NCBI GenBank assembly: GCA_946185535.1 | Contig: CAMHJX010000027.1 | Location: 1-40,457, forward strand | DNA from: an uncultured Bacteroidales bacterium | Lineage (GTDB): Bacteria; Bacteroidota; Bacteroidia; Bacteroidales; F082 | Length of the DNA: 40,457 nucleotides | Direction of reading: 5' to 3' | Part shown: piece by piece, positions 1 through 40,457 of the stretch | How the letters are laid out: each line of letters opens with the position of its first letter | How positions within the stretch are numbered: the stretch's first letter is position 1 | Notes under the pieces: generated by a model | What the model was told of the DNA's origin: nothing | Seen by the model: the letters and a program-made list of their open reading frames with translations, nothing else | The model's database searches: none | Translations under genes and position numbers: made by a program

Positions 1-92
1 ATCTAAAACGCGTTATTTTACCAGATTTAATCATCTAAAACGCGTTATTTTACCAAATTTAATCATCTAAAACGCGTTATTTTACCAAATTT
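1..92. repeat. Three tandem copies of a 32-bp unit
   Basis: Units begin at 1, 33 and 65; the third is cut to 28 bp. Each carries AAAACGCGTTATTTT, which holds the palindrome ACGCGT, followed by ACCAAATTTAATC. Copy 1 differs from the others by one base (CCAGATTT against CCAAATTT). The array touches the window edge, so more copies may lie to the left. There are no unique spacers of CRISPR size between units. It lies upstream of a decayed ATPase gene, so it may be an operator array, a protein-binding iteron or simple slippage product. Confidence 0.85.
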
Positions 93-239
93 TTGAGCTT
101 TTCAATGCATTATTTTCCATCATAAATCAGCGAAATGTATCTTGATTTCGACGATTCGCGATGTAATTCCTCATTTTATCACTCAAACCAAATATGCCTC
201 CGACCATATAAACCATATCCAAAATGGATAATCAGGCAT

Positions 240-350
240 AGAAATGGATGAAGTGGATGAATTTTAGAAACAAATGCTCTGCATTGGCTCCGCCGAAATC
301 CTCGATTCAGCGTAGCTAATCTTCGATTTCAACGCAGTTAAATCTTACAT
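240..350. repeat. Degenerate piece of the interspersed intergenic repeat
   Basis: This stretch contains GGCTCCGCCGAAATC, a TCGATT/AATCGA-type inverted arrangement and TTCGATTTCAACGCAGTT. These words also occur in the nested part of the interspersed repeats at 16410-16455 and 27075-27145. The rest of 93-530 holds no gene on either strand that I can support. Confidence 0.45.
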
Positions 351-408
351 AATTCTGTCACAAATCACTTTTCGGGTCATCCTTTTTATGGCTGGTATGA
401 AGTGTCCA

Positions 409-468
409 TTGAAAATTGCGCTCAGGGAACATTTTGGTCATTTGAAAATTGCGCTCAGGGAACATTTT
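409..468. repeat. Two direct copies of a 27-bp word, 33-bp period
   Basis: TTGAAAATTGCGCTCAGGGA followed by ACATTTT occurs at 409-435 and again at 442-468, separated by six bases. The pair ends about 65 bp before the start of the ATPase pseudogene and may be its former operator. The 33-bp period is about three helical turns, so both copies would face the same side of the DNA. Confidence 0.8.
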
Positions 469-532
469 TTTGATTTTTCTTGCATAATTCAAAGATTTAC
501 AGTCTTTTTGCAGAAATTTAAAAATCATAAAT

Positions 533-881
533 ATGATTGAGCATATTTTCAAGCGCAAGGCATATCAAAAAATGTTGCAATGGAAACAAGAATCACATGG
601 AGAAACGGCTCTCCTAATTGAGGGCGCGAGACGTGTAGGCAAGTCAACTCTTGTACGCCAATTTGCAAAAAATGAGTATGATTGATTTCCTGTTGTCAGA
701 CAAGACGAAAATATGCCCTATCGAAGTGAAGTCAGAAGGCTACAGCACACATCGCTCGCTTGACGAATTTTGCACGAAGTTCTCGTCACGAGTGGGCAAC
801 CGCTACCTTGTTTATACCAAAGACCTTCGCAAAGATGGCAACACTATATTAGTGCCGATATATATGGCGGGTGCGCTATGA
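533..881 (+). pseudogene. AAA+ ATPase / DUF4143 family protein, internally deleted
   Basis: Reading from ATG 533 gives 50 residues typical of the N-terminus of the ATPase/DUF4143 family, including the Walker A motif GARRVGKST, before a stop at 683-685. A different frame, open through 651-881, then gives the family's C-terminal end (IDFLLSDKTKICPIEVKSEG, then a nuclease-like tail ending in VPIYMAGAL). Family members are usually around 400 residues, so most of the ATPase core (Walker B, sensor) and the linker are missing. The join lies near 672-682 and also shifts frame. No functional product is expected. In intact form these proteins are poorly characterised, abundant and horizontally mobile in gut Bacteroidota. 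Confidence 0.85.
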
Positions 882-946
882 ATCGAACGACACATTCATG
901 TCTAAAATGACAAGAATGCCACTTAAAATCGTTTCAAAAAAATCCG

Positions 947-954
947 TATTTTTG
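947..954 (+). promoter_or_regulatory. Bacteroidota -7 promoter box for fakA
   Basis: TATTTTTG matches the TAnnTTTG consensus exactly. It lies 24 bp before the fakA ATG. I see no convincing TTTG -33 box at the expected 19-21 bp. Confidence 0.6.
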
Positions 955-978
955 CAGACTTTTTGAAAAACATTCTGC

Positions 979-2616
979 ATGCAGAAAACCACTGAACTCG
1001 ACAGCCTGACTTTCGCCGCTATGCTGCGCCAAGGCGCGGTGCAACTGGGCAGGGACAAAAAGGTCATCAACGACCTCAATGTCTTCCCCATCCCCGACGG
1101 CGACACGGGCGACAACATGCTGATGACCCTCAAGGCGGGGTGTACTGCCTTGAACGACCAACTCGGTACCCTTTCTGAACTAGCCTCAGCCGCTTCTTCG
1201 GGTATGCTGCTCGGCGCAAGAGGCAACTCTGGCGTCATACTCTCACGAATCTTCGCTGGCCTCGCCAAAGGTCTGCAAGGCGTCATCGAAGCCGACACAA
1301 AAGCCTTCGCCAATGCCATGCAATCCGCTGTGGAAGAGGCTTACAAATCCGTACCCATTCCCGTTGAAGGTACTATCATCACCGTACTGCGCGAAGGCGT
1401 GGCAGGCGCAGATAGCAGTGCCGACTTGAACCATTATTTTGAGACCTTATTGGAGGCCATGCAGGTCTCCCTTGACCATACGCCCGAACTGCTCCAAGTG
1501 CTGAAAGATGCAGGTGTGGTCGATAGCGGCGGCGCTGGACTAGTGAGCATCTTCCGAGGCATGAACGAGGCTTTGAACGGCATTATTTCAGAAGAAGAAA
1601 TCGCACCTACTTCGTCCACTACACCTACCGTAGAACTCGACAAGTTCACCGAAGACAGCACCTTGGAATTCGGCTACTGCACTGAATTCCTGCTCCGTTT
1701 GATGCGTTCAAAAGTCGACCTCGACACTTTTGACGAAAAGGTAATCTTTGACTATCTGAACCAAGTGGGAGAATCTGTCGTGGCCTTCCGCGAAGGCACC
1801 ATCGTGAAAGTGCATGTGCATACCTTCACCCCTGGTGAGATCCTTAATGAGATGCAGAAATATGGCGAGTTCCTGACCATCAAGATCGAGAACATGGCGC
1901 TGCAACACCACCAATCGACGAACCAAAACAATGCTTCGTTCAAGCTACCGCCCAAGCCTTACGGCATCGTAACCGTGGCCTCAGGCGACGGGCTCATCCA
2001 AGCCTTCCACGAGATTGGCGCGGATGAAGTGATTGCTGGTGGTCAGACGATGAACCCATCGACACAGGACTTCCTGGATGCCTTTGCCCGCATCAACGCG
2101 CAACACATCCTTGTCTTCCCCAACAACAAAAACATCAAGATGGCCGCCGACCAGGCTGCCGAACTCTATAAAGACGCTGACATCCATGTACTTCCGTCGA
2201 CCACTATTGGCGAAGGCTACTATGGTATCGGCTACATCGACCGCGACAATCCCAATGTTGATGAAATCATCGCCAGCGTCACGGAAATCATGCAATCCGT
2301 GGTGACAGGCATGGTCTCAACCGCCATCCGCGATGCCGAAGGCGACCAAGTGAGCGTCCACACGGGCGACTTTGTGGGCTACAGCGGCAAACAAATCCTT
2401 TCCGACAGTCCCGACCGTGAAACGGCCACCAAAGCCCTCATCGAGCGCCTTGGTGCCGCTTCGCGTGATGTGATGCTGGTATTCTATGGCGAGGATGTCA
2501 CTTCAGAAGAAGCGGAACGCCTCGTCGCCGACCTGCAAGCCCAATACAAGAACCTTGAAATTATGTTGAACAACGGCGCACAGCCGGTTTACGATTATAT
2601 AATTGTTTGTATATGA
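979..2616 (+). CDS. fakA: Fatty acid kinase FakA (DAK2/DhaL-domain, YloV type)
   Basis: 545 aa. It is the ATP-dependent kinase that phosphorylates a fatty acid held by a FakB (DegV) protein, giving acyl-phosphate for phospholipid synthesis in the cytoplasm. The N-terminal DhaL nucleotide-binding domain (about 1-200) carries NVFPIPDGDTGDNM at residues 34-47, the Mg-ADP site, and GARGNSG at 79-85. The remainder matches the FakA middle and C-terminal domains and ends in the family-typical QPVYDYIIVCI. The length fits the family (about 550). The first gene downstream encodes a DegV/FakB protein, the known partner, and plsX lies two genes further on, which strongly supports this role over a dihydroxyacetone kinase subunit. 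The start follows a TATTTTTG -7 box by 24 bp. Confidence 0.9.
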   Translation: MQKTTELDSLTFAAMLRQGAVQLGRDKKVINDLNVFPIPDGDTGDNMLMTLKAGCTALNDQLGTLSELASAASSGMLLGARGNSGVILSRIFAGLAKGLQGVIEADTKAFANAMQSAVEEAYKSVPIPVEGTIITVLREGVAGADSSADLNHYFETLLEAMQVSLDHTPELLQVLKDAGVVDSGGAGLVSIFRGMNEALNGIISEEEIAPTSSTTPTVELDKFTEDSTLEFGYCTEFLLRLMRSKVDLDTFDEKVIFDYLNQVGESVVAFREGTIVKVHVHTFTPGEILNEMQKYGEFLTIKIENMALQHHQSTNQNNASFKLPPKPYGIVTVASGDGLIQAFHEIGADEVIAGGQTMNPSTQDFLDAFARINAQHILVFPNNKNIKMAADQAAELYKDADIHVLPSTTIGEGYYGIGYIDRDNPNVDEIIASVTEIMQSVVTGMVSTAIRDAEGDQVSVHTGDFVGYSGKQILSDSPDRETATKALIERLGAASRDVMLVFYGEDVTSEEAERLVADLQAQYKNLEIMLNNGAQPVYDYIIVCI

Positions 2617-2625
2617 ACATCTTGA

Positions 2626-2700
2626 CACAAGACTGCGAGACTACGAGACTGCGAGACGGGCAATGTCCCGAAGTCCCGTGTCTCGAAGTCCCGAAGTCAA
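2626..2700. repeat. Low-complexity mini-repeat in the fakA-fakB gap
   Basis: The words GACTGCGAGACTACGAGACT and CCCGAAGTCCCG are repeated with variation, and GAGACGGGC / GTCCCGTGTCTC can pair. The upstream in-frame extension of the next gene runs through this repeat, which is why I reject the longer start. Confidence 0.6.
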
Positions 2701-2716
2701 AACAAAACCCCATACC

Positions 2717-3586
2717 ATGTTGACATTTTTTTCCGACACCGATTGCGACATCACTCCCAAGGAGTGTGCCGAGTATGGCATCAAACTCATCAGCATGCCT
2801 TACACTGTGGGTGAACAAGTGATTTACCCCTATATCGACTTCCAGGAATTCGACTTCCACAAGTTCTACGATATGCTCCGCGCAGGCACCATGCCGACCA
2901 CCAGCGCCATGAGCGAAGAGGCTTATATCCAATATTTTGAGCCTGAATTTGCTGCTGGCAACGACATCCTTTATGTGCATTTCTCTTCGGGCACCTCCAA
3001 CACCTTCACCATCATGAGACAGGCCTTGGAGAAACTGAAGCAAAAGTACCCCGAACGCAAGTTCTATGAAATAGACACACTGGGTATTACTGCGCTGTCA
3101 TACAATGTGGTACTCGAAGCCGCTGAATTGTACAAAGCGGGCAAGACTGCAGAGGAAATCGTGGAATGGGCCAAGGTGGAAGTGCCGAAGTTCCCGATGT
3201 ACTTCTTCGCCGACGACCTGAAGTTCTTCCGTCGTAGCGGCCGTGTGAGCGGTCTGGCGGCCACCATGGGCGGCTTCATTGGCATCCGTCCCATCATCTA
3301 CCTCGACAACGAAGGCAAGATGATCTCCATCGGCAAAGAGACGGGACGCGCCAAGGCCATCGCCCGTCTGGTGAAGTTTGTCGAAGAGCTGGGCGAAGAC
3401 GTGAAAGCCCACCGAGTGGTCATCGGTCACTCGGATGCTCTCGACATCGCCACCGAGGCCGAACGCCAACTGAAAGAGAAGTTTGGCGACGACCTGAACG
3501 TCATCATCACCCCCGTCAACCCGACCATCGGGAGCCACTGCGGCCCCAACGCCATCGGCATCTGCTTCCATGCGAAACATCGCTAA
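2717..3586 (+). CDS. fakB: DegV family fatty-acid-binding protein (FakB-like)
   Basis: 289 aa from ATG 2717. An upstream in-frame start exists at 2603, but it lies inside fakA and its extension translates low-complexity repeat, so it is unlikely. DegV proteins bind one fatty acid in a buried tunnel and present it to FakA for phosphorylation. The protein opens with the family strand FFSDTDCDI (usually a D-S-x-x-D lead). It has PTTSAMSEEAY near residue 60 (the P-x-TSQPS equivalent), HFSSGTSNTF (the SSGxSGT loop), DDLKFFRRSGRVSG (the DLxxLxKGGR segment) and a C-terminal GSHCGPNAIG glycine-rich loop. The SSGTSNT loop differs slightly from the usual SGxSGT. Adjacency to fakA makes a dedicated FakAB pair likely; the preferred chain type cannot be read from the sequence. 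Confidence 0.88.
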   Translation: MLTFFSDTDCDITPKECAEYGIKLISMPYTVGEQVIYPYIDFQEFDFHKFYDMLRAGTMPTTSAMSEEAYIQYFEPEFAAGNDILYVHFSSGTSNTFTIMRQALEKLKQKYPERKFYEIDTLGITALSYNVVLEAAELYKAGKTAEEIVEWAKVEVPKFPMYFFADDLKFFRRSGRVSGLAATMGGFIGIRPIIYLDNEGKMISIGKETGRAKAIARLVKFVEELGEDVKAHRVVIGHSDALDIATEAERQLKEKFGDDLNVIITPVNPTIGSHCGPNAIGICFHAKHR

Positions 3587-3589
3587 TAA

Positions 3590-3735
3590 AAGCTAAGGTC
3601 CCTGAGCCCGTGGTCCCTGAGGCTACTCGAAGGGCCGAAGGGCCGACTTGAATTGACGGCGTTTCGATACTTCGACAAGCTCAGTACTCAACGACCTGCT
3701 TTAACTGAACCACTTCAAACTGAACCACTTCAATG
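3590..3735. repeat. Mini-repeat tract between fakB and the GNAT gene
   Basis: Three families of short repeats follow each other: GGTCCCTGAG twice (3598-3640), GGGCCGAAGGGCCGA (about 3642-3656), then CTTCGACAAGCTCAGT (3670-3685), an intergenic word common in Bacteroidota genomes. TGAACCACTTCAAAC is then repeated at 3706-3720 and 3721-3735, so the second copy runs over the start codon of the next gene. Confidence 0.65.
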
Positions 3736-4848
3736 ATTACTGTCGAACAAGTACAGACAAAAAAACAACAGAAGGAATTCCTCGACTTTCCTTTGAAGCT
3801 CTACAAGGGCAATCCCTACTACACGCCGCCTTTGTACATGGATGAGAAGAAGATCTTCCGCAAGGACTTCGTTTACAATGACATGTGCGACTCCATCCAT
3901 TTCAACGCCTACAAGGACGGCAAGATGGCGGGACGCATCTCAGGCATTGTGCAACGAGCCGCCAACGAAAAGACCGGCAAGAAACAAGTGCGTTTTACCC
4001 ATTTCGATGTTATTGAAGATGAGGAAATCGCGCGTGAACTTTTCAAAGCCATTGAGGCTTGGGCCATCGAGAAAGGCATGAACGAGGTCGTGGGGCCCCT
4101 GAGCTATTCCGACCTTGAACGCGAAGGATTGCTCATTGACGGTTTCGACTATCCCGCCACCTTTGAGGAGACTTATAACTATCCTTATTATCAAACCTTT
4201 ATCGAGAGTCTTGGTTATCAAAAAGAGGTGGACTGGACGGGTAGTCGACTGCGCATCCCTAAGGATTACGATGGCGAGGTCGACAAGCTGGCCAAATTCG
4301 TGATGAAACGCTACAACCTGCATCTCGGACCGGCACGCAACACCAATGATTTCCTCCAGAAATACGCTGACGGCATCTTCGAGCTGCTCGACAAGTCCTA
4401 TGAACTGCTTTACGGCACCGTGCCTTTCACCGAGGGCATGAAAAAGATGATGATTGACAATTTCAAGCTTGTCATCGACATCAGATATGTGGCTGCCATC
4501 CTCGATGAGAATGACAAGATGGTCTGCTTCGGCCTAGCCTTCCCTGCCATTGCGGACGCGGTGCGTCCATCGGGCGGCAGACTGACTCCAACTACCTTGA
4601 TCCGGCTGCTCAAAGCCTTGAAGAAGCCTGATGTCATCGACCTCTGCCTCATCGGTGTCGACCCCGAATGGCTCAACCGCGGCGTGAGCATCATCATTTC
4701 CGCCGAGATGATGAAGATGCTCAAAAACGTCAAGTACGCCGAGACCAACATGAACCTTGAAGACAACTACGCGATACAAAACCAGTGGAAACGCTTTGAT
4801 GAAGAGAAGATTAAGCGTCACCGTTGTTATATTAAAAAGTTAGTTTAG
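3733..4848 (+). CDS. GNAT-like N-acyltransferase superfamily protein, YghO-like
   Basis: 371 aa, soluble, no signal peptide. The pattern is that of large two-lobe acyl-CoA N-acyltransferase-fold proteins: an N-terminal half with YKGNPYYTPPLYMDEK, then GPLSYSDLEREGLLIDGFDY at about residues 128-147, the most conserved block of this family, followed by a NYPYYQTFIESLGY segment typical of E. coli YghO relatives. The second half (about 200-371) carries LCLIGVDPEWLNRGV, which resembles the acetyl-CoA-binding turn. The substrate is unknown. Its place between fakB and plsX suggests acyl-phosphate, acyl-ACP or a lipid amine as substrate, but this is inference from context only. The start ATG sits at the end of a 15-bp tandem repeat. 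Confidence 0.7.
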   Translation: MITVEQVQTKKQQKEFLDFPLKLYKGNPYYTPPLYMDEKKIFRKDFVYNDMCDSIHFNAYKDGKMAGRISGIVQRAANEKTGKKQVRFTHFDVIEDEEIARELFKAIEAWAIEKGMNEVVGPLSYSDLEREGLLIDGFDYPATFEETYNYPYYQTFIESLGYQKEVDWTGSRLRIPKDYDGEVDKLAKFVMKRYNLHLGPARNTNDFLQKYADGIFELLDKSYELLYGTVPFTEGMKKMMIDNFKLVIDIRYVAAILDENDKMVCFGLAFPAIADAVRPSGGRLTPTTLIRLLKALKKPDVIDLCLIGVDPEWLNRGVSIIISAEMMKMLKNVKYAETNMNLEDNYAIQNQWKRFDEEKIKRHRCYIKKLV

Positions 4849-4856
4849 GGCTCCTA

Positions 4857-4950
4857 GCCGCTGGCTACTGGCTACTGGCAGCTCCAACAAAAGTGGATGA
4901 AATTCCTTTTCATAAAGCTGCCAGAGGCCAGAAGCCAAGAGCCAGAGGCC
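4857..4950. repeat. Inverted mini-repeat upstream of plsX
   Basis: CTGGCTACTGGCTACTGGCA in the left arm (4857-4883) is answered by GCCAGAGGCCAGAAGCCAAG with flanking bases in the right arm (4916-4950), each arm being itself a tandem of a CTGGCTA/AGCCAGA-like hexamer. Transcribed, it would fold into a long imperfect hairpin between the GNAT gene and plsX. An upstream in-frame start for plsX at 4893 reads through this repeat and is rejected. Confidence 0.65.
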
Positions 4951-4967
4951 ATAATAAGAATACAACA

Positions 4968-5987
4968 ATGATCAAAATCCTAATAGACTGTTTCGGGGGC
5001 GACCACAGCCCCGAGGCCAACGTGGACGGCGCCTTGGCAGCCATGGAAAAAATGCCCGACCTGTATCTCATCCTTACGGGTGATGAGACCATCCTTCAAA
5101 ACTATCTGAAAGGCAAAATCTATGACAGTTCGCGTCTCGAGATTGTCCACGCACCCGAGGTCATTGGCTGCGAGGAACGTCCCATCGACGTCATCCGACT
5201 GAAAAAGGAAAGCTCGATGATCAAGGCAGTGAGGATGTTGCGTGACAACGACGACATCAACGCGATGGTGAGCACGGGTTCCACGGGTGCCCTCGTGGCC
5301 GCCGCCTTGACGCGCATCGGGCGCGTGAAAGGGGTCATCCGTCCCGCCTTCTGTCCTCTCCTACCCACAATGGACGGTGGCATTGTCGGCATCTGCGACA
5401 GCGGTGCCAACGTGGAGGTCACACCCGAGCATCTGCGACAATTTGCCATCATGTCGAGCCTATACATGAAGTACGTCTACAACATTGAGAATCCGCGCAT
5501 TGCACTGCTCAACGTGGGAAAAGAAGCAGAAAAAGGCGATGAAATCCGACAAAAGGCACACATTTTGTTAAGTGAGACCCCGGAAATCCATTTTGTGGGC
5601 AACATGGAGAGCCGCGATTTGCTGTCGGGCAACTACGATGTGGTGGTTTGCGACGGTTTCTCGGGCAATGTGCTGGTGAAGACTACGGAAGGTACGGCCT
5701 TGGAGTTGCTGAAGAAGTTGAAGAAGGACATTTATTCGAGACCTCTCTACAAGCTCGGTGCCCTACTGATGAAGAAGATGTTTATGGAGGAGAAAGAGTT
5801 CATGAACTACCAGAACTACGGCGGCAGTGTACTGCTCGGCACCTCGAAGACAGTCGTGAAAGGCCACGGATCCAGCAAAGCGACGGCTGTGGAGAAATGC
5901 ATCGAACAAGCCTACAAAATGGAAGTCAGTTCATTGTCATCCAAAATGGAAGAGATTATTATGAAGTATGAACACTATGAGTATTGA
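4968..5987 (+). CDS. plsX: Phosphate acyltransferase PlsX
   Basis: 339 aa from ATG 4968; the longer frame from 4893 only adds repeat-derived residues. PlsX converts acyl-ACP and phosphate to acyl-phosphate, the donor for PlsY, at the inner face of the membrane. Conserved blocks are visible in order: IDCFGGDHSPEA at the N-terminus (family DAMGGDxxP; the C-F pair is unusual), KKESSMIKAVRML, VSTGSTGALVAAAL, the LPTMDGG segment, CDSGANVEVTPEHLRQFAIM, ALLNVGKEAEKG, VGNMESRDLLSG, VVVCDGFSGNVLVKTTEG, GGSVLLGTSKTVVKGHGSS. The length is normal. It is not next to rpmF or fabH as in many bacteria; instead it shares the locus with FakAB, which makes the same product from free fatty acids, and with an acyl carrier protein 74 bp downstream. 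Confidence 0.95.
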   Translation: MIKILIDCFGGDHSPEANVDGALAAMEKMPDLYLILTGDETILQNYLKGKIYDSSRLEIVHAPEVIGCEERPIDVIRLKKESSMIKAVRMLRDNDDINAMVSTGSTGALVAAALTRIGRVKGVIRPAFCPLLPTMDGGIVGICDSGANVEVTPEHLRQFAIMSSLYMKYVYNIENPRIALLNVGKEAEKGDEIRQKAHILLSETPEIHFVGNMESRDLLSGNYDVVVCDGFSGNVLVKTTEGTALELLKKLKKDIYSRPLYKLGALLMKKMFMEEKEFMNYQNYGGSVLLGTSKTVVKGHGSSKATAVEKCIEQAYKMEVSSLSSKMEEIIMKYEHYEY

Positions 5988-6061
5988 ATGTGGAATGCTG
6001 AATGCGGAATTATTGAATTTTGAATCTTAAATATTGAATCATAAATAATCAAACTAACGAT

Positions 6062-6289
6062 ATGTACGAAATTGTAAAAACCACCTTAGCGCGTCAGTTG
6101 CGCATCGACCCGGAACGAGTCACGCTTGACGCCCAAATCAAACGAGACCTCGGAGCCGATTCCGTCGACATACTCCAACTGCTCATGCGTCTTGAAGACG
6201 ACTATGGCATCACCATCCCCGACCAGGCCTTGGCCAAATTTGAAACCGTTAACGATGTAGTCACCTATTTAGACAATCTCAAGAAATGA
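6062..6289 (+). CDS. acpP: Acyl carrier protein
   Basis: 75 aa, acidic, four-helix ACP pattern. The phosphopantetheine attachment site is Ser34 in GADSVD (canonical D-S-L is D-S-V here). Upstream helix I and downstream helix II (ILQLLMRLEDDYGITIPD) fit ACPs well. The stop overlaps the start of the next gene by four bases (ATGA), implying translational coupling with the LolA-like gene. It could be the housekeeping ACP or a specialised one; ACP-LolA pairs also occur in aryl polyene clusters, but no ketosynthase or other pathway gene is here. The 74-bp gap after plsX is AT-rich with repeated TTGAAT words. Confidence 0.9.
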   Translation: MYEIVKTTLARQLRIDPERVTLDAQIKRDLGADSVDILQLLMRLEDDYGITIPDQALAKFETVNDVVTYLDNLKK

Positions 6290-6810
6290 AACACCTTACA
6301 TTGATTATCATTGCGGTATTGTTTTCCATAACCGCATTTGCACAACAGACTTTTGACACCGAATTCACTCAAACCAAAATGATGAAAGTGTCGGGCAAGA
6401 CCACCAACAAAACAGGTCACATCCTCTTTGACGGCAACGACCAACTCCAAATGACATACAGCGATCCAGAAGGTGATTATTTCATCATCGAAGGTAACAA
6501 GGTGAAGATCAACATGGACGGCAAGAAAGCCGAACTCGATGCCAACAAGGTCAAGATGGTTGGGCTACAACGTTCCACCTTGCTGAACTGCCTTTCCGGC
6601 AACTGGGAACAGGCCGCTGCCGACAACAACGCCGAGACCACTGTCACCGAGGACAAAGGCCTGAAAACCATCTCCATCAATGCCAAAGGCAAAGTGCCGA
6701 AAGGCGGTTACAAATCGGTAGAACTGACTTATCGCATTTCCGATGGTAAAATGGTCAAGATGGTGCTGGAAGAAGCCATCGGCATCATCAACACCTACGA
6801 AATCAAGTGA
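6286..6810 (+). CDS. LolA-like outer-membrane lipoprotein carrier
   Basis: 174 aa with a cleavable signal peptide (MKHLTLIIIAVLFSITAFAQ). The mature part has the LolA/LolB half-barrel pattern: an N-terminal amphipathic strand FDTEFTQTKMMKVSGKTT (LolA F-x-Q-x-K-x-x), then GHILFDGNDQLQMTYSDPEGDYFIIEGNKVKI, which resembles the LolA W/Y-x-P-x-x-x-x-I-x-D-G block. A periplasmic role in carrying lipoproteins or other acyl chains is expected. It is coupled to the ACP gene by a 4-bp overlap and ends the cluster just before a terminator. Whether it is the main LolA of the cell or a lipid-specific paralogue cannot be decided here. Confidence 0.75.
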   Translation: MKHLTLIIIAVLFSITAFAQQTFDTEFTQTKMMKVSGKTTNKTGHILFDGNDQLQMTYSDPEGDYFIIEGNKVKINMDGKKAELDANKVKMVGLQRSTLLNCLSGNWEQAAADNNAETTVTEDKGLKTISINAKGKVPKGGYKSVELTYRISDGKMVKMVLEEAIGIINTYEIK

Positions 6811-6829
6811 GTAAATCACTATACAATTG

Positions 6830-6860
6830 AAAAGCGCACCTCGTTGAGATGCGCTTTTTT
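6830..6860. terminator. Bidirectional intrinsic terminator
   Basis: AAAAGCGCA (6830-6838) pairs with TGCGCTTTT (6850-6858), with an inner CTC/GAG pair around a short loop, followed by T residues to 6860 on the + strand; the complementary A-run gives a U-tract on the - strand. It separates the convergent LolA-like and NagZ-fusion genes and overlaps the stop of the latter. Confidence 0.85.
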
Positions 6861-9800
6861 CATTCCGTTATCGGATAGGCCTCATACAGGATGTCGTGCA
6901 AAGCCGTCCTGATGTTTTGGCGCGCCAACCTGTTGGGTTCGGGATCGGGATGCACGCGGTTCGAGAGGAAAATAAGCACCGTTTTGTTTTTCGGGTCTGC
7001 CCAAACGAAAGTGCCCGTAAAACCCGTATGTCCAAAGCCTTTCATCGAGCCCGATTTGGAAGCCGTACTCGAACCTTTCTTGTTGACAGGCAACTTGTCG
7101 AAGCCTATGCCACGACGGTTATCATTACTGGTTGCAAAAGGCGCTCTGGTGAAATAGCGTACCGTCTCAGGTTTCAGGTATTGCACACCGTTGTAGGTGC
7201 CTTCATCAAGAAGCATCTGCATGAGTACCGCCAAGTCGCGGGCATTGGCAAATAGGCCGGCATGACCTGCCACACCACCAAACATGGCCGCAGCCTGGTC
7301 ATGCACATCGCCCCAAATCAGCTGCTTACGAAAAACCGTGTCGTTTTCGGTAGGGGCAATCTGCTCCCGAATAAAATGATTCAAAGGTTGGTAACAGATA
7401 TGCCACAGATTCATGGGATGGTAGAACTTCTCGTTCAAATAGTCTTCGATGTTCTGGTTGGTCAGCTGCTTGACGATTTTCGGTATGTAATAGAAACCCA
7501 TGTCACTGTAGAGGTACTTCCTCTTCCCTAACGGCGTCTTGGCAACGGAATCGAAAATGCGGTCGGCATAATCATTCACGAGGTAAAGGTTTTCCGCCAC
7601 CCTGACACTATGGCTTTTATCTATCTCGTCACTATAAAAAGCCTCCATCGGTCCGTTTTCATCCACCGTCACTTTGTAGAAAGGTATCCATGCCTTCAGT
7701 CCAGCCTGGTGCGTCATGATGTCGATGAGTTTCAGCTTGCCGTGAGCCTTACCCTTCAGATAAGGAAAAAAATCGGCCAAAGTTTTGTTGAGGTCAATCA
7801 AGCCATCGTCATACAACTTCATGACAGCCAAGGTGGAAGCGAAAATTTTGGTGCATGAAGCGATGTCATACAAGTCATCAGGCTGCACATGATGGCCGCC
7901 ACCATAGGTGAACGTGCCGAAGCAGGTGTCGTAAACTACTTGTCCGTCCTTCAACGCAACAATCTGACACCCTGGATAAGCTTTCCCTTTGATGCCCGCC
8001 TTGGCTACCGAATCCAAACGAAGGGCATATTTCTCGTCCAACTTTGATACGGGCATCGGCATCGCCTGAACAGGCTCATTTTCAACAGGCTCATTCTGCA
8101 TGAGTTGTCCTTTCACGCGTTCAGGCCGCGCAGGTGCTTCCTTGAACGGAAGGGTGTAAGTCGGCTCCTTAGGCAGGCCAATAACGATGCCGTCGCCACA
8201 TTTGAACTTCGACACCGAAACGGGCAATGTGCCATGCGGTTCCAACTCACCGGCCAACAGCTGCACCACTGCATCCACGGCAGGCACCTCGTCCTGATAG
8301 GCCACCACCAAACCCTTCACGCTATTGTTGATGCGGAACATATCCAATGCGTATGGGCATGCAAACAAATTGAGAATCACATCATTCTGAGCAACCAATC
8401 GATTGAAGAATTTCACAGTCTCGTTGTTGATACCATAGTTCTTACTCGCAAACATCGTGGTCTTTTCGATGTTGACCACCACCAAATCATAGGCTTCCAG
8501 CTTTTTCAGCCAGTTGGCGGACTTGGAAGCGATCTTATCCTTTTCCACCACAAACGAAGTTGTGCTGTAACCTCTATCGATCAAACCATTATTCACATCG
8601 TTTTTGGTGTTTCCAATAGTCACCACCGCGATTTTCTTGTTGTTGACCAAAGGAATCACCTGGTCGTCATTGCGCAACATGGTGACAGCCTCTTCAAACA
8701 GTTGTCGGCGCAGGTCGACATATGACTTCTTCTTCAAGTCATTCATCAGGTTTTCAGTCGGCATGGGTTGGTAGCGGTGCAGGCCGATATTGAACTTGTA
8801 GCGCAGAATCTTCTTGCAGCTTTCTTCCAAACGAGCGGCTGCCACGGGGTCGCGCTCGGCTGCATCCTTAATCGTCTTGATGGCAAAAGGTACATCATGG
8901 GGCAAAATCAGCACGTCGTTGCCAGCCATGAAAGCCACATAAGGCACGCTATCGTTGCGCACCTTTTCCGACACGCCTTTCATGTCTAGACCATCGGTGA
9001 AAATCAGACCTTCGAAACCCATTTCCTCCTTCAACAAGCCTGTGACCACACCATGCGACAACGACGAAGATGTGTTCTTAACCTTTTCAATGGCAGGGAA
9101 ATACAAGTGACCGACCATTGCTCCGTTCACTCCATTATCAATCATATATTGGAAAGGTGCCAACTCAATGTCGCGCACTTCTTCCATCGTCCGAGTCACA
9201 GTGGGGAGCGTCAGATGCGAGTCCGTTGAAGTATTGCCGTGACCAGGAAAATGTTTCATCGTGGTAATCAAGCTTTTGCTTTGCATTCCAATCGCATAGG
9301 CCTGGGCTTTAATGCCTACCGATACAGGGTCTTCGCCAAAACTGCGCATTCCGATGATTGGGTTGGCAGCATTGGAATTGACATCCGCGACAGGAGCAAA
9401 ATTCACATGGATGCCCATACGCTCACACTGTTCCGCCACTTGTTGCCCCATTTCGTAAATGAGCTGATTGTCACTGATGGCGCCTAAAGTCATCTGATAA
9501 GGATAGGCCAAAGTCTTGTTCACGCGCATGGCCAAGCCCCATTCCGCGTCAATACTAACCATCAGAGGCGTTTGTGCTATAGCCTGCCAATCGTTAATCT
9601 GATTCACAATAGCCTCGGCATCAGAGCGGAAGAAACACACACCGCCAATGTCATACTTCTTAATGTATTTCGCCACGTTTTCATAAAATGGCTTGTCAGG
9701 CTGATTGGCACGCATGCAAATCAACTGACCTACACGTTGCTCCAAAGTGAGGCTGTTGTACACCGAGTCCACCCAACGGTCAACTGCGGTCGGCCCAAAA

Positions 9801-9892
9801 CAACCTGTGATTTCCACATCTTGGGCAAACGCTTTGCCGACCGATAAGGCCAGCATCAGCAATCCTACTGAAAGACACTTCTTAACACTCAT
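6860..9892 (-). CDS. Exported GH3 beta-N-acetylhexosaminidase (NagZ-like) fused to a serine hydrolase (beta-lactamase/PBP fold)
   Basis: 1010 aa with a signal peptide (cleavage after about AFAQ, residue 24). Residues about 40-375 are a GH3 catalytic domain: KHFPGHGNTSTDSH at 213-226 is the NagZ His-Asp loop and FTDGLDM near 298-304 carries the aspartate nucleophile. Residues about 395-570 match the GH3 C-terminal alpha/beta sandwich. After a Pro/Glu-rich linker (about 590-615) comes a class C beta-lactamase-type domain with S-x-x-K as SCTK (679-682), Y-x-N replaced by YSD (795-797) and a KTG-equivalent HTG at 955-957. The first half should release GlcNAc from muropeptides; the second may act on peptide stems. 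This pairing is known in Bacteroidota. It is the last gene of a seven-gene - strand unit, 23 bp after the thioredoxin-like gene. The YSD motif leaves room for an esterase or D-aminopeptidase rather than lactamase activity. Confidence 0.9.
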   Translation of the reverse strand: MSVKKCLSVGLLMLALSVGKAFAQDVEITGCFGPTAVDRWVDSVYNSLTLEQRVGQLICMRANQPDKPFYENVAKYIKKYDIGGVCFFRSDAEAIVNQINDWQAIAQTPLMVSIDAEWGLAMRVNKTLAYPYQMTLGAISDNQLIYEMGQQVAEQCERMGIHVNFAPVADVNSNAANPIIGMRSFGEDPVSVGIKAQAYAIGMQSKSLITTMKHFPGHGNTSTDSHLTLPTVTRTMEEVRDIELAPFQYMIDNGVNGAMVGHLYFPAIEKVKNTSSSLSHGVVTGLLKEEMGFEGLIFTDGLDMKGVSEKVRNDSVPYVAFMAGNDVLILPHDVPFAIKTIKDAAERDPVAAARLEESCKKILRYKFNIGLHRYQPMPTENLMNDLKKKSYVDLRRQLFEEAVTMLRNDDQVIPLVNNKKIAVVTIGNTKNDVNNGLIDRGYSTTSFVVEKDKIASKSANWLKKLEAYDLVVVNIEKTTMFASKNYGINNETVKFFNRLVAQNDVILNLFACPYALDMFRINNSVKGLVVAYQDEVPAVDAVVQLLAGELEPHGTLPVSVSKFKCGDGIVIGLPKEPTYTLPFKEAPARPERVKGQLMQNEPVENEPVQAMPMPVSKLDEKYALRLDSVAKAGIKGKAYPGCQIVALKDGQVVYDTCFGTFTYGGGHHVQPDDLYDIASCTKIFASTLAVMKLYDDGLIDLNKTLADFFPYLKGKAHGKLKLIDIMTHQAGLKAWIPFYKVTVDENGPMEAFYSDEIDKSHSVRVAENLYLVNDYADRIFDSVAKTPLGKRKYLYSDMGFYYIPKIVKQLTNQNIEDYLNEKFYHPMNLWHICYQPLNHFIREQIAPTENDTVFRKQLIWGDVHDQAAAMFGGVAGHAGLFANARDLAVLMQMLLDEGTYNGVQYLKPETVRYFTRAPFATSNDNRRGIGFDKLPVNKKGSSTASKSGSMKGFGHTGFTGTFVWADPKNKTVLIFLSNRVHPDPEPNRLARQNIRTALHDILYEAYPITE

Positions 9893-9915
9893 ATAATACT
9901 TTAATTTTCAAAAAT

Positions 9916-10743
9916 TTACTTATTTTTATTCAACCAATCCTTTAGTTCATGCCAATCGTAAGGTTTGCAAACGATGGTCTTGTTTTCGTCCAACACAAAC
10001 ACCGTTGGCGTGGAAGTGATGTGGTAATCCAAAAAGGATTTGCTATCCCAACGCAATTCATCATAGAAATGGTATCCGGGCAAACGCATTTTTTTTACCG
10101 TTTTCACCACATCATCTTTATCCTCAGCCAAAGCAAAGGTAACCAATTCAAAATCAGACTTCAAGTCAAGATGTTTGCGGATTTGCGTCAAAAACTCATG
10201 GCAGTATTCGCAGTCCGTCGACCAAAAGACAACAATGGTATGCGATGCTTGGGAATCATACAAACAATAGGATTTCCCATCGATAGTAACCCCTTCAAAG
10301 TCAGGGGCTTTTGCATTCACTCTCACCTTCTGATATGGCTCCGAGATGGAATCCAAGCGCATGCCTTCTTCCATAGTTATCTCACCCTCAGCGAGTTGAG
10401 GATAATTCAAAAGATAGTCAACCACAGCATCCCTGCCCATGGAAGAATATCCGTTCAGGGCGAACTCCAAAACATACTCATAGGCTCTCATATTGATTTT
10501 CGCCTTGTCTAGAAGCACTCGTAGCCCTGCCATCGACAGGCTGTCGAAGCGTTGCTCATCGCCATCAGTAAAAGAATAGAAGTAACTGACCATCTTATTG
10601 GAGAAGGCCTTTGAAGAAACCAAGGTCGTATCTGTGAAATCCACATCGTCCCAATAACCCGACATCACATCGGCTTGTGCCTTCATGGAAAACGATGAAA
10701 GCAACAAAAAAAGAAGAAAAACGATATGGATTATCTTTTTCAT
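9916..10743 (-). CDS. Periplasmic thioredoxin-like protein (TlpA/AhpC-TSA type)
   Basis: 275 aa, signal peptide (MKKIIHIVFLLFLLLSSFSMKAQ). Residues about 24-135 form an N-terminal helical region with no recognised domain; about 142-275 is a thioredoxin fold opening with VNAKAPDFEGVTIDGK and carrying the redox motif C-E-Y-C at 178-181 in FWSTDCEYCHEF, then the cis-proline loop STPTVFVLD. Predicted role: thiol-disulfide exchange in the periplasm, as in many Bacteroidota TlpA-like proteins with a DUF-type N-terminal domain. The spacing of 22 bp to rnhB and 23 bp to the NagZ fusion suggests cotranscription. Confidence 0.8.
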   Translation of the reverse strand: MKKIIHIVFLLFLLLSSFSMKAQADVMSGYWDDVDFTDTTLVSSKAFSNKMVSYFYSFTDGDEQRFDSLSMAGLRVLLDKAKINMRAYEYVLEFALNGYSSMGRDAVVDYLLNYPQLAEGEITMEEGMRLDSISEPYQKVRVNAKAPDFEGVTIDGKSYCLYDSQASHTIVVFWSTDCEYCHEFLTQIRKHLDLKSDFELVTFALAEDKDDVVKTVKKMRLPGYHFYDELRWDSKSFLDYHITSTPTVFVLDENKTIVCKPYDWHELKDWLNKNK

Positions 10744-10765
10744 ACTCTATGCTTTATACCATTTA

Positions 10766-11362
10766 TTATAAGTCCAACTTTAACTGAATAGCCATGTTGA
10801 ACGTCATGCGATGCAAAGGCGTGGTACCATGGTCGGCGATGGCTCGTTTGTGTTCAGGCGTAGGATAGCCCTTGTTTTTTTTCCAGTTGTAAACGGGGTA
10901 TTGTTCCCCGTACTCCACCATCATCATGTCCCTCGTGGTCTTGGCCAAAATGGAAGCCGCTGCTATGGATTGATATTTGGCGTCACCGCCTATGATGCAG
11001 ACATGCTTCACCTTTTTATAAGGATTGAAGCGGTTGCCGTCAATCAACAGCAACTCCGGACGTACTTTCAGCTGGTCCAAAGCCCTGTGCATGGCTAAGA
11101 ATGAAGCATTTAGGATGTTGATCTCATCAATCTCTTGTGCCGTGACAATGCCGATGCCATAGCTCAAGGCTTCTTTCATGACCAATTCCCGCAATTGCAT
11201 CCTTTTCTTCTCCGTAAGTTGCTTGGAGTCATTGAGTTCAGGATAATCCACATCCTTCTTCAAAATGACAGCAGCGGCCACCACCGGACCTGCCAAACAG
11301 CCACGGCCAGCCTCATCGCAACCTGCTTCAATCTTATCCGAATAATGCGTCAACAGTCCCAT
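10766..11362 (-). CDS. rnhB: Ribonuclease HII
   Basis: 198 aa. It cleaves the RNA strand of RNA-DNA hybrids and removes single ribonucleotides from DNA. Signature blocks are [12 protein letters not shown] with the catalytic pair Asp16-Glu17, [20 protein letters not shown] with Asp108, and [21 protein letters not shown] for the last metal-binding site. The length is normal. Only three bases separate it from the stop of the preceding membrane-protein gene. Confidence 0.95.
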
Positions 11363-11365
11363 GGT

Positions 11366-12346
11366 TTAGAGCCATTTAAAGTAATACTGATTGGCAAAGA
11401 CCAAGAGGATAAACAGCGTCAGAAACAGATTGGCCCAACCCGTGTTGCTCATATAGGAAAAAGCGTACGACACAAGGATGGACAAGACGATGAAAACCAA
11501 ACCGTTCATCAACACATTGCCTCCCAAGAACAAGGTCAGCAAGGCGAAAATGGCAAGGATGAACGTCATTGAAATCTTGGTGCGCACAGCAACCGTCTTC
11601 TCAAAGCCAGAATTATTGCCAAGGAACATTATCACGGTCGAAACAATTAGAACGGACAACAAGATGATATTCAGCAAGTTAAATCCTTCCACAGTGAAAT
11701 GGAAAGAGGTAAAATAGTCCTTATATCCCTGCAACAAGGCACCGAAGTCGCCAAAGAGGAACACACAGACAAAATACACGAAGTAGACAAACAGGAACCC
11801 AAAAAGCGGTATCAGTTGCAAGCGCAACGAGCCTTTCTTCGCAATGGGAAGTACGATGATTGCCCATAGCAACAACAAGATAGAAGGGAAATAGCATAGG
11901 GAAGCCAAAGCGATGAAAGCACCTGACTTCAGCAACTTCATCTCAGGATTGGGCAACAGATAGGTGTCATACAAATTACTGATTGACAATAAGATGAATA
12001 ATACTGAAAAGGCAAAGGGATAAAAGTTGGTCTGAGTCACAGAGAGGCTCATCAACAGGACGAAAACGAAGGCGCCCATCGAACTCACCTTGCCGACAAT
12101 CTGGTTTTTCACCATGACGGAGTTGAAAACCAAGGTGCCAAGCACCAACAGCACAAAAGCAACAGCATGTTGTGCAATAGCTGAACCGTGCAACAGCTTG
12201 TCCACAAGGTTGAAGAGCGGCGTGACCGGCTCATCCAAGCCCACGATGGCCTTTCCCGACACAAACGCAGGAAACCAGAGGGCAATCGCCAATAAGGCAA
12301 CCACCACATACTGAACGGCATAGCTCTGTCTGAAAAACTTTATCAT
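11366..12346 (-). CDS. Polytopic membrane protein, DUF6427-like
   Basis: 326 aa, with eight or nine strongly hydrophobic segments spread over the whole length (for example 13-30, 60-80, 90-110, 140-165, 180-200, 225-245, 255-285, 290-322) and few charged loops. The N-terminus MIKFFRQSYAVQYVVV and the presence of an EPVTPLFNLV stretch after the first membrane span resemble the Bacteroidota-specific DUF6427 family, which is my best guess from memory. Function unknown; a role in envelope assembly is possible. Its start overlaps the purD stop by four bases (ATGA), so the two are translationally coupled. Confidence 0.65.
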   Translation of the reverse strand: MIKFFRQSYAVQYVVVALLAIALWFPAFVSGKAIVGLDEPVTPLFNLVDKLLHGSAIAQHAVAFVLLVLGTLVFNSVMVKNQIVGKVSSMGAFVFVLLMSLSVTQTNFYPFAFSVLFILLSISNLYDTYLLPNPEMKLLKSGAFIALASLCYFPSILLLLWAIIVLPIAKKGSLRLQLIPLFGFLFVYFVYFVCVFLFGDFGALLQGYKDYFTSFHFTVEGFNLLNIILLSVLIVSTVIMFLGNNSGFEKTVAVRTKISMTFILAIFALLTLFLGGNVLMNGLVFIVLSILVSYAFSYMSNTGWANLFLTLFILLVFANQYYFKWL

Positions 12347-13713
12347 TGCATTCTCATCAAATCAATTCCAATATCGTGGCGGTAGTTAACGCCTTCGAAA
12401 TGAATCTTTTCCACCTCGCGGTAGGCGATGCCCCTCGCCTCTTCAATCGAATCGCCGTGGGCCGTCACTGCGATGACACGACCGCCTGCCGTAACCACAT
12501 TGTTTTCGGCATCAAATGCCGTGCCAGCATGGAAGGCAACCACATCTTTCAGGGTGTCCAATCCACTCATTTTCATACCTTTCTTGTAAGATTCTGGGTA
12601 ACCTCCCGACACCATCATCACCGTGACAGCAGTCTTATCACTCTTGGCGTAATGCACCTCGTTCAGGCGACCATTGGCGCAAGCCATGAGCAAGTCGGCG
12701 AAGTCGCCCTCGATACGAGTCATCACGGCTTCGGTCTCGGGGTCGCCCATACGAACATTGTATTCAATAACATAAGGATTGCCTCCATCGTTCATCAAGC
12801 CCAAGAAAATGAAGCCTTTATAGTCGATTCCTTCGGCTTTCAAACCCTTTAAAGTAGGTTTCACGATGCGCTCTTCTACCCTGTTCAAGAACTCGGGTGT
12901 GCAGAACGGAACTGGTGATACAGCACCCATGCCACCTGTGTTCAAGCCCTGGTCGCCATCGCCGATACGCTTATAGTCCTTGGCCTCAGGCAACAGCACA
13001 TAATGCTCGCCGTCGGTCAGCACAAATACCGACACCTCGATGCCTTTCAGGAACTCCTCGATGACCACCGTGGCCGAAGCGGCACCGAATTTGCCGTCGA
13101 GCATCTTGCCCAACTCATCCTTGGCTTCCTGCAAGTCGTTCAGGATCAACACACCCTTACCTGCAGCCAGACCATCGGCTTTCAGCACGTATGGGGCTTT
13201 CACGCTTTCGAGGAACTTGAGACCTTCATTGAGATTATCTTTATTGACTTTGAAGCACTTCGCTGTCGGCACGCCATACTTCTCCATAAAGTCTTTGGCG
13301 AAAGCCTTACTGCCTTCCAGTTGGGCACCACGCTTGTCGGGACCGATGATCTTCACAGCTTTCAGGTCGGCATCACCTTTGAAGAAATCGACAATGCCAT
13401 CCACCAAAGGCTGCTCAGGACCCACCACAACGAGGTTAATCTCTTGCTTGATGCAAAAATCCTTTATCGCTTCAAAATCAGAAAGTTTTATGTTTACATT
13501 GACACCCACTTGTGCCGTACCTGCATTGCCAGGAGCGATGAAAACATGGGCACCTTCGCTTTGGGCCAGTTTCCATGCCAAGGCATGTTCGCGGCCACCC
13601 GAGCCAAGCACCAATATGTTGCGTCTCACTGCGGTGATATGTTGTCCTTGAACCTCTTTCCAATCAATCGCATCTTTCTTGGCTTCGCCAGGATACATTA
13701 TGATTTTTGCCAT
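12343..13713 (-). CDS. purD: Phosphoribosylamine-glycine ligase (GARS)
   Basis: 456 aa. It catalyses ATP-dependent ligation of glycine to phosphoribosylamine in purine synthesis. ATP-grasp layout: NILVLGSGGREHALAWKL, IAPGNAGT, VVGPEQPLVDGI, GPDKRGAQLEGSKAFAK, PYVLKADGLAAGKGV, NTGGMGAVSP, and the metal-binding VIEYNVRMGDPETEAVM. Compared with ordinary PurD (starting at M-N-I-L-x-L-G-x-G-G-R-E-H) this frame has about 31 extra N-terminal residues (MAKIIMYPGEAKKDAIDW and on). The ATG at 13713 lies three bases after the upstream stop, which favours it; a GTG at 13627-13629 would give a standard-length protein. Reported with the ATG. Confidence 0.93.
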   Translation of the reverse strand: MAKIIMYPGEAKKDAIDWKEVQGQHITAVRRNILVLGSGGREHALAWKLAQSEGAHVFIAPGNAGTAQVGVNVNIKLSDFEAIKDFCIKQEINLVVVGPEQPLVDGIVDFFKGDADLKAVKIIGPDKRGAQLEGSKAFAKDFMEKYGVPTAKCFKVNKDNLNEGLKFLESVKAPYVLKADGLAAGKGVLILNDLQEAKDELGKMLDGKFGAASATVVIEEFLKGIEVSVFVLTDGEHYVLLPEAKDYKRIGDGDQGLNTGGMGAVSPVPFCTPEFLNRVEERIVKPTLKGLKAEGIDYKGFIFLGLMNDGGNPYVIEYNVRMGDPETEAVMTRIEGDFADLLMACANGRLNEVHYAKSDKTAVTVMMVSGGYPESYKKGMKMSGLDTLKDVVAFHAGTAFDAENNVVTAGGRVIAVTAHGDSIEEARGIAYREVEKIHFEGVNYRHDIGIDLMRMQ

Positions 13714-13716
13714 ATT

Positions 13717-14841
13717 TTATTCGTTTATTGCTTTAATTAATGAATTCCAAATGTCTTCAGCAGCTTTGTCCCAAGAGAAGTCCTTGGCACGTTCGCGGCC
13801 TTTTTCAATCAGTCTCTCACGAACCTTATCATCCAACACTTTGATCATTGCCTTGGCAATCGAATCCTCATTGAACGGATCCACCAACAAGGCAGCATCC
13901 TTGGCCACCTCCGGCATAGAGGTCACATTTGAGGTGATGACTGGCGTATCGCACTTGAAGGCCTCCAAAATGGGAATGCCAAAACCTTCAAAATAAGAGA
14001 CATACACCGAAGCCAACGCAGCGGCAGTCACTCGATGCAAGTCCTCGGCACTCAAGCGCCCCACAAAAACCACATCGTCCTTGCAGCTCATAGCATCATA
14101 AGCCCTCTGTATCGGCTCCGTCCACCAGCGTTTTTCCCCTACAATCACCAACTTCACATCGTTTCGGTTGTACGACTTGAATCGGTCAAAGGCCGAGAAC
14201 AGCCTGGCAAGATTCTTACGAGGATGCAGCGAACCCACAAACATGAAATAAGGGAAGCCTCCACTATACTTGCCACGAATCTCCATGATTTCGGTCTCTG
14301 GCAAAGGCTTAAAGATCTCATTCACTCCATTATAGGCAACATCTATCTTTTGAGAATCAACACCATAGCAATCCACGATGTCCTGCTTCGAGAACTCCGA
14401 AACCGTCACAATGCGCTTGGCTTTGCGGGCAAACTTTGGAAAGTATTTCTTGTAATGCCAAAGATGGATTTTCGGCATGTCTTTCGGAAAATGCTCAAAG
14501 TTAAGGTCATGGAACTGTGCCACTTGTGGCACATCAGAGCGAAGACTCAAGTAGCCGTCGGGCGAGAAGAACAAGTCGGGCTTGATCTTCTTCAAGGCCT
14601 TGGTCACCGAAAACTCGAAGAACCAAATGAACAGGAATGGGTGTCGTGCCTGCGGGAACAGCACTATGGGTTTCACATTGTCGCCAAAGATGAACATCGG
14701 GTCGGGCTCTCGGTCGAAGATGAAGTAGAACTCCACCTCGGGATGGTCTTTGACCATGCGACTCAAGGTCTCATAGGCCACCCAGCCGATGCCTTCCAAC
14801 TTGTTTTTCAGCAACAAACGCGTATTTACCGCAATTTTCAT
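13717..14841 (-). CDS. Glycosyltransferase family 4-type protein
   Basis: 374 aa, cytosolic GT-B fold. The N-terminal lobe starts MKIAVNTRLLLKNKLEGIGW, with the acceptor-side GIG loop. The C-terminal donor lobe begins with YFMFVGSLHPRKNL (about 198-211) and contains LVIVGEKRWW, VVFVGRLSAEDL and the retaining GT4 signature EGFGIPILE (E285 to E293, E-x7-E), then TSNVTSMPEVAKDAALLVDP. It probably transfers a nucleotide-sugar-derived hexose to a surface polysaccharide or glycolipid. It lies nine bases after ahcY and three bases before purD, without other polysaccharide genes, so its acceptor cannot be guessed. Confidence 0.88.
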   Translation of the reverse strand: MKIAVNTRLLLKNKLEGIGWVAYETLSRMVKDHPEVEFYFIFDREPDPMFIFGDNVKPIVLFPQARHPFLFIWFFEFSVTKALKKIKPDLFFSPDGYLSLRSDVPQVAQFHDLNFEHFPKDMPKIHLWHYKKYFPKFARKAKRIVTVSEFSKQDIVDCYGVDSQKIDVAYNGVNEIFKPLPETEIMEIRGKYSGGFPYFMFVGSLHPRKNLARLFSAFDRFKSYNRNDVKLVIVGEKRWWTEPIQRAYDAMSCKDDVVFVGRLSAEDLHRVTAAALASVYVSYFEGFGIPILEAFKCDTPVITSNVTSMPEVAKDAALLVDPFNEDSIAKAMIKVLDDKVRERLIEKGRERAKDFSWDKAAEDIWNSLIKAINE

Positions 14842-14850
14842 AGCGGCATC

Positions 14851-16281
<1,431 letters not shown>

Positions 16282-16319
16282 TGATTTAAGTATTTTGTTT
16301 TCGTGTTAGTATGAAAAGG

Positions 16320-16327
16320 CAAAGATA
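16320..16327 (-). promoter_or_regulatory. -7 promoter box for the ahcY operon
   Basis: Read on the - strand it is TATCTTTG, an exact TAnnTTTG match, 38 bp before the ahcY ATG. A TTG at 16346-16348 is 18 bp upstream and may serve as a weak -33 element. Confidence 0.65.
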
Positions 16328-16351
16328 AACAAATTCCCCTTACATCAACAC

Positions 16352-16373
16352 AAAAAGCGGAGAAATTCTCCGC
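16352..16373 (-). terminator. Intrinsic terminator of the lipoprotein pair
   Basis: GCGGAGAA and TTCTCCGC form a perfect inverted repeat at 16357-16373, followed on the - strand by TTTTT (16356-16352). It lies about 140 bp beyond the stop of the lipoprotein gene ending at 16516 and just upstream of the ahcY promoter. Confidence 0.75.
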
Positions 16374-16384
16374 TCGATTTTTAA

Positions 16385-16512
16385 CACGAATTGTCATAAA
16401 TTGGACACGAAATCGAAGATTGGCTCCGCCTAATCGGAGATTTCGACAAAGTCAATTGCAAAAATCCAATTTCCGAATAATTTATGATAAATTCTTGATA
16501 ATTCGTGTTTTA
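16385..16512. repeat. Interspersed intergenic repeat, divergent copy
   Basis: The copy starts ACACGAATTGTCATAAAT and continues into CACGAAATCGAAGATTG, exactly as in the copies at 27041 and 28241. It then carries CGAAATC / GATTTCG and CTCCG / CGGAG pairs that form a nested hairpin (about 16409-16446). The long distal hairpin of the full element is missing. An outer ACACGAATT (16385) / AATTCGTGT (16500-16508) inverted pair closes this copy, which sits directly behind a lipoprotein gene. Confidence 0.65.
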
Positions 16513-16515
16513 AAT

Positions 16516-17154
16516 TCAATCTGGCAAGCGATACAAAGTCAGTTTGTCGTCCATGGTGCATTGAATCAGGCCGTAATGCTTGGCGTAATAGACTTCCGTC
16601 GGGAAGTTTTTGGTTTGCGGATAAGCAGCGTCAATGAGTTTGAGGTGCATCACACCTTGATATTCCACATCGTGCACATCGTATTTGTCGAGGTATTCAG
16701 CCATGAATTCCATCTCGCTGTCATTGCTGTACTCGTAGCAACACCTCGAATAAAACTTGTTTCCATCGATGCGCATAGTGTAATGCGCCGGGCCGAGATC
16801 CATCCTGAAATCGTCAGTGCCTTCCGGCTCGTCCTCAAGATGGTCTGCGGTCAAGCTAACGCTCATATTCAACGTGGAAAAAGAGGAGAAGCCGCTTTGG
16901 TAAACATGCTCGAATTCAAAGCCTTTCACATATATACCCATAAAATAGCTTTCCTGTTCCGACATGTATTGGTCAATATCCGCAAATGAAAACGACTGCG
17001 AAACACCGTTGTTGTCGCGCATGGTGAACTTGAGGTTGGCTGTGTCGGCAAACCACGCGCGGTTGGAATCTTGCACATAGTAAGATTGGGTTGGCTTCGT
17101 GCATGAGGCCGTCACAAAGGCCAAAGCCAAGATAATCAAAAATTTAGTCTTCAT
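16516..17154 (-). CDS. Putative lipoprotein, unknown function (paralogue of the next gene)
   Basis: 212 aa from the ATG at 17154; an earlier ATG at 17172 would add MKNTCF before the signal. Lipoprotein signal MKTKFLIILALAFVTASC with a lipobox cysteine at residue 18, followed by TKP. The mature part is acidic and aromatic. The C-terminal ~60 residues (VEYQGVMHLKLI, then TEVYYAKHYGLIQCTMDDKLTLYRL) align in pattern with the C-terminus of the upstream lipoprotein (RYYKDVFKLKTD, AETIFYNYENGFVGIVMSNGEKYMLYE), so the two look like diverged duplicates. They overlap by 11 bp and are probably cotranscribed. No known family recognised. Confidence 0.7.
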   Translation of the reverse strand: MKTKFLIILALAFVTASCTKPTQSYYVQDSNRAWFADTANLKFTMRDNNGVSQSFSFADIDQYMSEQESYFMGIYVKGFEFEHVYQSGFSSFSTLNMSVSLTADHLEDEPEGTDDFRMDLGPAHYTMRIDGNKFYSRCCYEYSNDSEMEFMAEYLDKYDVHDVEYQGVMHLKLIDAAYPQTKNFPTEVYYAKHYGLIQCTMDDKLTLYRLPD

Positions 17155-17800
17155 AAAGCATGTATTTTTCACCGTTAGACATCACAATTCCCACAAAACC
17201 GTTTTCATAGTTGTAGAAAATGGTTTCGGCATGAATCAATTCGTCATCATAATTATAATAGTCTGTTTTCAACTTGAAAACATCCTTGTAATAACGACCA
17301 TTAACTTCCAATGAATCAATGATTTCACAATCGGAATGGTCATCGCCGACGAAAGGCACTTTTGCACTGCCGACAGCAAAAATGTCAGCCTTTTTATACC
17401 AAGACTGCATTTCCTCTTCATTTAGCATGTAAGCATTTGATAAAGAAATGCTCAGGTCGAAAACCGGATACTTGGGTTTACAAGTAGTCATGTCCACTTC
17501 ATACTCATAATAATAGTCAGGAGCAGGCTCGAAACGTGTTGGCACGGTGCCGTAGCCCTCGCTTGAAGTTTTGTGTCGATGGCGTTCCACCTCAAAGTCG
17601 ATGATGACCTTACTTGTTTCGTGCTGCATACGAAACACGTCGCCGTTTTGGTAAGGCACGGTGGCCAGATACTGTTCGGGGATGCACCCCAAATCAATAT
17701 AGGAGGGCTTTTTGCGTGGGCAGGCCGTAAGCAGCAGCAACATCACCCCGAAAACTGCCGGAGTCGCCACTTTTCTGAAAAATTGCTTCTTCGTTTGCAT
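17144..17800 (-). CDS. Putative lipoprotein, unknown function
   Basis: 218 aa. The signal peptide ends in the lipobox LLLLTAC (cysteine about residue 27), followed by PRKKPSYIDLG. The mature protein is rich in Tyr, Asp and Glu and probably beta-sheet. Its C-terminal region carries LEVNGRYYKDVFKLKTDYYN and ends NGEKYMLYED, a pattern shared with the downstream lipoprotein. It is the first gene of a two-gene - strand unit with its own -7 box (17829-17836). Expected at the inner leaflet of the outer membrane or in the periplasm; the function is not known. Confidence 0.72.
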   Translation of the reverse strand: MQTKKQFFRKVATPAVFGVMLLLLTACPRKKPSYIDLGCIPEQYLATVPYQNGDVFRMQHETSKVIIDFEVERHRHKTSSEGYGTVPTRFEPAPDYYYEYEVDMTTCKPKYPVFDLSISLSNAYMLNEEEMQSWYKKADIFAVGSAKVPFVGDDHSDCEIIDSLEVNGRYYKDVFKLKTDYYNYDDELIHAETIFYNYENGFVGIVMSNGEKYMLYED

Positions 17801-17828
17801 AATTGATAACGTTTAAAACTTTCGGCTG

Positions 17829-17836
17829 CAAAAATA
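17829..17836 (-). promoter_or_regulatory. -7 promoter box for the lipoprotein pair
   Basis: On the - strand it reads TATTTTTG (TAnnTTTG), 28 bp before the start at 17800. No -33 box at ideal spacing; a TTTG lies at 17852-17855, only 15 bp upstream. Confidence 0.55.
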
Positions 17837-17902
17837 TGGCAAATTTTCACTCAAAATCATAGTTTTTGGGGCATTACAAACTTTAGGAAAACCTGCACTT
17901 TG

Positions 17903-17985
17903 ATTTCCAACGCGTTATGATTTCCGATTACAACATTTCTATTTCCGAAAAAAGCGAACACATTTCCGAAAAATATGTATTTTTG
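17903..17985 (+). promoter_or_regulatory. SPFH gene promoter with four phased ATTTCC words
   Basis: TATTTTTG at 17978-17985 is an exact -7 match, 23 bp before the SPFH start codon. Upstream, ATTTCC occurs at 17903, 17920, 17941 and 17962; the last two are extended to ATTTCCGAAAAA. Spacings of 17, 21 and 21 bp approach two helical turns, the arrangement expected for a repeated protein-binding site. No binder is known to me. Confidence 0.5.
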
Positions 17986-18008
17986 CCCAAACTTAAAACA
18001 ACAGCAAA

Positions 18009-18827
18009 ATGAATCAACCGTACACTAACATTAACATCAACCCCAACAAAAAGAAAATCGGACGTTACATCCTTTGGGGTATTGTGGGACTCTTCGCCAT
18101 CCTCGTGTTCTTCTCCTCTTTCTACACCATCCGTTCGTCGGAACGCGGTGTGCTCGCCACCTTCGGCAAGATGAGTGACGAAGTCATTGGGGACGGCCTT
18201 CACATGAAGATCCCGTTTATCCAAACCATCAAGCGCGTGAATGTACAGCAGAAGAAGTTTGACGGCAAGGAAAACAGCTACACCCGCGACGTGCAAACTT
18301 CGGAGGTGGAATACACCATCAACTACGACCTCGTGCGCGAAAACGTCAGCAAGCTGATGAAGAACGTCGGCGACGACTACCACAACCGTATCGTGGTTCC
18401 CTTCATCCGCTCGGCCATGAAACAAAGCTTTGGTAATTTTGCGGCAACAGAAATCGTTGAAAACCGGGACGCCGTACGACGCGAGATCGAGATTTCTCTC
18501 AGAGAGGCTCTTGACAGCAACTATTTCATGAATATTCAATTCCAAATCACCAACATCGACTTCGACGACGACTTCGAGACCGCCATCAAGGAGAAACAGG
18601 TGGCCGAACAGAACGCCTTGAAGGCCAAGAACGTCACCATCCAAGTGGAAGAGCAGGCCAAGCAGACCAAAATCAAGGCACAAGCCGAGGCCGAGGCCAT
18701 GAGCATCAAAGCGGCTGCCTTGGAGAGCAACCCCAAACTGGTGAACTACGAGGCCGTGCAGAAATGGGATGGCAAGATGCCTCAATACATGCTCGGTAAC
18801 TCAGTGCCGTTTATTGATTTGAAGTAA
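18009..18827 (+). CDS. SPFH domain / prohibitin-family membrane protein
   Basis: 272 aa. A short polar N-terminus is followed by one membrane anchor (about 18-42, YILWGIVGLFAILVFFSSFY) and then the SPFH fold, which begins YTIRSSERGVLATFGKMSDEV and contains GLHMKIPFIQTIKRVNVQ. Residues about 195-245 are a long charged helix (KEKQVAEQNALKAKNVTIQ, EEQAKQTKIKAQAEAEAM) typical of prohibitin coiled coils. Such proteins build ring or cage assemblies on the inner membrane that organise microdomains and hold FtsH-like proteases. It stands alone between divergent lipoproteins and the M6 protease gene. Confidence 0.88.
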   Translation: MNQPYTNININPNKKKIGRYILWGIVGLFAILVFFSSFYTIRSSERGVLATFGKMSDEVIGDGLHMKIPFIQTIKRVNVQQKKFDGKENSYTRDVQTSEVEYTINYDLVRENVSKLMKNVGDDYHNRIVVPFIRSAMKQSFGNFAATEIVENRDAVRREIEISLREALDSNYFMNIQFQITNIDFDDDFETAIKEKQVAEQNALKAKNVTIQVEEQAKQTKIKAQAEAEAMSIKAAALESNPKLVNYEAVQKWDGKMPQYMLGNSVPFIDLK

Positions 18828-18836
18828 AAGACTATT

Positions 18837-18966
18837 GAGATTCCCTTACAGGGAATGGAATGTTATCATCAATCAATACGCGGCGGCTTTTAGAGCTTAC
18901 AACCTGCTAATTTGTTCATGCCGCCGCTTGATAAACCATGGCTTAACTCCATTCCCGCAAGGGAAT
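18837..18966. other. Structured intergenic element with three hairpins
   Basis: Two similar small hairpins, ATTCCC-TTACA-GGGAAT (18840-18856) and ATTCCC-GCAA-GGGAAT (18951-18966, a GNRA-type loop), flank a central stem GCGGCGGC (18880-18887) / GCCGCCGC (18920-18927), extended by ATCAA (18872-18876) / TTGAT (18928-18932) over a bulge. The outer arms are also inverted copies of each other, so the whole 130-bp stretch is one large palindrome. It lies between the SPFH stop and the M6 protease start. It could be a structured leader, a small RNA or a transposable-type palindrome; I recognise no known riboswitch. Confidence 0.6.
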
Positions 18967-19029
18967 CTTTTGATACACTCGCATATACAAAGTTTAATCT
19001 TAAACAATTACTTGAACACATACTAAAAT

Positions 19030-22000
19030 ATGAAAAAACTAACATTACTACTCGCCCTATTTTTGGGCGCTTTCCAATGGGCTTTTGCCGCTCCTCTAAA
19101 AAACATCCCTGTTCGCCTCACCCAACCCGATGGTCAGGTCATCGAATGCTTTGCCTCGGGCGATGAGTTCTACAACTATGTGCATGATGCCAATGGCTTC
19201 ACCTTCGCGAAAGACAAAGACGGCTACTACTGCTATGCGATTCATGACAGTAAAGGTGAAGTGGTCGCCTCCACATACCGCGTCAACAGCGTTGACCCTG
19301 CCAAGGTCGGGCTTCAACCTTACGTGAAGATTTCCGAAAAAGCCTATCAGCAGCGTCGTCATGAGCGCGAGCAACACATCAGGCCCATCAAACGGCCCAA
19401 TAACCGTGAGATCAACCATGGCATTTACAACAATTTGGTCGTCTTCATCCGTTTTGCGGGCGACACTTATCACAGCACGCATTTTTCGACCGTCGACTCG
19501 ATGTTCAATGCCTCGAACTACGAGTCCATCTCGCTGCGCAACTATTTCCATCATGCTTCCTATAACCAACTCGACATCCGCTCCTATTGCTACCCCGAAC
19601 CCGACGGCGAGACCATCCTTTCCTACGAGGACGACTATCCGAAAGAATACTACATGCCTTTCGACCCCGTGACCAATCCCTTGGGTTATCAGGAAGGTGA
19701 AAACGCCGAACGCGAGTTCTCCTTGTTAGAGCGCGCCATCTACTATGTGGCCGACCAAGTGCCCGACACCCTCGACCTCGACTACAACGATGACGGCATG
19801 GTCGACAATGTGGTGTTTGTCATCAAGGGTCAGCCCGGCGAATGGGCATCATTGCTCTGGCCCCATCGTTGGAGTATCTTCGACAGAGAAGTTTGGCTGA
19901 ACGGGCTGCGTGTTTTCGACTTCAACTTCCAACTAGAAATCGGAGGCTATTTCAACGTCAGCACACTCTGCCATGAGATGAACCATTCCTTGGGCGCGCC
20001 TGACTTGTACCATTATAGCGATGGTCCTGACCCAGTAGGTCCCTGGGATCTGATGTGCGGCACCGCCGAGCCTCCGCAACAGATTGGTGCCTACATGAAA
20101 CACAAGTACGGCAACTGGATCGATGACATTCCCATCATCGATGCCTACGGCACCTACGAGTTGGAAGCCGACTCATGGGAAGGCAACCGCCAAAATGCCT
20201 ATATGATTCAGCTTACCAACGACCAGTATCTCTGCATCGAATACCGCAACGACCGTGACTTGTTTGACTCTCATATACCCGATGGCGGATTGCTGATTTA
20301 CCGCATTGATACCCGTTTCGACGGTAATGCGGGCTATAACGGCTACGACCAATTCGATGAAGTCTACCTTTTCCGTCCCGAAGGCAATGCATACTTTGCC
20401 GGTGACCTCGACCACGCCAACTTCTGTGCCGAACGTTATAGAACAGAATTCAGTCAACGCACAAATCCTGGATTATTCCTCACTAACGGACAGCCTATCG
20501 ACTGGCAAGGTTCCATCTACAACATCAGCACAAGAGGTAACAGCATGAGTTTCACCTACGGCCCACTGAACCACTTACCCGCACCGACCCATTTCATTGC
20601 CCATGTCAACAGCCTGTCGCATCAAGTGGAGTTGTCGTGGGATGCCATGCCCGATGCGAATGGCTACAAGGTCTATTGCGATGGCGTTGAAGTGGCCGCT
20701 CAACTCACGGATACATGTTGGATTTATCCCTATTCCGAGGAGGATGCAGGCTATCACACCTATAGTGTGGTCTCGTATCAGGGCGACACATTGTCAGACT
20801 ATGCCGAACAATGGGTCATTTTGGGCAACTACGAAACCCTCCATCTCGCCATCACTTCCGATTCTCCCTTTGGCACCAAAGGCGGTGAATTGGAAGCGAG
20901 CTTCAACATCCCCGAGATGAAGGTACAACGTCTCACTATCTATGAAGGCAAGCAAACCGAGGCCGAATTGTATGTACCCGCCAATGCTGAAGTCACTTTC
21001 AACTGGAATGCCGGTTTCGACCCAGAAAGTCAAGGCATACAAGTGAGGGCTTCACGGCTGAACGAGTCGGGAGAAGAAACCATTTTTGAGACTGAAGCAC
21101 CCGCTTCGGGCTGCATCGCCACCTATACCGTAGCCGACTCTGGCTTAGGCTTGATTGCCCCGAAGCATCTGACCGCCAGCTCCGATGGCCAGAGCATCCA
21201 ACTCAAATGGTCCATGCCTACTGAAAACCGTAGTTTCGACATCTATCGCGACGGCAGAAAGATAGCTTCACAAGAAAGTTACGGCTATCTCGATGACAAG
21301 TTCATGCGTTCGGGCACCCATAACTACCATGTGGAAACCACCATCGGAGACAATTCCACATGGAACCCCGACAATGTAGTCTTTGCCACTGCGATGAACT
21401 ACTATTGCGAACCGCCGCAAAACCTTGAAGGCACCTACGCCGACGGCCATGTTGAACTCAACTGGGAAGCACCCGAGTCCGTCGGACAAGGCATGTTGGC
21501 CTATGACGACAACCAGTTCATCGAAAATGTTGCGACAGGCAAATGGGGCATCAAGATTGAGCCCAACCTCTTGACTCATTTTGCCGGCCATCCGCTCACA
21601 CATCTCGAGATGTTCGACTGTTCCTCAGGGCATTACACCTTTACCATTTACAATGGCGAGACGCCTAACAACAGCACAACCCTTTACGAACAGGGACACG
21701 ACATGGAAGCCAGCCATAGCTTCGTGAAGTTCGCCTTGGACGAGCCCGTCGAGTTCGATCCCACACTCCCTCTGTGGATTTGCGTCTCTACCTCGGGTGT
21801 CAACAAGCCCATCCCCTGCTGCAACTATGTCGGCGAGAGCAACAGCTGCTTAGTCAAACAAGGTTCCACATGGAAACCCGCTGTTGATGCCGGACTGCAC
21901 CGTTCTTGGTTGCTGTGTGCCTATACCAGCCCCATCGACGGCGGCAGCGACTTCACCTATAACGTCTATTGGGGTCCGGAGGAAGGCGGCGACGAGCAGT

Positions 22001-22389
22001 TGTATCTAGGCTACGAGAACCTCATGGCCACGCAAGCCAGCTACAACACCACTGAGAACCAGAGATACAACGTCACAGCTATCTGGCAGGGGCGCGAGAC
22101 CGAGCTCTCCAACACCATCTATCTCGGCCCGAGTGTAGGCATAGATGAGGCATCTGCACAAGATGATACCTTTATAGCCTATCCCAACCCCGTCAGCGAC
22201 CAGCTCATTTTGCAGGGTGAAGGGCTGCGCCACGTCAGCCTCATTTCCATCACGGGAGCCACCGTTTTCGACAGTGACATTACTGGCGATGGACTGGTGA
22301 TTGACATGGAGAGCATGCCTCAAGGCCTTTATCTGCTGAGGGCTCTCTCAGATGAAGGAGTGAAAGTTGAAAAAGTGGTGAAGAGGTAA
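19030..22389 (+). CDS. Secreted M6-family metallopeptidase with fibronectin-like domains and T9SS sorting domain
   Basis: 1119 aa. Signal peptide (MKKLTLLLALFLGAFQWAFA). The catalytic part carries HEMNHSLGAPD at 315-325, the H-E-x-x-H-x-x-G-x-x-D zinc motif of immune-inhibitor-A-like (M6) peptidases, then GPWDLMCG, the downstream Met-turn region. Residues about 515-600 and 710-780 look like fibronectin type III modules (PAPTHFIAHVNSLSHQVELS, then APKHLTASSDGQSIQLKWS). The last ~80 residues (YPNPVSDQLILQGEGL to LYLLRALSDEGVKVEKVVKR) are a type A sorting domain for type IX secretion, implying export through the outer membrane and surface attachment or release. Probable role: extracellular protein degradation. 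The start is followed by a clean signal peptide. Confidence 0.92.
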   Translation: MKKLTLLLALFLGAFQWAFAAPLKNIPVRLTQPDGQVIECFASGDEFYNYVHDANGFTFAKDKDGYYCYAIHDSKGEVVASTYRVNSVDPAKVGLQPYVKISEKAYQQRRHEREQHIRPIKRPNNREINHGIYNNLVVFIRFAGDTYHSTHFSTVDSMFNASNYESISLRNYFHHASYNQLDIRSYCYPEPDGETILSYEDDYPKEYYMPFDPVTNPLGYQEGENAEREFSLLERAIYYVADQVPDTLDLDYNDDGMVDNVVFVIKGQPGEWASLLWPHRWSIFDREVWLNGLRVFDFNFQLEIGGYFNVSTLCHEMNHSLGAPDLYHYSDGPDPVGPWDLMCGTAEPPQQIGAYMKHKYGNWIDDIPIIDAYGTYELEADSWEGNRQNAYMIQLTNDQYLCIEYRNDRDLFDSHIPDGGLLIYRIDTRFDGNAGYNGYDQFDEVYLFRPEGNAYFAGDLDHANFCAERYRTEFSQRTNPGLFLTNGQPIDWQGSIYNISTRGNSMSFTYGPLNHLPAPTHFIAHVNSLSHQVELSWDAMPDANGYKVYCDGVEVAAQLTDTCWIYPYSEEDAGYHTYSVVSYQGDTLSDYAEQWVILGNYETLHLAITSDSPFGTKGGELEASFNIPEMKVQRLTIYEGKQTEAELYVPANAEVTFNWNAGFDPESQGIQVRASRLNESGEETIFETEAPASGCIATYTVADSGLGLIAPKHLTASSDGQSIQLKWSMPTENRSFDIYRDGRKIASQESYGYLDDKFMRSGTHNYHVETTIGDNSTWNPDNVVFATAMNYYCEPPQNLEGTYADGHVELNWEAPESVGQGMLAYDDNQFIENVATGKWGIKIEPNLLTHFAGHPLTHLEMFDCSSGHYTFTIYNGETPNNSTTLYEQGHDMEASHSFVKFALDEPVEFDPTLPLWICVSTSGVNKPIPCCNYVGESNSCLVKQGSTWKPAVDAGLHRSWLLCAYTSPIDGGSDFTYNVYWGPEEGGDEQLYLGYENLMATQASYNTTENQRYNVTAIWQGRETELSNTIYLGPSVGIDEASAQDDTFIAYPNPVSDQLILQGEGLRHVSLISITGATVFDSDITGDGLVIDMESMPQGLYLLRALSDEGVKVEKVVKR

Positions 22390-22809
22390 TCTTCAGAACT
22401 CCTCTTCGCGCACAATGCCCATGAAGCCGAAGAGGCAGAGCAAGAAAATGCGAATCCAATAGCGAAGCAGCCATGTCATGCCTTTAGGTTTTTCTTTCTC
22501 TAACCGAATAGACCCGAACCATGCCGAAGCCCTTCGGATTCTTCGGATTGGTTCGGTTAGAGATTGCTCTCTTGTGCATTACAGCAGCCATGTCATGCCG
22601 ACGAGGGCTAGTACGAAGGCGGGCAGCTATGGCGGCGGCACCTAGGAATCTGCCCACCTTATTATAAATACCCGACATTACATATCGGGGTGAGGTAGGG
22701 TCGTCCTTTCAGGACTATGGAAGCCTATCCAAGCTGGCACCAGGAATTTGATTACCATGGATAAAGTGGCTGGCATTTTGCTTGGCTGCAAAAAAAATCA
22801 AAAAACATC
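22390..22809. other. Gene-poor stretch with palindromes and gene remnants
   Basis: CCTCTTCG (22401-22408) / CGAAGAGG (22428-22435) is a hairpin after the protease stop, without a T-run. A second palindrome spans 22500-22560: CTAACCGAA and TTCGGTTAG close it and CCGAA/TTCGG words repeat inside. The 16-mer GCAGCCATGTCATGCC occurs at about 22467 and again near 22580. On the - strand both copies read GMTWLL, once as the end of LPAFVLALVGMTWLL and once as the start of a 28-residue hydrophobic frame (MTWLLRYWIRIFLLCLFGFM and on to 22389), suggesting debris of a duplicated small membrane-protein gene. GTCCT-TTC-AGGAC (about 22703-22715) forms a further small hairpin. No intact gene supported. Confidence 0.45.
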
Positions 22810-22851
22810 GGACTAGTTTTTTCTTCAAGGAGCCTCTATTGGTTGAGTTTG
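22810..22851 (+). promoter_or_regulatory. Shared 42-bp promoter block (copy 1 of 4)
   Basis: GGACTAGTTTTTTC at 22810-22823 and CTCTATT at 22834-22840 keep the same spacing (GGACTA-N18-CTCTA) as three - strand promoters at 34082-34122, 36146-36187 and 37248-37276. Ungapped alignment with the 36146 copy places TTGAGTTTG where that copy has its -7 box, so the -7 here is weak. A better TACTTTTG lies 47 bp further on. Confidence 0.7.
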
Positions 22852-22897
22852 ACAAATTAAATGTTCAACACAATCGCAATCGTCTAATTGAATTTCG

Positions 22898-22905
22898 TAC
22901 TTTTG
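22898..22905 (+). promoter_or_regulatory. -7 promoter box for the LPP20/NTF2 gene at 22933
   Basis: TACTTTTG is an exact TAnnTTTG match, 28 bp before ATG 22933. A longer reading frame opening at 22888 would start upstream of this box, so that start is rejected. Confidence 0.6.
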
Positions 22906-22932
22906 CAAAAAATTTTATCAATGCGTCGTGAT

Positions 22933-24846
22933 ATGAAAACGGTAAAACTAGTTTTATCTTTTATTTTCCTATTGTTTGGCTCAATTGCTTACGCCCAAGA
23001 CATAGATAACATTGAAGCCAATCTCAAAACCATGGATAAAATCATCAATGACTCAGAGCATTATCTTCATGAAACTGCCAAAGCTGAGTCATACGAAAAG
23101 GCCATTGACAAGGCATTAGGCATGTTGGCACGACAGATAATGACAAATGTGCAAAGTGAAAGCACAATGGTCATGAAGGAAGAAAACCTTAATGGCGAAA
23201 TCACCAGTTCCATAACCTTTTCCAATGTAACCAATACAATCTCTGATGTCAGCATGTCAGGCTATCAATCCCTTATGGTTGGCAAGCCAACGAAAAAGAC
23301 CAATAAATATACGGCATTTGTCTACATCAGTGCCGAAAGAGCATCAAAAATCGTCGAAGACCTGAAACAAGCAGAAATCGAAGAAGCACTCGAAAGGAAA
23401 AAAAAGCTTGACAACAATGTCAATTTCTACTATACACAAGGTTTGAATTCCTTGGAAAAACTACGCATTGGCAATGCACTGAAGTTTTTCTATTCCGGAT
23501 ACATCATTTCATCAGGCACTCAAGCCACCATTGATAGAGACGGTGAACAGCCCGCTGATGTCGTGTTCATCCAACTCCTTGACGAAACCTTGCACAACAT
23601 CTCAATAATATGCGAAGATGAGGATAATTTAGGCAAGAACCCTACAATTTACAAGAAACAATTGGGATTCTATTACCACACAAGCGACAACGTCCTCAAA
23701 AAATTGGATGGCCTGGATTTCAAATACAACGATGGAAACAAGTATGTCAACGGCGCTCATGTACGCGATGGCATAAGCATTGCAGAACTAAGGCGCGACC
23801 TTAATAATATCCAACTATCTTGCATCTATGCCTTCGACATCAACGAGCTGGATCCCGTAGTGAGGGAAGCATTGGAAAGCAAGACTATCAAAACTTTATC
23901 CATATCCTCTGCTGACAAAACCGTTGAATGTCATCTTGAAACGACTCCAAAAGTAGAATTCGATGGTGAAATCGCCACATTTGAAGAGGAAACCGACCCC
24001 ATCCAGTCTGTCAAAGAACAAGACATTTCACGCTTCGACCATCTCACCGACATCATGATTGACATCGAAGATGCCATAAGAAACAACAAATACAATTCGG
24101 TGAAACCTTATTTCACGGAAAACGGCTTCGACTGCTTCGACAAACTGATTCGCTATGGTAATGCTTCCATCATCGAAACCCCTTACCGTTATGACTTTAT
24201 CGACTTCGGCGACTTGATCATCTGCCGCAGCATTACCATGCAATTCAAGTTCAAGAACAACAAGCAATTTGTGGAAAATGTCACATTCCGTTTCAACAAG
24301 GAAGACCAAATCGAGTCGTTGGCCTTCACCTTGACGGACATTGCCCAACACGATATCATGGACAACGAAGATTGGAGCCGTGATTCCAAAATCACCCTGC
24401 TAACCTTTATGGAAGACTACCAAACGGCATACGCTTTGAAACGTTTCGATTATCTCGAGCAAATCTTCTCCGACAATGCCCTCATCATCTCTGGCTACAA
24501 AGTGATGAAGAAAATAGACGGCGATGGGATAAAGTATAAGAATCAAATCCATTTGGACACGCTTTCCAAGTCACAATACATGGCCAAATTGCGCCGACAC
24601 TTCGGCAACAAAGAATATATCAACCTGAATTTCACCGAAACCGATTTCACCCAAGCCTCGAGCCTAAAGGATATTTTCGGCATTAGATTACGGCAAGAAT
24701 ACTATTCCAGCAATTACAGCGATGAGGGTTATTTGTTCCTGTTGGTCGACCTGAGAGAGGAACTACCAGTCATCCACGTAAGGGCATGGCAGGAAGACAA
24801 ACTGCCCCTCAAGAAACTTATCAGTCTTAGAAATTTCCGTTTTTGA
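22933..24846 (+). CDS. Exported LPP20-like / NTF2-like protein (paralogue 1)
   Basis: 637 aa from ATG 22933 (22921 is a possible alternative; 22888 is excluded by the -7 box). Signal peptide MKTVKLVLSFIFLLFGSIAYAQ. The N-terminal ~130 residues have the LPP20/FlgT-like pattern: AESYEKAIDKALGMLARQIM, then a long beta region ending YTAFVYISAERA. A charged helix (about 135-165) leads to a conserved middle part with KYNDGNKYV and HVRDGIS. The C-terminal ~260 residues hold two apparent NTF2-like modules, recognised by SVKPYFTENGFDCFDKL and by DYQTAYALKRFDYLEQIFSDNALIISG. It is closely similar to the proteins encoded at 34155-36083 and 37366-39171. A PEGA/barrel gene follows after 24 bp. A periplasmic or outer-membrane scaffold is likely; function not established. 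Confidence 0.8.
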   Translation: MKTVKLVLSFIFLLFGSIAYAQDIDNIEANLKTMDKIINDSEHYLHETAKAESYEKAIDKALGMLARQIMTNVQSESTMVMKEENLNGEITSSITFSNVTNTISDVSMSGYQSLMVGKPTKKTNKYTAFVYISAERASKIVEDLKQAEIEEALERKKKLDNNVNFYYTQGLNSLEKLRIGNALKFFYSGYIISSGTQATIDRDGEQPADVVFIQLLDETLHNISIICEDEDNLGKNPTIYKKQLGFYYHTSDNVLKKLDGLDFKYNDGNKYVNGAHVRDGISIAELRRDLNNIQLSCIYAFDINELDPVVREALESKTIKTLSISSADKTVECHLETTPKVEFDGEIATFEEETDPIQSVKEQDISRFDHLTDIMIDIEDAIRNNKYNSVKPYFTENGFDCFDKLIRYGNASIIETPYRYDFIDFGDLIICRSITMQFKFKNNKQFVENVTFRFNKEDQIESLAFTLTDIAQHDIMDNEDWSRDSKITLLTFMEDYQTAYALKRFDYLEQIFSDNALIISGYKVMKKIDGDGIKYKNQIHLDTLSKSQYMAKLRRHFGNKEYINLNFTETDFTQASSLKDIFGIRLRQEYYSSNYSDEGYLFLLVDLREELPVIHVRAWQEDKLPLKKLISLRNFRF

Positions 24847-24870
24847 TTATTCCGACAAATCATACTAGTT

Positions 24871-27039
24871 ATGAAAAAACTTTTACTTATCAACCTGTTT
24901 CTTCTTGCAGCATCCGTTACCTTATTTGCCCAAGACTATAAAGTCCAGAGTATTGAGTACCTTCCAGATGTACTGAAGGCACAACTCGAACAGCGGACGG
25001 AAAAGCCGAACAGCGGACGGAAATGTGCAGTTTTGCAAATCGCCACCCAGAACATCTCGGTAGAAGACCGCAGCTCATTCGAATTCACTTCCGATTTGGG
25101 ATCCTTTATCCCAGAAAAGAGAATCGAAAGCAGTCTATGGATGCTTTGGGTTTCGCCAGGAATCACCTATTTGACCATACATAGCAATTTAGGAGTCCTT
25201 GACATCTACTTCCCTGATTATCTTCCTGACGAAATAGAGAGTCTCAAAACCTACCGAATCACCGTTGTGGGAACAAGACAAGTCACCCCTCCTCCTACTG
25301 AATCTACGAGTAACAGGGGCTACGGATCGTGCAAAATCGTCTTCATCCCCACTCCAAACGATGCTGTCATTTACCTTAATGGTGACTCCCTCGTTGGCAC
25401 AGGAAACAGAACCGTACCCACCCACCCCGGCGCCAATAATTGGAAAGTGGAACATCCCCTATTCCATCCTACGGAAGGAACCATCGATCTTGCCAAAGGG
25501 AAAACCGATACCTTATTCATCAACCTTGACCCTGCATACGGATACATGGAAATCCGTGAAGACTATAAAATAGATGAAAGTGAAGAGCTAAGTGTTTATT
25601 TAGACGGGGTACTGAAAGGAAAAGTGCCTTACAAAAGCGAAAAACTACCTCAAGGCTTTCACGAAGTAACCTTGAAAGCTGGCGACACCATCAAGGCATT
25701 GAGCCAAATAGAAGTCAAGGAGCATTTTATGAGCATCAATAGAGCCGATGAACTTTGTTGGAATTATGAAAAAACACACAATTTCACTGACAATCTTGAT
25801 TTCGAGACGGACTCTTCATTCATTGCCAAACCCACACGGTTCTATCCCATTACTGGTAAACTCACCATCAATTCCATTCCACAAGCAACCATCAGCATCG
25901 ACAGCATCGACTATGGACTCACCCCGGTAACTCTTGGCAATTTGTCGGTGGGCTCCCACAGAATCGAGTTATCCGCCGCCAACTACACCCCCCTCATTCA
26001 AGAAGTCAATGTGGAGGAAGAAAAAGAGACGCCTTATCTGTTCAGCCTGAGTCATTCATGTTTTGCCACAATCATTTCAGACCAGGAAGGTGACCGGGTC
26101 TTTATCGACAGCGTTTTTGTTGGCGAAACTCCTGTGACCATCGAGAGACCTTATGGTACTTATTCTGTTCTCTTATCTCGTCTAGGACAAAGTAGCGAAG
26201 AGGGAGAAATCACCTTGACACCCGACAACCTGGAGCCGACCTTCGATTTCTCGTTTGGCCAAACCGTAAACGTTGAATCGGGTGACCGTAGGGCTAAGCT
26301 ATACGTCGACAATGATTATATATGCCGTGCGCCCAACGCTGTGTATATCCTAAACGGGCAACATACGCTTAGAGCCGAGCATGGATGGGCTGTTGGCGAA
26401 CAAGACATCTTCATATCCAGGGACAATCCCATCGGCAACATCAACATCGAGACCCATACCCAAAGCCCAACATCTTTTCTATCAGACGGAGCCTTTTTCT
26501 TCACTGGCAATCTTGGTTTTCTCAACAAAGGGGGCAAAACCGTTTATGGCCTCAACATTGGTGACATTTGCAAAGGCGGTCAGGCTGGATGGTATTTGAG
26601 CCTCATGACGAACACTGACATGATCAGCCAATTATACAACCAAGACTACTCTGTGCTCAATGCCTATTTAATGGCAGATGAAGCGGGCAATGCCATCTAC
26701 GGACAATCAAATTCCTATACTGGGGAAAGGACGCTCATCCGAGCCTCGGCACTTTTCGGTGTAGCCTTGAAAATAGCCGGACCCGTTTACCTAAGAATTG
26801 GTGCCGGTTATGGACTCCGACGCAGTGCCTGGAAAAACACTGAAGACTCCTGGGTAATCATCAACCCAGTCAGTTGGCAAGACTTCGAAGGCTCCTTAGG
26901 ATTGCAGTGCTGCATCTACAACTTCGTAATCAACGCTGACGCACTGATTCCTGTTCAGGAGGTACTTACCAACTACAAGAAAGTGGTCGAATTCAGGGTA
27001 GGTTTCGGATTCTGTCTGAAGCACAAGAAAAGGAACTGA
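24871..27039 (+). CDS. PEGA-domain outer-membrane protein (paralogue of 32930-34057)
   Basis: 722 aa with signal peptide (MKKLLLINLFLLAASVTLFAQ). Residues about 22-140 form a domain shared only with the protein at 32930-34057: QDYKVQSIEYLP, RKCAVLQIATQNIS, LWMLWVSPGITYLTI and ESLKTYRITVVGT. Several PEGA-type repeats follow (about 150-220, 330-395 and 400-455, for example ISIDSIDYGLTPVTLGNLSVG and VFIDSVFVGETPV). The last ~200 residues alternate aromatic and polar residues like a small outer-membrane barrel (GWYLSLMTNTD, YLRIGAGYGLRR, EFRVGFGFCLKHK). It is 24 bp behind the LPP20/NTF2 gene and surely cotranscribed. Compared with the short paralogue it has about 350 extra residues of PEGA repeats. 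A 15-bp word (GAACAGCGGACGGAA) is duplicated in the gene near 24990-25021. Confidence 0.75.
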   Translation: MKKLLLINLFLLAASVTLFAQDYKVQSIEYLPDVLKAQLEQRTEKPNSGRKCAVLQIATQNISVEDRSSFEFTSDLGSFIPEKRIESSLWMLWVSPGITYLTIHSNLGVLDIYFPDYLPDEIESLKTYRITVVGTRQVTPPPTESTSNRGYGSCKIVFIPTPNDAVIYLNGDSLVGTGNRTVPTHPGANNWKVEHPLFHPTEGTIDLAKGKTDTLFINLDPAYGYMEIREDYKIDESEELSVYLDGVLKGKVPYKSEKLPQGFHEVTLKAGDTIKALSQIEVKEHFMSINRADELCWNYEKTHNFTDNLDFETDSSFIAKPTRFYPITGKLTINSIPQATISIDSIDYGLTPVTLGNLSVGSHRIELSAANYTPLIQEVNVEEEKETPYLFSLSHSCFATIISDQEGDRVFIDSVFVGETPVTIERPYGTYSVLLSRLGQSSEEGEITLTPDNLEPTFDFSFGQTVNVESGDRRAKLYVDNDYICRAPNAVYILNGQHTLRAEHGWAVGEQDIFISRDNPIGNINIETHTQSPTSFLSDGAFFFTGNLGFLNKGGKTVYGLNIGDICKGGQAGWYLSLMTNTDMISQLYNQDYSVLNAYLMADEAGNAIYGQSNSYTGERTLIRASALFGVALKIAGPVYLRIGAGYGLRRSAWKNTEDSWVIINPVSWQDFEGSLGLQCCIYNFVINADALIPVQEVLTNYKKVVEFRVGFGFCLKHKKRN

Positions 27040-27040
27040 T

Positions 27041-27300
27041 TAATCAACACAAACCGCCATAAATTCCCCCACGAAATCGAAGATTGATTTCATCGAAATC
27101 GAAGATTCAACGTAGTTAATGCTGAGCATTTCGACGCAGTCAATTTCCCATTAATCCTGCGGCTGCCATGGTGTTATAGTCCTACAACCCTGTATGGCTG
27201 TCGTACCACGGATGCCGCATATCGTTGTTTTTTCGCATTGCAAATGCTGATATTCTCGCCTCCCGAAATTGCAAATTCGGGAGAATGGGATTTTCCTAAA
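27041..27300 (+). repeat. Interspersed repeat, full copy A
   Basis: It begins two bases after the stop of the PEGA gene. Order: AACACAAACCGCCATAAATT leader; nested hairpin-prone insert CGAAATCGAAGATTGATTTC with flanks (about 27071-27142); TTTCCCATTAATC; long hairpin with TGCGGCTGCC (27158) and its partner ending in GCCGCA (27219); GCATTGCAAATGCTGATATTC; terminal CTCCCGAA / TTCGGGAG stem (about 27260-27282). The same order and orientation recur at 28222-28508. Confidence 0.85.
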
Positions 27301-27315
27301 CTTGCAATTACATTA

Positions 27316-27356
27316 TAAAACAGACCCGACAGCTTGACGAATCAGAGGCTGCCGGG
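27316..27356 (-). terminator. Intrinsic terminator of the Abi-like gene
   Basis: On the - strand CCCGGCAGC (27356-27348) pairs with GCTGTCGGG (27333-27325) with one G-U pair and a 14-nt loop, followed by TCTGTTTTAT. It lies 72 bp beyond the stop of the Abi-like gene. A TATCTTTG -7-like box at 27368-27375 just upstream also allows an independent small transcript of about 45 nt, but read-through termination is simpler. Confidence 0.65.
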
Positions 27357-27427
27357 AATCAACGATGCAAAGATAGATGTTATTTTTGAATCTCGCAACT
27401 TTTCAAGACAGATTTTTTTAAAACAGT

Positions 27428-28120
27428 TTACAAGCACATAATTTTTGAACAGGCATCATTCACATGGTCAAGCCCAAACATCAGTGATACTCCATCCAAG
27501 TCCATCCATTGGAACAATTTCATCATCCGATTATATTGATTGAGTGCATAAGAAGTGTCGATGGTGGCAGTAGGACGACTGAAGCAAATCGGCTCATGGT
27601 GTGCTATTCTGTTTCGTAATTTGTTGATATAGTCCAGCTCCTGAAAAATATAGGAATTATCATACTGTTGTTGTCGAGACGATATAGGTTTGTTCGGGAA
27701 AATACGCAAAAGAATTTGACCCATCAATGCATATACCACATTTGAAAACATGTATTTCCAAACACCAAACTCCATTTCGGAAAGTAGTTTTGAATGGGAG
27801 TAAGCGTTACTACGCATCAATTCATTATATGCTTTCTCTATGATTTTGCGCGTTTTGTCCACTCGGTGGTCATAATAAAGAGCCCCATTCGGCAAAATGG
27901 CATCACGCAGCCAGTCACCACCAAATTGTGCGGTCATCTGCTTGTCAATACGATTACGCAGCGCCACTTCAAAGCAACTGACAAATGTAAACATTTCCTG
28001 CGAAAGCTTCAAATTGTAACGATAGAGCGTCATAGCTCGTTTCGTATCGCCAGAACATGCTTGCACATATTTCCGCATCCTTTCGGGCGACATGGCTTCC
28101 TCAAAATCCGAATACTTCAT
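27428..28120 (-). CDS. Abi-like (AbiD/F, Abi_2) abortive-infection protein with HEPN motif
   Basis: 230 aa, soluble. It starts KYSDFEEAMSPERMRKYV and contains the Abi_2 helical core (LYRYNLKLSQEMFTFVSCFEVALRNRID). The catalytic HEPN-type motif R-x4-H is seen as R169-N-R-I-A-H174 in KLRNRIAHHEPI, the hallmark of this family and of many RNA-cleaving HEPN toxins. Predicted role: phage defence by RNA cleavage that halts infected cells. No partner gene is adjacent; it appears to stand alone. It sits between two same-orientation copies of the interspersed repeat (27041-27300 and 28222-28508), has its own -7 box and terminator, and is AT-richer than the housekeeping genes, all consistent with an acquired cassette. 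Confidence 0.85.
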   Translation of the reverse strand: MKYSDFEEAMSPERMRKYVQACSGDTKRAMTLYRYNLKLSQEMFTFVSCFEVALRNRIDKQMTAQFGGDWLRDAILPNGALYYDHRVDKTRKIIEKAYNELMRSNAYSHSKLLSEMEFGVWKYMFSNVVYALMGQILLRIFPNKPISSRQQQYDNSYIFQELDYINKLRNRIAHHEPICFSRPTATIDTSYALNQYNRMMKLFQWMDLDGVSLMFGLDHVNDACSKIMCL

Positions 28121-28139
28121 TTCATTTCTTTTTTCGCCT

Positions 28140-28147
28140 CAAAATTA
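28140..28147 (-). promoter_or_regulatory. -7 promoter box for the Abi-like gene
   Basis: TAATTTTG on the - strand (TAnnTTTG), 19 bp before the ATG at 28120. No clear TTTG at 19-21 bp spacing. Confidence 0.55.
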
Positions 28148-28176
28148 CAACAATTTCTCTACAATACTCTGTTTTT

Positions 28177-28210
28177 TTTGTTCCGCATTGCAAATGCTTA
28201 TATTCAATTC
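28177..28210 (+). repeat. Partial interspersed repeat (right-end fragment)
   Basis: TTTGTTCCGCATTGCAAATG and the following CTTATATTC match the right-hand third of the interspersed repeat (CCGCATTGCAAATGCTGATATTC in full copies). It lies between the Abi-like gene and full copy B, so two repeat ends abut here. Confidence 0.65.
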
Positions 28211-28221
28211 TGTTTATCCAG

Positions 28222-28508
28222 CCGCCCAACACCAAACATAACAAACACAAACCACCATAAATCCCCCACGAAATCGAAGATTGATTTCATCGAAATCGAA
28301 GATTCAACGTAGTTAATGCTGAGCATTTCGACGCAGTCAATTTCCCATTAATCATGCGGCTGCCACGGTGTGACAGCCCTACAACACCACCGTTGGGCTG
28401 TAGGGCTGTCGTACCACGGCAGCCGCATATCATTGTTTTTCCGCATTGCAAATGCTGATATTCTTGTCTCCCAAATTGCAAATTCGGGAGAACGGGGTAT
28501 GCCTAAAA
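28222..28508 (+). repeat. Interspersed repeat, full copy B
   Basis: Same parts and orientation as copy A, with a better hairpin: left arm 28355-28385 (TGCGGCTGCCACGGTGTGAC and on) and right arm 28397-28427 pair over 31 bases with few mismatches around an 11-nt loop. The nested insert with CGAAATCGAAGATTGATTTC is present. It ends in an AATTCGGGAG tail before GCCTAAA, like copy A. From 28509 to the stop of the large lipoprotein gene at 28616 there is a GC-rich stretch with GGCGCAC-TCCC-GTGCGC (about 28544-28560) and no gene. Confidence 0.85.
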
Positions 28509-28615
28509 ATTTGCGCGGAATGTCGGTACCGCAGTGGGCCGCCGGCGCACTCCCGTGCGCACCCCGCCTGCCAACTTTTTTGCCCTTGCCCGTCATGCAC
28601 GTGGCGGAACAAGGG

Positions 28616-31600
28616 TTAGTTCTTGGACGCGGAGCGGACAGGACGCACAGACCGACCATAGTAGCGGGAGTCGCCGAACATGTTGCAAACGCTCGAATAG
28701 AAGAGGAGGACCAACGCGTTGTCCGGAAAGTCCGTGTAGAGCGAACCCGACCAGTAGTAGCCGCCCGAGCCTGCATTGAGGAGACTCGACCCACTGCGGT
28801 AGCCGGCGGCAGGCAGGAAGAGACTGTTGCCGTTTGTCGCGGTGAAGAGTCTTCCGTTCACGCCGTTCTGCGTCGTCCATACATTCGTTGTGTTGCTTAG
28901 CAACTCCTGCCACTCCGCTTGTGTTGGCATCCTCCAGCCACTGCCCCATTGGGCTGTGGCTGCATCATCCTCAGGTAGCAGAGTAGTCAAGCCATCGCTT
29001 CCTGTGTATTTGGTGAAGGTACTGCCATCGCCGTACTGGTAGGTGCTCCAGCTGTAATCGCTCTTGGGCTGCGTCTCACCCCATGCAAAGTAGTAGCCGT
29101 AGTCTTCAGGGTTGGTGGCACCCACGTTGCAGGTTGCCCAAAGCAAGCCGCTTGGCAGGCCGAGGTCGACGTATTCATGGCCACCAGTGTTGGAGATAAA
29201 ATAGGCGACATAAGTCGCATTAGACGTCACGGTGAAACTAATGGTTGAGCCGCCGCCTATGGTCGTGCCGTTTCTGGTCCAATGATCGAAGGTGAAGCCA
29301 GGGTTGTTTGTGGCTGTCAAAGTACAAGTTTGGCCTTGCTGATATGGGCCTCCGCCGCTTACCGTACCACCGTTGCTCGGGTTGGCGGAAACGGTTATGG
29401 TGTAAGTCGGAGGAACGTATGTGAAGTTCGCCACCAAAGTCCGGTTGCTGTTCACGGTAAAGGTATAATTGGCTTGGGTCGAAACCACAGTACCGCTTTC
29501 CGTCCAGTTGGTAAATTGGTAATTCGTTGCGGCCTGGGCATGAACCGTGCATGATGCGCCTTGGTTGTATGTGCCGCCGCCGCTTACCGTGCCACCATTT
29601 GTCGGGTTGGCGGAAACGGTTATGGTGTAGGTCGGCACTTGCTGCGTGGTGAAAGGCACATCATCACCGTATGCAGTGCCTGCGCTGTTGGTGGCATAGG
29701 CACGCACATGATAGAGGGTTCCTGCCGTCAAGCCGGTTATGCTGCTCGTGAAATTGCCCGTGCCCGTGCCATCGGTAGTGTGGCTGTTGTTTATGGTCGG
29801 GTTAGAGCTCGTGCTCCAGCACACGCCTCGCGCGGTCACTGTGGCTCCTCCGCTGCTAGTCACGTTGCCGCCGCCTGTGGCTGTGGTCTGTTGTATGTTC
29901 GTCACAGGATCGGTCGTTATCACTGTCGGAACGGTAACATTCACTTGGAACTGCGCAACATAATTACCCGATTCGGTCACATTGAAACTGAACGGGTTTT
30001 GGGTGGAAACCTCAACCCCGTTTTTAGTCCACCTGTTGAAGGTGTAGCCGTTGGCTGGCGTTGCAGTCAAGGTACACACCTGGTTGTAGATGAAATTACC
30101 ATTACCACTAACTGTGGCTGTGCCGCCATTAGTAGGGTTGGCCGATGCGGTAATGGTGTAATATTGCTGCGTTTGGAAGCTCTCCTGGTTGCCATATCTG
30201 GTACCTTCGCTGTTGATGGCGTATGCCCGTACATAGTAGGTCGTGCCTGGCGTCAATCCTGTCATAGGTACCGTAAAGGTGCCAGTGCCCCCACTGCTGG
30301 CTTGCTGATGGCTACCATTGGTAAGACTCGGATTTTGGCTCGTGCTCCAGCAGATGCCACGTTCGGTCACCGTTGCTCCTCCGCTGTTAGTCACGTTGCC
30401 ACCGCCTGTGGCTGTGGTCTGCTGTATGTTGGTCACTTGGGCGGTCGTCACCGTGGGTCTGGTAATGAAATCTGCCACTAAGTTGCGGTTGCTGTTCACC
30501 GGGAAGTTATAGTCGGCTTGTGTGGAAACTTGATTACCGTTCTCCGTCCATCTTGTAAAGCGATAATCTGTTGCAGCCGTAGCCGAAACCGTACAAGATG
30601 CGCCCTGATTGTACGTACCACCACCTGTAACTGTTCCTCCATTGCTTGGGTTTGCGGAAACATTGATATTATAGGTGTTGGGGGCTTGCTCGGCAAAGTG
30701 CGCCACCAAGGTACGGTCGTGTTCAACGATAAAGGTATAATTAGCTCCTTCATAAACCACATTGCCGTTTTCAGTCCAGTTGGTGAAAGTGTAACCGTTG
30801 TTGGCCGTAGCACTTACCGTGCAGCTTTCGCCGTGGTTGTATGTGCCACCACCGTTTACCGTGCCCCCGCTTGCTGGGTCAGCAGAGACACTAATCGTAT
30901 GGCTCTGCACCTGGAAGTTGGCCATCAATGTACGGTCACTGGTTACGATAAAGGTGTATCTGACGCTGGTCGATGCTTCTTCTCCATTCTCCGTCGTCCA
31001 GTTGATGAAAGTGTAGCCCTCATTCGCTGTTGCCTCAACGGTGCATTGATCGCCATGCTGGTAAGTGCCGCCACCCGTCACCGTGCCGCCATTGCTCGGA
31101 TTGGCCGACACATTGATAGTGTATTCCGCGGGTGCCTCTGCCTCAAAGTTGGCCACCAAAATACGATTGCCCTCAACTGTAAACTCGTATTCCGCCAAAT
31201 CCCAAACATGGTTGCCGTTCTCTGTCCAATTCACGAAACGGTAGCCAGTGTTTTTCGTTGCCCTGACCGTACATGACGTACCTTGCGTGTAAGTGCCTCC
31301 GCCAGTCACCGTGCCGCCCTCGGTTGGGTTGGCCGACACTTGTATGCTGTATTCGTTGGCTTGCAATTCCTTGAAGTTGGCTACCAATGTGCGGTTACTG
31401 GTCACGGTGAAGGTGTAATCGGCATCCTCTGAAGCCACCTCGCCGTCATCGGTCCAGTTGGTGAAGGCATAGCCCTCGGCAGGTGTGGCTTTCACAGTGC
31501 AGTTTTGGCCATGGTCGTAGCTGCCGCCGCCTTCCACCGTACCGCCATTTTCAGGATTGGCCGAAACGCCAATGGTATAGCTCTTTATCTTGAAATGTGC

Positions 31601-32710
31601 CTTGTAGGTCGCCGTTTCGGTCACAGGGAAGGTGAAACTGGCATTGGAGGAAACCGTAGTGCCGCCTTTCGTCCATTTCTGGAAATCGTAACCCGTGTTG
31701 GGTGTGGCGGTCAAGGTGCATTCTTGGCCGTAGTTGTAGCCACCTGCGCCAGTCACGGTGCCGCTGTTTTCGGGTTCCACCTCAGCGTAGATGACATAGG
31801 CCTGCTTCGTGAAGTTGGCCACCAAACTGCGGCCTACCGTCACGGTGAAAGTATATGCCGCATCTGAAGAGACTTGGTTGCCGTTCTCCGTCCAGTTCAC
31901 GAAGGTGTAGCCCGCATTGGCCTCGGCGGTCGCGGTGCATTGGGTGCCTATCTCGTAGGAGCCGCCGCCCATTACTGTGCCGCCATCCTCGGGGTCGCAG
32001 CTTAGTTCAATCTCAACCGATGTTCCTGTTGGGGCTTCGGTCTCAAAGTCCAGCACTTCACTCCAGCCTGTCTTGCCCGCCGCGTTCTTCGCGTAGGCGC
32101 GTACATAGTATTTCTTACCCGAAGCCAAATGTTCCATGCGGACTAGGTATTCTTCCAACAAGCCTGCGGCACCTTCATAGCGTCGGAGGCTGTCGTCGGT
32201 AGGAACCGGGTCGCCGAAGGTATTCCAACAGATGCCTCTCTCGGTCACCTCAGTGCCGCCATCAGCCACCACCTGGCACTTGATGCGGTAAGTGGTGCTG
32301 TCGATTCTCTGCACCTCCAAGGCTTTCACCGTCGGTTTTTCCGAACTAAGCGTGGTAAAGGTCTTCGTCTCCGTATTGAAAGGTTTCGAGAAACCGTAGT
32401 CGACGGCGTAATGGTATTGGTATTCCGTGGCGGGTTTCAGTCCAGTCATTGTCACCGAGAAGTCATTTCCTTCCAATTCCACATCAAACTCACCCTTGTC
32501 AGCACCATTCTCTGCCAGGAAGACCTTGATGCCGTCAATCACGCCTGCGTAGGAATAGGTGCCCTCAATCGTCGCCGAGGTGGTGCCTACAGTCAGGTCT
32601 TCCTTGCTCAGCTCAAACGATTGGATGTTCGGGTCAGGCTCTTTCTTGCAGGTGACGAAAGCCAGCACGAAAGCGCATACGAGCAACATGGGTAAGGATT
32701 TGGTTTTCAT
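28616..32710 (-). CDS. Giant surface lipoprotein: ten InlB-type repeats plus Fib_succ_major domain
   Basis: 1364 aa. Probable lipoprotein signal with Cys21 (FVTCKKEPDPN); the lipobox is weak but Lys/Glu after the Cys resemble surface-lipoprotein export signals. I count ten ~70-residue divergent InlB B-repeats, each with the pattern SANPxxGGTVxGGGxYxxG, CTxxAT, GYxFxxWTxNG and LVANF. Four fibronectin-like modules are interspersed, three with the TERGICWST / YYVRAYAxNxxG pattern (about 125-225, 760-850, 950-1040). The C-terminal ~180 residues (EYVDLGLPSGLLWATCNVGA, WRMPTQAEWQELL, YYGRSVRPV) are a Fibrobacter succinogenes major paralogous domain. It is likely an extracellular adhesin or scaffold. 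Some repeats are nearly identical in DNA (29340-29400 and 29580-29640), so recombination could change the copy number. Confidence 0.88.
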   Translation of the reverse strand: MKTKSLPMLLVCAFVLAFVTCKKEPDPNIQSFELSKEDLTVGTTSATIEGTYSYAGVIDGIKVFLAENGADKGEFDVELEGNDFSVTMTGLKPATEYQYHYAVDYGFSKPFNTETKTFTTLSSEKPTVKALEVQRIDSTTYRIKCQVVADGGTEVTERGICWNTFGDPVPTDDSLRRYEGAAGLLEEYLVRMEHLASGKKYYVRAYAKNAAGKTGWSEVLDFETEAPTGTSVEIELSCDPEDGGTVMGGGSYEIGTQCTATAEANAGYTFVNWTENGNQVSSDAAYTFTVTVGRSLVANFTKQAYVIYAEVEPENSGTVTGAGGYNYGQECTLTATPNTGYDFQKWTKGGTTVSSNASFTFPVTETATYKAHFKIKSYTIGVSANPENGGTVEGGGSYDHGQNCTVKATPAEGYAFTNWTDDGEVASEDADYTFTVTSNRTLVANFKELQANEYSIQVSANPTEGGTVTGGGTYTQGTSCTVRATKNTGYRFVNWTENGNHVWDLAEYEFTVEGNRILVANFEAEAPAEYTINVSANPSNGGTVTGGGTYQHGDQCTVEATANEGYTFINWTTENGEEASTSVRYTFIVTSDRTLMANFQVQSHTISVSADPASGGTVNGGGTYNHGESCTVSATANNGYTFTNWTENGNVVYEGANYTFIVEHDRTLVAHFAEQAPNTYNINVSANPSNGGTVTGGGTYNQGASCTVSATAATDYRFTRWTENGNQVSTQADYNFPVNSNRNLVADFITRPTVTTAQVTNIQQTTATGGGNVTNSGGATVTERGICWSTSQNPSLTNGSHQQASSGGTGTFTVPMTGLTPGTTYYVRAYAINSEGTRYGNQESFQTQQYYTITASANPTNGGTATVSGNGNFIYNQVCTLTATPANGYTFNRWTKNGVEVSTQNPFSFNVTESGNYVAQFQVNVTVPTVITTDPVTNIQQTTATGGGNVTSSGGATVTARGVCWSTSSNPTINNSHTTDGTGTGNFTSSITGLTAGTLYHVRAYATNSAGTAYGDDVPFTTQQVPTYTITVSANPTNGGTVSGGGTYNQGASCTVHAQAATNYQFTNWTESGTVVSTQANYTFTVNSNRTLVANFTYVPPTYTITVSANPSNGGTVSGGGPYQQGQTCTLTATNNPGFTFDHWTRNGTTIGGGSTISFTVTSNATYVAYFISNTGGHEYVDLGLPSGLLWATCNVGATNPEDYGYYFAWGETQPKSDYSWSTYQYGDGSTFTKYTGSDGLTTLLPEDDAATAQWGSGWRMPTQAEWQELLSNTTNVWTTQNGVNGRLFTATNGNSLFLPAAGYRSGSSLLNAGSGGYYWSGSLYTDFPDNALVLLFYSSVCNMFGDSRYYGRSVRPVRSASKN

Positions 32711-32929
32711 ATCAAGATAGATTTAAGATTCAAAGATTTAAGATTCAAGATTTTATTTAACTACGGATTTCACGGATTTTGCGGATATTATCAAGTCGAA
32801 ATTTTGCAGCTTCGCTGCGGATTAATACAGATAAGCCACACACATTCCTCACTCCCATATTCCTCACCCCTCACTCCTAATTCTACATTCAACATTCAGC
32901 ATTCAGCATTCAACATTCAACATTCAGCA
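32711..32929. repeat. Intergenic mini-repeats
   Basis: Consecutive low-complexity tracts: TTTAAGATTCAA repeated (32720-32750), CGGATTTCACGGATTTTGCG (32764-32783), a TTTTGCAGCTTCGCTGCGGA hairpin (32801-32820), repeated CTCACTCC words and then ATTCAACATTCAGCATTCAG repeated (32886-32932). The last tract runs up to the stop codon of the neighbouring gene. No promoter for the large lipoprotein gene is obvious; a relaxed TAAATCTTTG lies about 20-30 bp before its start on the - strand. Confidence 0.6.
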
Positions 32930-34057
32930 TTAAAACCCATACCCCACTCCAACTTTCCCCTCCACGGTCTGGAAATTGGTGGTCACGGCCTCCAACGAAA
33001 GCACAAAACCGCCCAAATGCGCCTGCAAGCCTGCCGACACATCCACACCTTGGAAACTGTATCCTTTTATCTTGTACCATAGCTGTTCCTTGTCCTGCCA
33101 GCAGAGGTTGTGCGCTCCATAGCCAACACCTACACGCACATAAATCGGTTCAACCACCCGCATCATGCCTCCAGCGATGACGGAAAGGCGGTCGGTGGCC
33201 TTCGTGCCGTTGTACATGGGCAGATGTCCGTCGTCAAGGAAGCCTTGGGCATCGGCTTGCGGGAGGTTGCCCATGCCCGTGAAGCTGCCGTTGGTCATGG
33301 CCGAGACGAACCAGCCGAAACGTTTCACCATTCCCACACTAAAGCCCATCGAGAACGGCTCGTAAGAGCCGTTAAGGGTGATGAAGGTTTCCCAGCGATT
33401 GGTTTTCTTGTTTACCAATGGAATTGTTTTCAGGCTCACCCTAACGACAACAGCAGTATCTTCCACGTTCACCTCCCCTTTTGCACTCTCATAGTTCGGA
33501 GCCTGCACCAGATAGGTATACGTTCCTTCCTTGACGCGCTTTCGAGCCGTGCCGTCCCAAGTGACCGGCCAAATCTCACCATCCACCTCAAGCATGGCAT
33601 TGGTGGGCGTGATTTGGAAGGTAAGGTATTGTTGCGCCACCTCTTCGTTATCATTCGTCGTCCCTTGCAGGACAATGCGATAGGTGAACAGCGACTCCAC
33701 CTTGGGCAAGTATTGCGTCAGATGCAAATCCCAAGGTCCCAACTTTTCATGCTTGATTTTCAAGGTCTTGATGCCTGGCGAAACCCAAACCCAGATTTCG
33801 CCTTCACGAAGCGTACGCGCCACCACGAATGAATTCCAGTCACATTCGAAGTGGAAGCCTTCGCGCAGTTCGGGCGCAATGTTTTGCGTGACAATGCGGA
33901 ACACTGCGCACTGTCGACCCCTCTCATCCTGCTTGATGTAGTTGCGAGCCGTCATATCCAATGGCAGAGGTTCAACACTGATAACCTTATAGTCTTGGGC
34001 TTTCAGGGTTAGCAACGAAATGGTGAAAGCCAACAAAAGTAAAATCCTTATCCTCAT
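32930..34057 (-). CDS. PEGA-like outer-membrane protein (short paralogue)
   Basis: 375 aa, signal peptide MRIRILLLLAFTISLLTLKAQ. Residues about 21-140 share a domain with the protein at 24871-27039: QDYKVISVEPLP, RGRQCAVFRIVTQNIAPE, EIWVWVSPGIKTLKI, LPKVESLFTYRIVLQGT. One PEGA-like module follows (about 150-215, TPTNAMLEVDGEIWPV to EGTYTYLVQAPNYESAKGEV). Then about 160 residues with barrel-like alternation (SMGFSVGMVKRFGWFVSAMTN, IYVRVGVGYGAHNL) end in the terminal GKVGVGYGF, whose last Phe fits the outer-membrane insertion signal. It has its own promoter, the best example of the shared GGACTAAT block. Next upstream is paralogue 2 of the LPP20/NTF2 family, so gene pairing is as at 22933-27039 although in separate units. 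Confidence 0.75.
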   Translation of the reverse strand: MRIRILLLLAFTISLLTLKAQDYKVISVEPLPLDMTARNYIKQDERGRQCAVFRIVTQNIAPELREGFHFECDWNSFVVARTLREGEIWVWVSPGIKTLKIKHEKLGPWDLHLTQYLPKVESLFTYRIVLQGTTNDNEEVAQQYLTFQITPTNAMLEVDGEIWPVTWDGTARKRVKEGTYTYLVQAPNYESAKGEVNVEDTAVVVRVSLKTIPLVNKKTNRWETFITLNGSYEPFSMGFSVGMVKRFGWFVSAMTNGSFTGMGNLPQADAQGFLDDGHLPMYNGTKATDRLSVIAGGMMRVVEPIYVRVGVGYGAHNLCWQDKEQLWYKIKGYSFQGVDVSAGLQAHLGGFVLSLEAVTTNFQTVEGKVGVGYGF

Positions 34058-34081
34058 TTATAAATCTTTTATTTCAGGCTG

Positions 34082-34122
34082 CAAATTTACAAATAGAGGA
34101 GGAATGGACAAAGAATTAGTCC
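34082..34122 (-). promoter_or_regulatory. Shared promoter block (copy 2 of 4), PEGA-like gene
   Basis: On the - strand: GGACTAAT (34122-34115), TTTG -33 box right behind it, CTCTATT in the spacer, then TAAATTTG (34089-34082). TTTG-N19-TAAATTTG is a textbook Bacteroidota promoter. The start codon follows 25 bp later. Confidence 0.8.
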
Positions 34123-34154
34123 AAAAAACTTAACAACTGCGGATTGCAAAGACT

Positions 34155-36083
34155 TTACCCACCCCATAAATCGGACAAGTCAAACAAATCCTCCATGGGC
34201 AGTTTGTCGTTCTGCCAGGCACGGACGTGGATGATAGGCTCATTGAAGCGCAAGTCGACCAGCAGGAAGAGATAGCCCACATCGCCATAGGTGTCGGAGA
34301 AATACTCCTGTCTCACGCGGATGCCGTAGAAATTCTTTCCGTTGGAAGCACGCTCAAAATCGGTTTCGGTGAAGTTCAGGTTGATGTATTTCTTTCTGCC
34401 GAAGTGTTCGCGCAAACGCCTCATATATTGGACCTTCGACAAGGTGTCGTATTTCACGCTCTCCGTAATGATGATACGGTCGTTATCCATCTTGCGTTGC
34501 ATCAGCTTGTTACCCACGATAATCAAGGCTTGCTCAGAGAAGATGCGCTCCAGATAGTCGATTCTTCCCAGGGCGTAGGCCGTCTGATAGTCTTCAAGGA
34601 AGCTCATCAGCAGCAAGCGCGAGTCGCGGTCCCAGTTACCCTTGCCCAAAATGTCGCTCTCGGCCACATCCGACAAGGTGAACGCCAACGACTCGACGAG
34701 GTTGTCGGCATTGAAACGGAAAGTGACGTCTTCGATAAACTGCTTCTTGTTGTTCAGGAAGCTGAACTGCATGGTGATACTGCGGCAGAGCGTGATGGGG
34801 CCAAAGTCCAGCAAACGGTATTGCGGTTTTCCTATGATGGAAGCCTTGCCATATTTGACAAGCTTGTTGAAGCTGTCGTAGCCCTCATCCGTGAAATAGT
34901 CCTTCACCGAGGCATACTCCTTGGTCCTGATGGCCAATTCGATGGCTTGGATGCGTTTCAAGATTTCTTCATGGTCGTGAGCGACAGTTTCATACTTTTC
35001 GCTTGTAGGCTCGGCGGCCAAAGTATCAATCAGTTGGGATTCCTCAGCCGACTCCACCACAGGCTCAATTGAGTTTTCGCGCAACGAATCGGGAATAACC
35101 ACGCGCTTAGTGGCCGCAGCGAAGGTCTTGTTGCCTTTGGTCTTGATTATTTCGTAGATGTCGGTTGGGGTCTCACTCTCGTCATATCTGTAAGTGATGT
35201 ATAAATCAACCTCATCGATGTCTTCGTACTGCAAGTCCAAAGTGCCCACACCGTCTCTGACGCGAGGTCCGCCCTGGTCGGAGGTAATGCCGTCGTTGTA
35301 TGTGTAGTCGAGGTTAGTCACCTTCTTGGCCATGCCCCTATCTACAAATTCAATATTCAGGATTACCTTGTATTTGTTCTGGAAATCGTTGATGGGCACT
35401 TGCTGGTAGGCAACCGGAGTCACGCGAATGGCGTTCATCAAATTCTCGATTTGAGTCTCAACGAGGCGTGCGGCAGGTTCTTTCCTCCCCCCCTGCTCGA
35501 TGGTGATATTCGTCCCGAGACTAAGCACATAGCTCCAATACCAATACTTCAAGGCATCGCCTATCCTGACATCCTTCACCGCCTTGCAGCCTTCCGAATA
35601 GTAATGGTGCACATCGCTGGCCAACTTCTCCTCTTTCTCCTTCCGAGCTTCCTTCTCGCGTTCCATAATCTCATCATAGATTTCCTTGACCTTCCCTTTG
35701 TCGATATAGACGAAGACCGTGTATTTCTTGTTTCTCCTCTCTGGCTTACCCACGACGAGCGTTTGGTAATCCGTGAGGCGCACATTGGTGAAGGTCTCCG
35801 AAACCTGTTCGAACAGTACAGTTTCATCTATCTCGCCACTCTCCATACGATGGGTGAGGTCATATTTTGAATACGACTGCACATTGGTCATGATTTGTCC
35901 GGCCAGCTGATGCACAGCGCTGGTCTTGGCCTGATCCAACGAATCAGCCGAAGCTGAGGCAAAGAGATATTGGTCGGAAGCCGCCTGCACCTGTTGCATG
36001 ATGGTGCGTGCCTGCTTCATATCCTGGGCCGAAGCCGAAACGAAGGTAAGAAAAAGGATTAAGGGGAGTAATAATTTCTTCAT
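34155..36083 (-). CDS. Exported LPP20-like / NTF2-like protein (paralogue 2)
   Basis: 642 aa from ATG 36083 (36101 would add MTKSQY before the signal). Signal peptide MKKLLLPLILFLTFVSASAQ. LPP20/FlgT-like part about 30-130 (SLDQAKTSAVHQLAGQIMTN to KYTVFVYIDKG), a very charged helix 130-155, helical 156-190 (YYSEGCKAVKDVRIGDALKY), a beta-rich middle part 220-300 with LDYTYNDGITS and RVRDGVGTLDL, a low-complexity linker 330-370, then NTF2-like modules about 375-490 and 490-625 (FLEDYQTAYALGRIDYLERI). The final ~250 residues are very similar to paralogue 1 (YINLNFTETDFxxAS, GYLFLLVDLR, IIHVRAWQ). It is transcribed from its own GGACTAAT-type promoter. It probably works with the PEGA-like protein encoded next; function unknown. 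Confidence 0.8.
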   Translation of the reverse strand: MKKLLLPLILFLTFVSASAQDMKQARTIMQQVQAASDQYLFASASADSLDQAKTSAVHQLAGQIMTNVQSYSKYDLTHRMESGEIDETVLFEQVSETFTNVRLTDYQTLVVGKPERRNKKYTVFVYIDKGKVKEIYDEIMEREKEARKEKEEKLASDVHHYYSEGCKAVKDVRIGDALKYWYWSYVLSLGTNITIEQGGRKEPAARLVETQIENLMNAIRVTPVAYQQVPINDFQNKYKVILNIEFVDRGMAKKVTNLDYTYNDGITSDQGGPRVRDGVGTLDLQYEDIDEVDLYITYRYDESETPTDIYEIIKTKGNKTFAAATKRVVIPDSLRENSIEPVVESAEESQLIDTLAAEPTSEKYETVAHDHEEILKRIQAIELAIRTKEYASVKDYFTDEGYDSFNKLVKYGKASIIGKPQYRLLDFGPITLCRSITMQFSFLNNKKQFIEDVTFRFNADNLVESLAFTLSDVAESDILGKGNWDRDSRLLLMSFLEDYQTAYALGRIDYLERIFSEQALIIVGNKLMQRKMDNDRIIITESVKYDTLSKVQYMRRLREHFGRKKYINLNFTETDFERASNGKNFYGIRVRQEYFSDTYGDVGYLFLLVDLRFNEPIIHVRAWQNDKLPMEDLFDLSDLWGG

Positions 36084-36145
36084 ATACTGCGATTTAGTCA
36101 TAATACCATCATTACCCTCAATAGAATTTTACACTATTGAGCGTG

Positions 36146-36187
36146 CAAATTTACAAAATAGAGATGGCATAGACAAAAAATTAGTCC
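36146..36187 (-). promoter_or_regulatory. Shared promoter block (copy 3 of 4), LPP20/NTF2 paralogue 2
   Basis: On the - strand: GGACTAAT (36187-36180), TTTTTTG with a -33 TTTG at 36177-36174, CTCTATT, then TAAATTTG (36153-36146), giving TTTG-N20-TAAATTTG. It is 63 bp before ATG 36083. Ungapped alignment with the 22810 copy. Confidence 0.8.
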
Positions 36188-36229
36188 TGTTGTTATGTTT
36201 ATTTTGTATTCATTACTGGGTTCAGAGGG

Positions 36230-36395
36230 CTGCAACCCAATGCCAAATATAACAAACACAAACTTACCATAAATCCCCCACGAATTTGCCATTAATTATG
36301 CGGCTGCCACAATGCTTCGACATGCTCAGCATCCTTGTGACAGCCCTACACCACCCCACCCAGGCTGTAGGGTTGTCGTATCACGGCAGTCGTTC
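36230..36395 (+). repeat. Interspersed repeat, copy C, without the nested insert
   Basis: The leader AACAAACACAAACTTACCAT, then AAATCCCCCACGAATTTGCC joined directly to ATTAATTATGCGGCTGCC: the nested insert seen in copies A and B is absent, giving the empty-site form. The long hairpin is present (about 36299-36390) but its left arm carries an extra GCTTCGACATGCTCAGCATC mini-repeat. The right end of the element is missing; instead the sequence passes directly into the truncated gene on the other strand. Confidence 0.75.
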
Positions 36396-36538
36396 TCCAC
36401 AGCAATAGCGATGGCATCGTCGGGAGAAACATTCAATGGCGCATAATAGGTGTATTCCCCCGACACCTTGCACTCTCTCTGAGCGAAAAGCACCGTGGGG
36501 AATACAAATAGAATGAGCAACAATGACTTACGCCACAT
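36326..36538 (-). pseudogene. Truncated LPP20-like exported protein cut by a repeat
   Basis: The frame starts 12 bp after the LPP20-like gene at 36551-37186. It has a clear signal peptide (MWRKSLLLILFVFPTVLFAQ) and a domain start RECKVSGEYTYYAPLNVSPD, a pattern that opens longer LPP20-like exported proteins of Bacteroidota. At about residue 49 (near 36392) the frame runs into interspersed repeat copy C; the rest (DCRDTTTLQPGWGGVGLSQG) is translated repeat hairpin. No continuation of the gene is found in the window. It is a remnant or, less likely, a short secreted peptide. Confidence 0.75.
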
Positions 36539-36550
36539 TATACTATAGAA

Positions 36551-37186
36551 TTAGTCGCCTAAAATTTTATCAAGTTCCTTGGCAAGGTCATTGGCTTCTT
36601 TTTCAAGTTCACCTCTCATAGCTTCCTTGGCAGCTCTCATGGCCAATGCCTGACTGTAATAGGCAATGACACGCACTTCGACATTGCCATTGGGAAGGTC
36701 GCGATACACCTTCACGGGTACAATCACTTGCCCTAACCTTTGAGCTACAAGGTTTTTACCAGCGCCCACACTTGTGGCCAACGAAGTGGCATCGTCCTTT
36801 GAGATTTCCCTGTTGGCTAATTTGTTGTCAATGATTTGGATGACACGGGTTTCCATCTTACCAGCCAAATTCAGCTTTGCCAAATTCTCAGCTTGGAACA
36901 AGGCGGCATCATAGATTTGGCCTGGGGTCATTGCCTCACCTTGGATGAATTTGTCATAGCCATAGTCGTCCTTCTGCATCTGCATCTTGTACGACTCTAT
37001 CAATTGCATTTCAATTGTCGGGTTGCCCGGAGCTGCTTTCCAGCCCTCTTTCTTCAGGATCTTAGCTTCTTTTTTGGCATTCTTTTCGATGGTTTTCATC
37101 TCTTTCTTGCTCAGTTGTGCATAAGAAGTGGGCATTGCAACGGCCATGGCGACCACGAGCATCAAAAACATACCTAGTTTTTTCAT
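36551..37186 (-). CDS. LPP20-like exported protein
   Basis: 211 aa, signal peptide MKKLGMFLMLVVAMAVAMPTSYAQ. A lysine-rich helix follows (about 26-48), then an LPP20-like domain: PGQIYDAALFQAENLAKLNL, TRVIQIIDNKLANREI, and the beta strand YRDLPNGNVEVRVIAYYSQ, ending in an amphipathic helix (AMRAAKEAMRGELEKEANDL). No lipobox. Such domains occur in outer-membrane-associated proteins (Helicobacter LPP20, Vibrio FlgP). It heads a unit with the truncated gene at 36538 and carries a version of the shared promoter block at 37248-37276. Confidence 0.7.
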   Translation of the reverse strand: MKKLGMFLMLVVAMAVAMPTSYAQLSKKEMKTIEKNAKKEAKILKKEGWKAAPGNPTIEMQLIESYKMQMQKDDYGYDKFIQGEAMTPGQIYDAALFQAENLAKLNLAGKMETRVIQIIDNKLANREISKDDATSLATSVGAGKNLVAQRLGQVIVPVKVYRDLPNGNVEVRVIAYYSQALAMRAAKEAMRGELEKEANDLAKELDKILGD

Positions 37187-37247
37187 TTTGATTTTCCTTT
37201 CTTTAGTTTTGCGTTGATTTATTGATTTGTTTGTTTGATTTGCCTAT

Positions 37248-37276
37248 TAGAGTCGTCAACTAACAAAGATTAGTCC
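37248..37276 (-). promoter_or_regulatory. Shared promoter block (copy 4 of 4), LPP20-like gene
   Basis: GGACTAAT (37276-37269) is followed by CTTTG and, at the same spacing as in the other three copies, CTCTA (37252-37248). The -7 region is degenerate (TAATAGGC-like), 62-70 bp before the start. Between 37277 and the stop of the next gene the DNA is very AT-rich. Confidence 0.65.
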
Positions 37277-37365
37277 AATTTTTTTTGAAATATTTTTCTG
37301 ATTTATATAATTTATTGATTATCAATTTATTATTTTTTTATACAAACAGCACAATTGCCAACTCA

Positions 37366-39171
37366 TCAAAAATTGCCTAATCCATACAATCCAAAATCAG
37401 GGTCGCGGTCGGGCTGCCAGGTGCGCACCTTGATGATGGGGTTTTCGGGGTCATTCAAGTCGACACAGAGGAAGAGATAGCCCGTGTCGCCATAGTTGGT
37501 GGAATAATAGTCCTGCTTGATCTGGATGCCGTACACCTCGCCGTAATCACCACCCGCCTTCACAACATCGTTGTTGGCAAAGTGAATGTTGACGTACTCG
37601 TTGCTGTTGAAACAACGCTGGAGGTGCTTGATGTATTCCGCCTTCGTGTGACGATTGTACTTGATGATATTGTTGTCCAAATATCGTGTCCGTTCCTCCT
37701 GGTTCTTGTAGTTGGTCTTTCTCACCACTGTTCCAGTGATAATCAGCGCGTTGTCATCGAAAATGCTCTCAATGTAGTCGAGGCGCTTCAAGGCAAAGGC
37801 GGTCTTGTAGTTTTCGAGGAACTGGGTGAGCACCATGCGGGCATTTTCGCTATAGTCGGTGCGTTTCAAGATGTCGGCCACGGCCTCCTCGCCCAGGCCA
37901 AAGGCCACACAGTTGATTTTGTTCTCTGCATTAAACGTAAAGCACACACTCTCAACGAACTTGCGCGTGTTGTTCTTGAAACTGAAACTCATCGGGATGC
38001 TGCGACAGATGGTTTCATCTCCCTTACGGATATAGGTCAGTTGAGGCTCTTCGAGGATGCGGGCATTGCCATAGTTCAACAGCTTATGGAACATTTCCTT
38101 GCCTTCAGGTGTAAAATACTGTTCCACAGACTTATAGTTTTTAGCCTTTACGGCTCCCAAGACCTTTCCCATAATGTCTTCCATGGAAGAGGTCTCCTCC
38201 TTGGAAACAACAGAAAGCGGCATCACGATCTCAGTCTCTTTTGCCGTCAATGCAGCAAGAGTCACTGGCTGCATCTCAGCTATGGTTTGGTTATCGCCAC
38301 CCACATTGATATAGGCATTGCGGAAGTTGCGGCCTTTCATCACCTCAACCACCGCTGCAATCTCCTTGTCGATCTGTGCCTCTCCGAGGTATTCGTATTC
38401 ACATTTGATTTTCAGGTTGTCGGTAGACACGCCGGGTTGCATCTCCATAGAGCCCAGGCCATCATTGGCACTATAGATGTTGGTATAGCCGCGTCCGTCG
38501 AAATAGGTGTAGTCGAGGCTCGCCACAGGCTTGTCTTTATAGCTGACATACAGGGTGACAAACTCTTCCTCTACCTTATATTTCCGAACTTTAACCTCTT
38601 TGAAGACCTCGTTGATCCTATCGGGAATCCAGGTCCTAAGCAGGGCATGGTCGGGGGTTTGGGGCTGCATGGTGTCAGGCAGGCTGGTCACCAGGCAGTA
38701 GCTCCAATAGTAATAGCGTAACACGTCGTCTATTTTCAGTCGCTCTTCGGCTTTTTGGGCAAGGTTGATGAAGTCCTCCGCCTTTTGTTTCCTAGCCTCA
38801 AAGATTTTGGCCACATCCTCCACCTCCACGTAACGAATCACGTGGGCATCGGGCTCTTGCGAAAGGGTGAGCACTTTAGTATTCGTCAAGGTGGCCTGCG
38901 AATAGGTCTTCATCACTGCCTGCATGGCCATTTTAGAATCCGTTTTACCTTCGGAATTGACATTGCCTATCACATTGGTGAACGAACTTTCCACGTTGAC
39001 GGAGATATTCTCCACCAAATGACGCAAGGCCTGTCGGTCGGCATCCTGATAACTCTCAGCCATGCCTTCACCCCAAAGGTATTTTCCGCTGTTTTTGATT
39101 TCGGTCACACTTTGGGCTGTCATGAGGACAGGCATCAGCGCCAAGCAAAACAAAAGTATATATTTTTTCAT
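37366..39171 (-). CDS. Exported LPP20-like / NTF2-like protein (paralogue 3)
   Basis: 601 aa from ATG 39171 (39210 would add a polar tail before the signal). Signal peptide MKKYILLFCLALMPVLMTAQ. The LPP20 pattern is clearest here: GKYLWGEGMAESYQDADRQA, LRHLVENISVNVESSF. The middle part has SLDYTYFDGRGYTN and GLGSMEM, corresponding to LDYTYNDGITS and VGTLDL of paralogue 2. The C-terminal part again has two NTF2-like modules (SVEQYFTPEGKEMFHKLLNY; NYKTAFALKRLDYIESIFDD) and ends VRTWQPDRDPDFGLYGLGNF. It differs from paralogues 1 and 2 in lacking a PEGA neighbour and the GGACTAAT block. Confidence 0.8.
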   Translation of the reverse strand: MKKYILLFCLALMPVLMTAQSVTEIKNSGKYLWGEGMAESYQDADRQALRHLVENISVNVESSFTNVIGNVNSEGKTDSKMAMQAVMKTYSQATLTNTKVLTLSQEPDAHVIRYVEVEDVAKIFEARKQKAEDFINLAQKAEERLKIDDVLRYYYWSYCLVTSLPDTMQPQTPDHALLRTWIPDRINEVFKEVKVRKYKVEEEFVTLYVSYKDKPVASLDYTYFDGRGYTNIYSANDGLGSMEMQPGVSTDNLKIKCEYEYLGEAQIDKEIAAVVEVMKGRNFRNAYINVGGDNQTIAEMQPVTLAALTAKETEIVMPLSVVSKEETSSMEDIMGKVLGAVKAKNYKSVEQYFTPEGKEMFHKLLNYGNARILEEPQLTYIRKGDETICRSIPMSFSFKNNTRKFVESVCFTFNAENKINCVAFGLGEEAVADILKRTDYSENARMVLTQFLENYKTAFALKRLDYIESIFDDNALIITGTVVRKTNYKNQEERTRYLDNNIIKYNRHTKAEYIKHLQRCFNSNEYVNIHFANNDVVKAGGDYGEVYGIQIKQDYYSTNYGDTGYLFLCVDLNDPENPIIKVRTWQPDRDPDFGLYGLGNF

Positions 39172-39270
39172 ATTGTTTGGTTTTTTCTTTATTATCGTTG
39201 CGTCCGGCAAGTAACGGCCGCACCACGAAGTCGATGCAAAGCTTGCATAGGCTATCGTGTTTTACGGCGA

Positions 39271-39303
39271 CAAATTTACGCAAAAATTCGCTTAACTTGC
39301 AAA
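39271..39303 (-). promoter_or_regulatory. Promoter of LPP20/NTF2 paralogue 3
   Basis: TTTG (39303-39300), 21 bp spacer, TAAATTTG (39278-39271) on the - strand. The leader is about 95 nt and includes a small ATGCAA-AGC-TTGCAT hairpin (39234-39248). The GGACTAAT/CTCTA block of the neighbouring promoters is absent. Confidence 0.7.
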
Positions 39304-39389
39304 AGGAATTTCAAATTTGGAAGAACGGGATTCATCGCGTCTCCCATGATTCAATGCATCCCCCATAATTCATCGCGCCACCACAATAA

Positions 39390-39520
39390 ACATCAAACAC
39401 GAATTGCCATAAATAAACCACGAATTTCCCATTATTCCTACGGCAGCCTAATATTGTTGTTTTATCGCATTGCAGATGCTGATATTCACGCCTCCAGAAT
39501 TTGAAAATTCGGGAGAACAG
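39390..39520 (+). repeat. Interspersed repeat, copy D, hairpin collapsed
   Basis: AACACGAATTGCCATAAATA, CACGAATTTCCCATTATTCC, then GGCAGCC directly joined to the right part (TCGCATTGCAGATGCTGATA and the AATTCGGGAG tail). Most of the long hairpin has been deleted. It lies directly behind the toxin gene's stop, in the same orientation as the other copies. Confidence 0.7.
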
Positions 39521-39530
39521 GAACAGGTAT

Positions 39531-39850
39531 TTATTCAGATGACTTCTTTAACAGGTTTATCAGATTCTTGACATCTCGTCGGTTTTGCCAAATCGTGACA
39601 ATTGTAACTACATCACCATCAATATAATAAACGATTTGATTTAATTTGGAAGGCAACGTACGGTAGACGACGCCTTCCTCTTCATCTTCCACAAAGCGTT
39701 TGCCAAGCATTGGAAAGTTCTCCAGCATTTCAGCAGTACGACGTATCTCGGCCAGAACTTCGGAGGCCTTTCGACCGCCAAACGAACTCCCGACATAATC
39801 AAGATGTCACGTAAGTCGTCACGCGACTGCTTGCTCCAATTAATCTTCAT
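39531..39850 (-). pseudogene. RelE/ParE-family toxin, frameshifted
   Basis: From ATG 39850 the frame reads MKINWSKQSRDDLRDIL, the usual RelE/ParE opening. The expected continuation is in the next frame: DYVGSSFGGRKASEVLAEIR, RTAEMLENFPMLGKRF, then a long C-terminal stretch ending NLLKKSSE at 39531. Restoring a single base near 39800 would rebuild a ~107-residue protein of normal size. So the gene carries a one-base deletion, or there is a sequencing error. Intact toxins of this family cut mRNA (RelE) or inhibit gyrase (ParE). It overlaps the antitoxin stop by 11 bp. Confidence 0.82.
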
Positions 39851-40112
39851 AGGTGGAAATCAATTGGTCCATCTCTTTCATCACCTCGTCGTGGGAGATG
39901 AGCTTTACGCGCCCAGCCCTGATGTCGCGGCCTCGTTGCAATGTCAGCGTCTTGGCCTCTTCGAGTGAATAGGTGCAAGGAATCTGTGGCTCGGGCTCTT
40001 GATTATCCTTTTCAATCAAAGCCATAGCGATTCGGGTCAAAATCCGGGTAAGCTCGGCAGCATCATACTGGCCATAATTCGGCAAGTTCAATTGTATGCT
40101 AACACCATCCAT
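39840..40112 (-). CDS. Antitoxin of a RelE/ParE-type toxin-antitoxin pair
   Basis: 90 aa from ATG 40112. A longer frame with a TTG start at 40142 overlaps the -7 box (40140-40147), so it is rejected. The C-terminal part YSLEEAKTLTLQRGRDIRAG plus VKLISHDEVMKEMDQLISTY resembles small antitoxins linked to RelE/ParE toxins in Bacteroidota; the N-terminal ~35 residues (VSIQLNLPNYGQYDAAELTR) have no DNA-binding motif I can name. It precedes and overlaps the frameshifted toxin. It lies between interspersed repeat copies D and E. Confidence 0.75.
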   Translation of the reverse strand: MDGVSIQLNLPNYGQYDAAELTRILTRIAMALIEKDNQEPEPQIPCTYSLEEAKTLTLQRGRDIRAGRVKLISHDEVMKEMDQLISTYED

Positions 40113-40139
40113 GACATTGTTTCCTTTTGTTCTCGCTTG

Positions 40140-40147
40140 CAAAAATA
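40140..40147 (-). promoter_or_regulatory. -7 promoter box of the toxin-antitoxin operon
   Basis: TATTTTTG on the - strand, 27 bp before ATG 40112. Confidence 0.6.
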
Positions 40148-40228
40148 CACATTTTCCCTAAAAATGGCCCATTCTTTGCGATTATTTCTTTGTGTCTTTC
40201 GGTTTTCTTATATCAAATACGGATGAAC

Positions 40229-40417
40229 GGAAAACACGAATGACCCTAAATGAACCACGCTTTTCCCATTATTCCTGCGGCCGCCTACGGCTGCCACACT
40301 GTGACAGCCCTACAACCCCACCATTGGGCTGTAGGGCTGTCGTATTACGGCAGCCGCTTATCGTTGTTTTTCCGCATTGCAAATGCTGATATTCTCGCCT
40401 CCCGAATTGCAAATCAC
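40229..40417 (+). repeat. Interspersed repeat, copy E, without nested insert
   Basis: AAAACACGAATGACCCTAAA, CCACGCTTTTCCCATTATTC, then a full hairpin: left arm from 40288 (CGGCTGCCACACTGTGACAG and on), right arm ending 40356 (TAGGGCTGTCGTATTACGGC and on), then TTCCGCATTGCAAATGCTGA and CTCCCGAATTGCAAAT. The terminal GGGAG half-stem is lost. The 40 bases after it to the window end hold no recognisable gene. Confidence 0.8.
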
Positions 40418-40457
40418 GAGCGGTCGAAAGATGAAACGTGTCAAGTCCTAATGTGGT

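Follow-up and report, generated by a model that had tools for sequence, protein, structure and literature searches.

The block GGACTA-N18-CTCTA, present four times in the window (the whole stretch of 40,457 nucleotides analysed here, from an uncultured Bacteroidales bacterium), is very probably the core promoter recognised by a single autoregulated ECF sigma factor of the P0001 type. Its -35 element would be [AG]GACTAA[AT] at -36 to -29 and its -10 element C[TA]CTA(T) at -12 to -8, with transcription predicted to start at a purine eight bases further on. The features computed for this reading are a strictly spaced motif, a purine at +1, homology of P0001 to sigma factors, the autoregulatory placement, and the linkage and co-occurrence of box and sigma gene. 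We infer that regulation is exerted by P0001 and that P0002, encoded directly after it, acts as its anti-sigma factor: P0002 would bind P0001 and hold it at the inner membrane until an envelope signal frees it, and RNA polymerase carrying P0001 would then transcribe the sigma operon itself and genes for LPP20-like, PEGA-like and 211-aa envelope proteins, including the four genes of the window. At sites 34122 and 36187, an overlapping TAAATTTG housekeeping promoter would allow basal plus induced transcription.

Occurrence and spacing of the block

The four copies described in the initial annotation, at 22810 (+) and at 34122, 36187 and 37276 (-), all have a gap of exactly 18 bp, and the exact block is absent from each of 100 dinucleotide shuffles of the window. 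In the whole genome it occurs seven times, against one match for the reversed control. A better consensus is [AG]GACTAA[AT]-N16-C[TA]CTA; in the form RGACTAAW-N16-CTCTA it has nine exact matches and its reversed control none, the strict motif being limited to these nine places and 22810 in 3.67 Mb. When the spacing is varied from 11 to 21 nt (11 spacings), N16 accounts for nine of the 11 genomic matches (eight of them intergenic), N14 and N18 for one each, and the reversed control gives three summed over all spacings. Scanning with up to two mismatches, as had been proposed, is uninformative because it yields no excess over chance (six in the window against 4.5 expected; 378 in the genome against 839 for the reversed control). 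Since the refined pattern with one mismatch is likewise without excess in the genome (16 against 18), significance is restricted to the strict motif.

One of the nine refined matches, C7:80028, lies within a sigma coding sequence and is taken as chance; it and C2:223023 fall on the same codons inside two sigma paralogues and were dropped as coding coincidences. Exact-pattern matches in genomes G005, G063, G072, G083 (two) and G091 are surrounded by open reading frames or simple repeats and were not used.

The sites of the window and their genes

The predicted promoters and the genes behind them are listed in Table 1. With a PWM built without the window sites, site 22810 scores 27.2 bits, site 37276 25.3 and site 36187 20.4, the maximum in 20 shuffled windows being 16.5; the 34.2 bits of site 34122 were obtained with its near-copy C2:209611 in the training set.

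Table 1. Predicted promoter elements and downstream genes in the window
Feature	Positions	Strand	Remarks
Predicted ECF promoter	22810..22838	+	Exact block; -35 GGACTAG 22810-22816; -10 CTCTA 22834-22838; predicted +1 A 22846
LPP20-like protein	22921..24846	+	First gene after site 22810; Pfam LPP20 20 bits, below curated cut-off; export judged by eye
PEGA-domain protein	24871..27039	+	PEGA 123.5 bits
Protein with N-terminus like that of the PEGA protein after C2:209611	32930..34057	-	ORF and N-terminus by eye
Overlapping Bacteroidota-type TAAATTTG (-7) box	34082..34089	-	TAnnTTTG at position 34 of aligned site
Predicted ECF promoter	34094..34122	-	Exact block; -35 GGACTAA; -10 CTCTA 34098-34094; predicted +1 A 34086
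LPP20-like protein	34155..36101	-	After site 36187; Pfam LPP20 17.6 bits, below cut-off; export judged by eye
Overlapping TAAATTTG (-7) box	36146..36153	-	Position 35 of aligned site
Predicted ECF promoter	36159..36187	-	Exact block; -35 GGACTAA; -10 CTCTA 36163-36159; predicted +1 A 36151
211-aa protein	36551..37186	-	After site 37276; export judged by eye
Predicted ECF promoter	37248..37276	-	Exact block; -35 GGACTAA; -10 CTCTA 37252-37248; predicted +1 A 37240

The earlier labels of the downstream genes stand in part. Those behind sites 22810 and 36187 are indeed LPP20-like paralogues (44% identity over the match), at Pfam scores that are weak and below the cut-off. The PEGA label of the gene after 34122 is backed by its N-terminus, compared by eye, and the protein has no Pfam match of its own. 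The 211-aa protein after 37276, labelled LPP20-like, gives no LPP20 match in the Pfam search. The open reading frame of the first LPP20-like gene opens at 22888, with ATG 22921 as the likely start, and the PEGA-domain gene is probably co-transcribed with it, judging from their spacing. The window holds a third LPP20-like gene (37366-39210; 27.5 bits), which has no box upstream.

The sigma factor, its operon and the candidate anti-sigma factor

P0001 is a sigma factor of 195 aa encoded on contig C2, in an operon that also encodes two repeat-like proteins (coiled, by eye), one protein weakly matching TPR and, directly after the sigma gene, P0002. Sigma region 4 (HTH) scores 29.2 bits with Pfam Sigma70_r4_2 (PF08281), above the cut-off of 25.7, and is the best-modelled part of the predicted structure of the copy in the sister genome L110; region 2 is poorly modelled and has no Pfam match to PF04542. 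The P0001 profile matches AlgU, E. coli sigma-E and other ECF structures over nearly full length, both regions included (E 1e-5 to 2e-4). With 35.0 bits for the NCBIfam family sigma70-ECF TIGR02937 (E 1e-8, residues 36-187), under the curated cut-off of 42.9, P0001 is at best a divergent member; for TIGR02985 (Sig70_bacteroi1) it reaches 37.9 bits, below the curated cut-off of 126.4. The best Foldseek rows for the sigma model are sigma factors, at the low TM-scores of a weak model (query-normalised, 0.26-0.30 in the top ten).

The box stands upstream of the sigma operon in nine of nine loci of the P0001 type, one of them with TACTA as -10. At the seven loci of the paralogous P0003 type, one of which (G025) is only 40% identical to P0001, the 400 nt preceding the sigma gene (in two cases, the gene before it) contain no box of fewer than two mismatches, and the exact box is absent from genomes G037, G007, G010 and G025, all with a P0003-type sigma. 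Around the genome's 13 other sigma-like loci, no box with at most one mismatch is found within 1.5 kb on each side (less at contig ends). P0001 rather than P0003 would be the main reader of the box.

P0002 is likely a one-pass membrane anti-sigma factor. In 13 homologues encoded directly 3' of a sigma gene, a hydrophobic stretch lies between a shared N-terminal segment and a CarboxypepD-like domain at the C-terminus. No anti-sigma family of Pfam or NCBIfam matches P0002, and the structure model of the L110 copy shows N-terminal helices, at low confidence, where a class I anti-sigma factor has a four-helix domain. In four of the 13 homologues, the own-genome P0002 among them, a C39-like cysteine-peptidase domain separates the sigma-binding segment from the membrane helix. 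The predicted topology puts it on the cytoplasmic side, and all five copies compared share its candidate Cys, His and Asp. A self-releasing sigma switch, in which a P0002-type anti-sigma cuts itself or is cut from inside under stress on the envelope domain, is a doubtful candidate. Proteolysis of RseA and MucA starts on the periplasm side, from which the proposed cytoplasmic cut would differ.

Linkage and co-occurrence of the box with the sigma gene

In the sister genome L110, a single contig carries the sigma operon and homologues of 37366-39210, 36551-37186 and 34155-36101; the latter two have the box, the two sites lying 6-7 kb from the sigma operon. A gene resembling 36551..37186 in size and N-terminus is also found 3' of the anti-sigma gene, with a box in between, in G031, G044, G028, G030, G012 and L113. 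This likeness was judged from N-termini and place, except in L110, where the DNA is 93% identical.

Sixty genomes of the genus were compared, a match with E under 1e-40 defining a sigma-bearing genome and weaker matches (G014, G027, G038, G047, G059) being counted as without. The exact box is present in five of 11 sigma-bearing genomes and in three of 49 others. The former hold 19 exact boxes (including the coding C7:80028) against two reversed controls, the latter five against 28. The pooled count over all 60 genomes shows no excess (24 against 30 for the reversed control); only the concentration of the box in sigma-bearing genomes does. A wider pattern allowing CACTA occurs in six of nine against one of 27 genus genomes (16 boxes, seven reversed controls), a contrast that is partly circular because the pattern was written after CACTA sites had been seen in G012 and others; the exact-pattern comparison is free of this circularity. 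Among LPP20 homologues, of which 26 of 28 were taken (L133 and L134 excluded; the two of G079 without box), five of ten in sigma-bearing genomes have a box and none of 14 elsewhere. Some of their starts may be wrong because start codons were guessed and some matches cover only part of the protein. The Fisher test, with related genomes treated as independent, gives 0.0003 for the wider pattern, 0.0035 for the exact pattern and 0.006 for the LPP20 homologues. The homologue of the sigma-less genome G035 (L138) scores 11.2, against 8.3 for shuffles and at least 19.2 for box-bearing homologues.

The association has exceptions in both directions. Three boxes occur in G050 (84% complete) and a single one in G019 (79% complete); no close member of the sigma subfamily was found in either genome, G050 giving a weak match only (E 5e-6). 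In G050, a lookalike of the first operon gene adjoins a 219-aa gene with no sigma genes between. Conversely, G031 has the sigma gene and three LPP20 homologues without box, one of them 91% identical to the window's, and the single LPP20 homologue of G004 is without box.

Promoter geometry and alternative readings

Thirty-nine sites were compiled; apart from 22810 and a site taken from the wider pattern, all were picked from matches deviating from RGACTAAW-N16-CTCTA at no more than one base. Sites in spurious or over-extended ORFs (G044 8918 and C29, G050 9947) were retained by judgement, those of L110 were excluded because they nearly duplicate the G000 sites, and L111, L114, L115 and L116 because, by length and place, they were taken to be the contigs G031, G030, G012 and G028. 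At less than 70% identity around the boxes, the sites form 19 clusters. Conservation of the boxes is partly by construction because sites were chosen by box match; position 37, the expected +1, was not selected on. A purine occupies this position, 8 nt past CTCTA, in 39 of 39 sites and 19 of 19 clusters. Relative to it, the boxes fall at -36..-29 and -12..-8, which is, on sequence grounds, the geometry of an ECF promoter. The block is oriented toward the downstream gene wherever the target is clear, and no dyad is seen by eye.

The block had been described as the operator of an undescribed envelope regulon. The regulon is supported: the block is rare, strictly spaced, placed before exported proteins (by eye) on several contigs and present in relatives. 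An operator is an unlikely reading. It would consist of a pair of half-sites separated by about 23 bp, at which an activator or repressor, such as a response regulator, would act on TTTG/TAnnTTTG housekeeping promoters. The earlier description of a TAAATTTG element beside the block is confirmed for the copies at 34122 and 36187. In favour of an operator, the block overlaps a good promoter of this kind in these two copies, a loose direct repeat ACTA/TCTA with an offset of 23 can be read in it by eye, and the word TAnnTTTG lies inside the -35 of the block in 16 of 39 sites (five of 19 clusters), the -35 word itself resembling the Bacteroidota -7 box. However, TAnnTTTG, described earlier as the promoter, directly follows the block, at position 34-35, in only five of 39 sites. 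The invariant purine, the directionality and the lack of a dyad also speak against an operator, and no regulator gene besides sigma was seen travelling with the block when the neighbours were viewed (not one by one). The ECF geometry and the same block before the sigma/anti-sigma operon in all nine loci point elsewhere. A direct-repeat operator of the LytTR-like type was set aside given the spacing, the +1 purine and the sigma linkage. Given its low frequency at position 34-35, TAnnTTTG after the block appears to mark an additional housekeeping promoter that overlaps the block at a minority of targets; the box at 34082..34089 likely belongs to such a promoter.

Very improbable is a reading in which the block, conserved for strength only, supplies an upstream element and spacer words to a TTTG-N19/20-TAnnTTTG promoter of the ordinary housekeeping kind. 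The TAAATTTG element does stand just after the block in three own-genome sites, and TAnnTTTG recurs in the -35 as noted. But 34 of 39 sites lack it at position 34-35, the strict motif has few matches in the genome and, across genomes, is concentrated where one sigma gene occurs, and G031 keeps TAnnTTTG where the block is lost.

Still less credible is a functionless leftover of recent gene duplication, for although 34122 and C2:209611 precede paralogous genes and are near-identical over the -10, the TAAATTTG element and beyond, the sites form many dissimilar clusters, matched promoters across genomes are 83-100% identical in the boxes (values raised by site selection) against 31-62% in spacer and flanks, and unrelated genes also follow, such as those of an LRR/T9SS protein and a small HTH protein.

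Comparison with known systems

Regulons of ECF sigma factors with class I anti-sigma factors combine a two-box promoter of constant spacing, a sigma gene and a membrane anti-sigma gene in one autoregulated operon, and envelope targets. In these general traits the P0001 system, the preferred reading of the block, would resemble E. coli sigma-E/RseA and P. aeruginosa AlgU/MucA; the structures of sigma-E and AlgU are also those matched at near full length. The systems differ in that the P0001 boxes read RGACTAAW and CWCTA, that the P0002 family, unlike RseA and MucA, has the CarboxypepD-like C-terminal domain and in part the C39-like domain, and that the predicted P0001 targets are LPP20-like, PEGA and repeat-like proteins. 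The RpoE -35 is given as GGAACTT in the review PMC8103513.

PMC13088901 describes Das1/Dma1 and Das2/Dma2 of B. thetaiotaomicron as ECF21 sigma factors with dual membrane-spanning anti-sigmas. Dma has an N-terminal anti-sigma domain followed by a transmembrane helix, and removal of Dma2 raises das2 and its neighbours, with an envelope output (PMC13088901). Like these, P0001 is predicted to be a Bacteroidales ECF sigma factor with a co-encoded, likely membrane anti-sigma. In Dma a long tether leads to a beta-barrel at the C-terminus. In the P0002 family the part beyond the hydrophobic stretch is about 180 residues long; all 13 homologues give CarboxypepD matches and none matches a beta-barrel family.

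SigP of Porphyromonas gingivalis, also a Bacteroidales ECF sigma factor, controls secretion-system genes with PorXY. It is coupled to the two-component system, and its motif as proposed in PMC4800418, C(T)AAA(G/C/T)A(T)A(C)T(A/G)A, differs in its words from the P0001 box when compared by eye. In Flavobacterium psychrophilum, SM6 is reported in PMC9723704 with ECF-type promoters of T9SS genes and of a sigma/anti-sigma pair; the -10 given there is a CGT box, that of the P0001 type C[TA]CTA.

Significance

Bacteroidota can encode many ECF sigma factors, 50 in B. thetaiotaomicron according to PMC12596196, and only 6% of Bacteroidetes ECFs are reported in PMC7406223 to lie near a recognised class I anti-sigma. 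Among the literature matches listed, none names a P0001-type sigma in its title or the start of its abstract, and all those for the words GGACTA and CTCTA appear unrelated by title; the term undescribed refers to these titles and abstract starts. The predicted autoregulated ECF system would be a new member of a well-known kind. Because the sigma operon, with its likely brake gene, carries the same start signal, the envelope gene set could be read from the genome. One uncultured lineage would thereby offer a nearly complete testable set of sigma factor, likely anti-sigma factor, promoter word, +1 prediction and targets, in which LPP20-like and PEGA envelope proteins gain a regulatory context.

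A strict motif in the window and the genome

The four GGACTA-N18-CTCTA blocks of the initial annotation were correctly placed and identically spaced. The 40-kb window contains four exact matches, and 100 dinucleotide shuffles of it yielded none. The organism's genome (3.67 Mb, 86 contigs) contains seven exact blocks and one reversed pattern. The two-mismatch genome scan suggested in the initial annotation was swamped (378 matches versus 839 for the reversed control), and the block is therefore treated as a strict motif. Intergenic one-mismatch matches included AGACTAA[AT] versions at the same spacing, from which the consensus was refined to RGACTAAW-N16-CTCTA, with nine genomic matches (Table) and none for the reversed control. 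With one mismatch allowed, the refined pattern shows no excess in this genome (16 versus 18). When the gap was varied from 11 to 21, it was 16 in nine of 11 matches, 14 in one and 18 in another.

Locations of blocks, genes and elements (C, contigs of the organism's genome; G, genus genomes; L, DNA stretches from this genome or relatives)
Feature	Location	Remark
Refined block	C2:209611	
Refined block	C2:218297, C2:218426	divergent pair
Refined block	C7:70041	
Refined block	C9:63169	
Refined block	window 34122, 36187, 37276 (all -)	
Refined block	C7:80028	coding
Block one base off the refined consensus	window 22810 (+)	GGACTAGT
Likely anti-sigmas with C39-like insert	L031:15309-16769 (P0002), L092:3459-4910, L094:5425-6879, L097:9565-11010	
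BspA-type LRR protein with T9SS C-terminal signal	L033:5438-8119 (own genome)	preceded by box (C9:63169 site)
336-aa protein	L093:6510-7601 (G031)	preceded by box
Small HTH-like genes	L032:7718-8002 (C7:70041 site), L100:3521-3751	preceded by box, several kb past second sigma paralogue
1364-aa protein	window 28616-32710 (-)	ten InlB-B-type (Flg_new_2) repeats, weak C-terminal Lcl_C match
70-aa ORF	window 36326-36538	
Interspersed repeat, ~127 nt	window 27062-27275, 28259-28483, 40288-40414, ~36253-36361	also on C2
GGACTAAAAC...CCGTTA	L040:1372-1400 (own genome, near C13:37791)	~100 bp ahead of another sigma gene's region-2 match

Promoter or operator

Alignment on the block of 39 sites, forming 19 clusters under 70% identity, gives information peaks at positions 1-8 and 25-30 and a T/A-rich upstream. 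Position 37, 8 bases past CTCTA, is a purine in every site (29 A, 10 G) and every cluster; with +1 set there, the boxes fall at -36 to -29 and -12 to -8. From these features, the block looks like a promoter rather than an operator. CACTA is a -10 variant seen in relatives. The TAnnTTTG promoter noted in the initial annotation stands at position 34-35 in only five of the 39 sites, for which reason it is best read there as a second, overlapping housekeeping promoter. The same word occurs inside the -35 itself at 16 sites (five clusters), an observation that does not fit the promoter reading. Of the earlier proposal, the operator of an envelope regulon, the regulon is supported, and the operator is replaced by a predicted ECF promoter with a likely sigma and anti-sigma.

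The sigma factor and its operon

The C2:218426 block heads a same-strand gene run encoding two repeat-like proteins without Pfam matches, one protein with a weak TPR match, the ECF-type sigma P0001 (195 aa) and the likely anti-sigma P0002 (486 aa). P0001 exceeds the cut-off for Sigma70_r4_2 and matches sigma70-ECF models at E 1e-8, below their cut-off. A profile of 15 homologues aligns along both regions to solved ECF sigmas, namely AlgU (8z6g and 6in7, 1e-5) and E. coli sigma-E (1or7, 1.6e-4). The best-ranked row of that search is an unrelated repeat protein, of which short pieces alone are matched. The AlphaFold model of the copy from the sister genome L110 is weak (mean pLDDT 59); in Foldseek, sigma factors or RNA-polymerase complex chains constitute nearly all of the best 50 of 432 matches, with low TM-scores.

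The box precedes the P0001-type sigma operon at nine of nine loci (G000, the own genome; L110, G031, G044, L112, L113, G030, G012 and G028), with TACTA as -10 in L112. In L110 (Bacteroidia MAG RUG14699), whose main stretches are ~92-97% identical in DNA to the own genome, a single contig carries the C2 sigma operon followed by window 40414-34792 reversed. There, the box precedes homologues of the 211-aa gene (36551-37186) and the LPP20-like gene (34155-36101), ~6-7 kb past the anti-sigma gene. The order anti-sigma gene, box, 211-aa-like gene recurs in G031, G044, G028, G030, G012 and L113.

A 59% paralogue, P0003, is encoded on C7 with its own anti-sigma-like gene. A misfit is that upstream scans of seven P0003-type loci found no box under two mismatches; nevertheless, P0003 may read the same box, because one lies ~4-10 kb past the P0003-type sigma gene at G000-C7, G044-C29 and G004. 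At 13 further sigma-like loci in the own genome, the scanned stretches contain no box at ≤1 mismatch.

Co-occurrence of box and sigma

Sixty genus genomes, including the own one, were compared, 11 of which are sigma-bearing (E under 1e-40). Exact boxes are concentrated in the latter, with 19 in five genomes (coding C7:80028 counted) versus two reversed controls, whereas the 49 others hold five in three genomes versus 28 reversed controls; over all 60 there is no excess (24 versus 30). On 36 of the 60, RGACTAWW-N16-CWCTATT was found in 6/9 sigma-bearing versus 1/27 others, a partly circular test because the pattern was composed after some sites had been seen; the match in the single other genome is a tandem repeat. 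Using a matrix that excluded LPP20 sites, the box was found at five of ten LPP20 homologues in sigma-bearing genomes versus none of 14 in sigma-less genus mates. Two observations do not fit this pattern. The G031 LPP20 orthologue has lost the box and kept TAnnTTTG, and no close sigma was detected in G050 (three boxes) and G019 (one), both incomplete genomes.

Other genes and elements

The box-preceded small HTH-like gene was found in the own genome and in G004, the latter copy being judged by sequence. By eye, the 70-aa ORF resembles the start of a 297-aa gene (L092:1777-2670); its end lies near an interspersed-repeat copy, which suggests a probable truncation of the gene. The L040 element combines the -35 word of the box with a CGTTA-type -10 and may be a promoter read by another ECF sigma.

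The likely anti-sigma factor and known systems

A sigma gene directly precedes P0002 and each of its 12 homologues. All 13 share an N-terminal segment (ITDELLACYLEGK...AVEAYLSEN), a single hydrophobic stretch and then a CarboxypepD-like C-terminal part. In four, a C39-like peptidase domain, above the Pfam cut-off in P0002, is inserted between the first two. Cys83, His173 and Asp194 (L110 numbering), invariant in the five likely anti-sigma copies compared, would be catalytic. Curated anti-sigma families gave no match to these proteins and the structural model is poor (pLDDT 54), so the likely anti-sigma role of P0002 rests on position and architecture.

No description of a P0001-type sigma or of the box was found among the literature matches listed. 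The motif proposed for SigP (PMC4800418) and the CGT -10 of flavobacterial SM6 (PMC9723704) are unlike the present box, and the closest described Bacteroidales relatives found, the Das/Dma pairs (PMC13088901), have a barrel that the present system lacks. In architecture and logic, the system would resemble sigma-E/RseA and AlgU/MucA, although its likely anti-sigma may depart from that scheme.
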